A program made the position numbers and the translations under genes. Below are positions 1-62,692 of a stretch of DNA of 62,692 bases, in pieces. The notes under the pieces are model-generated. The model made no database searches, had not been told where the DNA came from, and saw nothing but the letters and a program-made list of their open reading frames with translations. The DNA is from Actinomyces dentalis DSM 19115. Lineage in GTDB: Bacteria; Actinomycetota; Actinomycetes; Actinomycetales; Actinomycetaceae. Where the stretch lies: NCBI RefSeq assembly GCF_000429225.1, contig NZ_AUBL01000023.1:1-62692 (forward strand), in the 5' to 3' direction. Positions within the stretch are counted from its first letter, which is position 1; each line of letters starts with the position of its first letter.

Positions 1-666
1 CGCTGCCTGATCCACGTCCACCGCGACACCGTGCGCGACCTGACCCTCCACCCCCGTACCACCCAGGGCCGCGCCCTGCTGGGACTGTCGCGCAAGCTCC
101 TGACCATCACCACCACCGACCAGGCCGCCCACTGGCTGACCGCGCTCAACGACTACGCCACCGAGTACCGCACCTGGCTCAACCAGCGCACCACCGCCCA
201 GGACGACCCCGCCACCGCGGCCGCCACCGGCAGGAAGTGGTGGTACACCCACCCCCGCACCCGCCGCGCCCACAGACGCCTGGAGCGTCTGGCCAAGCAG
301 GGAACTCTGTTCGCCTACCTGACCGGCCCCGCGGGCGAGCCCCGCCACACGCCCCTGGAGCGCACCACCAACCCCGTCGAAGCCATCAACGCCCAGGTCC
401 GCGCCACCCTGCGCCACCACCGCGGAGCCGGCCCCGACCACCAGGCCGCGATCATCGACTGGACCCTCGCCCGGCTCACCGAGCAGCCGCCCACACCGAC
501 CCAGGCGCTCAAGGCCTGGAACCAGGACGGCAGAAGACCGGCCGCACGCCTCCCCACCAGGAAGACCAGGACGAGCGCACGCCCCCACCCCGCCGGATGG
601 GGCACCACCCCCACCCCCGAGGAGGGCCTGTGGACGCGCAAGGGCTGGGCCGGACGCACCCACTGA
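1..666 (+). CDS. IS1249-like transposase, C-terminal part (cut by window edge)
   Basis: The frame is open from the first base and ends at TGA, leaving about 221 residues of a larger protein. The text HVHRDTVRDLTLHP, the tryptophan-rich KWWYTHPRTRR stretch and the TTNPVEAINAQVR segment are typical of IS1249-type transposases, relatives of the IS256/Mutator DDE group; the Glu in TNPVEA is the probable third catalytic acid. It would cut and join the ends of its own insertion sequence. The 5' half lies outside the window, so I cannot say whether the copy is intact. Downstream there is no gene until the SatD-like gene. An exact IS right end was not identified. Confidence 0.85.
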   Translation, partial: RCLIHVHRDTVRDLTLHPRTTQGRALLGLSRKLLTITTTDQAAHWLTALNDYATEYRTWLNQRTTAQDDPATAAATGRKWWYTHPRTRRAHRRLERLAKQGTLFAYLTGPAGEPRHTPLERTTNPVEAINAQVRATLRHHRGAGPDHQAAIIDWTLARLTEQPPTPTQALKAWNQDGRRPAARLPTRKTRTSARPHPAGWGTTPTPEEGLWTRKGWAGRTH

Positions 667-849
667 CCCCGACACGCCTCCTAAAACAACACACCCACGC
701 CTATAACCCCCATTTGAGCGCGCTCGGAACAGGAGCGGAGGCCGGTCGGGGGTCGATTGATGTCAGAGTAGCCCGGACCCGGCCCCCGCACCAGCCCCGG
801 GGCGGGCGCAGGACGATGATCCCGCTTGTACTCGCCGCAATATAAGTTA

Positions 850-855
850 TAGACT
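850..855 (+). promoter_or_regulatory. -10 element of SatD-like gene (leaderless)
   Basis: TAGACT lies five bases before the ATG at 861, within an AT-rich patch that stands out from its surroundings. The spacing suggests that transcription starts at or next to the start codon. The same core (ATAGACTTAA) precedes hicA at 22191. Confidence 0.6.
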
Positions 856-860
856 TAAGT

Positions 861-1523
861 ATGGCTGATGTGTGCGCGATCCTCATGGACATCGTCCGCT
901 CCCGCGACCTGGCCGACCGCGCCGACGCCCAGCGCCGCTTCGAGACCGTCCTGGCCGAGGCGGCCGAGGGCCTGGGGCTGATCGCGGCCCCCTGCGCCGC
1001 AGTCGGCGACGAGTTCCAGGCCCTCGCCCCCGCCCTCCCGGAGGCCCTCGCCCTCATCCTGCGCATACGGCTCCTCCTGCCCGAGGACCTCGACCTGCGC
1101 TTCGGCGTCGGGCGCGGCCGGACCGACCTCGCAGGCGGCTCCGGACCCCGCGCCCTCCAGGACGGCAGCGCCTGGCGGCTCGCCCGCGAGGCGATCGACC
1201 GCGCCCGCGCCCTCCAGGACGGCGGCGGCGCGTATGTGCGCACCCGGTACCGGGCCGACGACGGCGACGAGGCCCTCGTCAACGCCTTCCTGCTCCTGCG
1301 CGACCACGCCCTGGCCGGATTGAGTCCCAGGCAGCGCCGCATGCTCGCGGGCCTCACCGGGGGGCGCACGCAGGCGCGCATCGCCGCGGCCGAGGGCGTC
1401 AGCCAGGCCGCCGTCTCCCAGTTCGCCGTCTCCAAGGGGGCGGCCCTGCTCGCCGCCCACCGGCTGCTCATCGAGACGACCTCGCGGCGCCGCCCGCGCC
1501 CCGCTGCAGGCGGCGGCGCATGA
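861..1523 (+). CDS. SatD-like family protein
   Basis: A 220-residue protein beginning MADVCAILMDIVRSRDLADR, which fits the SatD family: an N-terminal domain with an early aspartate in a hydrophobic strand (ILMDIVRSRD), an AVGDEFQ motif around residue 47 and a C-terminal helix-turn-helix-like segment (LSPRQRRMLAG...ARIAAAEGVSQAAVSQ). The family is named after a Streptococcus gene near the SRP components; its biochemical role is not known to me. A leaderless-type promoter precedes it. Its stop overlaps the start of the TetR gene (ATGA), so the two are translated as a pair, and it may report to or be controlled with the exporter that follows. The family call rests on motif impression only. Confidence 0.7.
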   Translation: MADVCAILMDIVRSRDLADRADAQRRFETVLAEAAEGLGLIAAPCAAVGDEFQALAPALPEALALILRIRLLLPEDLDLRFGVGRGRTDLAGGSGPRALQDGSAWRLAREAIDRARALQDGGGAYVRTRYRADDGDEALVNAFLLLRDHALAGLSPRQRRMLAGLTGGRTQARIAAAEGVSQAAVSQFAVSKGAALLAAHRLLIETTSRRRPRPAAGGGA

Positions 1524-2161
1524 ACCGGCGCGGCCGCCGTCCGGCCGGCAGCCCGGACGCGCGCGAGGCGATCCTCGCCGCCGCCCGCGCGGCCTTCGCC
1601 CGCGACGGCTACAACACGTCCCTGCGGGGCGTGGCCCGTCAGGCGCGCGTCGACCCGGCCCTGGTCCACCACTACTTCCCCGAGCGCTCCGGGCTCTTCG
1701 TCGAGTCCGTCCTGGGCGCCCCGGACGGGCCCCCGATGGATCCCGCCCAGTTCGAGGAGGTCCAGCGGCTGCCCGACTCCGAGCAGGGCGAGGCCATCGT
1801 CCGGACCTTCGTCACCCAGTGGGACCGCATGGGGGAGGAGCGCTTCGCCGCGGTGGTGCGCGCCGCGCTCGGCAACCAGGCGGTGGTGGCGCGCATCCGC
1901 AGCATGGTCGTGGGCGGCGTGGTGACCCCCATGGTGAAGCGCGTGGCGCCCGACCGGGTGGAGCTGCGCTCCCAGCTGGTCGCCAGTCAGCTGATCGGCC
2001 TGGGGATGGCGCGGTGGGTGGCGCGGCTGGGGGCCGTGCGCGCGGCCGACGCGCGGGTGCTGGCGGCCGCCGTCGGCCCCACCATCCAGCGCTACCTCAC
2101 CGGCGACCTGGGGATCGGGTCCGACGACGGGCCCTTGCCGGAGGGGGTGCCGCGGACGTAG
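1520..2161 (+). CDS. TetR/AcrR-family transcriptional regulator
   Basis: A 213-residue repressor-type protein. The first ~55 residues hold the TetR DNA-binding domain (AREAILAAARAAFARDGY, then SLRGVARQARVDPALVHHYF, where the helix ending in HHYF is the recognition helix). The remaining ~150 residues would be the ligand-binding and dimer domain. The ATG overlaps the SatD-like stop codon, and an ABC exporter starts 10 bases after its end. This arrangement usually means the regulator controls the adjacent exporter. No obvious palindromic operator was recognised in the short spacer, and the inducer cannot be read from sequence. Confidence 0.9.
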   Translation: MNRRGRRPAGSPDAREAILAAARAAFARDGYNTSLRGVARQARVDPALVHHYFPERSGLFVESVLGAPDGPPMDPAQFEEVQRLPDSEQGEAIVRTFVTQWDRMGEERFAAVVRAALGNQAVVARIRSMVVGGVVTPMVKRVAPDRVELRSQLVASQLIGLGMARWVARLGAVRAADARVLAAAVGPTIQRYLTGDLGIGSDDGPLPEGVPRT

Positions 2162-2170
2162 ATTCATCAC

Positions 2171-3043
2171 ATGATGAAAAACGGTGCGGGCGCCCCGCCC
2201 GCCCCCGCGGTCGCCGTCCGGGGCCTGCGGGTGGCGCGCGGCGGGCGCGAGACCCTCCACGGCCTGTCCTTCACCCTCCCCGCGGGCTCCGTCACCGGCC
2301 TGCTCGGCCCCTCCGGCTGCGGCAAGACCACCCTCATGCGCACCCTCGTCGGCGTCCAGCGCTACGACGGCGAGGCCCGCGTCCTGGGCCACGAGCCCGC
2401 AGCCCCCGCCATCCGCGGCCGGGTCGGCTACGTCACCCAGGGGACCGCCGTCTACAAGGACCTCACCGCCCGACAGAACCTGCGCTACTTCGCCTCGCTG
2501 GCCGGCCCCCGCGCCCGCGACGTCGACGAGGTCCTGGCCGTCGTCGGCCTGACCGATCTGGCCGACCGGCGCGTGAGCACCTACTCCGGGGGCGAGGCCA
2601 ACCGGGCGTCGCTGGCCTGCGCCCTGGTCGCCGGCCCCGAGCTCCTCGTCCTCGACGAACCCACCGTCGGACTGGACCCCCTCACCCGCGAGGACCTGTG
2701 GGACGCCTTCCAGGACCTGGCCGCGCAGGGCGCCACGCTCCTGGTCTCCAGCCACGTCATGGACGAGGCCTTCCGCTGCGGCTCGGTCCTGCTCATGCGC
2801 GACGGGCGCCTGCTGGCCGCCACCACCGCCCCCGAGCTGCTCGAGCGCACCGGGGCCGCCACCCTCGACGAGGCCTTCCTCGCCGTCATCCGCCGCGGCG
2901 GCGACGCCGGCCGGGACGGAGCCGGTCGGGAGGACGACGACGGCGCTCGCGGCGAGGATGGCCAGAGCGGCGCTCGCGGCGGCGGGGCCCGCGGCACCGC
3001 CGGCCGGGATGGGGCCCTCCAGGATGCGGAGGCCGCCCGATGA
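2171..3043 (+). CDS. ABC-2 exporter ATP-binding protein
   Basis: ATPase subunit of 290 residues that would power the permease encoded immediately downstream. Visible motifs are Walker A GPSGCGKTT (about residue 49), the Q-loop region VGYVTQGTAVYKDL, a signature region YSGGEANR, Walker B LLVLDEPTVGLD and the H-loop SSHVMDEA. This is a DrrA/CcmA-like profile of drug or lipid exporters. After residue ~245 there is a charged, Gly/Arg/Asp-rich tail of about 45 residues that is not part of the ABC fold. The last codons overlap the permease start (ATGA). The transported substrate is unknown. Confidence 0.93.
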   Translation: MMKNGAGAPPAPAVAVRGLRVARGGRETLHGLSFTLPAGSVTGLLGPSGCGKTTLMRTLVGVQRYDGEARVLGHEPAAPAIRGRVGYVTQGTAVYKDLTARQNLRYFASLAGPRARDVDEVLAVVGLTDLADRRVSTYSGGEANRASLACALVAGPELLVLDEPTVGLDPLTREDLWDAFQDLAAQGATLLVSSHVMDEAFRCGSVLLMRDGRLLAATTAPELLERTGAATLDEAFLAVIRRGGDAGRDGAGREDDDGARGEDGQSGARGGGARGTAGRDGALQDAEAAR

Positions 3044-3786
3044 ACATCCGCACCTACGCCGCCACCGTCCGCCGCGTGCTGGCCCAGCTCGTCGCCGACC
3101 GGCGCACCCTCGGCCTCATCCTGGCCGTTCCCGCGGCCCTGCTCACCCTGCTGTACTTCGTCTACCGCGACTACCCCGGCGCGACGGTCCTGTTCAACCG
3201 CATCGCCGTGTCCATGATGGCGATCCTGCCGATGATCGTCATGTTCCTCGTCACGAGCGTGACCATGCTGCGCGAACGCGGCTCGGGCACCCTGGAGCGC
3301 CTGTGGACCACGCCCCTGCACCGCGCCGACCTCCTGCTCGGCTACGCCACGGCCTTCACCGTCGTCGCCGTGGGCCAGTCGCTCATCCTGTGCGTCGTGG
3401 CCGCGCGGTTCCTCGACGTGGAGATCGCCGCCTCCTGGGCCTGGGTGGTCCTGACCGCCCTCGTCGACGCCTTCCTGGGCGTGGCCCTGGGGCTGTTCGT
3501 CTCGGCCTTCGCCCGTACCGAGTTCCAGGCCGTCCAGTTCATGCCCGTGGTCGTCGGCCCGCAGATCTTCCTGTGCGGCCTGCTCGTCGCCCGCGACCAG
3601 ATGCCCCGCGCCCTGGAGCTGTGCAGCAACGTCCTGCCCATGAGCTGGGCCGTCGACGCCGTCGGCGAGCTCACCGCGAACGCGACCCCCACCGCCGACT
3701 TCGCGCTCGACATGGTCCTCCTGGCGGCCGGCGGACTCGTCGTCCTCACCGTGGCCGCCCTCACCGTGCCGCGCCGGACCCGTTGA
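3040..3786 (+). CDS. ABC-2 type exporter permease
   Basis: A 248-residue integral membrane protein with about six membrane spans: LILAVPAALLTLLYFVYR, a second span after MMAILPMIVMFLVTS, others ending in the last segment LAAGGLVVLTVAALTV. The loop with MLRERGSGTLERLWTTPLHRADLL is a hallmark of ABC-2 (DrrB/NodJ-like) permeases. It overlaps the ATPase gene by four bases, so the two would be made together as one exporter under the TetR regulator. The start ATG is set by that overlap. Nothing in the sequence identifies the substrate. Confidence 0.92.
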   Translation: MNIRTYAATVRRVLAQLVADRRTLGLILAVPAALLTLLYFVYRDYPGATVLFNRIAVSMMAILPMIVMFLVTSVTMLRERGSGTLERLWTTPLHRADLLLGYATAFTVVAVGQSLILCVVAARFLDVEIAASWAWVVLTALVDAFLGVALGLFVSAFARTEFQAVQFMPVVVGPQIFLCGLLVARDQMPRALELCSNVLPMSWAVDAVGELTANATPTADFALDMVLLAAGGLVVLTVAALTVPRRTR

Positions 3787-4045
3787 CCCCGCCGCCGGAC
3801 CGGGCGCTCCGCCGGGTCGGGCGCTCCGCCGCCGGTCCCCGCCGTCGCCGCTGGCGTGGAACCTGCCGCCGTTTGCCCCACCGTCAGTCGACTCCGTCGT
3901 TGACCCCGGCCAGCGCAGCGCTGCCCGGTCGTCGACGGTCCTCGTCAGCACCGACCGGTCCCGCCGTCGTTGACCCCGGCGGTCGGAGCGGCGCCCCGGC
4001 CATGAGGCGCCAGCAGACGCCCTGGCCGCGGGGTCGCCGCCCGAC

Positions 4046-4051
4046 TACCGT
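4046..4051 (+). promoter_or_regulatory. -10 element of EamA transporter gene
   Basis: TACCGT followed by seven bases and GTG at 4059. The spacing is that of the leaderless promoters elsewhere in the window and is the reason for preferring the GTG at 4059 over the one at 4050. Confidence 0.5.
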
Positions 4052-4058
4052 GACTCCC

Positions 4059-4952
4059 GTGTGGCTCCTGTTCGCCTGCGGCTCCGCCCTGTTCGCGGGA
4101 CTGACCGCCATCCTGGCCAAGCAGGGTGTGCGCACCACCGACTCCACCCTCGCCACAGCCCTGCGCACCCCGGTCGTCCTCGTCGGGGCGTGGGCCATGA
4201 CCGTGCTCAGCGGCTCGATCCGCGAGCTCGGCGCCGTCGACGCCCGCAGCCTCGCCTGCCTCATCGCCTCGGGCCTGGCCACCGGCGCCTCCTGGCTGTG
4301 CTACTTCAAAGCGCTTCAGCTCGGGGACGTCAGCCGGGTCACCCCCGTCGACAAGATGAGCACGGTCCTGACCGTCATTATGGCGGTGGCGCTCCTGGGG
4401 GAGGACCTCGGCGCCCTGGGCGCCCTCGGACTGGTCCTGGTCACTGCCGGCACGCTCCTCATGCTGCGCGGTGAAGACCTGCGCGCCCTGGCTCGCTCAC
4501 CGGCCGGGGGCGGCGGCTGGCTGGTCTACGCGATCGGCTCCGCCGTGTTCGCCGCCCTCACCGCGATCCTGGGCAAGGTCGGCGTCACCGCGGTGCCCTC
4601 CGACCTGGGCACCGCCATCCGCACCGGCGTCGTCCTGGTCATGGCCTGGGTCATGGTCGGCGTGACCGGGCGCCACGGGGGTGCCGGCACCGAGCGCCGC
4701 GAGGGCGCCTGTGGCGTGCCGCGCGGCGAGATGGCCTGGATACTCGCCTCCGGCGTCGCCACCTGCGCCTCCTGGCTGTGCTACTTCCGGGCCCTCCAGG
4801 ACGGGCCCGCCAGCGTCGTCGTGCCCGTCGACAAGCTCAGCATTCTGGTCTCCGTCGCCTTCTCGGTCCTCGTCCTGCGCGAGCGCGTGGGCGCTCGGGC
4901 GCTGGTCGGCCTGGCCGTCCTCGTGGCGGGGACCGTGGCCCTGGCTGTTTAG
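4059..4952 (+). CDS. EamA/DMT-family transporter
   Basis: A 297-residue membrane protein made of two homologous halves, each opening with the same motif (GSALFAGLTAILAKQGV near the start, GSAVFAALTAILGKVGV at about residue 157) and each containing ASWLCYF followed by VTPVDK/VVPVDK. This internal duplication and about ten hydrophobic spans mark the EamA (drug/metabolite transporter) superfamily. It would carry a small metabolite across the cell membrane; the substrate is not predictable. It is separated by 272 bases from the ABC exporter and likely has its own promoter. GTG at 4050 is an alternative start. Confidence 0.88.
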   Translation: MWLLFACGSALFAGLTAILAKQGVRTTDSTLATALRTPVVLVGAWAMTVLSGSIRELGAVDARSLACLIASGLATGASWLCYFKALQLGDVSRVTPVDKMSTVLTVIMAVALLGEDLGALGALGLVLVTAGTLLMLRGEDLRALARSPAGGGGWLVYAIGSAVFAALTAILGKVGVTAVPSDLGTAIRTGVVLVMAWVMVGVTGRHGGAGTERREGACGVPRGEMAWILASGVATCASWLCYFRALQDGPASVVVPVDKLSILVSVAFSVLVLRERVGARALVGLAVLVAGTVALAV

Positions 4953-5127
4953 CGATGCGAGACGCCGCCGCACCCGGGGGCTCGCTGGCTTCAGCTGCTC
5001 GGGCCCGATCCCGCTGCACCTGAGCCGCCGCCGCGTCGGGGGACTCGCCGCCATCCCGCTGGCGGGCGCCATCACCTGCGGGGAACCGCCGCCGCGCCAG
5101 GGGGTTCACCCGGAACGCACCCCATTG

Positions 5128-5273
5128 GCGGCGGAAAAAGGTGGCCGGCGCGTACCTTTAAGGGCGTCCGGCGGGTCCGGCCATTCGATGAACGGCGTCA
5201 TTCCGCCATTCCCCGAGCGGGCGAGGCGGGGACGGGGTACTAAAAGTATGCGGGAGCCACCTTTTTCCGCCGC
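5128..5273. repeat. Inverted repeat, 18-bp perfect arms
   Basis: GCGGCGGAAAAAGGTGGC at 5128-5145 is matched exactly by its reverse complement at 5256-5273. Between the arms are 110 bases that include a weaker inner pair (around GCGTACCTTTA and TAAAAGTATGC). It lies downstream of the EamA gene. It could be a small palindromic mobile repeat or a transcript-end structure; a run of five A/T sits in each arm, but there is no terminal U-tract. Confidence 0.6.
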
Positions 5274-5534
5274 GAGAACCCCGACGAACCTCATCTCGCC
5301 GGAGGGACGCTGGGCGGGTGGGGGTCCGCGGCGCCTTCGAGCCCGCCGGGGTGGGTTTCGGGGGAGCGGCGCGAAGCCGGGACCGCTGCGGGTCGCCAAG
5401 GCGGTGCCGGGGGTCGCGCCCGCGATGTCGGGGCGGGCACTGCCGGGCCCGGATGTACTTACTGCCGGGCCCGGATGCGCGGCATCGGTCCGACCCGGGC
5501 GATTCTGCACATCCGATCGGGACCGGTTGACGGT

Positions 5535-5545
5535 GAAGCTTATTC
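5535..5545 (-). repeat. Orphan terminal repeat of family A element
   Basis: GAAGCTTATTC differs by one base from the family A terminal repeat. The 70 bases after it match the peptide-like end of the other copies: read on the minus strand they give EQTITAALSLYVFKTAF then stop, compared with EQTITAALPLYVFNHP at 22798. The copy is interrupted at 5626 by a complete element. It is therefore read as an older copy that was split by a later insertion. Confidence 0.5.
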
Positions 5546-5625
5546 AGAAGGCGGTTTTGAAGACGTAGAGTGAGAGTGCTGCGGTGATGGTCTGTTCGAA
5601 TATGTGCAGGGGGCGGCGGTAGTCG

Positions 5626-6058
5626 GAAGGTTATTCAGCGGGTTCATGGCGGCGTTCTCCTTGGAGCACTTGAATGCCGTTTGACCACCGTCCAACCGTC
5701 GTTCTCGAGGGTGAAATGCGCATCTCGACGCCCGGGGCGCAGCGGCGCCGGGCGCCGCGGTCCGCGAGATCGTCGGGTGACCGCCGAGATCGTCACTTAA
5801 CCCGCGAGCACGTCTGCTAGAGGTACGTGCTCGCGGGTTAAGTGACGATCTCGCGGGTTGAGTGACGATCTCGCGAGTCGGCCGCGTCACGACATGCGAG
5901 ACGCCGTCCCACCATGCGGGATGCGCCGTCGAGGCGAAGCGGGGAGACGCACTCGGACGCCTTCGCAACAACCCTTCGGACGAGGAGGACCCCTCCGAGC
6001 AGATCGCCGCCACAACCTTCATGCTCCATGTCTTCAAAGCCACCCCCGAATAACCTTC
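5626..6058. mobile_element. Family A repeat element, copy 1 (MITE-like)
   Basis: This 433-bp element is bounded by inverted 11-mers, GAAGGTTATTC at the left and GAATAACCTTC at the right. Reverse-complemented, it aligns along its whole length with the element at 23316-23771: the peptide-like end, the block CATGGTGGGACGGCGTCTCG, the 20-bp hairpin array and the end segment AAGGAGAACGCCGCCATGAA. It encodes no transposase, so if mobile it depends on one elsewhere. Whether the terminal repeats are longer than 11 bp is unclear, and no target duplication is convincing here. Confidence 0.7.
5785..5853. repeat. Perfect 29-bp hairpin of 20-bp word W1
   Basis: The arms 5785-5813 and 5825-5853 are exact reverse complements, separated by the 11-base loop CTGCTAGAGGT. 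Each arm contains the 20-bp unit CGCGAGATCGTCACTTAACC in whole or part, and further diverged units flank the hairpin from about 5762 to 5879. The same hairpin with the same loop recurs at 34.66 kb and 62.31 kb. Confidence 0.85.
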
Positions 6059-6405
6059 GAGAGTCCGTCCACTGGAAATCGACATTCCAGAAAAATCTCG
6101 GAATCATGCGGAAAACCCCGAACCCACCCGCAGGAGCGCCCCTGTCCAATGTACAGCACCCCGCCCGGCCCGAGAGGAGCCGCATCGCCCGGGAGCGATC
6201 CTCCGCCAGGCCCCTACCGAGAACCCGGCCCCGCCCGAACTCCGCAGGAGGCCGCCCCGCCGCGCCGATCCCATCCTCCGGGTCGCCGGTTCCGGTGAGA
6301 AAGGCTCGGTAAGATGATAGTCAGCAGCGAGTGGATCCCGCTTACCCGTGAAGGGGACGCCGGTGTTTTCACTCTCGATGGTGAATGGTTCTGAGGAGGA
6401 CGAAT

Positions 6406-6978
6406 ATGGAGGAGATACGGCTGGGGCCGATCGAGTGGGGCGTCGTGACGGCTCACCACCTCTGGGGCATGGGTGTGCGTCTGGAGGAGTCCGGTGATGA
6501 TGGGGTCATCGTCCTGGACTCCATTCACGACGACTTCCTGCGCTGCAACGGGGAGTACTGGCCCGAGATCGGCGAGCGCATCCGGGTGCGCAGGTACATC
6601 TACAATAATAAGGAATTGCGCCTGACCAGCCGGGACAGCGCCATGGAGGGCCTGGTGAACGGGTACGACCCGCCGCGCCAGTACCCGCTCCCGGAGGGGT
6701 TCGGGCCGGTCGAGGAGGGGACGGTCGTCGCCCACCGCGACTGGGGCGTGGAGGTGCGCCTGGACTCCGGGAGGGTCGGGCAATTGCGGGCCCGGCTCAT
6801 GGAGGAGAGCGCCGATCCCTCTCCCGAGGAGCGCTGGCCCGGGATCGGCGAGCGGGTCCGCGTCCGGCCCCTGGGCCTCTGGCCCGACGGCGGCCTGCGA
6901 CTGAGCGGCAGACCCAGCTGCGTGGACCGGATGCCCAGACGCTACCGGTGGCCGGGGAGGCGACCCACCTCAAAGTGA
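6406..6978 (+). CDS. Tandem S1-like (OB-fold) protein, function unknown
   Basis: A 190-residue acidic protein made of two similar halves. Each has GxVxAHxxWGxxVRL near its start (GVVTAHHLWGMGVRLEE and GTVVAHRDWGVEVRLDS), then WPxIGERxRVR and a final strand ending in LRLTSR or LRLSGR. That pattern is the S1/OB nucleic-acid-binding fold, as in S1-like immunity or ribosome-associated proteins. The start at 6406 is chosen because GAGGAGG lies seven bases upstream; an in-frame ATG at 6385 lacks such a site. It stands alone between two repeat-rich gaps. A role in RNA binding is inferred from fold only. Confidence 0.7.
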   Translation: MEEIRLGPIEWGVVTAHHLWGMGVRLEESGDDGVIVLDSIHDDFLRCNGEYWPEIGERIRVRRYIYNNKELRLTSRDSAMEGLVNGYDPPRQYPLPEGFGPVEEGTVVAHRDWGVEVRLDSGRVGQLRARLMEESADPSPEERWPGIGERVRVRPLGLWPDGGLRLSGRPSCVDRMPRRYRWPGRRPTSK

Positions 6979-7312
6979 GACGCCCCGGCGTGAGACGCCC
7001 CGCCGCCCGGCCCCGAGACCCGACTCATGACGCCTGGCGGGGCGAAGGCGCTTCTTCTCCTGGGATGACGAACCTTTCCCGCCAGAAGGATCCCGGGGCC
7101 GGCCGGGATCGGCGTGGTGAGGATCTGGAACGGAACAAGACGGCGAGGTCCCGCGCGCCGCCCTCACCCTCGCATCCGCCGTCCCCGTCACTGCGTCGAT
7201 CCGGGCCGTCGGGCTGCGGCTCCTGATGAGGCGGGCTTATTTTTCTCACGGGAGCGGACTCCGTTATACCGCTCCCCGGGAATGCGTCCAGACGCCCTCC
7301 GAATAGCCCTCC
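6979..7312. other. Non-coding stretch
   Basis: No gene is supported. Short segments here (CCAGAAGGATCCCGG, GGAACGGAACAAG) resemble bases 18005-18030 beside the second repeat family, so this stretch may be a decayed left part of that family's copy at 7313. Confidence 0.4.
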
Positions 7313-7470
7313 GACTTACGTAATGCGAGTTCAGTGCGACGGAATCCACCCCGGCTCGCACGGTGCGAGCTCAGCGCGACAGAATCCACCTGCGCTAGAT
7401 CCGCGCCAGCCCATCTCGCACAATGCGAGCCCAGATGACATCACCAAAACGATCCCCCGGGGGTCGTCCC
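7313..7470 (+). repeat. Family B repeat, copy 1
   Basis: About 158 bp with the order shared by three copies in the window: CGTAATGCGAG, a second palindrome CTCGCACGGTGCGAG, a third CTCGCACAATGCGAG, then GATGACATCACCAAAACGA and a C/G run. The copies differ by roughly a fifth of their bases but keep the palindromes and the spacing. The strong conservation of the palindromes suggests protein-binding or hairpin function. Confidence 0.7.
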
Positions 7471-7500
7471 GGTGCGGTATGCCACTGGGCCTGCGGCCTG

Positions 7501-7593
7501 CGTCTGCTACGCTCCTTCACCCTCTGCTGTACGAGAAAAACGAGCGTAGCGAAGGGTGAAGGGGCGTAGCAGCGGAAAAGGGGCGTAGCAGAC
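7501..7593. repeat. W3 word array upstream of phoH
   Basis: GTCTGCTACGC at 7502 pairs with GCGTAGCAGAC ending at 7593; between them the unit AGGGTGAAGGGGCGTAGCAG occurs in inverted orientation at least twice (CTTCACCCTCTGCTG on one side, GAAGGGTGAAGGGGCGTAGC and GGAAAAGGGGCGTAGCAG on the other). Units are 19-20 bp apart. The same word recurs at 34.5 kb. Here it lies 123 bases before the phoH -10 and might influence it. Confidence 0.7.
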
Positions 7594-7715
7594 GATCCGG
7601 TGCGGCTCCTCACACGGCCCCGGCCGCTCTTCCGCCGAGCCGTCCCTAAGGCGCCCGCTGGGCCGGCGCGCGCCCGAACCCCGACACGCTCGGATGATGG
7701 ACGGCGGCGAGCCGC

Positions 7716-7721
7716 TAGGAT
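7716..7721 (+). promoter_or_regulatory. -10 element of phoH (leaderless)
   Basis: TAGGAT followed by seven bases and ATG at 7729. This places the transcription start at the start codon and selects this ATG over earlier in-frame starts. Confidence 0.6.
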
Positions 7722-7728
7722 CGGGGCG

Positions 7729-9035
<1,307 letters not shown>

Positions 9036-9039
<4 letters not shown>

Positions 9040-9494
9040 GCACCGAGGTCAACAACGAGACCGGGGTGGCCATCGACGCCGCCGAGTTCGCCGCCCTGGC
9101 CGACCACGTCCTGCGCGTCATGCACGTCAACCCGCGCGCCGAGCTGTCCATCCTCTTCATCGACCCCGAGCCCATGGCCGAGCTCCACGAGCGCTGGCTC
9201 GACCTGCCCGGCCCCACCGACGTCATGAGCTTCCCCATGGACGAGCTGCGCCCGGGCACCCCCGACCACGAGACCCCAGCCGGGACCCTGGGCGATATCG
9301 TGGTCTGCCCGCAGGTCGCCGCCAAGCAGGCCCTCCAGGCCGGTCACAGCGCCGTCGAGGAGATGCTCCTGCTGACCACCCACGGCATCCTCCACCTCCT
9401 GGGCTACGACCACGCCGAGCCGCAGGAGAAGGAGGAGATGTTCGCTCTCCAGCGCACCCTCCTGCTCACCTTCCTGGCCCAGAGGGGCGCATGA
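9036..9494 (+). CDS. ybeY: Endoribonuclease YbeY (16S rRNA maturation)
   Basis: A 152-residue metalloenzyme needed for 3'-end maturation of 16S rRNA and ribosome quality control. The zinc site is visible as [11 protein letters not shown] at residues 116-126 (three His ligands), preceded by the family motif DVMSFPMDE around residue 62. Length is normal for the family. It is translationally coupled on both sides (ATGA overlaps with phoH and with the next gene), the usual actinobacterial order. No anomalies are seen. Confidence 0.97.
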
Positions 9495-10768
9495 ACGGCG
9501 CACCGGTCCTCGCCCTCGTCGTCGCCGCGGTCCTCGTCCTGGTCTACGGCGCGCTCCTGTCCGCCTGCGAGGCCGCCCTGACCCGCATGACCCGGGCCGC
9601 CGCCGAGGACCTGGTCCAGGACGGGCGCCGCGGGGCCCGGCGCGTCCTGGATCTGGCCGAGCGCCGCACCCAGGTCCTGGGGTCGGTGGCCGCCGTGCGC
9701 GTGGCCGTGGACATGCTCGCCGCCGTGCTGCTCACGCTGGCCGTGGCCGGGCTCGTCGACCGCTGGTGGGCGGCCGGGCTCATCTCCGTCGCCCTCAACG
9801 CCGTCCTGCTGGGCCTGGTCGTGGGCATCTCGCCGCGCTCGGTGGGCCGGCGCAACCCCGACGGCGTCCTGCTGGCCCTGTCCGGGGCGGTGGCGGCGGT
9901 CGACAACACGCTGGGGCGCCCGTGGCGCTGGATCGAGTCCCGCTACGGGCGCGCCTCCGCCCTGACCGACGCCGAGGCGCGCGCCGAGGTCACCGAGGAC
10001 CTGCGCGAGATGATCGACGAGATCGGCGAGGCCGAGACCATCGAGGACGAGGACCGCGAGATGCTGCGCAGCGTCGTCGAGCTGGGCCAGACCCTCGTGC
10101 GCGAGGTCATGGTCCCGCGCACCGACATGGTGACCATCGACGCCCGCAAGCCCGCCTCGGCCGCCATGAGGCTGTTCATCCTCTCCGGCTTCTCCCGCGT
10201 GCCCGTGGTGGGGGAGGACGCCGACGACGTGCGCGGCATCGTCTACCTCAAGGACCTGCTGCGGCGCCTGGACGCCCACCCCGAGCACGCCGACCGCCCG
10301 GTGGACTCCTTCACCCGCGAGCCCGTCTACGTCCCCGAGACCAAGGCCGCCGACGACCTGCTGCGCGAGATGCAGACCGACCACGTCCACATGGCGCTGG
10401 CCGTCGACGAGTACGGCGGCATCGCCGGCCTGGTCACCATGGAGGACCTGCTGGAGGAGGTCGTCGGCGAGCTGACCGACGAGCACGACCCCGCCGAGCC
10501 CGAGGTCGAGGACCTGGGCGGGGGAGTGCTCCGGGTGCCCGCGCGCCTGGGACTCGACGAGCTCGGCGAGCTGTTCGGCCTGGAGATCGACGACGACGAC
10601 GTCGACACCGCCGGCGGCCTGCTCGCCAAGGCCATCGGCCGGGTCCCGCTGCCCGGGGCGAGCGGGGACGTGCAGGGCCTGCGCATCGTCGCCGACGAGG
10701 CCACGGGCAGGCGCCGCCGGGTCACGAGCCTGCTGGTGAGCCGAGCCCCCGCCGAGGGGACCGGCTGA
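9491..10768 (+). CDS. CNNM/CorC-type transporter with CBS domains
   Basis: A 425-residue membrane protein with the standard order: an N-terminal CNNM (DUF21) membrane domain with three or four spans ([26 protein letters not shown] onward), two CBS domains opening at [16 protein letters not shown] (about residue 203) and closing with [23 protein letters not shown], and a C-terminal CorC/HlyC domain. Relatives take part in magnesium/cobalt efflux. It overlaps ybeY by four bases. The gap to era holds a 20-bp direct repeat (CACCGCCACTACGACACCAC at 10828 and 10864). Confidence 0.93.
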
Positions 10769-10895
10769 GCCGCCCCGCGCCCCGCCCGGCCGAGCCCGGG
10801 CCGCGCCGCCCGGCCGAGCCGCACCGCCACCGCCACTACGACACCACCGCGGCCATACCGCCGCACCGCCACTACGACACCACTTGAGGACGGTC

Positions 10896-11921
10896 ATGAC
10901 CGACGACGCACCCACCCGCCCGTCCGGCGACGACGAGCCCGCCGCCGGCCCGGGCGCCCCCGCCGAGCCCGCCAGGTCCGCCGCGAGCGCGGCCCCCGCG
11001 GCCCCCGAGGGCTTCCGCGCCGGCTTCGCCTGCTTCGTCGGGCGCCCCAACGCTGGCAAGTCCACGCTGACCAACGCCCTGGTCGGCGTGAAGGTCGCCA
11101 TCACCTCCGGGCGCCCCCAGACCACCCGCCACAATGTGCGCGGCGTCGTCCACCGCGACGACGCCCAGCTCGTCCTGGTCGACACGCCCGGCCTCCACCG
11201 CCCCAGGACCCTGCTCGGCAAGCGCCTCAACGACCTGGTGCGCGAGACCCTCTCCGACGTCGACGTCATCGCCCTGTGCATCCCCGCCGACGAGAAGGTG
11301 GGCCCGGGCGACCGCTTCATCGCCCGCGACCTGGCCCAGGCCCGCCCGCCCGTCGTCGCCGTGGTCACCAAGGCGGACGCCGTGACCCGCCAGGATCTGG
11401 CCGCCCAGCTGCTGGCGGTGGACGCCCTGGGCGACTGGGCGGACATTGTGCCCGTCTCCGCGCTGCGCGGCGAGCAGATCGACGTCCTCACCGACGTCCT
11501 GGTCTCCCACCTGCCGCCCTCCCCGCCGCTGTACCCCGCCGACGAGATCACCGACGAGCCCCGGGCCGTCATGATCGGCGAGCTCGTCCGGGAGGCCGCC
11601 CTGGAGGACGTGCGCCAGGAGCTGCCGCACTCGCTGGCCGTCGTCGTCGACGAGATCCTCGACCCCGACACGGACACCACCGGCTCGCGGATCAAGGGCG
11701 AGGGCGGCCGCCTCCAGGTGCGGGTGAGCCTCGTCGTCGAGCGCGACTCCCAGAAGGCCATCATGATCGGGCGGCGCGGGTCGCGCCTGAAGCGGATCGG
11801 CACCGCGGCGCGCAAGGGCATTGAGGAGCTGGTGGGCAGGCCGGTCTACCTCGACCTGCACGTGCGCACGGCCAAGGACTGGCAGTCCGACCCCAAGGCC
11901 CTGGCCCGGCTCGGGTTCTGA
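10896..11921 (+). CDS. era: GTPase Era
   Basis: A 341-residue GTPase that binds the 3' end of 16S rRNA during 30S assembly. Motifs: G1 GRPNAGKST at about residue 49, the Era-typical QTTRHNVRGV switch region, G3 DTPGLH, G4 TKAD, and a C-terminal KH domain with VERDSQKAIMIGRRGSRLKRIG. The first 45 residues are an Ala/Pro-rich extension absent from enterobacterial Era. The ATG at 10896 is chosen because GAGGA ends five bases before it. It belongs functionally with ybeY, upstream. Confidence 0.96.
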   Translation: MTDDAPTRPSGDDEPAAGPGAPAEPARSAASAAPAAPEGFRAGFACFVGRPNAGKSTLTNALVGVKVAITSGRPQTTRHNVRGVVHRDDAQLVLVDTPGLHRPRTLLGKRLNDLVRETLSDVDVIALCIPADEKVGPGDRFIARDLAQARPPVVAVVTKADAVTRQDLAAQLLAVDALGDWADIVPVSALRGEQIDVLTDVLVSHLPPSPPLYPADEITDEPRAVMIGELVREAALEDVRQELPHSLAVVVDEILDPDTDTTGSRIKGEGGRLQVRVSLVVERDSQKAIMIGRRGSRLKRIGTAARKGIEELVGRPVYLDLHVRTAKDWQSDPKALARLGF

Positions 11922-11936
11922 CGAGGACCGCGCCCG

Positions 11937-13811
11937 ATGCCGCGCACCGGCGGGAACCGCTCGCCGCGCCCGGAGAAGAGCGCCCGGCTGAGCGAGCGCC
12001 TGCGGGTCCGGCGCGAGCGGAGTCGGCGCCGCCGCGCGGACCCCGCCCACCCGAGCGGGCCCGAGATCCGCTCCGCCTGGCGCTGGCTGAGGGCCTTCCC
12101 GGTGCGCGCCTGGAGGCTGCTCGCCCGTCTGTGGCGCCAGGAGCCCATGCGGCTGGGCGTCATGGTCCTGGGCGTGATCGCCGTCGCCCTGGTCCTGGCC
12201 CTGATGGGGACGGGCACCGCCGAGATCCGCCAGATCCTGTCCACCCTGGCCCTGGGCGCGCTCGTGCTCGCCGTCTCCTCCGACCACCGCACCGTCGGCG
12301 CCGTGGTCGTCGCGGTCCTGACGCTGTCCCTGGTGGGCACGCTCGCCGGCCCGCGCTGGTCGCCCGCCCCCGCCACCGAGGCCCTGGTCCCCGAGACCTC
12401 GGACACCGCCATAGGCGGGGCCGTGACCACCGCCGCCGTGGGCACCTACGGGGTCGCTGTCGAGCGGGTCTGGGTGACCCAGGCCGACGGCGAGACCGTC
12501 CCCGCCCTCCTGCGCCGTCCCGTGGGCGCGGGGCGGGGCACCCCCGGGGTCGTCTTCCTCCACGGGGCGGGCACCCACACCATCGAGGGCTTCGCCGAGC
12601 AGGCCGACGCCCTGGCCAGCGCGGGCGCGACGACCCTGGTGCCCTCCAAGCCGATGGAGGACTACAGCCTCACCGAGCGCGACTACACCGCCATGGCCGC
12701 CGACTACGCCCGGTCGGTGGCCTACCTGCGCGCCCTGGACGGGGTGGACCCGGCGCGAGTGGGCCTGTACGCCGAGTCGGAGGGCGGCTACCCGGGGGTG
12801 GTCCTGGCGGGCACCGACCCGGACATCGCCTTCCTGGTGCTGGCCAGCGCCCCCGTGGTCGCCCTGCGCGAGCAGGCGACCTTCGCCGCCGGGTCCTACC
12901 TGCGGCGCGTGGGAGTGCCCGACGCGCTGCTGACCCTCGTGGCCCGGGTGCTGGGGGCGCGCGAGCTGCCGGGCGACTCCTTCGGGTACGCCGACTTCGA
13001 CGCCCGCCCCTACGAGGAGCGCATCGCGGCCCCCGTGCTCATGATCTACGGCACCGGGGACTCCTCCATGCCCCTGATCCAGGGGCCCGCCAGGATCCGG
13101 GCGTCCCTGGGCGCGGGCGGCAACGACCGGCTGACGGTGCGCTACTACCGGGGGGCCAACCACGGGCTCAAGTTCGGCCGGTCCACCGACGGGCCGCTGG
13201 CCCCCGGCGTGGCGCGGGACCTGGCCCGCTGGGTGCTGGGCCTGCCGCAGACGGCCGACGCCGCCCCGCACGTGGCCGGGGCCGCGCCCGTCCAGGACTT
13301 CTGGGCGCGCTCGCCCGGGCGGGCCCGCTGGTACGCCTCGGGCGATCTCATGCTCGCCGGCGTGGTGGGCGGGCCGGCCCTGCTGGCGGCCGCCGGGCTG
13401 GGGTGGGCGGTCGGCCAGCTGCCGCGCCTGCGGGGGCGCCGGGGGCTGCACCTGCCCGACCCCGTCGGCCGCTGGTCGACCGCCCTGGGCCTGAGCGTCA
13501 TCGCCTCCTGGGTGCTGTACCTGGCCTACATCCTGCTGGTGGCCCGCCTGGCCACGTCCTACTCCTCCAACTGGCTGATCTCCTACGGCGGGTGGCTCGC
13601 CGCCCAGTTCATGGCACTGGTCGCCGTGGTCATCCTGGTCAAGCTCGTCGGGCGGATCTGGCTCGTGCGGGGCCACCACCGCCGCGGGCGGCACGCGGGC
13701 GGGCGCTGGCTGACCGCGCCCAGCGCGCTGGTGCTCCTGTGCGTCCTGGCGGGGGCGGTCGTGCTGCTGGTGGACCTGGCGTACTGGGGGCTGTTCCCCA
13801 TGCTGCTGTGA
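11937..13811 (+). CDS. Membrane-anchored alpha/beta hydrolase
   Basis: A 624-residue protein. A strongly basic N-terminus (to about residue 55) is followed by three hydrophobic segments (for example LGVMVLGVIAVALVLALMG). An alpha/beta-hydrolase domain follows, with an oxyanion-region motif VVFLHGAG, a nucleophile elbow YAESEGGY (Ser near 281), IYGTGDSS for the acid and GANHGL for the histidine. The last ~170 residues hold about four more membrane spans. The hydrolase domain resembles dienelactone-hydrolase or acyl-thioesterase proteins. It would be an enzyme tethered at the cell membrane; the substrate is unknown. It starts 15 bases after era and probably shares its transcript. Confidence 0.8.
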   Translation: MPRTGGNRSPRPEKSARLSERLRVRRERSRRRRADPAHPSGPEIRSAWRWLRAFPVRAWRLLARLWRQEPMRLGVMVLGVIAVALVLALMGTGTAEIRQILSTLALGALVLAVSSDHRTVGAVVVAVLTLSLVGTLAGPRWSPAPATEALVPETSDTAIGGAVTTAAVGTYGVAVERVWVTQADGETVPALLRRPVGAGRGTPGVVFLHGAGTHTIEGFAEQADALASAGATTLVPSKPMEDYSLTERDYTAMAADYARSVAYLRALDGVDPARVGLYAESEGGYPGVVLAGTDPDIAFLVLASAPVVALREQATFAAGSYLRRVGVPDALLTLVARVLGARELPGDSFGYADFDARPYEERIAAPVLMIYGTGDSSMPLIQGPARIRASLGAGGNDRLTVRYYRGANHGLKFGRSTDGPLAPGVARDLARWVLGLPQTADAAPHVAGAAPVQDFWARSPGRARWYASGDLMLAGVVGGPALLAAAGLGWAVGQLPRLRGRRGLHLPDPVGRWSTALGLSVIASWVLYLAYILLVARLATSYSSNWLISYGGWLAAQFMALVAVVILVKLVGRIWLVRGHHRRGRHAGGRWLTAPSALVLLCVLAGAVVLLVDLAYWGLFPMLL

Positions 13812-13930
13812 GCGCCGGGCGCGGGTCGGGCGCGCCGCGGATCCGCGCGACTCGTACGCCTGCGGCCCGGGCCGCGCCCGAGGCACAATGAGCCGGATCC
13901 CACTCATGCGCCCGACAGGAGAAGCCGAGC

Positions 13931-16900
13931 ATGCCGACACCGCTTCCGCAGCCCCCCGCCACGTCCCCCGAGCGCGACGCCCAGCGCGCGTGCCCCGACG
14001 AGCTGTGGGAGCTCGGCGCCCGCGCCGTCGAGCGCGCCCGCCGGTGGGTGGAGGAGTCCGCCGACGAGCCCGCTTCGCGCAGCGCCGAGCTGCTCTCGCG
14101 CATCCTGGCCGACCCGGACGGGCTGGAGTTCACCACCCGCTTCGTCGACGACGTCGTGCGCCCCGCGGACCTCGACGTCGCCGGGGCGGCCCTGGCCCGC
14201 ATGGCGGCCGGGCGCCGCTCCTTCCTGCCCGGGCCCCTGGCCGCCGCCCTGGGCCTGGGCGGGGCGGCCTCGCGCCTGGCCCCGCGCGCCGTCGCCTCCG
14301 CGGCCCGCCGCGTCTTCCGCGGCATCGTGGGCGACCTCGTCGTCGACGCCACCGACAAGGGGCTCGGCCCTGCCCTGGCCCGCCTGCGCGCCGACGGCAA
14401 CCGCCTCAACGTCAACCTCCTGGGGGAGGCGGTTCTGGGGGAGGCGGAGGCCGCCCGCCGCCTGGAGGAGGTCTCCCGCCTGGTGTCCCGCGACGACGTC
14501 GACTACGTGTCCGTCAAGGTCTCGGCCGTCACCGGCCCCCACAACCCCTGGGGGTTCGAGGAGGTCGTCGCCCACGGCGTGGAGGCCCTCAGCCCCCTGT
14601 ACCGCCTGGCCCGCGACCACGGCACCTTCCTCAACCTCGACATGGAGGACTACAAGGACCTGGACCTGACCATCGAGGTCTTCACCGCCGTCCTCTCCCA
14701 GCCCGACCTGGCCGACTACGGGGCCGGCATCGTCCTGCAGGCCTACCTGCCCGACTCCCCGACGGCCATGGAGCGACTTCAGGCCTGGGCGGCCCGGCGC
14801 GTGGCCGACGGCGGGGCGCCCATCAAGGTGCGCCTCGTCAAGGGCGCGAACCTGTCCATGGAGAGGGTCGACGCCGAGATCCACGGCTGGGAGCCCACCA
14901 CCTGGCCCACCAAGCGGGCCACGGACACCAACTACAAGCGGATGCTGGAGCGGGCCATGACCCCCGAGCGCACCCGCGCCGTGCGGCTGGGCGTGGCCGG
15001 CCAGAACCTGTTCGACATCGCCTTCGCCGTCGAGCTGCGCGCGGCCCGCGGCCTGGAGGAGGGCGGGGCCGTGGAGTTCGAGATGCTCTCGGGCATGGCC
15101 ACCGATCTGCAGACGGTCGTGCGCCGCGAGGTCGGCCACCTCCTGCTCTACGTGCCGGTGGTGGACCCGGGCGAGTTCGACGTCGCCATCTCCTACCTGG
15201 TGCGCCGCCTGGAGGAGAACGCGGCGCCGGAGAACTTCATGTCCGGGGTCTTCGACATCGCCTCCGACCCGGCCGTCTTCGACCGCGAGTGCGACCGCTT
15301 CCTGGCCTCCCTGGCCGACGTCGACCCCGACGCCCCCCTGCCCGGGCCCAACCGCGCCCAGGACCGGCTCGCCGAGGCGGCCGCCGGGCCCGGCGAGATC
15401 GCGGGCACCGCCTCCGAGCGGGCCCGCCGCCCCTTCGCGTCGACCCCCGACTCCGACCCGGCGCTGGCCGCCAACCGCCGGTGGGCGCGCGACATCGCCG
15501 CCTCCGTGCCCGGCTCGACCCGCGGGGCCGAGGCGGTGCGCGCATCCGCGGAGTCCCTGGCCGGGCCCGACGACGTCGACGCCCTCGTCGCGTCCCTGGC
15601 GGGGGCGAGCGCCGCCTGGCGGGGGCGGGGCGCCGTCGAGCGCGCCGCCGTCCTCCAGCGGGTCGGCGACGTGCTGGCCGCCCGGCGCGGCGAGCTCATC
15701 GAGGTGGCGGCCGCCGAGACCGGCAAGACGATCGACCAGGCCGACCCGGAGGTCAGCGAGGCCATCGACTTCTGCCGCCACTACGCCGAGCTGTCCCTGC
15801 AGCTGGAGGACCCGACCTTCATGTGCTCGTCCCGCTTCGAGCCCGTGGAGGTCACGGTGGTGGCCTCCCCGTGGAACTTCCCGCTGGCCATTCCCGCCGG
15901 CGGGGTCGCCGCGGCCCTGGCCTCGGGCTCGACGGCGGTCCTCAAGCCCGCCCCGCCGGCGCGCCGCTGCGCGGCCGAGCTCGTGCGCGCCTTCCACGAC
16001 GCGGGCGTGCCCGAGGAGGTTCTGGCCCTGGCGGCCGTCGAGGACGGGGAGGTGTCCCGCCACCTGGTCGTCCACGACGGGGTGGGGCGGGTCATCCTCA
16101 CCGGCTCCTACGACACGGCCCGCCTGTTCCGCTCCTGGAGGCCGGACATGCGCCTGCTGGGGGAGACCAGCGGCAAGAACGCCATGATCGTCACCCCCTC
16201 GGCGGACCCGGACCTGGCGGTGCGCGACGTGGTCTCCTCGGCCTTCGCCCACGCCGGCCAGAAGTGCTCGGCCGCCTCGCTGCTCATCCTCGTGGGCTCG
16301 GCGGGCCGCTCGCCGCGCATCCCCCGCCAGCTGGTGGACGCCGCGAGCTCGCTGCGGGTCAAGGCGCCCTCCCACCTGGACTCCCAGGTCGGCCCCGTCG
16401 TCGTGCCCGACGACCCCAAGGCCCTGCGGGGCCTGACGCGCCTGGGGGAGGGCGAGCACTGGGTGCTGACCCCCGAGCACCTGGGCGGTGGCCTGTGGCG
16501 CCCGGGCATCCGCGTGGGCGTGACGCCCGGCAGCGAGTTCCACCTCACCGAGTACTTCGCCCCGGTGCTGGGCGTCATGCGGGTGGACACGCTCCAGGAG
16601 GCGATCGAGGCCGTCAACGCCACCGACTACGGGCTGACCTCGGGCCTGCAGACCCTGGACGCCGACGAGCTGGCCGTGTGGCTGGAGGGCGTGGAGGCCG
16701 GCAACCTCTACGTCAACCGCTCCATCACCGGCGCCATTGTGCGCCGCCAGCCCTTCGGCGGCTGGAAGCGCTCGGCGATCGGCTCGACGACGAAGGCCAG
16801 CGGCCCCTCCTACCTGCTGGGCCTGGGGGATGTCGTGCCCGCCGGGCGGGGCGGGGGCCGCCCGCCGGTCGGCTCGGACCTGCGCGTGCGCCTGAGCAGC

Positions 16901-17512
16901 GGGGTCGGCGCCCTGTACGACGCCGTGCGCTCCGGCCTGGGCCACGACGACGCCGCCTTCCTCCACGAGGCGCTGCTGGCCGACGCCCGGGCCTGGGAGA
17001 GCACCTACGGGCGGGGCCGGGATGTGACCGGTCTGGCCTGCGAGCGCAATGTGCTGCGCTACCGGCCCGCGACGGCGGTGGTGCGGGCCGAGCCGGGCAC
17101 GAGCCCGGCGGACCTGGTGCGAGTCCTGGCCGCGGGCGTGCTCGCCGGCGGGACGATCGGCCTGTCGCTGGCGGAGCAGCCCCCGGCCGGGCTGCGAGGC
17201 GCCCTGCTGGACGCCGGGGTGGACCTGGACATCGAGGCCCCGGCCGTGTGGGAGGCCCGTCTGGCGGACCTGGGCGCCTCGGGCGAGCTGGGGCTGCGGG
17301 TGCGCATTATCGGCCCGCGCCGCCAGAGCGGCGCCGAGCGCTGGCGGGAGGCGAGCCGGGCCACCTCCGGCAGTCCCGACGTGGCCCTGTACACCGGGGC
17401 CGTGACCGGCAACCCGCACAGCGAGCTCCTGCCCTTCGTGCGCGAGCAGTCCGTGACGGTCACCGCCCACCGCTTCGGCACCCCGCTGGACCTGGCGGCC
17501 GGGCTGCTGTGA
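13931..17512 (+). CDS. putA: Bifunctional proline dehydrogenase / P5C dehydrogenase PutA
   Basis: A 1193-residue enzyme that oxidises proline to glutamate in two steps. The proline dehydrogenase barrel covers roughly residues 100-470 (VKVSAVTGPHNPWGFE, LNLDMEDYKDL, VLQAYLPDSP, KVRLVKGANLSMERVDAEIHGW). The aldehyde dehydrogenase domain covers about 550-1010, with VVASPWNFPLAIPAGG and the catalytic Cys779 in HAGQKCSAAS. About 180 further residues form the C-terminal part seen in other actinobacterial fusions. There is no N-terminal ribbon-helix-helix, so it lacks the autorepressor domain of enterobacterial PutA. It stands alone, 119 bases from the hydrolase gene. Confidence 0.94.
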   Translation: MPTPLPQPPATSPERDAQRACPDELWELGARAVERARRWVEESADEPASRSAELLSRILADPDGLEFTTRFVDDVVRPADLDVAGAALARMAAGRRSFLPGPLAAALGLGGAASRLAPRAVASAARRVFRGIVGDLVVDATDKGLGPALARLRADGNRLNVNLLGEAVLGEAEAARRLEEVSRLVSRDDVDYVSVKVSAVTGPHNPWGFEEVVAHGVEALSPLYRLARDHGTFLNLDMEDYKDLDLTIEVFTAVLSQPDLADYGAGIVLQAYLPDSPTAMERLQAWAARRVADGGAPIKVRLVKGANLSMERVDAEIHGWEPTTWPTKRATDTNYKRMLERAMTPERTRAVRLGVAGQNLFDIAFAVELRAARGLEEGGAVEFEMLSGMATDLQTVVRREVGHLLLYVPVVDPGEFDVAISYLVRRLEENAAPENFMSGVFDIASDPAVFDRECDRFLASLADVDPDAPLPGPNRAQDRLAEAAAGPGEIAGTASERARRPFASTPDSDPALAANRRWARDIAASVPGSTRGAEAVRASAESLAGPDDVDALVASLAGASAAWRGRGAVERAAVLQRVGDVLAARRGELIEVAAAETGKTIDQADPEVSEAIDFCRHYAELSLQLEDPTFMCSSRFEPVEVTVVASPWNFPLAIPAGGVAAALASGSTAVLKPAPPARRCAAELVRAFHDAGVPEEVLALAAVEDGEVSRHLVVHDGVGRVILTGSYDTARLFRSWRPDMRLLGETSGKNAMIVTPSADPDLAVRDVVSSAFAHAGQKCSAASLLILVGSAGRSPRIPRQLVDAASSLRVKAPSHLDSQVGPVVVPDDPKALRGLTRLGEGEHWVLTPEHLGGGLWRPGIRVGVTPGSEFHLTEYFAPVLGVMRVDTLQEAIEAVNATDYGLTSGLQTLDADELAVWLEGVEAGNLYVNRSITGAIVRRQPFGGWKRSAIGSTTKASGPSYLLGLGDVVPAGRGGGRPPVGSDLRVRLSSGVGALYDAVRSGLGHDDAAFLHEALLADARAWESTYGRGRDVTGLACERNVLRYRPATAVVRAEPGTSPADLVRVLAAGVLAGGTIGLSLAEQPPAGLRGALLDAGVDLDIEAPAVWEARLADLGASGELGLRVRIIGPRRQSGAERWREASRATSGSPDVALYTGAVTGNPHSELLPFVREQSVTVTAHRFGTPLDLAAGLL

Positions 17513-17679
17513 GCCGGGCGGCGCCGCCGCGCCGCCCCCGCGGGGTTTGCGCCCCCGCGCAGGAGCGCGGCTGTCAGCCCCTGCGCGTCCCGCCCCCGCG
17601 GGGTTTACTCCCCGACGGGCTCGCCGGGGTCGTCCCACTCGGGATCGTCCCACCCGGCCTCGCTGTCCGTCGGCGCGCC
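17513..17679. other. Remnant coding-like sequence
   Basis: On the minus strand the end reads PTDSEAGWDDPEWDDPGEPVGE then stop, an acidic Trp/Asp-rich tail like those of MazE-type antitoxins. It has no start of its own and is fused in frame to repeat DNA, so it is probably debris of another antitoxin-like gene. A CGCCCCCGCGGGGTTT segment occurs twice here (about 17535 and 17590). Confidence 0.3.
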
Positions 17680-17970
17680 CCGCCCCGGGGGCGTCGTTTT
17701 GGTGATGTCACCTGGGCTCGCATTGTGCGAGGCGTGCTCGCGCGGATCGAACGCAGGCGGATTTCGTCGTGCTGAACTCGCATGGCGCGAGGCGGGGTGG
17801 ACCATGTCGCGCTGGGCTCGCATTACGCAAGCCGGACCCGGCCCGGGCCGCGAGGCCGACACGAACGAGCGCACCAACGAAGGATCCAGGCGGGCACGAC
17901 GACGAAGTTCGGCCGCGGCGACAATGCGAGATGAGGTGACATCGCCAAATCGACTCCCTCGGGACGGGAT
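17680..17970 (-). mobile_element. Family B repeat element, copy 2, inside mazF
   Basis: The minus strand carries the same ordered palindromes as the copy at 7313. In addition, the right side (about 17921-17968, CAATGCGAGATGAGGTGACATC...) is an imperfect inverted repeat of the left end (GTGATGTCACCTGGGCTCGCATTG), so this copy has terminal inverted repeats of roughly 45 bp and a length near 290 bp. The sequence around 17840-17890 also matches the lead-in to the copy at 23925. It sits where the rest of the MazF-like toxin should be. Confidence 0.55.
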
Positions 17971-18040
17971 GGGCGCAAGACCCGGACCCGGCGGACACCG
18001 GTCCTTCTCACCAGAAGAGTCCCGGAACGGAACCAGGTTG

Positions 18041-18159
18041 CCGGTGGCGTCGTCGTCACTTACGATCACGGCCGGCCAGCGCTTGTCCGCCTCACTGCCG
18101 ACGACGGGCGCGAGATTCACCACGCGGATCTCACCGCGCAGCACGGTCTCCCTCGTCAT
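18041..18159 (-). pseudogene. Truncated MazF/PemK-like toxin
   Basis: The minus strand begins MTRETVLRGEIRVVNLAPVV and continues SEADKRWPAVIVSDDDAT, which is the N-terminal strand pair of MazF/PemK mRNA interferases (GEIRVVNLxPVxGSExxKxRPAVIVS). MazF proteins are about 110 residues; here resemblance stops after about 38 residues and the frame continues into repeat DNA. The catalytic core and dimer interface are missing, so no active toxin is expected. Its start lies 29 bases inside the antitoxin gene, the normal operon arrangement. The break coincides with a family B repeat element. Confidence 0.7.
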
Positions 18160-18379
18160 CCCCGTCCAGGCCGTCGGCGACGGTGCTCTCCCAGTCCGAC
18201 GCAGCGCCGGAATCGTCCCATTCCCGCCACGCCAGCGCATACGCCTCCCGCAGATCCTTCCGGTGAAGACGGCGGATCGCGGTCCGGACCCCGGCCGATC
18301 TCGACGCGAGCCCCTCGCGCTCGACGTACCGGTCGAGGATCTCCAGGTCTGCCCGGCTCAAACTCACGCTTACCCTCAT
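18131..18379 (-). CDS. MazE-like ribbon-helix-helix antitoxin
   Basis: An 82-residue protein: MRVSVSLSRADLEILDRYVE forms the ribbon and first helix of an RHH DNA-binding domain, with SRSAGVRTAIRRL as the second helix. The acidic tail (YALAWREWDDSGAASDWEST) is the type that wraps MazF toxins. It would repress its own promoter and neutralise the toxin. The partner toxin gene is broken, so this is an orphaned antitoxin. A family A element ends five bases upstream of the ATG, so any promoter must lie inside that element. Confidence 0.8.
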   Translation of the reverse strand: MRVSVSLSRADLEILDRYVEREGLASRSAGVRTAIRRLHRKDLREAYALAWREWDDSGAASDWESTVADGLDGDDEGDRAAR

Positions 18380-18384
18380 ACCTA

Positions 18385-18861
18385 GAAGGTTGTTCAGCGG
18401 GCGTCCGGTCGCATTTCCAGGAGGCGATATTATGAGGGCTGTTCGGGGAGTGGTTCTGAGTGCGTTCCCCGGGTGTGATACGAGGGGTTGTCAAGGGAGC
18501 TGGGGTGCGGGGCCGGTCGTGATGACCCGCCCGAGTCGCCTCCGGGCGTGCCGGGGGGAGTCGGGCGCGACGGGATCGGTGGGCCGGTCGTCGGGGGCGG
18601 ACCGGGTGGGGCGGGGGCGGTTCCGGCGCTCCGCCCCGACGGCACGTCCCGCATGGTGGGACGGCGTCTCGCATGCCGTGACGCGGCCGGCCCGCTTGGA
18701 CCACTTGCGTGCGGTTGGACCAACTTAAATGCCGTTGGACCACCTGGTTCACGAAATACGGTGGTCCAACGGAACGCAAGTGGTCCAACCGCATTTAAGT
18801 GGTCCAACGGCACATAAGTGGTCCAGGGAGAATGCCGTCATGATCCCGCTGAATAACCTTC
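18385..18861. mobile_element. Family A repeat element, copy 3
   Basis: Bounded by GAAGGTTGTTC (one mismatch) and GAATAACCTTC; both ends extend as CAGCGGG/CCCGCTG. It carries the shared block CATGGTGGGACGGCGTCTCG near 18652 and the end motif GGGAGAATGCCGTCATGATC. Its internal array uses word W2 instead of W1. It fills almost the whole gap between the antitoxin gene and the stretch before the CPBP gene. Open frames inside have no recognisable product. Confidence 0.65.
18694..18825. repeat. W2 word array (19-bp units, inverted)
   Basis: GTGGTCCAACCGCATTTAA and close variants start at 18761, 18780, 18799 and 18818, an exact 19-bp period. The facing arm (18694-18748) carries the reverse complement units CTTGGACCACTTGCGTGCGG, TTGGACCAACTTAAATGCCG and TTGGACCACCTGG. 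The whole would fold into a long hairpin. Single copies of the word occur at 5661-5700 and 23709-23740 near the end of other family A elements. Confidence 0.8.
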
Positions 18862-18996
18862 CTGGAACGCCGCCTCCTTCACTCCCCGTGTCCCGCCACG
18901 GTGCGGGAAGGACTCAGCGCTCTCCGGTGCGAACCCGGCGGGTGGCGGCCGGACGGTGGGGCGGGGCGCGAGACGGCGTCGGCGCCGTCGGCCGGC
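18862..18996. other. Short non-coding stretch
   Basis: I see no gene or clear signal here; it is downstream of the CPBP gene on the minus strand. Confidence 0.5.
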
Positions 18997-19749
18997 TCAT
19001 AGTCCCATGAAGCCGAGCGCCATCATCGGCGCGACGCCACTGAAGATGTTGACGATCCAGTGGGCGATGGTGATCTGCGCCAGTCGTTGCTGCCGATGGA
19101 CGATGATGCTGGCGGTGGCGCCCCACGCCAGGAACATGAAGAAGTAGATGATCATGCCGCGAACATTCCCGGCGAACATCATGTGCTGCAGGCCGAACAA
19201 TATGTTCGTGACCAGGGTGGCGATGACGGGGCCGCCGCGCCCGGTCAGACCGCTCTGCAGCCAGCCGCGGTACATGATCTCCTCGATCGGCGCGTTGATG
19301 AGGAAGACGATTGCGCCGAAGAAGCTCACGCCCGATACGACCCCGGCGGGCAGTGACGGGCTTGATTTTGCGAAGACCTGCTCGAAGTGCTGGAACATGT
19401 CGGCGCCGAACAGGGAGTACATCGATATCATGATGACGATCATCATCGGGATGTAGGCGACGACCACCCACAGGAATCCCCAGGCGATGTCACCGCCGAG
19501 GCGGCGCCCCTCAATACCGAGATAGTCCCGGACCGAGACGCGATACCGCCGAAAAGTGCGCCAGATGACGACGCCGCAGACGATGTTGACAAACGGGAAA
19601 TAGAGCGCATCCAGTGGCGGGAAATCGTTGCCGGCACCGGTCAGCCTGAGCGTGAGGCATGTCGCGGCCGCCAGTATGGCCATGACGGTCAGGCGAATGA
19701 GCACCAGGCGGAACGGCCTGGCCTGCTGGGCGACGAGCAAGTCGTTCAT
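18997..19749 (-). CDS. CPBP-family intramembrane glutamic protease
   Basis: A 250-residue membrane protein with seven or eight hydrophobic spans. The CPBP (Abi/Rce1-like) signature is clear: EEIMYRGWLQ holds the paired Glu and the Arg, and later GLQHMMFAGN and IAHWIVNIFSG supply the histidine/asparagine motifs. Bacterial members cleave or modify peptides in the membrane and often sit near bacteriocin or exporter genes, sometimes giving immunity. It neighbours an ABC exporter cluster on the same strand but has its own leaderless-type promoter. Codon use is less extreme in G/C than its neighbours, which suggests transfer. No substrate peptide gene was recognised. Confidence 0.87.
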   Translation of the reverse strand: MNDLLVAQQARPFRLVLIRLTVMAILAAATCLTLRLTGAGNDFPPLDALYFPFVNIVCGVVIWRTFRRYRVSVRDYLGIEGRRLGGDIAWGFLWVVVAYIPMMIVIMISMYSLFGADMFQHFEQVFAKSSPSLPAGVVSGVSFFGAIVFLINAPIEEIMYRGWLQSGLTGRGGPVIATLVTNILFGLQHMMFAGNVRGMIIYFFMFLAWGATASIIVHRQQRLAQITIAHWIVNIFSGVAPMMALGFMGL

Positions 19750-19755
19750 ATTGAA

Positions 19756-19761
19756 ATCCTA
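19756..19761 (-). promoter_or_regulatory. -10 element of CPBP gene (leaderless)
   Basis: On the minus strand TAGGAT is followed by six bases (TTCAAT) and ATG, the same layout as phoH. Confidence 0.6.
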
Positions 19762-19914
19762 ACGCAGGAGGAAGGGTTACGGCCGAGTCGGAGGGAACGA
19801 TCCTGAATGCGCGGAAGCAGCGCCCGAAAAATGCATCCCGGATGTCCCCGCAGCAGCCTCGCCCTCCGGCGCGAGCCCGGCCGGCGGGGCGCGGCGCGAG
19901 GGCGGGGCGACGGC

Positions 19915-20139
19915 TCACGTCAGGCGGGGGAACTCCTCCAGGGAGAAGACCGACTCCACGGGCACGTCGAAGTAGCGGGCGATGCGCAGGGCCAGGTGGA
20001 GGGAGGGCGCGTACTCGCCGCGCTCGAGATAGCCCACCGTCTGGTAGTGGACGCCCAGCGCCTCGGCGAGCTCGCGGCGGCTCACCCGCCGGTCGGCGCG
20101 CAGCACCGCGATCCGGTTGTGCACGACGTCGTCGGACAT
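19915..20139 (-). CDS. Small HTH (XRE-type) regulator
   Basis: A 74-residue protein that is essentially one helix-turn-helix domain: NRIAVLRADRRVSRRELAEA, then LGVHYQTVGYLERGEYAPSL as turn and recognition helix, then LALRIARYFDVPVESVF. Such minimal Cro/CI-like proteins commonly accompany membrane-protein or ABC operons. Its ATG overlaps the permease stop (TGATG), so it is the last gene of the ATPase-permease-regulator transcript. It is a good candidate to bind the inverted repeat before the ATPase gene and control its own operon. Confidence 0.88.
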   Translation of the reverse strand: MSDDVVHNRIAVLRADRRVSRRELAEALGVHYQTVGYLERGEYAPSLHLALRIARYFDVPVESVFSLEEFPRLT

Positions 20140-20984
20140 CACAGGCCCGTCTGGGAGCGGATGGTGGACTGCACGCGCGTCAGGCTGCCGATCGTCTCCT
20201 TGCGGAAGCTGCGCCGCACGACGAACGAGGCCCCCGCGAAGCCGAGGACGGTCCAGGCCGCCAGGATCGCGAGAGCGAGCGCCGGGGAGAAGGCCCCGCC
20301 CACCTCCCACGAGGGGTCGCCCACCAGCGCCCACCGGGTCAGGTGCCCCGACCAGTACGTGGGCAGCGCCAGCTGAACCGCCTGGACCCAGGAGGGGAGC
20401 CGGTCCATGGGCATGAAGAAGCCGCTCGTGCCGATGAGGGCGAAGACAGGCAGGTAGGAGACCATGAAGCTGTAGACGCCCCGGGCGAGGGCCCCGGCGA
20501 GGAACCCCAGCGGGGCCGTGGCGACGGCGGACATCACGATGAGGGGCAGGCAGGCCAGCACCCGGGAGGCGCTCAGGGGCAGGGCCTCGACGAAGAGGGC
20601 CCCGCCGAGCAGGATCGCGGCCTGGTAGGCGATGGTCTGCGTGATCGCGGACATCGTCTTGCCGATCGTCCACGTCAGGGGCCCGTGGGGCAGGATGCGC
20701 ACCCGCAGGAGGGCTCCGCCGATGCGGTCGGTGTAGGCCTCGCCGGCGATCTGCAGGGTGATGAAGCAGCTGATCACGCCGATGCTGCTGGCGAGGAACA
20801 TGGGGCCGAAGGCCGCATGGGCCTCGGCGGATGCCTGGGTGGCCCGGCCGACCAGGACGAAGCCGGCGGTGGTGATCAGCAGCGAGGCGCACTTTCCGGC
20901 GAGGCCCGCTCGCAGGTCCGTGACCGCCTGGCGGCCGGCGGCCCGCAGGACGGCGGGGGCGGTGCGGACGAAGGGAGTGCTCAT
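20139..20984 (-). CDS. ABC-2 type permease
   Basis: A 281-residue protein with six predicted spans, for example SLLITTAGFVLVGRA, IGVISCFITLQIAGEAY, VLACLPLIVMSAVATAPLGF and AILAAWTVLGFAGASFV. An amphipathic C-terminus follows. The pattern is that of ABC-2 permeases working with CcmA-like ATPases. It overlaps the ATPase gene by four bases and the regulator by one, so all three would be produced together. The direction of transport is probably export; the cargo is unknown, with a peptide or drug being usual for such pairs. Confidence 0.85.
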   Translation of the reverse strand: MSTPFVRTAPAVLRAAGRQAVTDLRAGLAGKCASLLITTAGFVLVGRATQASAEAHAAFGPMFLASSIGVISCFITLQIAGEAYTDRIGGALLRVRILPHGPLTWTIGKTMSAITQTIAYQAAILLGGALFVEALPLSASRVLACLPLIVMSAVATAPLGFLAGALARGVYSFMVSYLPVFALIGTSGFFMPMDRLPSWVQAVQLALPTYWSGHLTRWALVGDPSWEVGGAFSPALALAILAAWTVLGFAGASFVVRRSFRKETIGSLTRVQSTIRSQTGL

Positions 20985-21832
20985 GAACGGGGCTCCTTGC
21001 TGACGAGGGAGAGGTAGGTCTCCTCCAGGGTTGGGCGGGTGATGGTCAGCCCTGTGACGGCGTCGAGGTCGAGCCCCTTGACGAAGCGCTCGGGGGAGCG
21101 GGTGGTGTGGACGTGGTGGGCGCCGCCTTCGATCCAGGTGATCTCGGCGCCGCGGTCGAGGCGCTCGCGCAGCGCGGTGACCGTGCCGTCGGCGATGATG
21201 CGCCCCTCGTTCATAATGAGCACGCGCGAGGCCAGGCGCTCGGCCTCGGCCAGGTCGTGGGTGGTCATGACGATGGTGGCGTCCTCGTCGACCCGGGCCA
21301 GGATGAGATCGTGCAGGCGCGCCTTGGAGACCGGGTCCAGGCCGGTGGTCGGCTCGTCCAGGACGAGGAGCTCGGGCGCGGCCATGAGGGCGGCCGCGAA
21401 GTCGACGGTGCGCCGCTGCCCGCCCGAGAGCCGGGACAACCGTGAGTCGGCCTTGTCGGCCAGGCCGACGGCGTCGAGCACCTCGTCAACGCCGATCACC
21501 CGGCTCGCCGCCGTCAGCTGGACCGAGCGGATCCACTCCAGCTGGTCCTTCACCCGCCACTTGGGGTGGTCGGTCCAGTTCTGCTGCACCAGCCCGATGC
21601 GCGCCCAGAAGTCGGCGCCGGCGCGGCGCGGGTCGGTGCCGAGCACGCGCACGGTGCCGCTGGTCGGGGTCAGGGAGCCCAGCAGATTCTCCACCAGGGT
21701 CGTCTTGCCCACGCCGTTGGGCCCGAGCAGGCAGACGACCTCGCCCGCCTCGACCGACAGGTCGAGGCCGCGCAGGACCGGGGCGGCCCCGTAGGAGAAC
21801 TCGAGGTTCTCGACGGTGATGACAGGGGGCAT
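20981..21832 (-). CDS. ABC transporter ATP-binding protein
   Basis: ATPase of 283 residues paired with the permease that follows. Motifs: Walker A GPNGVGKTT (about residue 38), signature LSGGQRRTVD, Walker B LLVLDEPTTGLD and the H-loop MTTHDLAEAE. The last ~60 residues (EITWIEGGAHHVHTTRSPER and beyond) form the C-terminal extension typical of CcmA/BcrA-like exporters. AGGAGG lies five bases before the ATG. The gene opens a three-gene operon with its own regulator at the end. Confidence 0.93.
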   Translation of the reverse strand: MPPVITVENLEFSYGAAPVLRGLDLSVEAGEVVCLLGPNGVGKTTLVENLLGSLTPTSGTVRVLGTDPRRAGADFWARIGLVQQNWTDHPKWRVKDQLEWIRSVQLTAASRVIGVDEVLDAVGLADKADSRLSRLSGGQRRTVDFAAALMAAPELLVLDEPTTGLDPVSKARLHDLILARVDEDATIVMTTHDLAEAERLASRVLIMNEGRIIADGTVTALRERLDRGAEITWIEGGAHHVHTTRSPERFVKGLDLDAVTGLTITRPTLEETYLSLVSKEPRS

Positions 21833-21848
21833 ACGAACCTCCTCGCAG

Positions 21849-21890
21849 ACGCACGATCGTATGTAGCAGGTATACTACATAAGATCGTAG
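21849..21890 (-). promoter_or_regulatory. Promoter and probable operator of ABC/HTH operon
   Basis: TATGTAG at 21860-21866 faces CTACATA at 21875-21881, with GTATAC near the centre. On the minus strand TACGAT (21856-21861) can serve as -10, with a weak TCTTAT 17 bases upstream. The repeat therefore covers the core promoter, where binding of the operon's HTH protein would block transcription. Assignment is by position and symmetry only. Confidence 0.5.
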
Positions 21891-22191
21891 TAGTTCGTCA
21901 ATGTTCGCTGGTCCGGCCGCGTGCGGGCCGATGCTGACGCCCCCGCGGGCCCGCTCGCCGGGACGCTCGCGGACGAGCCCCGCCGCCGACGGCGCCGCGC
22001 CCCGCGGGCCCCCTGCTGCGAGCCCGGGTCCGGGTCGCGGCGTCGGGGAGTCGGGGAGTCGGGGAGGCCCGCCGTGGGCCCCCTCCCGGTTCGAGCGGTC
22101 CGATTCAACGGGCGCTCCGCGCGTCCGGCGAAAGGCCGTCGCTCATCCCTCCGGCCCGTCCAGGCTGTTTAACTTGATTCATCCATGACGA

Positions 22192-22197
22192 TAGACT
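22192..22197 (+). promoter_or_regulatory. -10 element of hicAB (leaderless)
   Basis: TAGACT is followed by seven bases and GTG at 22205, in an AT-rich patch. The extended core ATAGACTTAA is identical to that before the SatD-like gene. Confidence 0.5.
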
Positions 22198-22204
22198 TAA
22201 TATT

Positions 22205-22395
22205 GTGAAGCGCAAGGAGCTTATGAAGCGACTGCCAGGATCGCCGGGGATCGGCGCGAGGCGCTTACCCTCACCGAGGGCGGCAGTCATACCCGGGTTC
22301 AGATCGGAAGAACCGTCACCTATGTTCCTCGCCACTCGGAAATCAACGAGTTCACCGCTAAGGCGATCATCAAACAAGTAGGAGGCAGAGTGTGA
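22205..22395 (+). pseudogene. Frameshifted HicA-like toxin
   Basis: GTG at 22205 gives VKRKELMKRL, the usual HicA opening. The frame two bases over then gives RIAGDRREALTLTEGGSHTR and continues to VTYVPRHSEINEFTAKAII, including the GGSHTR motif that holds the catalytic His. The two parts join if one base is added near 22234-22237 (CTGCCAGG read as CTGGCCAGG, giving L-A-R-I). HicA is a small double-stranded-RNA-binding-fold mRNA interferase. The shift would cut it to about 10 native residues. Its stop overlaps the hicB-like start (GTGA), so the operon layout is preserved. A sequencing slip cannot be excluded. Confidence 0.75.
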
Positions 22396-22760
22396 GCAAT
22401 GCTATTGAAGTCACTGCCATTCGCAGCGGCGGATGGTGGGCCATCGAGTTCGCCACCGGGGCCGGTATCAGATACACCCAGGCCCGCCGCCTCGACCAGG
22501 TCGAGAGCATGGTCCGCGACATCTGCAATATGGACGGCGTACCGGTGGATGACATCCACATCTCCCCCGTCGTGGATCCGGCCGCCCAAGAGGCCATCGC
22601 CGCGTACCAGGATGCCTCCCGGACCGCCCAGGAGGCCCGGGAGGCGTATGCCGAGGCGTCCAGTCGTACGGCGACGGTCCTTCGCGGTGAGGGACTGACC
22701 GTCAGGGACATCTCCGTATTCATGGGGATCTCGCCCCAGCGCGTCTCGCAACTGATCTGA
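22392..22760 (+). CDS. HicB-like antitoxin
   Basis: A 122-residue protein. The first ~60 residues (ITAIRSGGWWAIEF style strands, then LDQVESMVRDICNMDG) have the partial RNase-H fold of HicB antitoxins. The C-terminal part is a long helix rich in Ala/Glu followed by LTVRDISVFMGISPQRVSQL, a helix-turn-helix that would bind the operon's promoter. Since the adjacent toxin gene appears frameshifted, this is an antitoxin without a working partner, or a regulator kept for other reasons. The GTG start is fixed by the GTGA overlap. Codon use is less G/C-biased than in the core genes. Confidence 0.78.
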   Translation: MSNAIEVTAIRSGGWWAIEFATGAGIRYTQARRLDQVESMVRDICNMDGVPVDDIHISPVVDPAAQEAIAAYQDASRTAQEAREAYAEASSRTATVLRGEGLTVRDISVFMGISPQRVSQLI

Positions 22761-23133
22761 CTCCGAGTCGTGAAGACGGCAGGACCTTGAAGGTTATTCA
22801 GGGGTGGTTGAAGACGTAGAGCGGGAGCGCGGCGGTGATTGTCTGCTCGAATGGGCTTTTCTCACCGGGAGCGGCGGGCTCGTAGGTCGGGGTCGTCATG
22901 ATGGTGCGGGCGGGGCTCCTGGGGCGGTCCGGGGGCGGGGGCGTGTCCGAATCCGCTGCAAAGGCGCCCCGGGCTGGGATCGGCCGCGAGAAGAAGCGCG
23001 GAATATCAACGATTCTCTTCCGGTGCTTCGGCGGGATCCGGGCCTTTGCAACAGATTCGGACAACCGGTGCCGCCGCGGATCCCCGGGAGGGGCGCCGCG
23101 GGTCGGACGGCGACCACGGCGGGAGCCCCCGGC

Positions 23134-23228
23134 GCCGAGACGTGCACTTCGCACTCGAGAGTGCAGTTCCAACCGTTGTTCTCGAAGGCAAAACGCACGT
23201 CTCGAGGGCAAAATGCGCATCTCGACGA
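23134..23228. repeat. W4 word array (20-bp units, inverted)
   Basis: TCTCGAAGGCAAAACGCACG at 23180, TCTCGAGGGCAAAATGCGCA at 23200 and TCTCGACG at 23220 give an exact 20-bp period. The facing arm is CGAGACGTGCACTTCGCACTC then GAGAGTGCAG, with GTTCCAACCGTTG in the loop. A closely similar array with almost the same loop is at 50424-50500. Confidence 0.75.
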
Positions 23229-23315
23229 GGAAGGGGCTGGCCGCGGTTGTCGCGGACCGCGGCGCCGGTCCCGTCCCGGAGCATCTCCAGTGAGAGAGAT
23301 TCATTGTGACTCATA

Positions 23316-23771
23316 GAAGGTTATTCGGGGGTGGTTTTGAAGACGTGGAGCGTGAAGGTTGTGGCGGCGGTCTGCTCGGGCGGGTCCTCCTCGTCCGGAG
23401 GGTTGTTGCGAAGGCGTTCGAGTGCGTCTCCCCGCTTCGCCTCGATAGCGCATCTCGCATGGTGGGACGGCGTCTCGCATGTCGTGACGCGGCCGGCTCG
23501 CGAGCACGTCACTTAACCCGCGAGATCGTACCTTAACCCGCGAGATCGTCACTTAACCCGCGAGCACGTCACTCTGGCAGACGTGCTCGCGGGTCAAGTG
23601 ACGTGCTCGGCGGTTACCCGGCGATCTCGCGGACCGCGGCGCCCGGCGCCACTGCGCCCCGGACGCCGGGACGCGCATCTCGCCCCCGGGAACGACGGTC
23701 GGACCGCCGTGGTCCAATCGCACGCAAGTGGTCCAAGGAGAACGCCGCCATGAACCCGCTGAATAACCTTC
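23316..23771. mobile_element. Family A repeat element, copy 2 (inner)
   Basis: A 456-bp element with perfect 11-bp terminal inverted repeats, GAAGGTTATTC and GAATAACCTTC. It aligns with copy 1 (5626-6058, opposite orientation) along its length. The bases flanking it are ATA on both sides, a possible 3-bp target duplication. It encodes no transposase. The inner array has four W1 units in a row before the turn. Confidence 0.75.
23499..23633. repeat. W1 word array (four 20-bp units plus inverted arm)
   Basis: Units start at 23499, 23519, 23539 and 23559 (CGCGAGCACGTCACTTAACC and variants with GATCGTACC or GATCGTCAC). After ACTCTGGCAG the sequence turns back as ACGTGCTCGCGGGTCAAGTG, ACGTGCTCGGCGGTTACCCG and GCGATCTCGCGG. 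An almost identical array occupies 50259-50393. Confidence 0.85.
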
Positions 23772-23844
23772 ATAGGGGTAGGCCGTCACCATATCGATCC
23801 CCAGAAATGCACGCAGATGCCTGCTGAATAACCTTCTTGGGTTC

Positions 23845-24080
23845 GTCCGGTGCGAGTCCTCGCCCCGGCATCGGTGCGCTCGTTCACGTCGGTCTCACGG
23901 GCGGGGCTCGGAGCCGGGCCCGGCTTGCGTAATGCGAGCTCAGCGCGACACGGTCCACCCCACCTCGCGCCGTGCGAGCTCAGCGCGACGGAATTCGCCC
24001 TCGCTCGATTCTTGCGAGCCCACCTGGCGCAATGCGAGCCCAGGTGACATCACCGAAACGACTCCCCCGGGGGTGGGGAG
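23845..24080 (+). repeat. Family B repeat, copy 3
   Basis: This copy shares GGTGCGCTCGTTCACGTCGG and CCGGCTTGCGTAATGCGAG with copy 2, then the ordered palindromes CTCGCGCCGTGCGAG and GCGCAATGCGAG, ending in GTGACATCACCGAAACGACT and a C/G run. A matching left terminal repeat like that of copy 2 was not found, so it may be truncated at its left. Confidence 0.65.
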
Positions 24081-24205
24081 GCCTCGCGGGTGGCGGCACC
24101 GGCTGGGCGAAGGAGTCGGCCATCCAGGACATGGCGGGGGCGGCCTCGCGGGTGGCGGCACCGGGTCTGTCGGCCGAAACGACTCCCCCCGGGGGTGGGG
24201 GACTT
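24053..24205 (+). repeat. Tandem duplication
   Basis: GGCCTCGCGGGTGGCGGCAC occurs at 24080 and 24142. CGAAACGACTCCCCC with a following G run occurs near 24054 and 24176. The tail of the family B copy therefore appears to have been partly duplicated. Confidence 0.6.
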
Positions 24206-24545
24206 GCAGGCGGACGGCGCGGTCGGCACGACCGCGGGCATCCGGACCGCCTGGGACGATCGTCCCTGTCATCGTCAACGACTGCGTCGACGTCGGTCCG
24301 CCCCGGGCTACCCGGGACGGCCGCCGCACGCACATGGGGAGCTGCGGACGATGAGGACCGGCAGGGCCGGCCCGGCCGCGGCCGCCGCGCGCAGAAGAGC
24401 CGCACGGGGCCGCCGCCCGGCCGACCGCGCCGAGTCATCCGCAGGATGTGCACTTTCCGCCGGTCTCGCGCGCCCTCCCGCCGGTTTCGGCGAGGCGGGA
24501 GGGACGGGCGGGGGCGAGGACCTGCGCGCGGGGGCGCCCATGGGG

Positions 24546-24551
24546 TAACCT
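24546..24551 (+). promoter_or_regulatory. -10 element of leuA leader
   Basis: TAACCT with seven bases to the GTG of the leader peptide, so the transcript probably begins at the leader's first codon. Confidence 0.55.
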
Positions 24552-24558
24552 CGCCCTC

Positions 24559-24618
24559 GTGCGAGCGACTGCGCGAGTGCGGACGAGCCTCCTGCTTAGT
24601 CGCCGCGGCGGGGCCTGA
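24559..24618 (+). CDS. leuL: leuA leader peptide with Leu codons (attenuator)
   Basis: A 19-codon frame opens with GTG seven bases after a -10 hexamer and contains CTC CTG CTT, three consecutive leucine codons, before SRRGGA and a stop (reading VRATARVRTSLLLSRRGGA). It lies 113 bases before leuA. Short leaderless leucine-rich peptides upstream of leuA are a known attenuation device in actinobacteria: ribosome stalling when charged leucyl-tRNA is scarce favours read-through. The following 110 bases are rich in inverted G/C segments that could form the alternative hairpins, but no unique terminator was drawn. Confidence 0.6.
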   Translation: MRATARVRTSLLLSRRGGA

Positions 24619-24731
24619 CGGGCCGGCACCCCGACCGCGGCTGATCCGTCCTGCCGACCACCGGGACCGGGCGCCGCGCCCCCGCGATGCGCCGTCGGAC
24701 CCGAGCGACCACACCCCCACAGGAAGAACCC

Positions 24732-26510
24732 ATGCGCACCGCACGTCCCGCCCCCCAGCAGCCCTCCGGCATGCCCTTCACCAAGTACACCCCCTTCCTC
24801 GACACTGTCGTCACCGACCTGCCCGACCGCACCTGGCCCAGCCGGCGCATCACCGCCGCCCCCCGCTGGCTGAGCACCGACCTGCGCGACGGCAACCAGA
24901 GCCTCATCGAGCCCATGGGCCCATCGGCCAAGCGCGCCGTGTTCGACCTGCTCGTGGGCATGGGCTTCAAGGAGATCGAGGTCGGCTTCCCCGCCGCCTC
25001 CCAGACCGACTACGACTTCGTGCGCTCCCTGGTCGACGACGACGCCGTCCCCGACGACGTCACCATCTCCGTGCTCACCCAGTCGCGCACCGACCTCATC
25101 GACCGCACCCTGGACGCCTGCGTGGGGCTGCCCCGCGCCACCGTCCACCTCTACAACGCCCTGTCGCCCCTGTTCCGCAGGATCGTCTTCCGCATGGACC
25201 GCGCCGACATCCGCGAGCTTGCCGTCGACGGCACCAGGGCGGTCATGGCCCGGGCCGAGAAGGTCCTGGACGAGGACACGGTCTTCGGCTTCGAGTACTC
25301 CCCGGAGATCTTCGTCGACACCGAGCGCGACTACGCCCTGGAGGTCTGCGAGGCCGTCATGGGGGTGTGGCAGCCCGAGGGCGAGCGCGAGATCATCCTC
25401 AACCTGCCCGCCACCGTCGAGCGCGCCACCCCCAACGTCTACGCCGACCAGATCGAGTGGATGAGCCGGAACCTGTCCCACCGCGAGAGCGTGTGCCTGT
25501 CCCTGCACAACCACAACGACCGCGGCTCGGGCGTGGCCGCCGCCGAGCTCGGCCTGCTGGCCGGGGCCGAGCGCGTCGAGGGCTGCCTGTTCGGCCACGG
25601 CGAGCGCACCGGCAACGTCGACCTGGTCACCCTGGCCCTCAACCTGTTCAGCCAGGGCGTGGACCCCATGCTCGACATCTCCGACATCGACGAGATCCGC
25701 CGCGTCGTCGAGCGCTCCACCAATATGGAGGTGCCCCCGCGCACCCCCTACGCCGGCGAGCTCGTCTACACCTCCTTCTCCGGCTCCCACCAGGACGCCA
25801 TCAAGAAGGGCTTCGCCGACCGCGCCCGGGCCGTGGAGGCCAAGCGGGCCGAGGGCCTCGACGCCGCCACCGCCGAGATGGCCGTGCCCTGGTCCATGCC
25901 CTACCTGCCCATCGACCCCCACGACGTGGGCCGCTCCTACGAGGCCGTGGTGCGGGTCAACTCCCAGTCCGGCAAGGGCGGGGTGTCCTACCTGCTCAAG
26001 ACGACCCACAACCTGGACCTGCCGCGCCGCCTCCAGATCGAGTTCTCCCGCATCGTCCAGCGCCACGCCGACACCCGCGGCGGGGAGGTCGACGCCGGGG
26101 ACCTGTGGACGATCTTCACCGACGAGTACCTGCCCGCCAAGGCCGCCCCCGGGGCCGGCCTGCCCGCCTGGGGCCGCTACGAGCTCAAGGGCGCCACCCT
26201 GACCGCCGCCGGCGACGAGGACTCCATCCTCACCGTCACCCTGCGCGACGGCGGTGAGCGCCGGCTGCTGACCGCCTCCGGCAACGGCCCCCTGGACGCC
26301 TTCGTCACCGCCCTGGAGCAGACCGGCGTGGAGGTGCGCATCCTCGACTACGTCGAGCACGCCCTGAGCCAGGGGCGCGACGCCCTGGCCGCCTCCTACG
26401 TCGAGTGCGAGATCGCCGGGCAGGTCCTGTGGGGCGTGGGCATCGACCCCTCCATCACGACCTCCTCCTTCAAGGCCGTCATCTCCGCCGTCAACCGGGC
26501 CCTGCGCTGA
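24732..26510 (+). CDS. leuA: 2-isopropylmalate synthase
   Basis: A 592-residue enzyme that condenses 2-oxoisovalerate with acetyl-CoA, the first committed step of leucine synthesis. The barrel shows [34 protein letters not shown] and the metal-binding [10 protein letters not shown]. The C-terminal ~140 residues (after about 450) form the leucine-binding regulatory domain. This is the long LeuA form found in actinobacteria. The ATG at 24732 follows AGGAAG. The leader peptide upstream supports leucine-responsive attenuation in addition to feedback. In related genomes it follows era directly; here about 12.8 kb intervene. Confidence 0.96.
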
Positions 26511-26524
26511 GCGGACCGACGGGC

Positions 26525-27274
26525 GTGGCCGCACAGCTCTACCGCGACGAGGCCGTGGTCCTGCGCACCCACAGGCTCGGCGAGGCGGACCGGATCATCG
26601 TGTCCCTCACCCGCTCTCACGGGCAGGTGCGCGCCGTCGCCAGGGGGGTGCGTCGCACGACATCCCGCTTCGGCGCGCGCCTGGAGCCCTTCTCCCTCGT
26701 CGACGTCCAGCTGCGCGCCGGGCGCAGCCTCGACGTCGTCGCCCAGGCGGAGACCATCGAGCCCTTCGGCCGGGACCTCGCCCGCGACTACTCCGTGTTC
26801 ACCTGCGCCTCCACCATGGTGGAGACCGCCGAGCGCCTGACCCGCGACGGCGCCGACCTGGGCACGTCCGACTCGCCCCAGCAGTTCCTCCTGCTCTACG
26901 GGGCCCTGGCGGCCCTGGCCCGACGGCGCCACGCCCCCGGCCTGGTCCTGGACTCCTACCTGCTGCGGGCCCTGGCCCTGGCCGGCTGGGCGCCGTCGTG
27001 CTACGACTGCGCCCGCTGCGGGAGGGGCGGGCCCCACACCGCCTTCCACATCCAGGCCGGCGGGGCCGTGTGCGCCGCCTGCCGCCCGGCCGGCGCCGTC
27101 GACGTCGAGCCCGCCGTCATGGCCCTGCTGGGGGCGCTGCTGAGCGGGGACTGGGAGGCGGCCGACGCCTCCGCCCGGCGCGAGCGCGCCCGGGCCTCGG
27201 GGCTGGTCTCCGCCTACACGACCTGGCACCTGGAGCGCCGCCTGCTCTCCCTCACCCTCGTCGAAAGGGCCTGA
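26525..27274 (+). CDS. recO: DNA repair protein RecO
   Basis: A 249-residue recombination mediator of the RecFOR pathway, which helps RecA load on SSB-coated single strands. The N-terminal OB fold is [20 protein letters not shown] to [19 protein letters not shown] zinc finger follows as CARC near residue 161 and CAAC near 181. The start is the GTG 14 bases after leuA, giving the family-typical [10 protein letters not shown] opening. It is immediately followed by uppS (one base apart), a common actinobacterial pair. Confidence 0.93.
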
Positions 27275-27275
27275 T

Positions 27276-28088
27276 ATGACCGACGCCGCCCCCGGGCGGG
27301 TCCCCCTCCACCGCGAGGGCCTGACCCCGCCCGCCCTGCCCGGGCGCGCCCTGCCCGCCCACGTCGCCTGCGTCATGGACGGCAACGGCCGCTGGGCCAA
27401 CGCCCGCGGCCTGCCGCGCACCGAGGGGCACCGGGTGGGGGAGTCGACCATGATGGACGTCATCGCCGGCGCCGTCGAGCTGGGGGTGCGCGAGCTGAGC
27501 GTCTACGCCTTCTCCACGGAGAACTGGCGCCGCTCCCCGGCGGAGGTCCGCTTCCTCATGGGCTTCACCCGCACCGTCCTGCGGGCCCAGACCGACGACC
27601 TGCTGGAGTGGGGCGTGCGCGTCAACTGGGTGGGGCGCACCCCGCGCCTGTGGAAGTCGGTCCTGTCGGAGGTGCGCCGCTCCGAGCGGATCACGGCCGG
27701 CAACGAGACCATGGTGCTCAACATGTGCCTCAACTACGGGGGCCGGGCCGAGATCGCCGACGCCGCCCGCGCCATCGCCGGGGAGGTCGCCGCCGGGCGC
27801 CTCAAGGCCTCGGCGATCACCGAGGCCACCATCCGGCGCCACCTGTACTCCCCGGCCATGCGCGACGTCGACCTGCTCATCCGCACCGGCGGCGAGCAGC
27901 GCACCTCCAACTTCCTCATCTGGGAGGCGGCCTACGCCGAGCTGTACTTCTCCGCCCTGCCCTGGCCGGAGTTCGACCGCGTCCAGCTGTGGCGGGCGGT
28001 CGAGGCCTACGCCGGGCGGGATCGGCGCTTCGGCGGGGCCGTCGACGCGGTGGACGGCACCGGGTCCGGCGCCTCGCCGCGGACCTGA
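27276..28088 (+). CDS. uppS: Isoprenyl (undecaprenyl/decaprenyl) diphosphate synthase
   Basis: A 270-residue cis-prenyltransferase that makes the polyprenyl carrier lipid for cell-wall synthesis. The catalytic motif VMDGNGRWA (Asp35) is followed by the substrate region EGHRVGESTMMD, YAFSTENWRR, and the C-terminal DLLIRTGGEQRTSNFLIWE and ELYFSALPWPEF. In actinobacteria this product may be deca- rather than undecaprenyl diphosphate, which cannot be told from sequence. It starts next to recO and ends before a convergent zur. Confidence 0.95.
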   Translation: MTDAAPGRVPLHREGLTPPALPGRALPAHVACVMDGNGRWANARGLPRTEGHRVGESTMMDVIAGAVELGVRELSVYAFSTENWRRSPAEVRFLMGFTRTVLRAQTDDLLEWGVRVNWVGRTPRLWKSVLSEVRRSERITAGNETMVLNMCLNYGGRAEIADAARAIAGEVAAGRLKASAITEATIRRHLYSPAMRDVDLLIRTGGEQRTSNFLIWEAAYAELYFSALPWPEFDRVQLWRAVEAYAGRDRRFGGAVDAVDGTGSGASPRT

Positions 28089-28163
28089 CGGGCGCGCCGA
28101 AGCGCCGATCCCGCCGCCGCGGGGCCTTTGCCGCCCGCCGGGGCCCGGTGGCGACGTCGGCCC

Positions 28164-28604
28164 TCAGGAGCCGGCGCCCCCGCCGGCCGAGCAGGAGGCG
28201 CACAGGCCGAAGAGCTCGGCGGTGTGCTCCACCCCCGTGAAGCCGTGCGCCGCCGAGACCCCGGAGATCCAGGCCTCCAGCTCGCCGCCGGCGATCTCCA
28301 CCGCGTAGCCGCACCGGCGGCACACGATGTGGTGGTGGTGCTCGGGCCGCTCGCAGCTGCGGTAGAGGGCCTCGCCCTCGGCGTTGCGGACCTGGTCGAT
28401 CTCCCCGGCCTCGGCCATGGCGGTCAGGTTGCGGTAGACGGTGGCCAGGCCGACCCTCGTGCCCTCCGCCTCCAGGGCGGAGTGGATCTGCTGGGCGGAG
28501 CGGAAGCCGTCCGTACGCTCCAGGATGTCGTGGACGGCGGCCCTCTGCCAGGTCGCCCGCGGGCGCGGCGAGGTGGATCCTGCGGTGGAGCGGGGCAGGG
28601 GCAT
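28164..28604 (-). CDS. zur: Fur-family zinc uptake regulator (Zur)
   Basis: A 146-residue metalloregulator. The N-terminal winged helix covers TWQRAAVHDILERTDGFRSA and VGLATVYRNLTAMAEAG (recognition helix). The regulatory zinc/iron region has the run HHHHIVCRRCG, and CASC lies near the end, giving the CxxC pairs of the structural zinc site. It is the last gene of a zinc-type ABC uptake operon, four bases after the permease, so with zinc bound it would repress the operon it belongs to through the box before znuA. Zur rather than Fur is inferred from that context. Confidence 0.88.
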   Translation of the reverse strand: MPLPRSTAGSTSPRPRATWQRAAVHDILERTDGFRSAQQIHSALEAEGTRVGLATVYRNLTAMAEAGEIDQVRNAEGEALYRSCERPEHHHHIVCRRCGYAVEIAGGELEAWISGVSAAHGFTGVEHTAELFGLCASCSAGGGAGS

Positions 28605-28608
28605 GGCT

Positions 28609-29571
28609 TCAGGACTCCCGGGCGGACGAGGGGCGGGCGGACGGGGCGGCGCGCCCGTGTCCGGCGCGCTCGCCGGCGGCGCGACCGGCGCGGGCGCGCC
28701 GGCGCAGCCCCGCCCCCGCCAGGCGGACGGCGCCGCCGACCAGGGCGACGAGGGCGTACAGGCCCACGAGCAGGACCACGATCATGGCGCCGGGGGAGGC
28801 CGCCACGAAGTAGGTGATCGTCAGCCCGCTCACGCAGGCCGCGACCCCGATGCCCATGGCCAGGCGCATGGTGCGCGCGAAGGAGTAGGAGACGAGCTGG
28901 GCGATGGCCACCGGGACGATCATGACGGCCGAGACCAGCAGCGCCCCCACCACGCGCATCGACACCGACACCGTCAGGGCGGCCACGACGGCGACCAGGA
29001 CGTTGAGCGCCCCGGTGGGCAGGCCCATGGAGCGGGCGAACTCCTCGTCGTGGCACAGGGCGAACAGCGGGCCGCGCAGCCCCAGGCCGATGAGCAGGAT
29101 CACGGCGGCCAGGACGATGGTGAACCAGGCGTCGCGCACCGAGACGGTGGCGATGGACCCGAACAGGTAGCTGGTCAGGTTCGTCGTCGTGCCGCCGGCG
29201 AATTTGATGAGGATGACGCCGCCGGCGATGCCGCCGTAGAAGAGGATCGCCAGGGCGACGTCGCCGCGGGTGCGCCCGCGGGCCCGGATCACCTCGATGA
29301 GGACGGCGCCCGCTACCGAGGCGGCGATCGCCCCGGGCACGGCCCAGGCGTCGGCGGGGACGGCGCCCGCGGCCGCCCCGGCCAGCCAGCCCAGGGCCAC
29401 CCCCGTCAGGGCGATGTGCCCGATGCCGTCGCCCAGCAGCGCCAGGCCCCGCTGGACCAGGTAGGTGCCGATGACGGGCGCCGACAGGCCCACCAGGACG
29501 GCGATGATGACGGCCCGCTGCATGAGCGGGCTGTCGAGCATGGAGCCGATATCGGCGAGGATCTGGATCAT
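28609..29571 (-). CDS. znuB: Zinc/manganese ABC permease (ZnuB-like)
   Basis: A 320-residue ABC-3 family permease with about eight spans (QRAVIIAVLVGLSAPVIGTY, FTIVLAAVILLIGLGLRGPL and others), the family loop GDGIGHIALTGVALG and HDEEFARSMGLPTGALNVL. It forms the channel for metal entering with the binding protein encoded upstream. The last 40 residues are basic and low-complexity. It starts ten bases after the ATPase gene. Zinc is favoured over manganese because of the histidine-rich binding protein and the adjacent Zur-type regulator. Confidence 0.92.
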   Translation of the reverse strand: MIQILADIGSMLDSPLMQRAVIIAVLVGLSAPVIGTYLVQRGLALLGDGIGHIALTGVALGWLAGAAAGAVPADAWAVPGAIAASVAGAVLIEVIRARGRTRGDVALAILFYGGIAGGVILIKFAGGTTTNLTSYLFGSIATVSVRDAWFTIVLAAVILLIGLGLRGPLFALCHDEEFARSMGLPTGALNVLVAVVAALTVSVSMRVVGALLVSAVMIVPVAIAQLVSYSFARTMRLAMGIGVAACVSGLTITYFVAASPGAMIVVLLVGLYALVALVGGAVRLAGAGLRRRARAGRAAGERAGHGRAAPSARPSSARES

Positions 29572-29581
29572 GGCGCTCCTG

Positions 29582-30457
29582 TCACGGCGCGGTCCGGCGG
29601 GGCAGCGGCGCCCCGCCCGAGGCCAGGGCGGGGGCGTGGTGGACGGCGGGGGCCGTGTCGCCGTGGGGGTGGGAGTGCTCGCAGTCGCCCGCCGCGTCGT
29701 GGCCGATCTCGTCGTGGCGGGCGTGGTCGTGGCGGGCGGGGGCCAGGTCCGCCGCCGGCCCGTCCCAGCTCAGGCGCCCCTCGCTCAGGACGACGGCGCG
29801 CTCGACGACGTCGGCCAGTTCGCCCATCTCGTGCAGGATCGTCAGCAGCGTGATCCCCTGCGAGCGCAGCGACTCCAGGATGCGGGCCAGGGCCCGGCGC
29901 GAGTCGCGGTCGATGCCGGCCAGGGGCTCGTCGAGGATGAGCAGCTCGGGGGAGCGCACGAGGGCGCGGGCGATGAGGACCCGTTGGGACTGGCCGCCGG
30001 AGAAGACCTGGACGTGGTCGTCGGCGCGCTCGGCCAGGCCCACGGCCTCCAGAGCCTTCAGGGCCCGCTCGCGCGCGCGCCGCCCCCGGTCCGCCAGGGG
30101 GCGGCGGGGGTCGAGCAGCCCGGAGCGGACCACCTCCAGGGCGGTGGCGGGCACGCCCGCCGCCGCCCCCACGCGCTGGGGCACGTAGCCCACGCGCCGC
30201 CAGGGCACGGCGGAGCGGCGGGCGACGTTGTGTCCGAAGAGGCGCACGGTCCCCGTGCGGATGGGCAGCAGGCCCAGGACGGTGCGCACGAGCGTGGACT
30301 TGCCCGAGCCGTTGGCGCCCAGGAGGGCGACCGACTCGCCCGGCTCGATGCGCAGGTCGATGCCCGACAGGATGAGGCTCGAGCCCAGGACGACGGACAG
30401 GTCCTGGACCTCGACGGCGGGCGCGTCGGTGTCCGCGGGCGGGCGGGCGGGGGTCAT
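29582..30457 (-). CDS. znuC: Zinc/manganese ABC ATPase (ZnuC-like)
   Basis: A 291-residue ATPase: Walker A LLGANGSGKST (about residue 38), Q-loop VGYVPQR, signature FSGGQSQRV, Walker B LLILDEPLAGID and TILHEMGELA. After about residue 235 there is a tail full of histidine pairs (ARHDHARHDEIGHD, EHSHPHGDT, VHHAP). Such His-rich tails occur in zinc-handling proteins and could bind surplus metal. It lies between the binding protein and permease genes on one transcript. The ATG chosen follows a GGGAAG site. Confidence 0.92.
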   Translation of the reverse strand: MTPARPPADTDAPAVEVQDLSVVLGSSLILSGIDLRIEPGESVALLGANGSGKSTLVRTVLGLLPIRTGTVRLFGHNVARRSAVPWRRVGYVPQRVGAAAGVPATALEVVRSGLLDPRRPLADRGRRARERALKALEAVGLAERADDHVQVFSGGQSQRVLIARALVRSPELLILDEPLAGIDRDSRRALARILESLRSQGITLLTILHEMGELADVVERAVVLSEGRLSWDGPAADLAPARHDHARHDEIGHDAAGDCEHSHPHGDTAPAVHHAPALASGGAPLPRRTAP

Positions 30458-30501
30458 GGCGTCTTCCCGGTCGGGCCCGGTCGGGGCGCTCGCGGGCCCC
30501 G

Positions 30502-31521
30502 TCACTGGCAGCTCAGCGCGGTGCGCAGCTCTTCGAGGTTGGTCCTCATGACGCCGGCGTAGTCGCCGCTCTCGGGGGCGGACTCGATGGGGCTGAGCAC
30601 GCGGGTCTGGGCCCCGGTCTCGGCGGCGACGGCCTGGGCGGTCTCGGGGGAGACGAGTTCCTCGGTGAAGATGGTGGTGGTGCCGGTGGACTCGACGACC
30701 TTCTTGACCTCGGCGAGTTCGGCTGGGCTCGGCTCGGACTCGGGGTCGACGCCGGAGATCGAGGCCTGGGTCAGGCTGTAGCGGTCGGCGAGGTAGCCGA
30801 AGGCGGCGTGCGAGGTGACGAAGGTGGTGCGCTCGCAGTGGCCCAGGCCGGTGGAGTAGCTGGTGTTCAAATCGGTGAGGGTCGCGTTGAGGGTGTCCAG
30901 GTTGGCGGCGTAGTCGTCGGCGTGGGCCGGGTCGGCCTGGGCCAGGGCGGCCTCGACCGCCTTGGCGGCCGCCTGCATGCGCACCGGGTCGAGCCAGAAG
31001 TGCGGGTCGAGGGCCGCGGCGGCGCCGTGGTCGTGGGCGGCCCCGGTGGCGGCCTCGGTGGCGGCCTCGGTGGCGCCCTCCTCGTGCTCCTCCTCCACGC
31101 CGTCGTGGTGGACCAGGTCGACGCTCCCGGCCAGGTCCACGACCGTGGGGCCGGAGACCTGGGCGAGGGCGTCGTCGAGGGAGGGCTGGAAGCCGGAGAC
31201 GTACAGGACCAGGGAGGAGGCGGACAGGGCGGTGACGTCCTTGGGGGACAGCTCGAAGTCGTGGGGCTCGACGTTGGTGGGGGTGACGCTGGTGACCGCG
31301 ACGTGCTCGCCGCCGATGGCCTGGGCCAGGTACTGGATGGGGTAGAAGGACGTGGACACCGTCAGGGCGCCGGAGGGGGCCGCCGTCGGGGCCGCCCCGG
31401 AGGCGGCCGCGGTGGAGTCCGATCCGGGGGACAGGGCGGCGCAGGAGGCCAGGGATCCGGCGAGTGCGAGGACGGCGACGGCGGCCAGGTGGCGGCGCGC
31501 GCGGGTGACCAGCATGTTCAT
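30502..31521 (-). CDS. znuA: Zinc-binding lipoprotein (ZnuA-like)
   Basis: A 339-residue substrate-binding protein for the ABC importer. A lipoprotein signal is clear (basic start, hydrophobic run, then LASC with Cys27). The mature part is the cluster A-I metal-binding fold: NVEPHDFELSPKD, a His/Glu-rich loop (HHDGVEEEHEEG to AAHDHG), DPHFWLDPVRM and TSHAAFGYLADRY. The loop is typical of ZnuA and delivers zinc. The ATG at 31521 is preferred because the Zur-type box overlaps its -10 region. First gene of znuA-znuC-znuB-zur. Confidence 0.93.
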   Translation of the reverse strand: MNMLVTRARRHLAAVAVLALAGSLASCAALSPGSDSTAAASGAAPTAAPSGALTVSTSFYPIQYLAQAIGGEHVAVTSVTPTNVEPHDFELSPKDVTALSASSLVLYVSGFQPSLDDALAQVSGPTVVDLAGSVDLVHHDGVEEEHEEGATEAATEAATGAAHDHGAAAALDPHFWLDPVRMQAAAKAVEAALAQADPAHADDYAANLDTLNATLTDLNTSYSTGLGHCERTTFVTSHAAFGYLADRYSLTQASISGVDPESEPSPAELAEVKKVVESTGTTTIFTEELVSPETAQAVAAETGAQTRVLSPIESAPESGDYAGVMRTNLEELRTALSCQ

Positions 31522-31535
31522 GGGAATCATTCTCA
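31521..31535 (-). promoter_or_regulatory. Zur/Fur-type box at znuA start
   Basis: TGGGAATCATTCTCA is a 7-1-7 near-palindrome of the Fur/Zur class. On the minus strand it covers the region where GAGAAT would act as -10, 17 bases after TTGACG. A metal-loaded Zur bound here would block the operon that also encodes it. Confidence 0.7.
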
Positions 31536-31620
31536 ATGCCGGTGGCGGTCGCGTCAAACCGGCCGGGTGACGCCTGCGTCACGCTCGGGCGGGCGCGCGG
31601 ACCGGGTCGCCGCGCGCCCG

Positions 31621-31626
31621 TAGACT
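31621..31626 (+). promoter_or_regulatory. -10 element of glyS
   Basis: TAGACT 56 bases before the glyS start; the transcript has a short leader with CAGGAGAA as ribosome site. Confidence 0.5.
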
Positions 31627-31682
31627 GACGCCACTCGTTCCCACCGACCAGGTGCGGACAACGACGATATCAGGAGAATCCG

Positions 31683-33077
<1,395 letters not shown>

Positions 33078-33146
33078 GCGCGGTCGGCCGGCGCCGTCCC
33101 CCGGGCGCGGCGCCCCGCCCGCGTCGGGGGCCGGGGCGCCGTCGGG

Positions 33147-33152
33147 CATGAT
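33147..33152 (+). promoter_or_regulatory. -10-like element of yibE/F gene
   Basis: CATGAT six bases before GTG at 33159, a leaderless layout with one mismatch to TANNNT. Confidence 0.4.
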
Positions 33153-33158
33153 GGACCC

Positions 33159-34457
33159 GTGGCCAGCACCGATCCCCCCGCCCAGTCGCCCGAGTCCCGC
33201 CCCCGCGGGCACTCACACTCCCACTCCCACTCACACTCCGGTCCGCTGGAGCTGAGCGCCGCCGAGGCCCGCCGGGCGCGCCTGGTCCTGGCCGCCATCG
33301 TCGTGCCCCTGATCATCGCCACGCTCGCGGGGCTGGTGGTGCTGTGGCCGGGCGAGAGCTCGCTCGTGGGCTCCCGGCCCTTCGCCGCCGAGGGGGCGAC
33401 CCTGGAGACCGCCGAGATCACCAGCCTGGACGTGGACGACTGCAAGCAGGCGGCGGCGAGCCTGGGCGCCCTGTCCGACGGCTCGCTCCTGACCGACGCC
33501 GTGTGCGCCCGCATCACCTCCGGCAAGGGCCGGGGCCTGACCCTGCCCGTGCACATCCCCGCCGAGTCGCGCCCCCCGGCCGACGTCGGCGACCGGTTGC
33601 GCGTCATGTACACCCCGCAGGCGCTGGCCGGGGGCACCCCCTACGTGTTCGTCGACTACGTCCGGCGGGCGCCGGTGGCGGCCCTGGCCGTCGTCTACCT
33701 GGTCCTCGTCGTGGCCGTGGCCGGCAGGAGGGGGGCGCTGAGCGTCCTCGGCCTGGTCCTGGCCACCGCCGTCCTGGTGTTCTTCATGATCCCGGCCCTG
33801 CTCGAGCTGGCGTCGCCGATGTGGGTCACCCTCGTGGGCTCCATGGCGATGATGCTGCTGGCCGTCTACGTCGCCCACGGGGTCAGCGTGCGCACGACGA
33901 CGGCGCTGCTGGGCACGGTGGCGGGCGTGGTCATCACCGTGGCGGGGTCCCTGTGGGGCGTGGGGGCGGCGAACCTGACCGGGGCCGTGGGCGACGACGT
34001 GCTGGCCCTGTCCTCCCTCGTGCCGGGTCTGAGCCTGCGGGCGCTGCTGACCTGCGGCATGGTCATCGCGGGCCTGGGCGTGCTCAACGACGTGACCATC
34101 ACCCAGGCCTCGGCCGTGTGGGAGCTGCACGCCGCCAACCCCGCGCTGGGATGGACGCGGCTGTTCACCGGGGGCATGAGGATCGGGCGCGACCACATCG
34201 CCTCGACCGTCTACACCCTCGCCTTCGCCTACGCGGGCACGGCCCTGCCGCTGATCCTGTCGGCCTCGCTCATCGACCGGGCGGTGGTGGACACGCTGCT
34301 CAGCGGCGAGATCGCCGAGGAGATCGTGCGCACCCTGGTCTCCTCGATCGGCCTGGTCCTGGCCATCCCCGCGACCACCGCGATCGCGGCCCTGCTGTGC
34401 CGCACCGCCCCCGTCGCCTCCACCGCCCCCGCCGACTCCCCGCGCGGCCGGTCGTAG
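33159..34457 (+). CDS. YibE/F-family membrane protein
   Basis: A 432-residue membrane protein. A cytoplasmic-looking N-terminus with GHSHSHSHSHS precedes a first span (LVLAAIVVPLIIATLAGLVV), an external domain of ~110 residues and about seven more spans (for example VVYLVLVVAVAGRRGALSVL, MWVTLVGSMAMMLLAVYVA). The motif GLGVLNDVTITQASAVWEL is characteristic of the YibE/F family, whose role is unclear to me. The His/Ser repeat would bind metal, and the gene lies near the zinc operon, but it is separated by glyS and has no Zur box that I can see. Confidence 0.88.
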   Translation: MASTDPPAQSPESRPRGHSHSHSHSHSGPLELSAAEARRARLVLAAIVVPLIIATLAGLVVLWPGESSLVGSRPFAAEGATLETAEITSLDVDDCKQAAASLGALSDGSLLTDAVCARITSGKGRGLTLPVHIPAESRPPADVGDRLRVMYTPQALAGGTPYVFVDYVRRAPVAALAVVYLVLVVAVAGRRGALSVLGLVLATAVLVFFMIPALLELASPMWVTLVGSMAMMLLAVYVAHGVSVRTTTALLGTVAGVVITVAGSLWGVGAANLTGAVGDDVLALSSLVPGLSLRALLTCGMVIAGLGVLNDVTITQASAVWELHAANPALGWTRLFTGGMRIGRDHIASTVYTLAFAYAGTALPLILSASLIDRAVVDTLLSGEIAEEIVRTLVSSIGLVLAIPATTAIAALLCRTAPVASTAPADSPRGRS

Positions 34458-34490
34458 CGCAGGGCGATCTCCTCTGCTGTCGGCGCGATC

Positions 34491-34604
34491 GGTCTGCCAC
34501 GTCCCTCCACTCCTCTACTACGCCTCTTCGCCCTCTGCTGCGCCCCCTTTTCTCGTACAGTGGAGGGTGAAGAAGCGTAGTAGAGCGAAGGGGGCGTAGC
34601 AGAC
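34491..34604. repeat. W3 word array between convergent genes
   Basis: GAGGGTGAAGAAGCGTAGTA and GAGCGAAGGGGGCGTAGCA follow one another (20- and 19-bp steps) and end in GAC. The facing arm reads GTCTGCCACGTCCCTCCACT and CCTCTACTACGCCTCTTCGC, with CCCCCTTTTCTCGTACAGT around the turn. The turn resembles that of the array before phoH (TGTACGAGAAAAACG). Confidence 0.75.
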
Positions 34605-34616
34605 GCCGGCCGGGTC

Positions 34617-34748
34617 CGCGAGATCGCCGGTCGACTCACGAGATCGTCACTTGACCCGCGAGAACGTCTGCTAGAGGTACGTGCTCGCGGGTCAAGTGAC
34701 GTGCTCGCGGGTTACCCGACGATCTCGGCGGTTACCCGGCGATCTCGA
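34617..34748. repeat. W1 word array between convergent genes
   Basis: CGCGAGAACGTCTGCTAGAG and GTACGTGCTCGCGGGTCAAG form the turn (same loop as at 5814), flanked by ACGAGATCGTCACTTGACC on one side and GTGCTCGCGGGTTACCCGAC, GATCTCGGCGGTTACCCGGC on the other. Units keep the 20-bp step. Confidence 0.8.
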
Positions 34749-34805
34749 GGGCCCGCCCCGGGCTCGTCGGGCGGAGGCCGGATGCCGGCGGCGACGTCGT
34801 CGGCC

Positions 34806-36155
34806 TCAGCCCCCCGAGACGTCGGACTCGGCGGCCAGCAGCGCCGCCCTCTGCGCCTGCGTCAAATGGGGGGAGTCGAGCCAGCCCTCGGGCAGGTGCG
34901 GGCGCCTGGGGGCGCCGGCCCGCCCGCGCGGGCCCTCGACCGCCCCGCCGGGGTAGGGGACGGACTCGGGCAGGCGCTCGCGCATGGCGGCCAGCTCGGC
35001 GTCGAGCCCGGCCAGGGAGGACACCCGCGCCAGGGCGGCGCGGGCGGGCCCGCCCACCGGGTAGCCCTTGAGGTACCAGCCGATGTGCTTGCGCAGGTCG
35101 CGCACCCCGCGGTCCTGCCCCATCTCGGCGGCCAGCAGCCGCCCGTGCTCGCGGATGACCGCGATGACGGCGTCGAGGTCGGGGCGGGTGCGCGCGGGCG
35201 AGCCGTGCAGGGCCGCCACGATGTCGGCGAAGAGCCACGGGCGCCCCTGGCACCCCCGCCCCACGACGACGCCGTCGCAGCCGGTGGAGCGCATCATCTC
35301 CAGGGCGTCGTCGCCGCTCCAGACGTCCCCGTTGCCCAGCACCGGGATGCGGACGGCCTCCTTGAGGCGGGCGATGAGCTCCCAGCGGGCCGCCCCGGAG
35401 TAGTGCTGCCGGGCGGTGCGCGCGTGCAGGGCGACGGCGGCGATCCCGGCGTCGGCGGCGGCGCGGGCCGCATCGAGGTAGGTCTCGTGCTCGTCGTCGA
35501 TGCCCACGCGCATCTTGACCGTCACCGGCACCCGGCGCTCCCTGCGGGCGGCGCGCCCCGCCGCCTCGGCCGACCGCACCGTCTCGCGCAGGATCGCCGC
35601 CAGCAGGTCCCGCTTCCAGGGCAGCGCCGCCCCGCCGCCCCTGCGGGTCACCTTGGGCGCCGGGCAGCCGAAGTTGAGGTCGATGTGGTCGGCCAGGTCC
35701 CGCTCGACCAGGATGCGCACCGCCCTGCCGGCGATGAGGGGGTCGACGCCGTAGAGCTGGACGGAGCGCACCCTCTCGCCCGGGTCGGGGCGCACCATGG
35801 CCAGGGTCCTGGCATTGCCCTCGACCAGGGCGCGGGTGGTGACCATCTCGGTCACGTACAGCCCCGCCGGAGCCGCCAGGGCGCCGTCCGGGGTCGTGAT
35901 CGGCCCGTCGGCGGCCGGCGCGGGGCCGGGCAGCGCCGACTCGCCGTAGCGGCGGCACAACCGGCGGAACGAGGCGTTGGTGACCCCGGCCATGGGGGCG
36001 AGCTCCACGGGGGTGCCCACCTCGATCGGGCCGATGCGCAGCGGCGCCACCCCCGTCACGAGCCCGCCCGCGCCGGCGGAGCCTCCCGGACAGGGCCCGC
36101 CCGCGCCGGGAGCGCCGCCCCCGGGCGCGGCTGAGGACGCTGAGGACCTGGTCAC
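34806..36155 (-). CDS. dusB: tRNA-dihydrouridine synthase (DusB-like)
   Basis: A 449-residue flavoenzyme that reduces uridines in tRNA D-loops. The core starts at PLRIGPIEVGTPVELAPMAG and shows NFGCPAPKVTRRGGGAAL, VTVKMRVGIDDEH, ALHARTARQHY, GNGDVWSGDDAL and VVVGRGCQGRPWLF; the Cys in GCPAPK is the catalytic acid. About 30 Gly/Ala/Pro-rich residues precede the core. The start at 36155 has CATCAT six bases upstream; GTG at 36059 (VTGVAPLRIG) is an equally plausible shorter start. It is divergent from the sixA-like gene. Confidence 0.92.
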   Translation of the reverse strand: MTRSSASSAAPGGGAPGAGGPCPGGSAGAGGLVTGVAPLRIGPIEVGTPVELAPMAGVTNASFRRLCRRYGESALPGPAPAADGPITTPDGALAAPAGLYVTEMVTTRALVEGNARTLAMVRPDPGERVRSVQLYGVDPLIAGRAVRILVERDLADHIDLNFGCPAPKVTRRGGGAALPWKRDLLAAILRETVRSAEAAGRAARRERRVPVTVKMRVGIDDEHETYLDAARAAADAGIAAVALHARTARQHYSGAARWELIARLKEAVRIPVLGNGDVWSGDDALEMMRSTGCDGVVVGRGCQGRPWLFADIVAALHGSPARTRPDLDAVIAVIREHGRLLAAEMGQDRGVRDLRKHIGWYLKGYPVGGPARAALARVSSLAGLDAELAAMRERLPESVPYPGGAVEGPRGRAGAPRRPHLPEGWLDSPHLTQAQRAALLAAESDVSGG

Positions 36156-36339
36156 CGGCACATGATGGCACACCGCCTCCGGTCCCGGCCGGGTGCGCAC
36201 CGCGCCGGGCCGGAAGCGCCATCGGCCCGCGCCGGGCCGGGAGCGCTCCGCGGCAGGGACGGGGGAAGACGGCGGGCCTTCGGCCGGACCCGCCCGGCGG
36301 CCGCCCCGCCCCGCGGCGGGGGAGAGAAGGGCGGTGACG

Positions 36340-36345
36340 TAGGGT
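36340..36345 (+). promoter_or_regulatory. -10 element of sixA-like gene (leaderless)
   Basis: TAGGGT followed by six bases and GTG at 36352. Confidence 0.6.
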
Positions 36346-36351
36346 TGCCGC

Positions 36352-36870
36352 GTGACGACCCACGCCTCCGTCCTCCAACGGACCCTCGTCCTCGTGCGCC
36401 ACTCCAAGGCGTCCCACGACGCCCCCACGGACATCGAGCGCCCGCTGACCCCCAAGGGCCGGGAGATGGCCGACGCCCTGGCCCGCAGGCTGAGCGGGCG
36501 CCTCGACGCCGTCGACCTGCTCCTGGTCTCGCCCGCCGCCCGCGCCCGCCAGACCGCCGACCCCATGCAGCAGCGCCTGAACCCGGGGGAGGTCCGCATC
36601 GAGCCCGAGATCTACCACAACGGCGCCCTGCGGATACTGCGGCTGCTGACCGGGCTGCCCGAGGCCGCCGGCACGGTGATCCTCGTCGGGCACGAGCCCA
36701 CCATCTCCATCATGGCCCACGTCCTGCACGACGCCGACGACGACCTCGCCAGCCAGGTCTCCGTCGGCGTGCCCACGGCGACCGCCCTCGTCCTCGACGT
36801 GCCCGGGCCCTGGAACGGGCTCGGACCCGGCGCGGCGCACCTGGGCGACATGCTCAGCATTCCGCGCTGA
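36352..36870 (+). CDS. SixA-like histidine phosphatase
   Basis: A 172-residue histidine-phosphatase-fold protein. RTLVLVRHSKAS holds the phosphate-accepting His17; the second catalytic histidine is in LVGHEPTIS. Small members of this kind (SixA) remove phosphate from phosphohistidine in signalling or PTS proteins; others act on small phosphate esters. It is short and lacks the insertions of sugar phosphomutases, which favours the SixA type. It has its own leaderless promoter and is convergent with serB. Confidence 0.9.
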   Translation: MTTHASVLQRTLVLVRHSKASHDAPTDIERPLTPKGREMADALARRLSGRLDAVDLLLVSPAARARQTADPMQQRLNPGEVRIEPEIYHNGALRILRLLTGLPEAAGTVILVGHEPTISIMAHVLHDADDDLASQVSVGVPTATALVLDVPGPWNGLGPGAAHLGDMLSIPR

Positions 36871-36984
36871 ACCCGCGCCGGGCCGGGCCGGTGCGCGGCG
36901 GGCGGCGATGGCGGTCAGGGCGAAACGGCCGGGCCGGCCCGGCAAGACCGGTGCGCACCGGCCCGCTCCGGGGGCGGCCGGACC

Positions 36985-37704
36985 TCAGCCGGGCCGATCC
37001 CCGGCGGGCGCATCCCCGAGCAGCTCGAGCACGGCCCGCAGGTCCCGCACGTGAATGGCCGCCGGCGCGGCCGCCACGACGGCGGGCTTGGCGCAGAAGG
37101 CCACGCCCAGGCCCGCCGCGGCGATCATCCCCAGGTCGTTGGCGCCGTCGCCCACCACCACGGTCCGCTCCAGCGGCACGCCGTCGGAGCGCGCCCACTG
37201 GCGCAGGCGGCGCACCTTCTCCTGGCCGTCCACGATCCGCCCCCGCACCCGGCCGGTGAGCACGCCCCCCTCCACCTCCAGGCGGTTGGCGGCCACGTGA
37301 TCCAGGCCCAGGCGCCGCGCCAAGGGCACCACGACCTCCTCGAAGCCGCCGGAGACCACCCCCACGCGGCAGCCGCGGGCGTGCAGCGCCCCGATGAGCT
37401 CGACGGCGCCGGGGGTGGGGCGCACCTCGTCCAGCACCTGAGCGAAGACCGACTCCGGCACCCCCCGCAGGGTGGCGACCCGCTCGCGCAGCGAGTCGGC
37501 GAAGTCGAGCTCGCCGCGCATCGCCCGGGCGGTGACGGCGGCCACCCGCTCGCGCGTGCCGGCGCGCTCGGCGATGAGCTCGATGACCTCCTGCTCGATG
37601 AGCGTGGAGTCGGCGTCCATGACCAGCAGCCCGGGGCCCAGCCGCGCCAGGGCCCCGGCGGCCCTCCGGCCGCTCACGCGCGGCGGGGGAGTCGTTGCGC
37701 TCAT
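36985..37704 (-). CDS. serB: Phosphoserine phosphatase
   Basis: A 239-residue HAD-superfamily enzyme performing the last step of serine synthesis. The nucleophile motif is VMDADSTLIEQE (Asp30, Asp32), followed by the SerB signatures LDFADSLRERVATLRG, VGVVSGGFEEVVVPLA and DGANDLGMIAAAGLGVAFCAKP. It corresponds to the catalytic domain, without an N-terminal ACT domain. The ATG is placed six bases after TAGCAT, so it is probably leaderless. It stands alone between sixA and glgC. Confidence 0.94.
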   Translation of the reverse strand: MSATTPPPRVSGRRAAGALARLGPGLLVMDADSTLIEQEVIELIAERAGTRERVAAVTARAMRGELDFADSLRERVATLRGVPESVFAQVLDEVRPTPGAVELIGALHARGCRVGVVSGGFEEVVVPLARRLGLDHVAANRLEVEGGVLTGRVRGRIVDGQEKVRRLRQWARSDGVPLERTVVVGDGANDLGMIAAAGLGVAFCAKPAVVAAAPAAIHVRDLRAVLELLGDAPAGDRPG

Positions 37705-37710
37705 AGCCCG

Positions 37711-37716
37711 ATGCTA
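37711..37716 (-). promoter_or_regulatory. -10 element of serB (leaderless)
   Basis: TAGCAT on the minus strand, six bases before the ATG. Confidence 0.6.
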
Positions 37717-37835
37717 GCGGGCCGCACGCCGCGGCGCCCGGGGCGCGCGGCCGCGCGCGGCGCCGGCGGGGCCGCACGCGCCGGAGCGCCCCGGGGCGAC
37801 GGGCCCCGGGGCGCTCGCGGAGGGGAGCGGGCCGG

Positions 37836-39080
37836 TCAGCGCGCGACCTTCTGCCCCTTGGCGACCACGGTGATGCCCGACTCGGTGACGGTGAAGCCGC
37901 GCTCGCGGTCGTGCTCGGGGTCGATGCCGACCATGGCGCCCTCCTCGACGACGACGTACTTGTCGAGGATGGCCCGGTTGACCACCGTGTTGCGACCCAC
38001 GATCACTCCGTCCATGAGGACGGACTCGCGCACCGAGGACCAGGAGTTGACCCTCACCTCGGGGGAGAGCACCGAGGAGATGACCTCCCCGCCCGACACG
38101 ATGACGCCGGGGGACACGATCGAGTCGACGGCGTGGCCCAGGCGCTCGTGGTGCCCGTAGACGAACTTGGCCGGGGGCATGGAGTTCATGTAGCCGGCGA
38201 ACAGGGGCCAGTGCGCGTTGTAGAGGTTGAACACCGGGGAGACCGAGATCAGATCCTGGTGGGCCTCGTAGAAGGCGTCGACCGTGCCGACGTCGCGCCA
38301 GTAGTCGCGGTCGCGCTCGGTGGCGCCGGGCACGTCGTTGTCCTTGAAGTCGTAGACGCCGGCGGCGCCCTGGTTCACGAACCAGGGTACGATGTTGCCG
38401 CCCATGTCGTGCTTGGAGGACTCGTCGTCGGCGTCGACGGTGACCGCCTGGGTCAGGGCGTCGGCGTTCATGATGTAGTTGCCCATGGAGGCCAGGACCT
38501 CGTCGGGGGAGTCGGGCAGCCCGGGGGTGTCCTTGGGCTTCTCGACGAAGGCCTTGATGTGGCCGCGGTCGTCAGGGTCGGTCTCGATGACGCCGAACTG
38601 GTCCGCCAGCGACTTGGGCTGGCGGATGCCGGCCACGGTCAGCGGCAGGCCCGAGGCGATGTGGTGGTCGAGCATCTGGGAGAAGTCCATGCGGTAGATG
38701 TTGTCCGCGCCGGTGATGACCACGTAGTCGGGCCGCTCGTCGTCGAGCAGGTTGAGGGACTGGTAGATCGCGTCCGCGCTCCCCAGGAACCAGTGCTTGC
38801 CCACGCGCTGCTGGGCGGGCACGGGCGCGATGTAGTTGCCCAGCATGTCCGACATCCGCCACGTCTTGGAGATGTGGCGGTCCAGCGAGTGGGACTTGTA
38901 CTGGGTGAGGACGACCACTTTGAGGAAGCCCGAGTTGATCATGTTGGACAGCGAGAAATCGATGAGCCGGTAGATGCCGCCGAAGGGCACCGCGGGCTTG
39001 GCCCGGTCGACGGTCAGGGGCATGAGGCGCTTGCCCTCACCGCCGGCGAGAATGATTGCGAGAACACGGGGAGAAGCCAT
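37836..39080 (-). CDS. glgC: Glucose-1-phosphate adenylyltransferase
   Basis: A 414-residue enzyme that makes ADP-glucose for glycogen. The nucleotide site is [15 protein letters not shown], followed by [15 protein letters not shown] (with the family lysine), [23 protein letters not shown] and [16 protein letters not shown]; the C-terminal third is a left-handed beta-helix ([20 protein letters not shown]). It is divergent from glgA with a 354-base shared control region, so the two first steps of glycogen synthesis are probably co-regulated. Confidence 0.96.
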
Positions 39081-39434
39081 GGGGCCACCATACGTGACCC
39101 GAGCCACCTCGGGGGGCGATTCGCGCGGGTGTTCGCGGCGTGTCCGCCCCGGCCCCGCCCCGAGCCCGGCCCCGTCCGCCCCCGCGGGGCCGGGGCGGAG
39201 CGACGAGGGCCCGGCAGGGCTGGTCGGGGGTCGCCGTCCGCCCCCCGCGGGTCCGGGCGCAGCGGCCGATCCGGCCCGATCCGGCCAGCGGAGGGCGAAA
39301 ATCGCCCCGCCGCCGCCGCAAAACCGATACCGTCGGACGTGTGGCGGCTCACGCCCCGAGCCGCCCATCGGACCAGCCGCCCGATACCAACAGCATTCAA
39401 CGCGCGCAGGGGCGCGAGCGAGGAGACGCAACCC
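39081..39434. promoter_or_regulatory. Divergent glgC/glgA control region
   Basis: No gene is present. For glgC, TATGGT (39087-39092, minus strand) lies six bases from the ATG, a leaderless arrangement. For glgA, TACCGT near 39330 could be a -10, with GAGGAGA before its ATG. No clear operator palindrome was found in the ~200 bases between, which are very G/C-rich. Confidence 0.5.
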
Positions 39435-40670
39435 ATGAGAGTCGACCTGCTGACCAAGGAGTACCCGCCCTTCATCTACGGCGGGGCCGGAGTCCACGTC
39501 AACGAACTGGCCAAGGTGCTTCGGCCCCTGGCCGACGTGCGCGTGCACGCCTTCGGCGGACCGCGCGAACCCGGCACCGAGGGCGCCGACCCGGGCGTGA
39601 CCGGCTACCCGGAGGTCGCCGAGCTCGAGGGCGCCAACGCCGCCCTGAAGACCTTCGGGGTGGACCTGGAGATGGTCCCCGGCGTCGAGGGCGCCGACAT
39701 CGTCCACTCCCACACCTGGTACGCCAACCTGGCCGGGCACCTGTCCGGCATGCTCTACGGCATCCCCCACATCCTGTCCGCCCACTCCCTGGAGCCCATG
39801 CGCCCGTGGAAGGCCGAGCAGCTCGGCGGCGGCTACGCCCTGTCCTCCTGGGCGGAGCGCCAGGCCTACGAGGGCGCCACCGCCGTCATCGCCGTCTCCC
39901 ACGGCATGCGCAAGGACATCCTGCGCGCCTACCCCCAGGTCGACCCCGAACGGGTCAAGGTCGTCCACAACGGCATCGACCTGGACGCCTGGGCCCGCCC
40001 GACCGACGCCGACTGGGAGGCCGACAGCGCCGAGGTCCTGAAGCGCTACGGCATCGACACCTCCCGGCCCACGGTGGTCTTCGTCGGGCGCATCACCCGC
40101 CAGAAGGGCCTGCCCCACCTGCTGCGGGCCGTCGAGCACCTGCCCGCCGAGGTCCAGGTCATCCTGTGCGCCGGCGCCCCCGACACCGCCGAGATCAAGG
40201 CCGAGGTCGACGGCCTCGTGTCCGGCCTCCAGGCCAAGCGCACCGGCGTCATCCTCATCGAGGAGATGCTCCCGCGCCGCGAGCTCCAGGCCGTCCTGGG
40301 AGCCTCCGACGTCTTCGTGTGCCCGTCGGTCTACGAGCCCCTGGGCATCGTCAACCTGGAGGCCATGGCCATGAGCCTGCCGGTGGTCGGCTCGGCCACC
40401 GGCGGCATCCCCGACGTCATCGTCGACGGCGAGACCGGCCTGCTGGTGCCCATCGAGCAGCTGCAGGACGGCACCGGCACGCCGATCGACCCCGACCGCT
40501 TCGTCGCCGACCTCGCCGAGCGCCTGACCCGCCTGGTCATGGACGCCGACACGGCCAAGAAGATGGGCATCGCCGCCCGCAAGCGGGTGGAGGACCACTT
40601 CGCCTGGACCGCCATCGCCGAGCGGACCATGAAGGTCTACGAGTGGGCCCTGGCCAACCCGCGGGACTGA
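39435..40670 (+). CDS. glgA: Glycogen synthase, actinobacterial GT4 type
   Basis: A 411-residue retaining glycosyltransferase of the GT4 type. The opening [20 protein letters not shown] contains the ADP-sugar KxGG-like loop in variant form. [25 protein letters not shown] and the nucleotide-binding [15 protein letters not shown] follow. This form (GlgA of corynebacteria and mycobacteria, GlgM-like) uses ADP-glucose for glycogen or maltose-1-phosphate synthesis, which cannot be separated by sequence alone. GAGGAGA precedes the ATG. It is divergent from glgC. Confidence 0.92.
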
Positions 40671-40836
40671 CGCGCTCGCACCGCCCGCAGCGCCGACGGC
40701 GCCGCCACCCTCCCGGTGACGGCGCCGTCGCGCCGCTCGGCGCGGTGCGGGCCGCGCACTCCGATCCGACCGCGCCGGGCCCTCCGGCCGGCCGCGCCGC
40801 CGGGACCGCCGCACTGGCCGGGACCGACCCGGCCCC

Positions 40837-41553
40837 TCAGCGGGCCCAGGTCTGCGTGGCGGCGCACACCCCGCGCCTCGCCGCGCCCGCCAGGGGCTCC
40901 AGGGCCCGACGGCGCTGGGCCGCCTGACCGGCCGTGACCGCGGCGCCGTCGTCGGCCAGCGCCAGCTCGCAGATCGCCCCCAGCCGCAGCGAGCGCTCCA
41001 GCAGATCGCGCCGCCGCGGCGGCATCGACGGCGGCACGAGCCGCGGGTCGAGCACCGCCGCGACCAGGTCGGTGAGGGCATCGGCCAGTTCGGGGCGCTC
41101 GCGGGCCAGGTCCAGCTCGGTCAGCGCCCCGATGGCGCGCTCGGTCGCGGCGTGGACGTCACGGCGCGCCTGGACGGGGTCGAAGGGCTCCGGCGCGACG
41201 GCGAGCTCCTCGACGCGCCAGCGCACCCCCGCCCCCGCCGGCTCGGGGGCCAGCAGGAGGCGCCGCCCCGCCATGGCCGCCGTCGCGCCGCACTCGACGA
41301 GGACCCCCTGGCCCGCCTCGCGCACCCCGGCCGCGGCGGGCAGGGCCAGCTCCGGGCCGGGCAGGACCGCGGCGCAGCGGGCCAGGGGCCGGGCCGCGGA
41401 CAGCCACGCCCCCAGGTCCGGCGGGCCGGCCCCGGCGTCGTCGAGCACCTCGTGGACGGCGTCGGGCCCCTGGACGACGGCCAGGCCGTGGGAGGAGGGC
41501 AGGGGCGCCCACAGGGCCAGGAGGATGCTCACGGCGGGGCGCGAAGGGTCCAC
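40837..41553 (-). CDS. Conserved-looking hypothetical protein
   Basis: A 238-residue protein I do not recognise. It is Ala/Leu-rich and has no membrane span or signal. Features seen are a hydrophobic opening ([20 protein letters not shown]), a mid-region of alternating strands ([20 protein letters not shown]), and a long helical C-terminal half ([40 protein letters not shown]). The GTG start has TAGGGT six bases upstream, which supports a real gene. It is divergent from an ABC ATPase gene, each having its own leaderless promoter. Confidence 0.65.
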
Positions 41554-41559
41554 GCCGGA

Positions 41560-41565
41560 ACCCTA
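41560..41565 (-). promoter_or_regulatory. -10 element of hypothetical gene (leaderless)
   Basis: TAGGGT on the minus strand, six bases before GTG at 41553. Confidence 0.55.
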
Positions 41566-41620
41566 ACCCGGCGGGCCCCGCCCCCCGCGCGCGGGTGCGA
41601 TTCGGGTCACGTCGGCGCGC

Positions 41621-41626
41621 TATGGT
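41621..41626 (+). promoter_or_regulatory. -10 element of ABC ATPase gene (leaderless)
   Basis: TATGGT followed by six bases and ATG at 41633; the same hexamer and spacing precede glgC. Confidence 0.6.
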
Positions 41627-41632
41627 AGCGCC

Positions 41633-42457
41633 ATGACCAGCGTGCTCCGCCTCGATGACGTCTCGCTCCACCGCGGGACCACCCGGATCCTGACCCATGT
41701 CACCTGGAGCGTCGACGAGGGGCAGTACTGGGTCCTGCTGGGGCCCAACGGCGCGGGCAAGACCACCATCGCGCGCATCGCCGCCGCCCGCCTGTTCCCC
41801 TCCGCGGGCACCGTCGAGGTCCTGGGCGAGCGCCTGGGGCGCGTCGACATCTCCGAGCTGCACCCGCGCATCGGCCTGTGCTCCTCGGCGCTGGCGCGCA
41901 CCGTCATGGGCGGGGAGAGCGTGCTGTCCGTGGTCCTGTCCGCCTCCTACGGCAAGGTCGGGGTGTGGCGCGAGGAGTACGAGGACCTCGACGTCGAGCG
42001 CGCCCGCGCGCTGCTGGACGCCCTGGGCGCCGCGCCCCTGGCCCGGCGGCCCTGGGGGTCGCTGTCGTCGGGCGAGCGCAAGCGCGTGGAGATCGCCCGC
42101 GCCCTCATGCCCGACCCCGAGCTGCTCGTCCTCGACGAGCCCGCCGCGGGCCTGGACGTGGCCGGCCGCGAGCTGCTCCTGGCGGCCCTGAGCGAGATCA
42201 TCGCCGCCCCCGGCGCGCCCTCGATGCTGCTGGTCACCCACCACCTGGAGGAGATCCCGGTGGGGTTCACCCACGCCCTGGCGCTGCGCGAGGGGATGGT
42301 GAGGGGGACCGGTCCCCTGGGCGGGGTCCTCACCGACGAGGTCATGTCCGATACCTTCGGCCTGCCCCTGGAGGTCGGCGCGGACAGGGGCCGCTACACC
42401 GCCCGGGGCCGGGGCCCGGTCTTCAAGGGCGCGCACGTGGCGCGCGGCAGGCGGTAG
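41633..42457 (+). CDS. ABC ATP-binding protein without own permease
   Basis: A 274-residue ABC ATPase. Walker A is LLGPNGAGKTT (about residue 38), the signature is LSSGERKRVEIA, Walker B is LLVLDEPAAGLD and the H-loop is VTHHLEEIP. The signature has S in place of the first G (SSGE), as in ModF/YbbA-like and iron-chelate-type ATPases. No permease gene is adjacent; the next gene encodes an NfeD protein 51 bases later. It may energise a permease elsewhere or act in a soluble role. The leaderless promoter fixes the start. Confidence 0.88.
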   Translation: MTSVLRLDDVSLHRGTTRILTHVTWSVDEGQYWVLLGPNGAGKTTIARIAAARLFPSAGTVEVLGERLGRVDISELHPRIGLCSSALARTVMGGESVLSVVLSASYGKVGVWREEYEDLDVERARALLDALGAAPLARRPWGSLSSGERKRVEIARALMPDPELLVLDEPAAGLDVAGRELLLAALSEIIAAPGAPSMLLVTHHLEEIPVGFTHALALREGMVRGTGPLGGVLTDEVMSDTFGLPLEVGADRGRYTARGRGPVFKGAHVARGRR

Positions 42458-42508
42458 GCTCGTACCCGTCCGGACGCCGTCCGGGCCCGCGAGCGGAAGG
42501 AGGCTCTC

Positions 42509-42994
42509 ATGGCATGGCTGTGGTGGATCGGGGCGGCTCTCGTCCTGGGCGTGATCGAGACCCTCACCGTGGACCTGACCTTCCTCATGTTCGCCGGGGG
42601 GGCCGTGGGCGGCGCGATCGCCGCCGCCCTGGGCGCGTCCTTCCTGGCGCAGGCCATCGTCTTCGCCGTGGTGTCCACGCTGCTGCTGGCGGCGGTGCGC
42701 CCCTGGGCGAAGTGGCAGCTGCTGTCGACGACGCCCGATATGCGCACCAACGCCTCGGCCCTCATCGGCCGCGAGGCCACCGCCCTGACGGTGATCGACG
42801 GGCGGGGCGGGCGCGTGCGCCTGGGCGGGGAGGAGTGGAGCGCCCGGCTCGTCGACGAGGCGCGCCCCGCCGCCCCGCCCGCCCACAGGGGCTATGCCGC
42901 GTCCGCACTGCCCGGCCCCACGCGCATCGAGCCGGGGGCGGATGTGCGGGTGACCGCCATCGACGGCGCCATCGCCGTCGTCGCCCCCCTGTGA
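42509..42994 (+). CDS. NfeD-like membrane protein
   Basis: A 161-residue protein: three hydrophobic spans in the first ~75 residues (WWIGAALVLGVIETLTVDLT, LMFAGGAVGGAIAAALGASF, AQAIVFAVVSTLLLAAV), then a soluble OB-fold domain (ALIGREATALTVIDGRGGRV onward). This is the short NfeD type. NfeD proteins are almost always encoded beside a stomatin/band-7 protein, as here, and help organise membrane microdomains or quality control. AAGGAGG lies nine bases before the ATG. Confidence 0.92.
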   Translation: MAWLWWIGAALVLGVIETLTVDLTFLMFAGGAVGGAIAAALGASFLAQAIVFAVVSTLLLAAVRPWAKWQLLSTTPDMRTNASALIGREATALTVIDGRGGRVRLGGEEWSARLVDEARPAAPPAHRGYAASALPGPTRIEPGADVRVTAIDGAIAVVAPL

Positions 42995-43031
42995 ACCGCA
43001 AGCACACTCAAATTCAAGGAGAGGCAGCCCC

Positions 43032-44312
43032 ATGCCCAATGTCGAGACGATACTCCTCGTCGTCATCGGTCTCGTCGTCCTGTTCGTCGTCGTGGCGATG
43101 CTCCGGGCCGTGCGGATCGTGCCGCAGTCCTACGCGATCATCGTCGAGCGGCTGGGCAAGTTCCAGGCCGAGTACTTCGCCGGCCTGCACCTGCTGATGC
43201 CCTTCATCGACCGCGTGCGCACCACGGTCGACCTGCGCGAGCAGGTCGTCTCCTTCCCCCCGCAGCCCGTCATCACCTCCGACAACGTCCAGGTGAACAT
43301 CGACTCGGTCATCTACTACCAGGTCACCGACCCCAAGCGGGCGACCTACGAGATCTCCAACTACCTCCAGGCCATCGAGCAGCTGACCGTCACCACGCTG
43401 CGCAATGTCATCGGCGCCATGGAGCTGGAGCAGACCCTGACCAGCCGCGACCAGATCAACGCCCAGCTGCGCGGCGTCCTGGACCAGGCCACCGGCCGCT
43501 GGGGCATCCGCGTGGCCAATGTGGAGCTGAAGTCCATCGACCCGCCCGCCTCCATCCAGGGCGCCATGGAGCAGCAGATGCGCGCCGAGCGCGACCGCCG
43601 CGCCGCCATCCTCACCGCCGAGGGCGTCAAGCAGTCCCAGATCCTCACCGCCGAGGGCGACAAGCAGTCGGCGATCCTGCGGGCCGAGGGCCAGGCCCAG
43701 TCCGCCATCCTCAAGGCCCAGGGCGAGTCGCGCGCGATCCTCCAGGTCTTCGACGCCATTCACCGCGGCAACGCCGACCCCAAGCTGCTGGCCTACCAGT
43801 ACCTGCAGACCCTGCCCAAGATCGCCAACGGCACCAGCTCGAAGATGTGGATCGTGCCCACCGAGTTCACCGCGGCCCTGGACGGGATCGCCGGCGCGCT
43901 GGGCGGCAAGCCCCCGTCGCCCGGCTCGAACCCCTTCGGCTCCGGCTCGGACGACGTCCGGGTCGACCTGTCGGGCATGAAGTCCGGCCTCGACATCGCC
44001 TCCGACCTGGCGGCCACCAACCTCCAGAACCCCGAGGAGGCCCTGGCCCAGGCCCGCGGCGAGGTCGAGTCCGCCTCCCAGGAGGCCTCCGACGACCGGC
44101 CCTCCTCCGACCACCGGGCCGCCTCCGACCGCCGCGCGGATCACCGGGCCGCCCCCGACCGCCGCGCGGACCACCGCGCCCCGGCCGCCTCCCCGGCCGA
44201 CTCGTCGACCGATACGACGTCGCTGCCCACCACGAGCACCTACGGCCGCTACGGCTACCGGTCGGACGAGGGCGGCATCCCGCCCTCGGTGCCGCCCTTC
44301 CGCCGCGGCTGA
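43032..44312 (+). CDS. SPFH/band-7 (stomatin-like) protein
   Basis: A 426-residue protein. One N-terminal membrane span (ETILLVVIGLVVLFVVVAML) is followed by the band-7 domain (RIVPQSYAIIVERLGKFQAE, LREQVVSFPPQPVITSDNVQ, MELEQTLTSRDQINAQL). A coiled-coil with KQSQILTAEGDKQSAILRAE repeats comes next. The last ~120 residues are low-complexity, with repeated DRRADHRAA units. It would form oligomeric rings at the membrane together with the NfeD protein. A site AAGGAGA precedes the ATG. Confidence 0.95.
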   Translation: MPNVETILLVVIGLVVLFVVVAMLRAVRIVPQSYAIIVERLGKFQAEYFAGLHLLMPFIDRVRTTVDLREQVVSFPPQPVITSDNVQVNIDSVIYYQVTDPKRATYEISNYLQAIEQLTVTTLRNVIGAMELEQTLTSRDQINAQLRGVLDQATGRWGIRVANVELKSIDPPASIQGAMEQQMRAERDRRAAILTAEGVKQSQILTAEGDKQSAILRAEGQAQSAILKAQGESRAILQVFDAIHRGNADPKLLAYQYLQTLPKIANGTSSKMWIVPTEFTAALDGIAGALGGKPPSPGSNPFGSGSDDVRVDLSGMKSGLDIASDLAATNLQNPEEALAQARGEVESASQEASDDRPSSDHRAASDRRADHRAAPDRRADHRAPAASPADSSTDTTSLPTTSTYGRYGYRSDEGGIPPSVPPFRRG

Positions 44313-44402
44313 GCGAGCGGCCCCGGACGCCTCCCGGAAGTGAGACGCGTCCCGAAGTTCGCGCACGGCGGGCGGGCCGTGACAAGGCCGCCCCGGCGGT
44401 CA

Positions 44403-44408
44403 TAGTCT
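44403..44408 (+). promoter_or_regulatory. -10 element of ABC exporter pair (leaderless)
   Basis: TAGTCT followed by seven bases and GTG at 44416. Confidence 0.6.
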
Positions 44409-44415
44409 CCCCGCT

Positions 44416-46173
44416 GTGCTGTTCACGACCCTGCGTCACTACCTGGGCCCCTACCGGGGCTCGCTGCTGGCGGTCCTCGTGCTCAAGATCGTGGAGACCA
44501 TCGCGGTCCTGTCGCTGCCCACCCTCAACGCGGACATCATCAACGACGGCGTCGTCGCCGGCGACACCGGCAGGATCTGGAGCCTGGGCGGCCTCATGCT
44601 CGCCATCACCGCCGTGCAGGGCGCGGTCGCGATCATCGGGACCCGCCTGAGCGCCAGGGCCGCGATGGGCCTGGGCCGGCGCATGCGCCGGGACATCTTC
44701 ACCCACGTCCAGCGCTTCAACCCCGAGGAGGTCTCCCGGTTCGGGGCCCCCTCCCTCGTCATCCGCTCGACCAACGACATCCAGCAGATCCAGATGGTCG
44801 TCTTCATGGTCTGCGCCATGATGCTCATGGCCCCCATCATGCTCATGGGCGGGACCTTCATGGCGCTGCGCGTGGACGTGCCCCTGTCCGGCCTCATCCT
44901 GGTCCTCATCCCGCTCCTGCTCATCGTCGTCGGCGTCCTCCTGGGCCGCCTCCTGCCCCACTTCAGGGTCATGCAGGAGCGGGTCGACCGCGTCGGCCTC
45001 GTCATGCGCGAGCAGATCCAGGGCGTGCGCGTCATCCGCGCCTTCGTGCGCCAGGGGCAGCGCCGGGGCGTGTTCGAGGCGGCCAACGACGAGCTGACGG
45101 CCACGTCGCTGTCGATCGGCCGCCTCTTCGCCGTGCTCATGCCCTCGGTGACCGTCATCATGAACCTGGCCGGCATCGGCGTGTACTGGTTCGGCGGGCG
45201 GCGCATCGACGGCGGGGACATGGCCATCGGCGACCTGACGGCCTTCCTCAACTACATGATGCACATCCTCTTCTCCGTCATGATCGCCGTCATGCTCGTG
45301 ACCATCCTGCCGCGCGCCCAGGTCGCCGCCGCGCGCTTCCAGGAGGTCATGGCGGTGGACCCCGCCATCAAGGCGCCCGCCCGCCCGCTGGGCCTGCCCG
45401 AGCCCTCGGGGGCGGCCGGGGGAGGGCGCGGGCGCGAGATCCGCTTCGAGCACGTCACCTTCCGCTACCCGGGGGCCGAGGCCCCGGTGCTGGAGGACAT
45501 CGACCTCGTCCTGCGCCCCGGCCGGACCACCGCCTTCATCGGCTCGACGGGCTCGGGCAAGACCACCCTGGTCAACCTCATCCCGCGTCTGCTCGACGTC
45601 ACCGAGGGGAGGGTGAGCGTGGACGGCGTGGACGTGCGCGACGTCGACCCCCGCGAGCTGCGGGAGAACGTGGCCTGCGTCCCCCAGAGGGCCTTCCTGT
45701 TCTCCGGCACCATCCGCACCACGCTCCAGCACGGCAGGCCCGGCGCCCGCGACGACGAGCTGTGGGAGGCGCTGCGGGCCGCCCAGGCCGCCGACTTCGT
45801 CCAGGACCTCGACGACGGCCTGGACCACGAGGTCGACCAGGGCGGCGTGAACTTCTCCGGCGGCCAGCGCCAGCGCCTGGCCATCGCCCGCGCGCTCGTG
45901 CGCGAGGCGGGCGTGTACATCTTCGACGACTCCTTCTCCGCGCTGGACTACGCCACCGACGCGCGCCTGCGCGCCGGGCTCGCGCGGGCCGCCGGCGGCG
46001 CCACGCTCGTCGTGGTCGCCCAGCGCGTCGCCTCCATCCGCAGCGCCGAGCAGATCGTCGTCCTCGACGAGGGGCGCGTCGTCGGCATCGGGACGCACGG
46101 CGAGCTCATGGAGAACTGCCCGACCTACGCCGAGATCGTCCTGTCCCAGATCAGCGCGCAGGAGGCGGCATGA
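44416..46173 (+). CDS. Heterodimeric ABC exporter, subunit 1
   Basis: A 585-residue half-transporter: six spans in the first ~320 residues (LAVLVLKIVETIAVLSLPTL, LSGLILVLIPLLLIVVGVLL and others), then an ATPase domain with Walker A GSTGSGKTTL (about 377), signature NFSGGQRQR and Walker B VYIFDDSFSALD. The base that follows the Walker B Asp is Asp, not the catalytic Glu, so this subunit carries the degenerate ATP site. The next gene overlaps it by four bases and supplies the complementary half. Export of a drug or lipid is typical for this group. Confidence 0.94.
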   Translation: MLFTTLRHYLGPYRGSLLAVLVLKIVETIAVLSLPTLNADIINDGVVAGDTGRIWSLGGLMLAITAVQGAVAIIGTRLSARAAMGLGRRMRRDIFTHVQRFNPEEVSRFGAPSLVIRSTNDIQQIQMVVFMVCAMMLMAPIMLMGGTFMALRVDVPLSGLILVLIPLLLIVVGVLLGRLLPHFRVMQERVDRVGLVMREQIQGVRVIRAFVRQGQRRGVFEAANDELTATSLSIGRLFAVLMPSVTVIMNLAGIGVYWFGGRRIDGGDMAIGDLTAFLNYMMHILFSVMIAVMLVTILPRAQVAAARFQEVMAVDPAIKAPARPLGLPEPSGAAGGGRGREIRFEHVTFRYPGAEAPVLEDIDLVLRPGRTTAFIGSTGSGKTTLVNLIPRLLDVTEGRVSVDGVDVRDVDPRELRENVACVPQRAFLFSGTIRTTLQHGRPGARDDELWEALRAAQAADFVQDLDDGLDHEVDQGGVNFSGGQRQRLAIARALVREAGVYIFDDSFSALDYATDARLRAGLARAAGGATLVVVAQRVASIRSAEQIVVLDEGRVVGIGTHGELMENCPTYAEIVLSQISAQEAA

Positions 46174-48176
46174 GCTCAGGACCCGGGCCGCGCGGCGGCG
46201 CGCCCACCGAGAGGGCCAGGAACTTCACCGGCACCTGGCGGCGACTGATCTCCGAGCTGCGCCCGGAGATGCGGCGCATCGCCCTGGTCGTCGCGCTGAC
46301 GGTCATCGCCGTCGTCCTGAGCGTCGCCGCCCCCAAGATCCTGGCCCGCGCCACCAACATCCTGTTCGAGGGCGTCATGGGCTCCATGCTGGCCCGGGCC
46401 GGCGTCCCGGAGGGGACCACCGGCGACCGGCTCGCCCGGATGCTGCGCGCCGGCGGCCGGGACGACTACGCGGACATGGTCTCCGCCTACGACGTCGTCG
46501 TGGGCCGGGGGCTGGACGGCCGCGCCCTCATGGTCGTCCTCCTCCAGACCCTGGGCGTGTACCTCCTGTCCGCCGTCCTGCTGTGGATCCAGGGGCGCGT
46601 CCTGGCCAGCGTCGTCCAGCGCACCGGGCGGCGGCTGCGGGCCGAGGTCGAGGCCAAGCTCGACCGCGTCCCGCTGTCCTACATCGACCGCGGCTCGCGC
46701 GGCGACATGCTCTCGCGCGTGACCAACGACGTCGACAACGTCACCCAGACCCTCCAGCAGACCCTGTCGCAGGCGCTCAACTCCCTCATGACGGTCCTGG
46801 GCGTGTTCGTCATGATGCTCACCATCTCCCTCCAGCTGTCCCTCATCTCGCTGGTGGCCATCCCGGTGGCCGCCGTCGTCACCGTCCTCATCGCCCGCCG
46901 GGCCCAGCCCCACTTCGCCGAGCAGTGGGACGCCACCGGCGAGGTGTCGGGCATCGTCGAGGAGGCCTTCACCGGCCACGAGGCGGTGGTCCTGTTCAAC
47001 TCCGAGGAGGAGTTCAACCGCCTCTTCGACAAGGAGAACGCCCGCCTGTACGACGGCTCCCACAGGGCCCAGTGGATCTCGGGCGCCATCCAGCCCGCCA
47101 TGCGCGTGGTCTCCAACCTCAACTTCGTCATGATCGCCGTGCTCGGCGGCGTCAGGGTCGCCGGCGGCACCATGACCCTGGGCGACGTCCAGGCCTTCCT
47201 CCAGTACTCCCAGCAGTTCACCCAGCCCATCACCCAGCTCGCCTCCATGGCGAACCTGCTCCAGTCGGGGGCGGCCAGCGCCGAGCGCGTCTTCGAGATC
47301 ATGGACGCCCCCGAGGAGACCGAGCCCGCCCGGCCCGAGCACCTGCCCGAGCGGGCGGCCGGCCGCGTGGTCTTCGACCACGTCCGCTTCTCCTACAGCC
47401 CGGACACCACCCTCATCACCGACCTCAACCTGGTCGTCGAACCCGGCCAGACGGTGGCGATCGTCGGCCCGACGGGCGCGGGCAAGACCACCCTGGTCAA
47501 CCTGCTCCTGCGCTTCTACGACCCCCAGGCCGGCACCATCAGCCTCGACGGCGTCGACACCACCCGGCTGACCCGCGACGAGCTGCGCGAGCAGATCGGC
47601 ATGGTGCTCCAGGACACCTGGCTCTTCGAGGGGACGATCCGCGAGAACATCGCCTTCGGGGCGGCGCGGGCCACCGACGAGCAGGTCCTGGCCGCCGCCC
47701 GGGCCGCCAGCGTCGACCACATCGTCTCCGCCCTGCCCAAGGGCTACGACACGGTCATCGACGACTCCGGCGCGGGCGTGTCCGCCGGCGAGAAGCAGCT
47801 GATCACCATCGCCCGCGCCTTCCTCGCCGACCGCCAGATCCTCGTCCTGGACGAGGCCACCAGCTCGGTGGACACCCGCACCGAGCTGCTGGTCCAGCAG
47901 GCCATGGTCGGACTGCGCGCGGGCCGCACGTCCTTCGTCATCGCCCACCGCCTGTCCACCATCCGCGACGCGGACGTCATCCTGGTCATGGAGCACGGCG
48001 ACATCGTCGAGCAGGGCGGCCACGACGAGCTCATCGCCCGCCGGGGCGCCTACTACGAGCTCTACCGGAGCCAGTTCGCCGGCCCCGTGTCCGAGGAGCC
48101 CGCCGTCGAGCGCGACCCGCTGCTCGGCGAGCTCGGGCTCAAGTCCCGCCATCCGCGCAACCGGCGCCCGTCGTGA
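46170..48176 (+). CDS. Heterodimeric ABC exporter, subunit 2
   Basis: A 668-residue half-transporter with a long first external/peripheral insertion between spans 1 and 2 (roughly residues 65-125). The ATPase domain has Walker A GPTGAGKTTL, Walker B ILVLDEATSSVD with the catalytic Glu, and H-loop IAHRLSTI. Its signature is VSAGEKQL rather than LSGGQ. Paired with subunit 1 this gives one proper and one degenerate ATP site, the arrangement of TM287/288 and TmrAB-like exporters. It is translationally coupled on both sides. Confidence 0.94.
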   Translation: MSSGPGPRGGAPTERARNFTGTWRRLISELRPEMRRIALVVALTVIAVVLSVAAPKILARATNILFEGVMGSMLARAGVPEGTTGDRLARMLRAGGRDDYADMVSAYDVVVGRGLDGRALMVVLLQTLGVYLLSAVLLWIQGRVLASVVQRTGRRLRAEVEAKLDRVPLSYIDRGSRGDMLSRVTNDVDNVTQTLQQTLSQALNSLMTVLGVFVMMLTISLQLSLISLVAIPVAAVVTVLIARRAQPHFAEQWDATGEVSGIVEEAFTGHEAVVLFNSEEEFNRLFDKENARLYDGSHRAQWISGAIQPAMRVVSNLNFVMIAVLGGVRVAGGTMTLGDVQAFLQYSQQFTQPITQLASMANLLQSGAASAERVFEIMDAPEETEPARPEHLPERAAGRVVFDHVRFSYSPDTTLITDLNLVVEPGQTVAIVGPTGAGKTTLVNLLLRFYDPQAGTISLDGVDTTRLTRDELREQIGMVLQDTWLFEGTIRENIAFGAARATDEQVLAAARAASVDHIVSALPKGYDTVIDDSGAGVSAGEKQLITIARAFLADRQILVLDEATSSVDTRTELLVQQAMVGLRAGRTSFVIAHRLSTIRDADVILVMEHGDIVEQGGHDELIARRGAYYELYRSQFAGPVSEEPAVERDPLLGELGLKSRHPRNRRPS

Positions 48177-49036
48177 TCATCGAGCTCGACGACGCGGCCG
48201 ACGAGCGCCTGGCCGACTACACCCGCCTGACCGACGTCGCCCTGCGGCGGCGCCTGGAGACCGAGCGCGGCCTGTACATGGCCGAGTCGACCAAGGTCAT
48301 CGCCCGGGCCGTCGAGGCGGGCCACGCCCCCCGGTCCTTCCTCATGGCGCGGCGCTGGTACGCGTCCATGCGCCCGGTCATCGCCGCCGCCGCCGGCTGC
48401 GGGGGCAGGGACGACGGCGGGGACGTGCCCGTCTTCCTGGCCGAGGAGGACCTCCTGCGCGCCATCACCGGGTTCCACCTGCACCGCGGGGCCCTGGCCG
48501 CCATGCACCGGCCCCGGCTCGCGGCCGTGGCCGAGCTGCTGGCCTCGGCGCGCGGGGGAGCGGGCGCCAGGCGCATCGCCGTGCTGGAGGACCTGGTGGA
48601 CCACACGAACGTCGGCGCCGCCTTCCGGTCCGCCGCGGCCCTGGGGGTGGACGCCGTCCTGGTTGCGCCCCGGTGCGCCGACCCGCTCTACCGCCGCAGC
48701 GTGCGCGTGTCCATGGGCACCGTCTTCCAGGTCCCCTGGACGCGGATCAACGCCTGGCCGGACCCGGGCGAGCTCCGCCGCGCGGGCTTCACCGTGGCGG
48801 CCCTGGCCCTGAGCGAGGACGCGGTGGACCTGGACGACTTCGCCGCCTCGCCGGCCTGCACGGCCCCGGACTCGCGGGTCGCCGTCGTGCTGGGCACCGA
48901 GGGGGACGGGCTCGCCGCGCGCACCATCGCCGCCGCCGACGCCGTCGTGCGCATCCCCATGGCCGGGGGAGTGGACTCCCTCAACGTCGCCGCCGCGGCC
49001 GCCGTCGCCTTCTGGGCGCTGCGGGCGCGCGAGTGA
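48173..49036 (+). CDS. TrmH/SpoU-family RNA methyltransferase
   Basis: A 287-residue 2'-O-ribose methyltransferase of the SPOUT class. An N-terminal substrate-binding region (LYMAESTKVIARAVEAGHAP) precedes the knot domain: VLEDLVDHTNVGAAFRSAAA (motif 1, with the conserved Asn and Arg), VVLGTEGDGLA (motif 2) and RIPMAGGVDSLNVAAAAAV (motif 3). The target may be rRNA or tRNA. The GTG start overlaps the exporter stop, so it is co-translated although functionally unrelated. Confidence 0.93.
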   Translation: MIIELDDAADERLADYTRLTDVALRRRLETERGLYMAESTKVIARAVEAGHAPRSFLMARRWYASMRPVIAAAAGCGGRDDGGDVPVFLAEEDLLRAITGFHLHRGALAAMHRPRLAAVAELLASARGGAGARRIAVLEDLVDHTNVGAAFRSAAALGVDAVLVAPRCADPLYRRSVRVSMGTVFQVPWTRINAWPDPGELRRAGFTVAALALSEDAVDLDDFAASPACTAPDSRVAVVLGTEGDGLAARTIAAADAVVRIPMAGGVDSLNVAAAAAVAFWALRARE

Positions 49037-49116
49037 GCGAGTGAGCGGGCGCGGCCCCGGCCGGGCGGATGGCGCGAAGGTCGCGCACGCGGGCGGGATC
49101 TGTGTAAAACTCAGGT

Positions 49117-49980
49117 ATGGCAAAGAAGCATTCCAAGATGGATCGTTCCCTGTACGAGGCGGAGCTACTGCGGCTGCAGGCCGAGTTGGTCGAGATGCAG
49201 GAGTGGGTCAAGTCGACCGGCGCCCGGGTCGTGGTGATCTTCGAGGGCCGCGACGCCGCCGGCAAGGGCGGGGCGATCAAGCGGATCACCGAGTACCTCA
49301 ACCCGCGCATCGCCCGGGTGGTCGCGCTGCCCGCGCCCACCGAGCGCGAGAGCACCCAGTGGTACTTCCAGCGCTACATCGAGCACCTGCCCGCGGCCGG
49401 GGAGATCCGCCTGTTCGACCGCTCCTGGTACAACCGGGGCGGCGTCGAGCACGTCATGGGCTACTGCACCCCCGAGGAGCACCGGCGGTTCCTCCAGCAG
49501 TGCCCGGTCTTCGAGCGGATGCTCGTCGACGACGGCATCCTGCTGCGCAAGTACTGGTTCTCCGTGTCCGAGAAGGAGCAGTACAAGCGGTTCAAGTCGA
49601 GGCAGACCGACCCCATGCGGCGCTGGAAGCTCTCGCCCACGGACCTGGAGTCCATCCCCCGGTGGGAGGACTACTCGCGCGCCAAGGACGAGATGTTCGT
49701 GCACACCGACATCGACTCGGCGCGCTGGCACGTCGTGGAGTCGGAGGACAAGCGCAAGGCGCGCATCAATATGATCCACCACCTGCTGAAGTCCATCCCC
49801 TACCACCACGTCGAGCGGCCCCCCATGAAGTTCCCCAAGAAGCCCTCGTCCACGGGCTACCGGCGCACCGACCGCACCCTCCAGTCCGAGGTCCCCGACT
49901 ACGCGGCCACGCTGAGCGCCGGCAAGGCGCCCGACCGCTACGTGGACGTCGAGGACGAGGGCGTCGAGGACAGCGACTGA
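49117..49980 (+). CDS. ppk2: Polyphosphate kinase 2
   Basis: A 287-residue PPK2 kinase that transfers phosphate between polyphosphate and nucleotides. Walker A is EGRDAAGKGGAIKR (about residue 46) and the lid/Walker B region is LFDRSWYNRGGVEHVMG. ESTQWYFQRYIEHLPAAGE and PRWEDYSRAKDEMF are typical of the one-domain (class I) form, which uses polyphosphate to phosphorylate ADP or GDP. The ATG follows TAAAAC by six bases. It ends before a 0.8-kb repeat-containing gap. Confidence 0.94.
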   Translation: MAKKHSKMDRSLYEAELLRLQAELVEMQEWVKSTGARVVVIFEGRDAAGKGGAIKRITEYLNPRIARVVALPAPTERESTQWYFQRYIEHLPAAGEIRLFDRSWYNRGGVEHVMGYCTPEEHRRFLQQCPVFERMLVDDGILLRKYWFSVSEKEQYKRFKSRQTDPMRRWKLSPTDLESIPRWEDYSRAKDEMFVHTDIDSARWHVVESEDKRKARINMIHHLLKSIPYHHVERPPMKFPKKPSSTGYRRTDRTLQSEVPDYAATLSAGKAPDRYVDVEDEGVEDSD

Positions 49981-50206
49981 GACTGCTCCCGGCTCCCGGC
50001 TCCCGGCTCCCGGCCACCGGCTCCCGGCCACCGGCTCCCGGCTTCCGGTCGGCCCGGTCGTGGTGTCTCTGCGGCTGGCCGCGCTGGTTCTGCGCCCAGT
50101 CGGTCAGCCGCTCCCGGCCAGCCGCGGCGCCCCACGGGAGCGGAGCGCGGTGGGCCTCGTGAGGCGCATGAGGCGGGCCGGAATGGTTCCGTTGCCCCAC
50201 CCTCGC

Positions 50207-50565
50207 CGGTCGTTCCGCATGGTGGGACGGCGTCTCGAATATCGTGACGCGGCCGGTCCGCGAGCACGTCACTTAACCCGCGAGATCGTACCTTAACCCA
50301 CGAGCACGTCACTTAACCCGCGAGCACGTCACTCTAGCAGACGTGCTCGCGGGTTAAGTGACGTGCTCGGCGATTACCCGGCGATGTCGCGGACCGCGGC
50401 GCCCGACGCCGTCACGCCCCAGGCGCCGAGACGTGCATTTTGCATTCGAGAGTGCAGTTCCAACCGTCGTTCTCGAGTGCAAAATGCACATCTCGGCGAG
50501 GAGGGCGAGAAGGGGGGCTGGCCCCGCCCCGAGAACCTGTCGGCGAGAACGACTCAATAACCTTC
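50207..50565. mobile_element. Family A element, copy 5 (left end missing)
   Basis: The right end CAATAACCTTC at 50555-50565 matches the terminal repeat with one change, but no left GAAGGTTATTC was found, so it is truncated. It contains the block CATGGTGGGACGGCGTCTCG (50218), a W1 array with units at 50259, 50279, 50299 and 50319 and its returning arm, and a W4 array (50424-50500, TCTCGAGTGCAAAATGCACA at 50471). Confidence 0.65.
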
Positions 50566-50641
50566 CTGTAGCGCAGATGAAAGGGACGGGTGGAGGACTG
50601 AGGGCCGGGGCGCTCACCGGGATTCTCCCAGCCGGATAAAA

Positions 50642-50769
50642 GGTTTCCCCGGCCGCCGGCTCACTGTCAGCACTGGCGGCCGGGGAAACCGGCGTATACG
50701 GCGGTTCCGCCGTCGTCGGGCGGAACCGGGAGGCGGGGTCGGGCACGAGCGGCGTCCGTGCCCAACCCC
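50642..50769 (-). terminator. Three consecutive hairpins after the PTS gene
   Basis: GGTTTCCCCGGCCGCC (50642) pairs with GGCGGCCGGGGAAACC (50675); GGTTCCGCC (50703) with GGCGGAACC (50719); GGGGTCGGGCACG (50735) with CGTGCCCAACCCC (50757) with one mismatch. The last begins eight bases beyond the PTS stop codon. They lack U-tracts, as is common for high-GC terminators. Confidence 0.6.
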
Positions 50770-50776
50770 GCGGGGA

Positions 50777-52876
50777 TCAGCCCTCGGGGGCGGTGACGCG
50801 GATGAGCGGGGCGTTGGGGGAGATCTCGCCCTCGGCGATGACCTCCACCGAGGCGAACTTGTCCGTGTTGGTGATGAGCACCGGGGTGGTCAACGAGTAA
50901 CCGGCGTCCTCAATGGTCTTGCGGTCGACGCGGACCAGCTCCTGACCGGCGGTGACCCGGTCGCCCTGCTTGACCTTGACGTCGAATCCCTTGCCCCCGA
51001 GGTTGACGGTGTCCAGGCCGACGTGGATGAGAACCTCCACGCCGCTGTCCAGGGTGATGCCGTAGGCGTGGCCCGAGGCGGGGGCGACGGCGAGCGTGCC
51101 GGCGGCCGGGGCGGTCACGACAATGGTCTTGCCGTCGGCGGGCGAGATCCCGGCGCCCTGGCCGACGACGCCGGTGGAGAACACCGGGTCCTCGACCTTG
51201 TCCAGGGGCATGACGGTGCCCGCCAGGGGGGCGACGATCTCGGTGACGGCGCCGGGCGCGAGGGCCGGCTTGGGCTCCTCGGCGGGCTTGTCAGCGGGCT
51301 CGTCATCGTCGGTCGTAGCAGGAGCGGTAACAGCGGGGGCCGCAGTCGCGTCGGCCTCGACGACGCCCGCCGCGGCGAGCGCCTCGGCCCGCTCCTCCTT
51401 GGTGCGGTAGCCGAAGGTGACGATGAGGAAGAAGGATGTGGCGAAGGCCGCGGCAACGGCGATTCCGTAGAGGAACATGGGGTCGAAGACCGGAATGGTC
51501 AGCAGCGAAGTGAAGACGAAGGTCCTAATTTGGACGCCACCGCCAATGCCCTCGATAATGCCGCCGACGGCGCAGCCGACGAGCATGAGCGGGTAGATGC
51601 GCTTGAAACGCAGGTGGATACCATACAGGCTCGGCTCCGAGATACCGCCGAAGAGTCCCGCGAAGAGGGCGCCGGTGGCGGTCTGACGCATCTCCTTGTC
51701 CCTGTCGCGGATGGACCACACGAGGACGGCGGCAGTGGCGCCGAAGCAGGCGAAGTTCCAAGCGCCCATGGGTCCCTGGATGAAGTCGACTCCCTTCGTG
51801 GCCGAGTTGTTGGGATCGATGTTCGCCAACATAAGGGCATTGAGCGGCCAGTGCAGGCCCAGCGGCACCAGGAAGGGATAGACCATGGGGATAATGATCG
51901 CGAAAACGATCGGGGCATGGGAGTTGAGCCAGAACAGGGCCGTGCCCAGACCGGTGCCGATCCACACGCCCAGGGGGCCGATGAGGAAGGCCGTCACCGG
52001 CATCATGATAATGAAGGACAGGAAGGACACGAAGACCATCTGGACATTGTTCGGAATGATCTTGACCAGTCCCTTGTAGACCAGGGCGAGCACCGCGACC
52101 ATGAGTAGAGGGACGAAGACCTGGCCGCCGTAGGCATTGAGTTGCATGGGCAGGCCGAGGATGTGAGCGGTGCACAGATCGGAGTTGAGGGTGTCATTGT
52201 GAACGCAGATGGTGCTCGGATGTTTGCTCAGGTCGAGGAACTCTGGCGTGAGCAGCGCCGTCATGACGGCCGTGCCGACCCAAGGGTCGATCTTGAGCTT
52301 CTTGGAGGCGTTGTAGGCCACCATGATCGGCAGGAAGTAGAACACGCTGCGGTACATGGCGTCGACAAACAGCAGTGCCGCCGGCTTATCCATGTTGCTC
52401 TCATAGTGAGCCTCAATGATGTGGAAGGTTGCGCAGATGGCCTCGCCCGCGATAATGAGGGAGGCGCCCAGCAGGACCGGCAGCAGCGGGCGGAAGGAGT
52501 CGGACAGGTATTCGAAGAAGGCGTCGATGAGAGCGTTCTTGCCGCGCGCCTTGGCCCGGGCCGCAGCCTTGACGTCGGCGTCCGTCTGTCCTCCGGAGCC
52601 GGAGGCGCCGCCTCCCGCCGCTTTCATGGCCGGCAGGCTGTTGATCTGCTCGTAGACGCTGGCGACCGCGCCGCCGATGACGATCTGGTAGCGGTCCCCG
52701 CCCTGGGGGACCGCGCCCATGACGCCCGGGATCTTCTCGACCGTCGCCTTGTCGATGACGGAGGCGTCGTGCAGCTCGAAGCGGAGTCTGGTCGCGCAGT
52801 GGGTGAAGCTGACGATGTTCCCGGGGCCGCCGACGGCTTCCAGGATCGCCTCGGGTGTGGACGTTGTTGTCGCCAT
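50777..52876 (-). CDS. PTS beta-glucoside-type permease EIIBCA
   Basis: A 699-residue sugar permease with domains B-C-A. IIB has its phospho-accepting Cys27 in SFTHCATRLRFEL. The IIC domain (about residues 110-480) has about ten spans, including the motif ISEPSLYGIHLRFKR. After a Glu/Ala/Pro linker, IIA carries the active His in VEVLIHVGLDTVNLGGKGF. This type imports and phosphorylates beta-glucosides, sucrose or trehalose; the sugar is not certain. GAAAGG precedes the ATG. No hydrolase or antiterminator gene is adjacent, and no RAT sequence was recognised. Confidence 0.92.
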   Translation of the reverse strand: MATTTSTPEAILEAVGGPGNIVSFTHCATRLRFELHDASVIDKATVEKIPGVMGAVPQGGDRYQIVIGGAVASVYEQINSLPAMKAAGGGASGSGGQTDADVKAAARAKARGKNALIDAFFEYLSDSFRPLLPVLLGASLIIAGEAICATFHIIEAHYESNMDKPAALLFVDAMYRSVFYFLPIMVAYNASKKLKIDPWVGTAVMTALLTPEFLDLSKHPSTICVHNDTLNSDLCTAHILGLPMQLNAYGGQVFVPLLMVAVLALVYKGLVKIIPNNVQMVFVSFLSFIIMMPVTAFLIGPLGVWIGTGLGTALFWLNSHAPIVFAIIIPMVYPFLVPLGLHWPLNALMLANIDPNNSATKGVDFIQGPMGAWNFACFGATAAVLVWSIRDRDKEMRQTATGALFAGLFGGISEPSLYGIHLRFKRIYPLMLVGCAVGGIIEGIGGGVQIRTFVFTSLLTIPVFDPMFLYGIAVAAAFATSFFLIVTFGYRTKEERAEALAAAGVVEADATAAPAVTAPATTDDDEPADKPAEEPKPALAPGAVTEIVAPLAGTVMPLDKVEDPVFSTGVVGQGAGISPADGKTIVVTAPAAGTLAVAPASGHAYGITLDSGVEVLIHVGLDTVNLGGKGFDVKVKQGDRVTAGQELVRVDRKTIEDAGYSLTTPVLITNTDKFASVEVIAEGEISPNAPLIRVTAPEG

Positions 52877-53196
52877 GGAGCACCTTTCAAGGATCTCCCG
52901 GTCGGGTGCCTGGGGCAGAGGCGCCCGACGCTCTCGAAGTACCGCCCGGGGGTTCGGGCGATGTCTCAGGATAGCCGAGAGAACGCGACAGTGTGTCGAA
53001 ACGGGGCCGCGTCTTGCCGGATCGCGCCCGCGGGCCCCGCCGGGCCCCACAGCCCCCGTTCTCGACATGGTCCCGGGGCGCCCTCCACAGGGGCCCGGCG
53101 GGCGGCCCCGCCGACGGCGGACAGTGGTGCCGGGCGGCGGTCCCGCCGCCCGATCATCCCGGCCCGCAGCGGGCCGACCAAACCCGGGAGGACCCC
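52877..53196. promoter_or_regulatory. Divergent control region of PTS gene and hypothetical gene
   Basis: No gene is present. On the minus strand TATCCT (52968-52973) is a good -10 for the PTS gene, giving a leader near 85 bases. An inverted segment GGGTGCCTGGGGCAGAGGCGCCC lies in that leader and might form a hairpin. No operator for the plus-strand gene was found. Confidence 0.45.
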
Positions 53197-54048
53197 ATGA
53201 CACCCCGCTCCACCGCCACCTGCAGTCCTGCGAGTCCTGCGCCGATGAGCCTCGCCGCGACGGAGCCCGTCGCGAGTCCCGCTACGGCCGACCCGGCCGC
53301 GGCCCCGGTCGCGATGAACCCCATCGCAGCGGACCCCGCCGCGACGACCCCCGGTCGTCGGGCGTCCGGGCCCGACGGCGTCGCCCCGCCCCGGCGAGAG
53401 GGCCTGTACGGGCCGCGGGGCTGGAGCGTGCGCGCGGGGGTGCGGCCCCTGCTCGCCGCCTGCCGCGACGATCTGCGCTCCGTCGGGCCGCCCGCCCCCG
53501 CCCGCCCCGGCCCGGAGCCGGAGGGCCCCGATTTCGACGCGGGCTTCTGGGGCGATGACGAGGATCTCGGGGGCGACGCCGAGGACCTCGGAGGCGACGC
53601 CGAGGGCCCCGTTCTCGACGAGCCCGGGGACGACGCGCCCTTTGACGATTACACGCCCTTCCACGACCTGGGCCCGCAGGCGGCGGCCCGGCTGCTCCAG
53701 ATCCTGCCCGAGGCGCAGCTGGCGGACCGCCAGAACCTCGCCCCCACCCTGGGGTCGCTGCTGCGGGCCTGCGCGCGCGCCGACGGGCGGGTGCGCCTGT
53801 CGGGGTACGCGATCGGCCCGCGCCGCCCCGACGAGCGAGTGACGGTGGAGGCGCTGTGGATCGCCGACCCCGACCTGCTCGACATGGAGGTCCACGACGA
53901 GCACGACGAGGGCTGCTGCTGCCGCGTCCTGTGGGACACCGTGCGCGAGCGCTACGGGCTCGACGCCCGGGCCCTGCCGGACGAGATGCGCCCCATGCGC
54001 CGCCAGTGGACGCACGGCCAGGTCGGCACCTGGCTGTGGTGGGACTGA
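53197..54048 (+). CDS. Hypothetical protein with acidic/proline-rich middle
   Basis: A 283-residue protein I do not recognise. The first ~70 residues are Ala/Pro/Thr-rich and probably disordered; residues ~105-150 are very acidic, with a repeated EDLGGDA unit. The last ~130 residues look folded and contain RVRLSGYAIGPRRPDERVTV, EALWIADPDLLDMEVHDEHD, the cysteine cluster EGCCCRVLWD and the end HGQVGTWLWWD. No signal or span is visible. The ATG follows GGGAGGA. It lies between the PTS and ABC-F genes with no obvious partner. Confidence 0.65.
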   Translation: MTPRSTATCSPASPAPMSLAATEPVASPATADPAAAPVAMNPIAADPAATTPGRRASGPDGVAPPRREGLYGPRGWSVRAGVRPLLAACRDDLRSVGPPAPARPGPEPEGPDFDAGFWGDDEDLGGDAEDLGGDAEGPVLDEPGDDAPFDDYTPFHDLGPQAAARLLQILPEAQLADRQNLAPTLGSLLRACARADGRVRLSGYAIGPRRPDERVTVEALWIADPDLLDMEVHDEHDEGCCCRVLWDTVRERYGLDARALPDEMRPMRRQWTHGQVGTWLWWD

Positions 54049-54214
54049 ACGCGGGCGGGCGGCCGCACCGGCGACCCGACGTCGGGGCATGCGAACGGGC
54101 GCGAGCCCGCTGACGACCGGGCCCCGTCAGCCGGCGCCGGGCGGGCGCGCGGGTGTGACCGATGCCCGCCGCCCGGCAAACCCTCCCGCGCCGGGTGGAC
54201 GGGCGCGGGCCCCG

Positions 54215-54220
54215 TAGCAT
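54215..54220 (+). promoter_or_regulatory. -10 element of ABC-F gene (leaderless)
   Basis: TAGCAT followed by seven bases and GTG at 54228. The last two bases overlap an ATG that would otherwise look like the start. Confidence 0.55.
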
Positions 54221-54227
54221 GACGGCC

Positions 54228-55886
54228 GTGATCAACGTCCAGGACCTCTCCGTGCGCATTGGCGCCCGCCGGCTCATCGGCGGCGCCACCTTCCGCGTCG
54301 ACAAGGGCATGCGGATCGGTCTCGTGGGGCGCAACGGCGCCGGCAAGACCACGACCACCAAGCTGCTCGCCGCCCAGTCCGTGGTCCAGGGCACGAGCCG
54401 GGCCGTGGCCGACGCCGACGAGCGCCACGGACTGGAGGCGGTCGAGTTCGAGGGCACCATCACCTGCAACGGCTCCGTCGGCTACCTGCCCCAGGACACC
54501 AAGGTCGGGGACCTCGACGAGTCCGCCCGCGACCGGATCCTGTCCGCCCGCGGCATCGACTCCCTGCTGGCCCGCATCCGCAAGGCGGAGGAGCGCATCG
54601 CCACCACCGAGGGCGACGCCATGGCCAAGGCCCTGGACCGCTACGCCCGTCTCGACCACGAGTTCACCATGGCGGGCGGCTACGCGGCCGCGTCCGAGGC
54701 CGCCCGCATCGCCGCCGCCCTGGGCCTGCCCGACCGCGTCCTCGACCAGCCCATCGGGACCCTTTCGGGCGGGCAGCGCCGGCGCGTCGAACTGGCCCGG
54801 GTCCTGTTCCAGCGGCCGGACACGCTCCTGCTCGACGAGCCCACCAACCACCTGGACCACGACTCAGTCCTGTGGCTGCGCGATCACCTGCGCTCCTACT
54901 CGGGCGGCTTCATCGTCATCTCCCACGACGTCGAGCTGCTGCGCGACACCGTCAACCAGGTCATGCACCTCGACGCCAGCCGCGGCGTCCTCGACGTCTA
55001 CCACCTGGGCTGGGACGCCTATCTCAAGCAGCGGGCCGACGACGAGCACCGCCGTCGGCGCGAGCGGGCCAACGCCGAGAAGAAGGCGGCCGCGCTGCGC
55101 GCCCAGGGCGAGAAGATGCGGGCCAAGGCCACGAAGGCCGTCGCCGCCCAGCAGATGCTCAAGCGGGCCGACCGGCTCCTGGAGGGGCTGGAGGAGGAGC
55201 GGGCCGCGGAGAAGGTCGCCCACCTGCGCTTCCCCGACCCCGCCCCCTGCGGCAGGACCCCGCTGCGCGCGAGCGGCCTGTCCAAGGCCTACGGCTCCCT
55301 GGAGGTCTTCGCGGGCGTGGACCTGGCCATCGACCGCGGCAGCCGCGTCGTCGTCCTGGGCCTCAACGGCGCTGGCAAGACGACCCTGCTGCGCCTGCTG
55401 GGCGGGGTGGAGGAGCCCGACTCGGGCGAGGTCATCGCGGGCCACGGCCTCAAGATCGGCTACTACGCCCAGGAGCACGAGACGATCGACACCTCCCGGA
55501 CCGTCGTGGAGAACCTGCGCGGCGCCGCCCCGGGCCTGGACGACACGCAGGTGCGCAGCGTGCTCGGCTCCTTCCTGTTCTCCGGCGCCGATGCCGACAA
55601 GCCCGCCCGGGTCCTGTCCGGCGGCGAGAAGACCCGCCTGGCGCTGGCGCTGCTGGTCGTCTCCAGCGCCAACGTCCTGCTGCTGGACGAGCCCACCAAC
55701 AACCTCGACCCGGCCAGCCGCGAGGAGATCCTTCGGGCGCTGGGGACCTTCGCCGGCGCCGTCGTGCTCGTCACCCACGACGAGGGGGCCGTCGAGGCCC
55801 TGGGCCCCGACCGGGTCCTGCTCCTGCCCGACGGCGACGAGGACCTGTGGAGCGAGGACTACCTCGAGCTCGTCACCCTGGCCTGA
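54228..55886 (+). CDS. ABC-F family ATPase
   Basis: A 552-residue protein of two ABC domains on one chain and no membrane spans. The first has GRNGAGKTT and LLLDEPTNHLDHDSV; the second has GLNGAGKTT and LLLDEPTNNLDPAS. The linker between (roughly residues 270-335) is charged and helical (RRRRERANAEKKAAALRAQG). ABC-F proteins bind the ribosome E-site and adjust translation or give antibiotic resistance; which type this is cannot be told here. The ATP-binding loops are complete. The start is the GTG given by promoter spacing; ATG at 54219 is an alternative. Confidence 0.92.
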   Translation: MINVQDLSVRIGARRLIGGATFRVDKGMRIGLVGRNGAGKTTTTKLLAAQSVVQGTSRAVADADERHGLEAVEFEGTITCNGSVGYLPQDTKVGDLDESARDRILSARGIDSLLARIRKAEERIATTEGDAMAKALDRYARLDHEFTMAGGYAAASEAARIAAALGLPDRVLDQPIGTLSGGQRRRVELARVLFQRPDTLLLDEPTNHLDHDSVLWLRDHLRSYSGGFIVISHDVELLRDTVNQVMHLDASRGVLDVYHLGWDAYLKQRADDEHRRRRERANAEKKAAALRAQGEKMRAKATKAVAAQQMLKRADRLLEGLEEERAAEKVAHLRFPDPAPCGRTPLRASGLSKAYGSLEVFAGVDLAIDRGSRVVVLGLNGAGKTTLLRLLGGVEEPDSGEVIAGHGLKIGYYAQEHETIDTSRTVVENLRGAAPGLDDTQVRSVLGSFLFSGADADKPARVLSGGEKTRLALALLVVSSANVLLLDEPTNNLDPASREEILRALGTFAGAVVLVTHDEGAVEALGPDRVLLLPDGDEDLWSEDYLELVTLA

Positions 55887-56097
55887 CGGCCCCGCCCGGC
55901 GGCGCGGGCCGGCCGCCCGCTTGACGTCTCGCGGGCCGGCCGCCCGGCTCGACCTGTCGGGCGGGGCGGCGCCCCTTCCGCGGGGGAGGCGCCCCGCTTC
56001 GCAGTCGAAGGCGTCGGCAGTGCCCGGCGGGCCCTCCCCGCGGGGGAGGCGCGCGGGCGGTGAGTGCCGTCACGCCTGGGCCCGCCGTGCGACGACG

Positions 56098-56103
56098 TAG
56101 GGT
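56098..56103 (+). promoter_or_regulatory. -10 element of erpA-like gene
   Basis: TAGGGT, with the start codon 74 bases downstream behind an AAGGAGAAA ribosome site, so this is a leadered transcript. Confidence 0.45.
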
Positions 56104-56177
56104 GGGAGCAAGTCGTCCCCCGCGGGTGTTCGGCTCGCCGGGACCACGAGGTCCGCACATGACTCAAGGAGAAAGAC

Positions 56178-56579
56178 ATGGCACAGACCACTGTGACCGA
56201 CGCGTCCGCCGACGTCGCCCCCGAGGTCCCCGAGCACGAGGTCCTGCTCACCGAGGCCGCCGCCGCCAAGGTCGCCGGCCTCCTGATCCAGGAGGGGCGC
56301 GACGACCTGCGCCTGCGCGTGGCGGTGCAGCCCGGCGGCTGCTCCGGCCTGGTCTACCAGCTCTACTTCGACGAGCGCCTGCTCGACGGCGACGCCGTGC
56401 GCGCCTTCCCGACCGGCGACGGCGAGCTCGCCGAGGTCGAGGTCGTCGTCGACCGCATGAGCGTGCCCTACCTGTCGGGCGCCACCATCGACTTCGCGGA
56501 CACGATCGAGAAGCAGGGCTTCACGATCGACAACCCGAACGCGGTGGGCACCTGCGCCTGCGGCGAGTCCTTCCACTGA
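56178..56579 (+). CDS. erpA: A-type Fe-S cluster carrier (ErpA/HesB-like)
   Basis: A 133-residue carrier that passes iron-sulfur clusters to target proteins. The three conserved cysteines are present: QPGGCSGLVYQL and the end motif GTCACGESFH. VLLTEAAAAKVAGLL and the sequence GATIDFADTIEKQGFTIDNP match the family. The first ~18 residues are an acidic extension. The gene is alone with its own promoter. In actinobacteria this form is the usual ErpA, needed for respiratory Fe-S enzymes. Confidence 0.94.
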   Translation: MAQTTVTDASADVAPEVPEHEVLLTEAAAAKVAGLLIQEGRDDLRLRVAVQPGGCSGLVYQLYFDERLLDGDAVRAFPTGDGELAEVEVVVDRMSVPYLSGATIDFADTIEKQGFTIDNPNAVGTCACGESFH

Positions 56580-56652
56580 GCCGGCCCGCAGGTCCGCACC
56601 CGCCGCCACCCGCATCCCCGTCAACCCGCACCCGTTGTCGCAAGGAGACCAC

Positions 56653-57597
56653 GTGCGTCGCGCGCATCTCGTCCTGACCGCCCTGGTCCTGTCCACCGTC
56701 CTCGCCCTGACGGGATGCTCCGGAGACTCGAAGTCTCAGGCCTCGGCGACGCCGACTGCCCCGGCGCGCCTCGACTGCTCGAGTCTGACCATTGACACCG
56801 ACTCGGCCGCGCTGCCGCAGGTCGGCGGCGACGCCGCGGCCCCCTCGCTGACCTGGAGCGGCCAGGGGGCGCCCGCGAACCTGACCGTCAAGACCCTCAC
56901 CGCGGGCCAGGGCGCCGAGGTGACGCCCGCGAGCTATGTCGTGTCCAACTACGCGGGCTGGCGGTGGGGGGAGCAGACGGTCTTCGACTCCTCCTACGCC
57001 AGGGGGGAGCCGCTGACCCTGGCGGCCGCCGACTTCATCGACGGCTGGCGCTGCGGCCTGATCGGGCACCACGTGGGCGACCGGCTCGTCATGGCCATCC
57101 CGTCCGAGCTCGCCTACGGGGACAATCCGAGCAACGGGGCCCCGGCGGGCCCGCTCGTCTTCGTCATGGACATTGTGGACGTGCCCACCACCGCCGGCGC
57201 CACCATGGAGGGGGAGGCCGATGTGGCGGCCCTGGGCGTGACGGTCTCCGGCGAACTGGGCGCCCCCGCCACGGTCTCGGTGAACCCGGGCACGGCGGAG
57301 CCCACCGAGGACAAGATCGTCGTCCTGGCCCGGGGCGCGGGAGAGCCGATCACGGCCCAGGACACCGTGGGCGCCAATATCGCCAGGACCACCTGGGACA
57401 ATTCCGTTTTCGAGTCCACCTGGGACATCGGCGCGCCCAGCCGGATCACCGTGTCGGCGGCCCCCAATCTGACCGGCCTCGTCGGGGTCCCGGTGGGCTC
57501 TCGCGTGGTGATGGTTCAGGCCGCCGGAACCGACGCCAACGGCACGGCCGTCCCCGCCCGCGCCTACGTCATAGACATCGACGCCAAGCTGCGCTGA
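56653..57597 (+). CDS. FKBP-type peptidyl-prolyl isomerase lipoprotein
   Basis: A 314-residue exported lipoprotein: the signal ends in LALTGC with Cys22. The first FKBP domain (about residues 85-175) has VSNYAGWRWGEQTVFDSSYA, the helix region IDGWRCGLIGHHVGDRLVMAIP and AYGDNPSNGAPAGPLVFVMDI. A second, weaker FKBP-like domain fills the rest (PITAQDTVGANIARTTWDNS to VVMVQAAGTDANG). It would help fold secreted proteins at the outer face of the membrane. The GTG start is preferred because AAGGAGA lies four bases before it. Confidence 0.9.
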   Translation: MRRAHLVLTALVLSTVLALTGCSGDSKSQASATPTAPARLDCSSLTIDTDSAALPQVGGDAAAPSLTWSGQGAPANLTVKTLTAGQGAEVTPASYVVSNYAGWRWGEQTVFDSSYARGEPLTLAAADFIDGWRCGLIGHHVGDRLVMAIPSELAYGDNPSNGAPAGPLVFVMDIVDVPTTAGATMEGEADVAALGVTVSGELGAPATVSVNPGTAEPTEDKIVVLARGAGEPITAQDTVGANIARTTWDNSVFESTWDIGAPSRITVSAAPNLTGLVGVPVGSRVVMVQAAGTDANGTAVPARAYVIDIDAKLR

Positions 57598-57698
57598 GCC
57601 CCGGGGCGCCGGTGACCGCCTGCGTCACGACATGCGGACGTCGTCCCAAGACGGCGGGCCGTCCCCCGCGTCTCCGGCGGGCCCTCCGAGGTGAAAAA

Positions 57699-57820
57699 TG
57701 GCGCCCTGGGAGGATCGTTCCGCTTCGCAGCCGGCAGTTGCCCACAAAGAACCGCGGAATCACGCGGAAACCGATGAGCGCGTCGGATGCGTCGGAGCGA
57801 ACGATCCTCCCAGGGCGCCA
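57699..57820. repeat. Inverted repeat, 22-bp perfect arms, between convergent genes
   Basis: TGGCGCCCTGGGAGGATCGTTC at 57699-57720 is matched exactly by its reverse complement at 57799-57820 (arms written here in part: GGCGCCCTGGGAGG). The 78-base interior contains AACCGCGGAATCACGCGGAAACC, which resembles bases 6092-6116. It separates the FKBP and SOD genes and may end both transcripts, though the loop is long for a terminator. Confidence 0.6.
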
Positions 57821-57882
57821 AAAACCGGCGATGGTCGGCGGCGGCCGGGTGCTGGCGAGCGCCGGGCGCCGGCGGTTCGGCG

Positions 57883-58506
57883 TCAGCGGACGATGAGCCC
57901 CGGGGTCCGCGAGGTCGCCGCGGCCAGGCGCTCGCCGGCGTCCTGCCAATTGGCGATGTTCCAGATGGCCTTGACGTAGTCGGCCTTGACATTGAGGTAG
58001 TCGAGGTAGAAGGCGTGCTCCCACATGTCGACCTGGAACAGCGGGATGGTGCCCACGGGCACATTGCCCTGCTGGTCGAACATCTGGAAGGTCACGAGGC
58101 GCCCGGAGACGGAGTCGTGGGCCAGGACGGCCCAGCCGGAGCCCTGGATGCCCAGTGCGGCCGCGGTGAACTGCGCCTTGAAGGCGTCGAAGGAGCCGAA
58201 GGAGTCCTTGATGGCCTCGGCGAGATCGCCCTCGGGCTCACCGCCGCCGTTCGGGGACAGGTTCTTCCAGAAGATCGAGTGGTTGATGTGCCCGCCGAGG
58301 TTGAAGGCGAGGTTCTTCTCGTGGAGGTTGATGGCGGCGTGGTCGCCGGCCTCGCGGGCGGCCTGCAGCTTCTCCAGGGCGGCGTTGGCGCCGGTGACGT
58401 AGGCGGCGTGGTGGCGGTCGTGGTGGAGCTCCATGATGCGCCCGGAGATGTGGGGCTCGAGCGCGGCGTAGTCGTAGGGGAGCTCGGGGAGCGTGTACAC
58501 GGACAT
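57883..58506 (-). CDS. sodA: Superoxide dismutase (Mn/Fe type)
   Basis: A 207-residue enzyme that converts superoxide to oxygen and peroxide. The N-terminal helices give the first metal ligand ([14 protein letters not shown], His28), and [15 protein letters not shown] gives the second. The C-terminal domain holds the last two in [17 protein letters not shown]. Which metal is used cannot be decided from this. GAAAGG precedes the ATG, and TAACCT about 75 bases upstream may be the -10. No signal peptide is present. Confidence 0.96.
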
Positions 58507-58642
58507 GTGGCTGCCTTTCGTGAGGGAGGCGGCCGCCGCCTGCGACGGCCGCGATGTCCCGGCAATAGGTTAGGACTGAAGTCCCGGTCGCGATTGATCC
58601 TAGGTGCTCATCGGTGGAACCGGAACCGTGACACCGTGCGAT

Positions 58643-58648
58643 TACACT
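58643..58648 (+). promoter_or_regulatory. -10 element of receiver-like gene
   Basis: TACACT 49 bases before the start codon; the ribosome site is GGAGGA. Confidence 0.45.
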
Positions 58649-58696
58649 GACCGCAGAACCGCGCTCTGCCGCCCGCCCGCTCGCACCGGAGGATCC

Positions 58697-59143
58697 ATGA
58701 CCGACCAGCCCGATGACGACGACTACCTCCAGCTCCTCGTCTTCTCCGACGACGCCTCCGTGCGCGAGGAGGTCAAGACCGGCGTCGGACGCCGCCCCGC
58801 CAAGGGCCTGCCCCTGGTGGCCTGGACCGACGCCGCCACCGCCGAGGGCGTGCGCCTGGCCATCAAGGACCGCGAGGCCGAGGGCAAGCCGCCCTTCGAC
58901 GCCCTGGTCCTGGACGCCGAGGCCAAGAAGCTCGGCGGCATGGGCCTGGCCCACGAGCTCTACATCGAGCTCGACGCGCGCCCGCCGGTGGTCCTGCTCA
59001 CCGCCCGTCCCCAGGACGACTGGCTGGCCGCCTGGGCCAGGGCCGAGGCCGTCGTGCCCCGCCCGCTCGACCCGCTGGCCCTCCAGGAGGGAGTGGCGGG
59101 GGCCCTGACCGCCCGGCCGGGGACCGTCGTCCCGGCCGGCTGA
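58697..59143 (+). CDS. Receiver-like single-domain protein
   Basis: A 148-residue protein with the strand/helix pattern of response-regulator receivers. LQLLVFSDDASVREEV gives the acidic pair, FDALVLDAEAKKLGGMGLAH the phospho-Asp position, and PPVVLLTARPQDDWLAAWAR the Thr/Ala switch. The invariant Lys is replaced: EAVVPRPLDPLALQEG has Arg where Lys-Pro is usual. No output domain follows, and no histidine kinase is nearby. It may be a degenerate or kinase-independent receiver. The ATG follows GGAGGA by six bases. Confidence 0.7.
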   Translation: MTDQPDDDDYLQLLVFSDDASVREEVKTGVGRRPAKGLPLVAWTDAATAEGVRLAIKDREAEGKPPFDALVLDAEAKKLGGMGLAHELYIELDARPPVVLLTARPQDDWLAAWARAEAVVPRPLDPLALQEGVAGALTARPGTVVPAG

Positions 59144-59260
59144 GCCGGCCCATCGTGCTCGCCGCGCGGGACCGTCGGGGCCGACGGCGGCGCCGTCATC
59201 GGCCGAGAGGGGCTCGCGCTCGCCGCGGGCGGCCGTCGGGGCGGCCGTCGTCCGCGCTCC

Positions 59261-59340
59261 GGGCCCGCATCATCCGCGGTCTGGATCCGCATTGTCCGCG
59301 GCCCGGATCCGCGGTCCGGCCCCGCATTGTCCGCGGCCCG
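59261..59340. repeat. Short tandem G/C repeat
   Basis: CCGCATCATCCGCGGTCTGG, CCGCATTGTCCGCGGCCCGG and CCGCATTGTCCGCGGCCCG follow each other with short insertions, an imperfect ~20-bp repetition of the CCGCGG palindrome. It lies in the gap between the convergent receiver-like and nuclease genes. Confidence 0.5.
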
Positions 59341-59359
59341 CCCCCGGCCGCCACCGTGG

Positions 59360-61186
59360 TCAGCCGACGGCGTCGATAATGCGCCGGTGGCGCGCCGCGG
59401 CGCCCACGGGCCAGCTCAGGCGCTCCAGCACGCGGGCGGCGCTCTCCTGTCCGCCGTCGACCTCGACGATCCGGGCGCCCGCGTCCAGTGCCCAGTCCGC
59501 CAGCAGGAGCGTCTCCTCCACGCCGGCGGCCGCCCCCACCCGCGACGGCGGGGCGACGACCTCGGCGGTCGCCCGCAGCGCCCTCACGGCCGGGCGCGGG
59601 TCCGCCCCGGGCGGCGTGATCGCGGAGCCGGCCAGGCGCCCCCAGCGCACGGCCACGAGCTCCCAGCCGCCGCCGGGCCGGCGTCGGGCCGCGATCAGGT
59701 GCGGGCAGGCCAGCAGCGGACGGGCCTTCTCCGCCCGGCAGGCGGCCAGGAGCAGGGACCGCAGCCGCGCCGTCCACATCCCCGCCTCCTCGAAGCGCTC
59801 GGCGGCGGCGAGGGCGGAGATGCGCTCCAGCAGCGGGAGCGCCACGAGGTCCACCCGCCCCGACAGGGCGAGCCGGACCGCCTCGGCGCCGTCGGGGATC
59901 CCGGTCGCGGCGCCGCCGTCGGGGACTTCGGCCTCGGCGCCGTCAGAGACCCCGGCAGTTGCCCCGGTGACGGCGCCCGCGGAAGCCCCGGCGTCACCGG
60001 GCCCCGCGGCCGCGGCGCCGCCGTCGGGGATCCCGGCGCTGGCGGGCCCCGCGGTCCGGGCGCCCGGGCCGTCCCAGGGGTGCAGCCCGAGCGCGGACTC
60101 CACCGCCCGCCGGGCCTGGGCGAGGGCGGCGCGCGAGGGGAAGGGGCCGACTGCGCCGTCGGCCTGCGCCACGGTCAGCACGGTCGTGGCCGCCAGGCGC
60201 GGCCGGGGCCCGCCCACCGGGCGCAGCCAGGGCCGGCTGCGCGGGGAGCGCGAGCGGCGGTTGACCGGGGGATCGAGTTCGGCGATCAGGCGCAGTTCGC
60301 GCACCCGAGCCTCGATCTCGGTGGGGGTGGGGATCGCCCGCACCTGCACGGTCGTGTCAAGCATATTCGCTATTCGTGAACGCTTCTCCGCGGCCGTGAA
60401 GTAGGAGCGGACCCGCCTGCGCAGGTCGACGGCGCTGCCGACGTAGAGGACCTGGCCGGCGGCGGAGAGGAACTGGTAGACGCCCGGGGAGGAGGGCAGA
60501 CCGTCGGCCAGGCGGCTCTTGGCCCGGCGCCGCGCGGGGACGGGGTCGGCGGCGGTGGCCAGGTCCTCCAGGTGCGTGACCCCCAGCGGCGCCAGGACCT
60601 CCAGGGCCGCGTGCAGGACGTCGACGGTGGCGCGGGCGTCGCCCAGGGCCCGGTGGGCGGGGCGGATGGGCGAGCCCACGAGGGCGGCGAGCGTCCCCAG
60701 CTTGTGGTCGGGCACGTCCGCGCGGCTCCAGGCCCGCCGCGCCAGGCCCAGCGTGTCGAGGACCGTCGGCTCGCTCCAGCCCAGCCCGAGCGCCCGCGCG
60801 GCGCCGCGCAGGTGGCCGACGTCGAAGCGCGCGTTGTGGGCCACGAGCACGGTGGACTCCCCGTCCAGGCGGGCCCAGGCGAGGAAGGCGGACAGGGCCT
60901 CGCCCACCGGCGGGGCGCCGGCGACCATGGCGTTGGTGATGCCGGTGAGGACGGTGATCTGGGCGGGTATGGCGCGGCCAGGGTTCACCAGGGTCGACAT
61001 TTCGGACTCGACGGCGCCGCCGCGCACCCGCACCGCCCCGATCTCCGTAATGGCGTCGGCGCCGGGCGGCCCGCCGGTGGTCTCCAGGTCGACGACGACG
61101 AAGACGACCTCGCTCAGGGGCGTGCCCATCTGGGCGAAGGAGGCCTGCACCCCGGGTCCGGGCGGCGAAGGTGCGGGCGAGACCAC
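59360..61186 (-). CDS. DEDDh exonuclease / GIY-YIG (UvrC-like) fusion nuclease
   Basis: A 608-residue fusion. Residues ~25-195 are a DEDDh 3'-5' exonuclease like DnaQ: VVVDLETTGG (first Asp-Glu), VLVAHNARFDVG, and HRALGDARATVDV. Residues ~225-310 are a GIY-YIG endonuclease like the UvrC N-terminus (SSPGVYQFLSAAG, LYVGSAVDLRRRVRSYF). The rest resembles the UvrC middle region, with an inserted Ala/Gly/Pro repeat near residues 375-425. Such fusions are known in actinobacteria and are thought to act in DNA repair. The leaderless GTG start follows TAACCT by six bases; plsC diverges from it. Confidence 0.9.
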   Translation of the reverse strand: MVSPAPSPPGPGVQASFAQMGTPLSEVVFVVVDLETTGGPPGADAITEIGAVRVRGGAVESEMSTLVNPGRAIPAQITVLTGITNAMVAGAPPVGEALSAFLAWARLDGESTVLVAHNARFDVGHLRGAARALGLGWSEPTVLDTLGLARRAWSRADVPDHKLGTLAALVGSPIRPAHRALGDARATVDVLHAALEVLAPLGVTHLEDLATAADPVPARRRAKSRLADGLPSSPGVYQFLSAAGQVLYVGSAVDLRRRVRSYFTAAEKRSRIANMLDTTVQVRAIPTPTEIEARVRELRLIAELDPPVNRRSRSPRSRPWLRPVGGPRPRLAATTVLTVAQADGAVGPFPSRAALAQARRAVESALGLHPWDGPGARTAGPASAGIPDGGAAAAGPGDAGASAGAVTGATAGVSDGAEAEVPDGGAATGIPDGAEAVRLALSGRVDLVALPLLERISALAAAERFEEAGMWTARLRSLLLAACRAEKARPLLACPHLIAARRRPGGGWELVAVRWGRLAGSAITPPGADPRPAVRALRATAEVVAPPSRVGAAAGVEETLLLADWALDAGARIVEVDGGQESAARVLERLSWPVGAAARHRRIIDAVG

Positions 61187-61192
61187 GTGGGA

Positions 61193-61202
61193 AGGTTAGA
61201 CT
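61193..61202. promoter_or_regulatory. Overlapping divergent -10 elements
   Basis: On the minus strand TAACCT (61193-61198) serves the nuclease gene; on the plus strand TAGACT (61197-61202) serves plsC. They share two base pairs, so only one polymerase can occupy the site at a time. Confidence 0.55.
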
Positions 61203-61293
61203 CGACGGGGCGACGTTTCCAGCGCCCCTCCCCGCCGCCGCCCCTGGTCGGCGGGGCCGCCCCGATAAGAGCGCACAGAGCACAGGAGGTCCC

Positions 61294-62223
61294 GTGGGAT
61301 ACCGAGGTATCAAGGCGGCCGTCGGCCCTGCGATGGAGATGCTCTACCAGCCCTGGATCCGGGGCGAGGAGAACATCCCCGACTCGGGGGCGGCGATCCT
61401 CGCCTCGAACCACCTGGCCGTCATCGACTCCTTCTTCCTGCCGCTGCTCATCGACCGCGAGGTCGCCTTCATCGGCAAGTCCGACTACTTCACGGGCAAG
61501 GGGATCAAGGGGTGGGCCGTCAAGCGCTTCATGACCACCGTCGGCACGATCCCCGTGGACCGCTCGGGCGGGAAGGCCTCCCAGGCGGCCCTGCAGGCCG
61601 GCATCGACCGGCTGCGCGCCGGGGAGCTGTTCGGCATCTACCCCGAGGGCACGCGCAGCCCCGACGGGCGCCTCTACCGGGGCAAGACGGGCGTGGCCCG
61701 CATCGCCCTGGCCACCGGCGCGCCCGTGATCCCGGTGGCCATGATCGGCTCCAACCTGGCCCAGCCGATCGGCCAGGCCCTGCCCTCGACCCGCCACCGC
61801 GTGGGCATCGTCGTCGGCGCGCCCCTGGACTTCTCCCGCTACAAGGGCCTGGAGAACGACCGCTTCGTTCTGCGCTCGATCACCGACGAGATCATGTACT
61901 CCCTCATGGCCCTGTCCGGCCAGGAGTACGTCGACCTGTACGCCGCGGACGTGAAGAAGGCCGTGGACGCGGAGAAGAAGTCCGTCGACGAGGTCGTCGC
62001 GCAGATGCTCGCCGACCAGGCCGCCAAGCGCCCGGCCGCCGCGCCCGTGGAGGCGCCCGGCGGCCGTCCCGCGCCCGACGTCGAGGTCCCGGTTCCGCCC
62101 GAGCCGGAGGAGGCCGAGGCGGGGGATAACGGGGCGCAGGGGGCCGAGGCGGAGGATGCCGAGTCCGCCGAGTCCGCCGACGGCGGCGCCCTTCCTGAGC
62201 AGATCGAAGAGGGCGTGGACTGA
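61294..62223 (+). CDS. plsC: 1-acyl-glycerol-3-phosphate acyltransferase
   Basis: A 309-residue membrane-associated acyltransferase of phospholipid synthesis. The catalytic HxxxxD is NHLAVID (His40, Asp45); the substrate motif is FGIYPEGTRSPDGRLYRGK, followed by VIPVAMIGSN. From about residue 220 a long acidic, Ala/Pro/Glu-rich tail follows, which is probably disordered. The GTG start has AGGAGG seven bases upstream. Its promoter overlaps that of the divergent nuclease gene. Confidence 0.92.
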   Translation: MGYRGIKAAVGPAMEMLYQPWIRGEENIPDSGAAILASNHLAVIDSFFLPLLIDREVAFIGKSDYFTGKGIKGWAVKRFMTTVGTIPVDRSGGKASQAALQAGIDRLRAGELFGIYPEGTRSPDGRLYRGKTGVARIALATGAPVIPVAMIGSNLAQPIGQALPSTRHRVGIVVGAPLDFSRYKGLENDRFVLRSITDEIMYSLMALSGQEYVDLYAADVKKAVDAEKKSVDEVVAQMLADQAAKRPAAAPVEAPGGRPAPDVEVPVPPEPEEAEAGDNGAQGAEAEDAESAESADGGALPEQIEEGVD

Positions 62224-62247
62224 GCCCTGGCGCTCGGCGGAGGACTC

Positions 62248-62346
62248 CGCGAGATCGCCGGGTAACCCGCGAACACGTCGGGTAACCGCCGAGCACGTCA
62301 CTTAACCCGCGAGCACGTCTGCTAGAGGTACGTGCTCGCGGGTTAA
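62248..62346. repeat. W1 word array, cut by an insertion sequence
   Basis: The units CGCGAGATCGCCGGGTAACC, CGCGAACACGTCGGGTAACC, GCCGAGCACGTCACTTAACC and CGCGAGCACGT are spaced by 20 bp, then comes the loop CTGCTAGAGGT and the returning arm ACGTGCTCGCGGGTTAA. At that TTAA the returning arm stops and IS DNA begins. Confidence 0.8.
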
Positions 62347-62692
62347 CCTCGGTTTTTCGTCGTGGGGTGCCGGGGGTGGGGGTGAGGGTGCTCCTCGTCC
62401 TGGGATAATGCGGGTTGTCGATGTCCGTGCATGTCCAGGGGAGGGGCACCCTCGTGGTGAATGGTACCGGGTTGTACCCGCAGGCGGGTGTGGAGGCGGG
62501 GGAGGGGCCGGCGGGGGGGCCGGCCGGGGCGAGGCTGCTGACCGGGGCGATTCGGGCCGTGGGCCTGGACACCGCGCTGTCGGGGGCCCTGGCGCCCTGG
62601 CGCAAGCCCCTGGCGGTGCACGACCCGGGCAAGATCATCGTGGACCTGGCGCTGTGCGCGGCCCTGGGGGGCCGGTGCCTGTCGGACCTGGC
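62347..62692 (+). mobile_element. IS1380-type insertion sequence, left end
   Basis: The element begins with CCTCGGTTTTTCGTCGTGGG directly after TTAA, which is the usual kind of four-base target of IS1380 elements. About 75 bases later a transposase gene starts. The right end lies outside the window. Confidence 0.7.
62421..62692 (+). CDS. IS1380-type transposase, N-terminal part (cut by window edge)
   Basis: The first ~90 residues of a transposase that runs off the window. ATG at 62421 gives MSVHVQGRGTLVVNG; GTG at 62454 is an alternative start. The stretch LAVHDPGKIIVDLALCAALG is the conserved N-terminal segment of IS1380-family transposases (HDPGKxxxDLALxLALGG), followed by RCLSDLA. It lies within a fresh-looking insertion sequence end. 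Whether the gene is intact cannot be judged from this part. Confidence 0.8.
   Translation, partial: MSVHVQGRGTLVVNGTGLYPQAGVEAGEGPAGGPAGARLLTGAIRAVGLDTALSGALAPWRKPLAVHDPGKIIVDLALCAALGGRCLSDL

Follow-up and report, generated by a model that had tools for sequence, protein, structure and literature searches.

The 62,692-nucleotide stretch of contig NZ_AUBL01000023.1 from Actinomyces dentalis DSM 19115 (the window, meaning the whole stretch of DNA that was analysed) holds arrays of short words, repeated in tandem and folded back into hairpins, which raise the question of what kind of element they represent and whether their words are read by a protein. They were compared with arrays of a same-genus genome, G199, and of a third species, G174.

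Inventory and folding of the arrays

The words and fold-backs were located where a preliminary description of this DNA had put them, but the arrays, real as they are, number ten and not nine: W1 is present five times, W2 once, and W3 and W4 twice each (Table 1). Direct repeats with a step of 19-21 bp, one or more per array, occur in 9 of the 10. The exact 19-20 bp step claimed earlier is thus seen in most arrays, the exceptions being one W3 step of 21 bp (34494 to 34515) and the W4 hairpin at 50424, whose arms are single words and which lacks a direct repeat. In W4 at 23134 and W3 at 7501, just one of the arms holds two words. Folded as single-stranded DNA, all ten arrays beat the mean of their shuffles (z -2.27 to -12.26), and shuffles folding equally well numbered 0/200 for nine arrays and 4/200 for W4 at 23134. 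In 462,692 bp of the own genome, a sample whose stretches were partly picked for containing W1, clusters combining a fold-back with a direct repeat had a period of 19 or 20 in 26 of 39 cases, compared with 0 of 4 in one Markov-resampled copy. The intergenic placement agrees with rough gene calls, which, having a coding fraction of only 0.67, miss genes.

By eye, W1 to W4 are mutually unrelated in sequence. A further word of G199, CATGAGGACGGGGGTTGACC, has 12 of 20 positions in common with W1 in a hand alignment, and some words may therefore be diverged relatives. Of the proposal that unrelated words share one architecture, the architecture holds and extends to relatives (the W2 type of G174 and the additional G199 word), while the unrelatedness is a judgement by eye that CATGAGGACGGGGGTTGACC tempers.

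Table 1. Repeat arrays, carrier elements and insertion sequence of the window.
Feature	Position	Remarks
MITE copy of the GAAGGTTATTC family with W1, opposite orientation	5626..6058	Flanks GTCGG/CGAGA, no duplication
W1 array	5763..5875	Left, two full words and core; right, two words; loop CTGCTAGAGGT
W3 array	7504..7592	One left word; two right words at 19 bp
MITE with ends GAAGGTTRTTC	18385..18861	Holds W2 and a W5-like repeat; flanked by CCTAG/CCTGG; missing from G199, clean junction
W2 array, 19-bp words	18696..18825	Within MITE 18385-18861
W4 array	23134..23228	Two right words at 20 bp; W4 hairpin also at the orthologous place of G199
MITE copy of the GAAGGTTATTC family with W1	23316..23771	Perfect 5-bp flank duplication CATAG
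W1 array	23499..23631	Three left and two right words; loop CACTCTGGCAG; within MITE 23316-23771
W3 array	34494..34603	One additional left word in the G199 ortholog
W1 array	34617..34748	Two left and three right words; G199 ortholog has one fewer right word
W1 array	50259..50391	Three left and two right words
W4 hairpin	50424..50498	One word in each arm, without direct repeat
W1 array	62248..62346	Three left words; right arm broken by IS1380-type end at TTAA (62346)
IS1380-type insertion sequence, start	62347..62692	Runs off contig end; 87% identity over 403 bp to a G199 insertion sequence typed IS1380

Spacing, divergence and pairing of the words

The periodicity persists in other copies, as the earlier account required of a distinct design. 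Neighbouring W1 boxes lie exactly 20 bp apart in 169/170 and 108/111 cases (together 277/281), or in 76/78 and 45/48 with a stricter W1 pattern, and the boxes of G174 lie 19 bp apart in 192/208. Each word consists of a conserved box and a fast-changing variable half, and adjacent words differ at 358/1520 and 191/900 (W1) and 828/3648 (G174) positions, or 21-24%. This rigid spacing hints at a putative word-reading protein; it could also result partly from tandem duplication instead of selection. The suggested step of two helical turns, lining up bound proteins on one face of the DNA, fits only roughly: by simple arithmetic with 10.5 bp per turn, a 20-bp step makes 1.90 turns and a 19-bp step 1.81, so that each word of a 19-bp array is rotated by about 69 degrees relative to the one before.

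With regard to pairing between arms, the innermost core dinucleotides were complementary in 63/88 (shuffle mean 42.5, maximum 59 in 2000 shuffles) and the innermost word tails identical in 46/81 (shuffle mean 36.5, maximum 46); first-word dinucleotides matched across arms in 41/81, no more than in shuffles (mean 34.9, maximum 50). Farther out, the words of one W1 arm do not match those of the other, second words being identical in 1/20. Elements of G174 carry two different words, one per arm, around a 21-bp loop, their A-word and B-word arms being fixed relative to the loop in 40/44 by script and 42/44 by eye, and unpaired in the variable half. In W1, unlike G174, loop orientation is independent of arm type (46 vs 42). 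Since the outer W1 words mismatch and the G174 arms differ, conservation does not extend to a long perfect hairpin, and the idea that the step matches a dicing product of a transcribed hairpin finds no support; Bacteria are not known to possess Dicer.

Spread among genomes and changes at orthologous sites

With up to two mismatches, W1 gave 117+99 matches in the own genome and its reversed control pattern 0+1. The W1 double word was found in 2 of 200 family genomes, the own and G199, both belonging to the 37 genomes of the same genus, and the word sequence is missing from the other 35 of these 37. The family in G174 is related to W2 and of the same design, and its W2-type double word matched 135+152 times with up to two mismatches, compared with 14+16 for the control. 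Across the order, the W2 double word occurred in 3 of 248 genomes, two of them with a single match each; as the backward W2 control itself matches four genomes, these single matches look like chance. Among the matches listed, array positions are dispersed over the G199 and G174 chromosomes. No match to W1 or W2 arrays was obtained in the plasmids, viral contigs and genome contigs searched, collections that may omit records of the own genome or a very near one.

At two-sided orthologous W1 pairs of the own genome and G199 (flanks 90-98% identical), word number differs in 4/4, in whole words, and the loop is inverted in 1/4. The loop is opposite in 4/7 one-sided pairs, which are less safe as orthologs, and in W4 of L147/L208 one word is additional and the loop is inverted. 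Of the ten window arrays, nine were compared by eye with G199: four were absent, four present, and one gap held a different W1 copy. At L014, L139, L146, L147 and L150, no clean W1 insertions were seen relative to G199, the gaps being replaced by CRISPR arrays, genes and other repeats. In an alternative reading, the whole-word changes, and the seven-fold ones, could reflect local evolution only.

Carrier elements, insertion sequences and search for a driver

Several arrays lie inside a carrier MITE, and arrays also lie inside each other's mosaics. The carrier element GAAGGTTATTC behaves as a MITE, with terminal inverted repeats, target duplication and empty site: its 5-bp duplication is perfect in 7/22 copies and has at most one mismatch in 17/22 (shuffled right flanks, mean 0.83 perfect, maximum 5 in 5000 shuffles), and the place of the W2-carrying MITE at 18385-18861 is cleanly empty in G199. 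The W1 array itself, on the other hand, lacks both fixed ends and target duplications. At the borders of 58 elements the mean best direct match was 4.24, against 4.18 when shuffled, and a direct match of at least 6 bp was found in 8/58; in its own right, W1 is thus at most a candidate mobile element.

The arrays are also used as landing sites by insertion sequences, different ones entering different words (small numbers from a partly biased sample). In G199, IS4- and IS1380-type elements separate two W1 arms that lie 3.2 kb apart; the single core-less arm of G174, L403, ends by eye at an insertion sequence. Separated arms flanking a gene were not seen among the arrays, nor was an autonomous element with words at both gene ends among the W1 matches listed in G000 and G199 and the PF00665 insertion sequences. 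The ends of 20 PF00665-type copies with mapped borders are not the words, in a search that covered this type only and left ten further loci without resolved borders. PF01797 (Y1_Tnp, RAYT-type) was found in 0/2 genomes (G000 and G199) and in 5/14 control genomes, and the IntI integrase TIGR02249 appeared only below cut-off in both genomes, as in 14/14 controls; integron and REP/RAYT readings were consequently dropped. The searches made found no word-reading protein. As to a match with a described family, there is no Rfam match at gathering threshold within the window and no RAYT-type gene in the two genomes, while several arrays do lie in a genuine MITE. The observation in the preliminary description is in sum partly confirmed and its interpretation partly supported.

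Interpretation and alternatives

The best reading of the arrays is that they are members of several non-autonomous small interspersed repeat families of Actinomyces sharing one modular plan, a short loop between two inverted arms of one to about six tandem 19- or 20-bp words each. The words are probably recognised by an unlinked protein: the boxes would be bound by a DNA-binding protein, with a trans-acting recombinase or transposase, or else a protein since lost, as the likeliest candidate. Slippage or unequal exchange would alter word number, and template switching between arms would give rise to loop inversion and matched innermost words, in elements presumably without demonstrable host benefit. 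According to the available part of one report, template switching homogenises inverted-repeat arms and inverts spacers (PMC8604942). The G174 arms are not homogenised, which counts against template switching alone, since it predicts homogenised arms. Taken together, non-autonomous modular repeats with words as predicted protein sites, remodelled by slippage and template switching, are considered reasonably likely. More tentative, and doubtful as it stands, is a class of minimal mobile or nucleoprotein elements at the level of the genus, whose 19-20 bp words an unlinked protein family would read in trans. Such elements would have two arms (A/B), their word number would tune affinity and their variable half would co-evolve with the protein, giving species dialects of one architecture.

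Ordinary MITEs, in which transposon ends with several transposase sites were joined by internal deletion and are moved by a full-length insertion sequence elsewhere, would account for the inverted arms, the high copy number, the unequal left and right ends that the G174 A/B arms resemble, and the arrays within a MITE having 5-bp duplications. This origin is nevertheless rather unlikely: W1 borders lack target duplication, arm word number ranges from 0 to 4 (W1 parse), the mapped PF00665-type ends are not words, and no separated arms were seen to enclose a gene, the 3.2-kb case of G199 being interrupted by insertion sequences and the lone arm of G174 ending, by eye, at one. Binding sites of a host protein distributed over the chromosome and kept for the host (nucleoid organisation, silencing or regulation) would agree with the rigid spacing, the conserved box beside a fast variable half, and the dispersed positions among the matches listed in G199 and G174. 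Such a role appears improbable given that presence varies at orthologous gaps of close species, that the word sequence is missing from most same-genus genomes and that arrays are carried in MITEs and each other's mosaics.

Dispersed transcription terminators or 3'-end mRNA structures are very improbable. The folds are strong, and of 30 placed W1 arrays 11 lie in convergent gaps, 16 in codirectional and 3 in divergent ones, but this tilt is modest, in raw counts, relative to all gaps of at least 120 bp (69 convergent, 173 codirectional, 58 divergent), and the variable half is unpaired between G174 arms. Integron attC-like sites or REP elements of a RAYT share imperfect hairpins and high copy number with the arrays and can hardly be credited, considering the PF01797 and TIGR02249 results for the two genomes above.

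If a protein reads the words of these modular repeats, Actinomyces would provide a bacterial example of a multi-site DNA code differing from species to species under a constant architecture, and would offer a route to ask how BOX- or REP-like elements spread without a dedicated transposase. If nothing reads them, the list of modular bacterial repeats is still extended to Actinomyces. The ortholog pairs document, as a natural record, how words are gained and lost and loops inverted.

Comparison with known systems

No earlier description of such Actinomyces arrays was found in the open-licence literature searched. MITEs, as presented in the accessible portions of PMC3049150 and PMC10969869, share inverted ends and 5-bp duplications with the carrier GAAGGTTATTC; fixed ends and target duplications are lacking in the W1 array. 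Insertion sequences land in REPs (PMC1525189, as far as its available text goes) as they do here, the difference being that in Actinomyces different ones enter different words, in few and partly biased cases. The CGTC-tagged REPs are likewise palindromic repeats without a dedicated transposase, but each is a short, single stem-loop whose loop measures 4-5 bp, and the available part of PMC3733652 does not report tandem words for them.

REP, BIME and REPIN elements with RAYT, from the available sections of PMC2817692 and PMC3116915, are extragenic palindromic repeats of more than 100 copies with mosaic composites and fast species-specific turnover, and the arrays too are high-copy extragenic palindromic repeats; the earlier REP/BIME analogy is a fair one. 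They differ in that the two tested genomes lack a Y1 transposase, that each arm holds tandem words and that the Actinomyces word is not, by eye, itself a small stem-loop. The BOX elements of Streptococcus pneumoniae, in the part of PMC3049150 available, are intergenic, dispersed, built of fixed end modules and variable tandem modules, variable in length between strains and thought to be parasitic; variable tandem module number was also found between species here, in all four two-sided W1 pairs. In Actinomyces, however, the tandem unit of 19-20 bp occupies each of the two inverted arms that flank a loop and several word families coexist, the likeness noted here being one of layout. On the best reading, the arrays resemble REP, BOX and MITE repeats yet form a distinct modular design, nearest to BOX and BIME.

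Distribution of the fold-back arrays

In a genome assembly of 3.53 Mb and 90 contigs, the window makes up contig 19. It also codes for a 1193-residue protein with 72-78% identity to counterparts in many Actinomyces species, which places the source genome in this genus. The fold-back arrays were found, with some exceptions, where the preliminary description had placed them, but its count of nine had to be raised to ten, all of which (10/10) fold better than shuffles. Across the own genome (G000), the core word of W1, the word of five window arrays, gave 117 forward and 99 reverse matches at up to 2 mismatches, compared with 0 and 1 for a reversed-pattern control. The W1 double word (up to 1 mismatch) was recovered from 2/200 family genomes, G000 and a second genome of the genus (G199), that is from 2/37 same-genus genomes. 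Exact scans of genome contigs and viral contigs and BLAST against plasmids, which may have left out near records, returned no array match.

In G174, a third species with a family related to W2, the double box GGTCCAA-N12-GGTCCAA was matched 135+152 times at up to 2 mismatches (control, 14+16). Fold-back clusters of 19-20 bp period amounted to 26/39 in the W1-biased stretches sampled from G000, 12/19 in G199 and 5/7 in G174, with none in 180 kb of a further genome, G168; the same count on one resampled copy each gave 0/4 (G000), 1/1 (G199), 0 (G174) and 0 (G168).

Positions of the arrays and of associated features (L, sampled loci)
Feature	Position	Remarks
1193-residue protein	window 13931-17512	
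W1, W3, W2, W1, W4 arrays	window 5763; 7504; 18696; 23499; 50424	7504, 18696, 23499 and 50424 absent from G199
W4, W3, W1, W1 arrays	window 23134; 34494; 34617; 62248	same place in G199
W1 array	window 50259	G199 gap occupied by different W1 copy
Carrier MITE copies	window 5626-6058; 18385-18861; 23316-23771	W1 (other orientation); W2; W1
Outward AAGGAGAAnnnnnnnATG signal	window 23737-23771; 18825-18861; 5626-5660 (complement)	by eye
IS1380-type ends adjoining a W1 word	window 62347; L104; L230; L008; L085	TTAG at L008
IS1380-type end not adjoining a W1 word	L152	
CRISPR-like arrays, repeat GTCTCAATGCACCTACAGGTGCGTGGTGCTCCCTGAC	G199 L155; L157; L161; L165; L166; L208; L209; L085	
Repeat with ends like GTCCAAATCTGTTGCAAAGGC	window 22902-23060	also many loci
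Further word arrays, 23-bp GTAAGATCTACCGACCTCGGTAC and 19-bp fold-back GGTGCTTCTGCACGGCCCC	G174 L193 12498; L197 11384	

Anatomy and turnover

Parsing yielded 88 distinct W1 elements (53 in G000, 35 in G199), in which each arm holds 0-4 full words of the plan NNCGAGNNCGT-tail, the commonest tails being CACTTAACC and CGGGTAACC; the latter is mainly outermost (54/102 outermost vs 33/152 inner words, the outermost being counted in multi-word arms). The 11-bp loop occurs in either direction (46 vs 42), and conservation drops off within about 5 bases beyond the outermost word (169 arms). Neighbouring boxes keep an exact 20-bp step in 169/170 cases in G000 and 108/111 in G199; at the same time, 358/1520 and 191/900 positions, respectively, are different between one word and the next.

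For G174, 45 places were parsed, one of them spurious. By script, A-word and B-word arms are fixed relative to a 21-bp loop in 40/44 elements; inspection by eye showed that two more were mis-scored and fit the same order (L385, L400), that L391 has an inverted loop and that L401 is too diverged for an arm call. From 95 A words the consensus is GGTCCAACGGGGGCACAGG and from 99 B words GGTCCAACGGGGCGTGAGC; here the search pattern itself preset the box, and the sorting pattern determined which words count as A or B. The spacing is 19 bp in 192/208. The conserved trait is therefore the box, repeated at a constant step in each of the two inverted arms; perfect pairing of one arm with the other is not conserved.

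G199 is collinear across the entire window, in blocks mostly of 88-97% identity. Of the nine arrays compared by eye, 4/10 of the window total lie at the same place in G199 and 4/10 are absent. Among 11 candidate W1 orthologs, the 4 with both flanks aligned differ in word number in 4/4 and in loop direction in 1/4; the 7 one-sided pairs, which are less safe, have opposite loops in 4/7. A W4 pair (L147/L208) differs by one extra word and a loop inversion. Arm complementarity in W1 is above shuffles for the core (63/88, shuffle mean 42.5) and weakly so for innermost tails (46/81, equalled by the best of 2000 shuffles); the first-word dinucleotide (41/81; mean 34.9, maximum 50) is not above shuffles, and second words agree in only 1/20. 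Template switching between inverted-repeat arms, described as homogenising arms and inverting spacers (PMC8604942), would explain the core pairing and loop results in W1; it would not explain the stable A/B arms in G174.

Carrier MITE and insertion sequences

A carrier repeat is bounded by GAAGGTTATTC at one end and the complement of this sequence at the other; its copies contain different mixtures of repeats, among them W1, W2 and W5-like ones. Among 22 deduplicated copies, 7/22 have a perfect 5-bp duplication (shuffle expectation 0.83, at most 5 in 5000 shuffles) and 17/22 one with no more than one mismatch. G199 lacks the copy that encloses the W2 array and has a clean junction in its place. 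No target duplication was found for 58 W1 elements outside the carrier. Near one carrier end, a start-like signal AAGGAGAAnnnnnnnATG points outward across that end; a gene beside the landing site might thereby receive a translation start. At one orthologous gap (L153 4621-5093/L173), G000 has the carrier with W1 and G199 a small open reading frame.

In G199, one IS4-type and one IS1380-type element lie within one W1 array, at TTAA. The IS1380-type ends come from a biased sample, most loci having been fetched for W1, and three are close to the end of a contig, so that the ends may outnumber the copies. TTAA sites fall inside W1 words in 41/68 cases in the W1-biased G000 sample and 12/78 in the evenly spaced G199 sample. 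An unbiased PF00665 search placed 6/7 copies of one G199 insertion sequence within a different word array, AAACCGGCGGAAACGACACGCG, and one copy of another inside W3.

Repeats of other kinds were seen alongside. The GTCCAAATCTGTTGCAAAGGC-type repeat stands within the inspected flanks of 7/7 copies of one PF00665 insertion sequence (G199 L128-L134); in most of them, flank duplications of 12-14 bp could be made out by eye. In the roughly 500 kb sampled from G199, CRISPR-like arrays of one repeat stand at eight distinct positions, some of which hold word arrays in G000, and 6/8 have the same leader-like string in the same locus; one relic was seen in G000 (L150) and none of these arrays in 180 kb of G174.

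Proposed mechanism and nearest known elements

Taken together, the arrays most likely behave as non-autonomous modular repeats. As the best explanation we infer a box-binding protein that would read the words, perhaps with an enzymatic role and some benefit, because spacing is rigid while words diverge, a conserved box is joined to a variable half and the design is two-armed. Word number would change by slippage or unequal exchange, loops may flip by template switching, and spread would be partly as MITE passengers.

Membership in REP/RAYT and in attC was tested, and both failed. The nearest described elements are BOX, whose variable tandem modules resemble these arrays (PMC3049150), REP/BIME (PMC2817692) and the CGTC-tagged REPs, reported as lacking a known transposase (PMC3733652); the arrays are a variation on already described kinds of repeat, not a separate new class.
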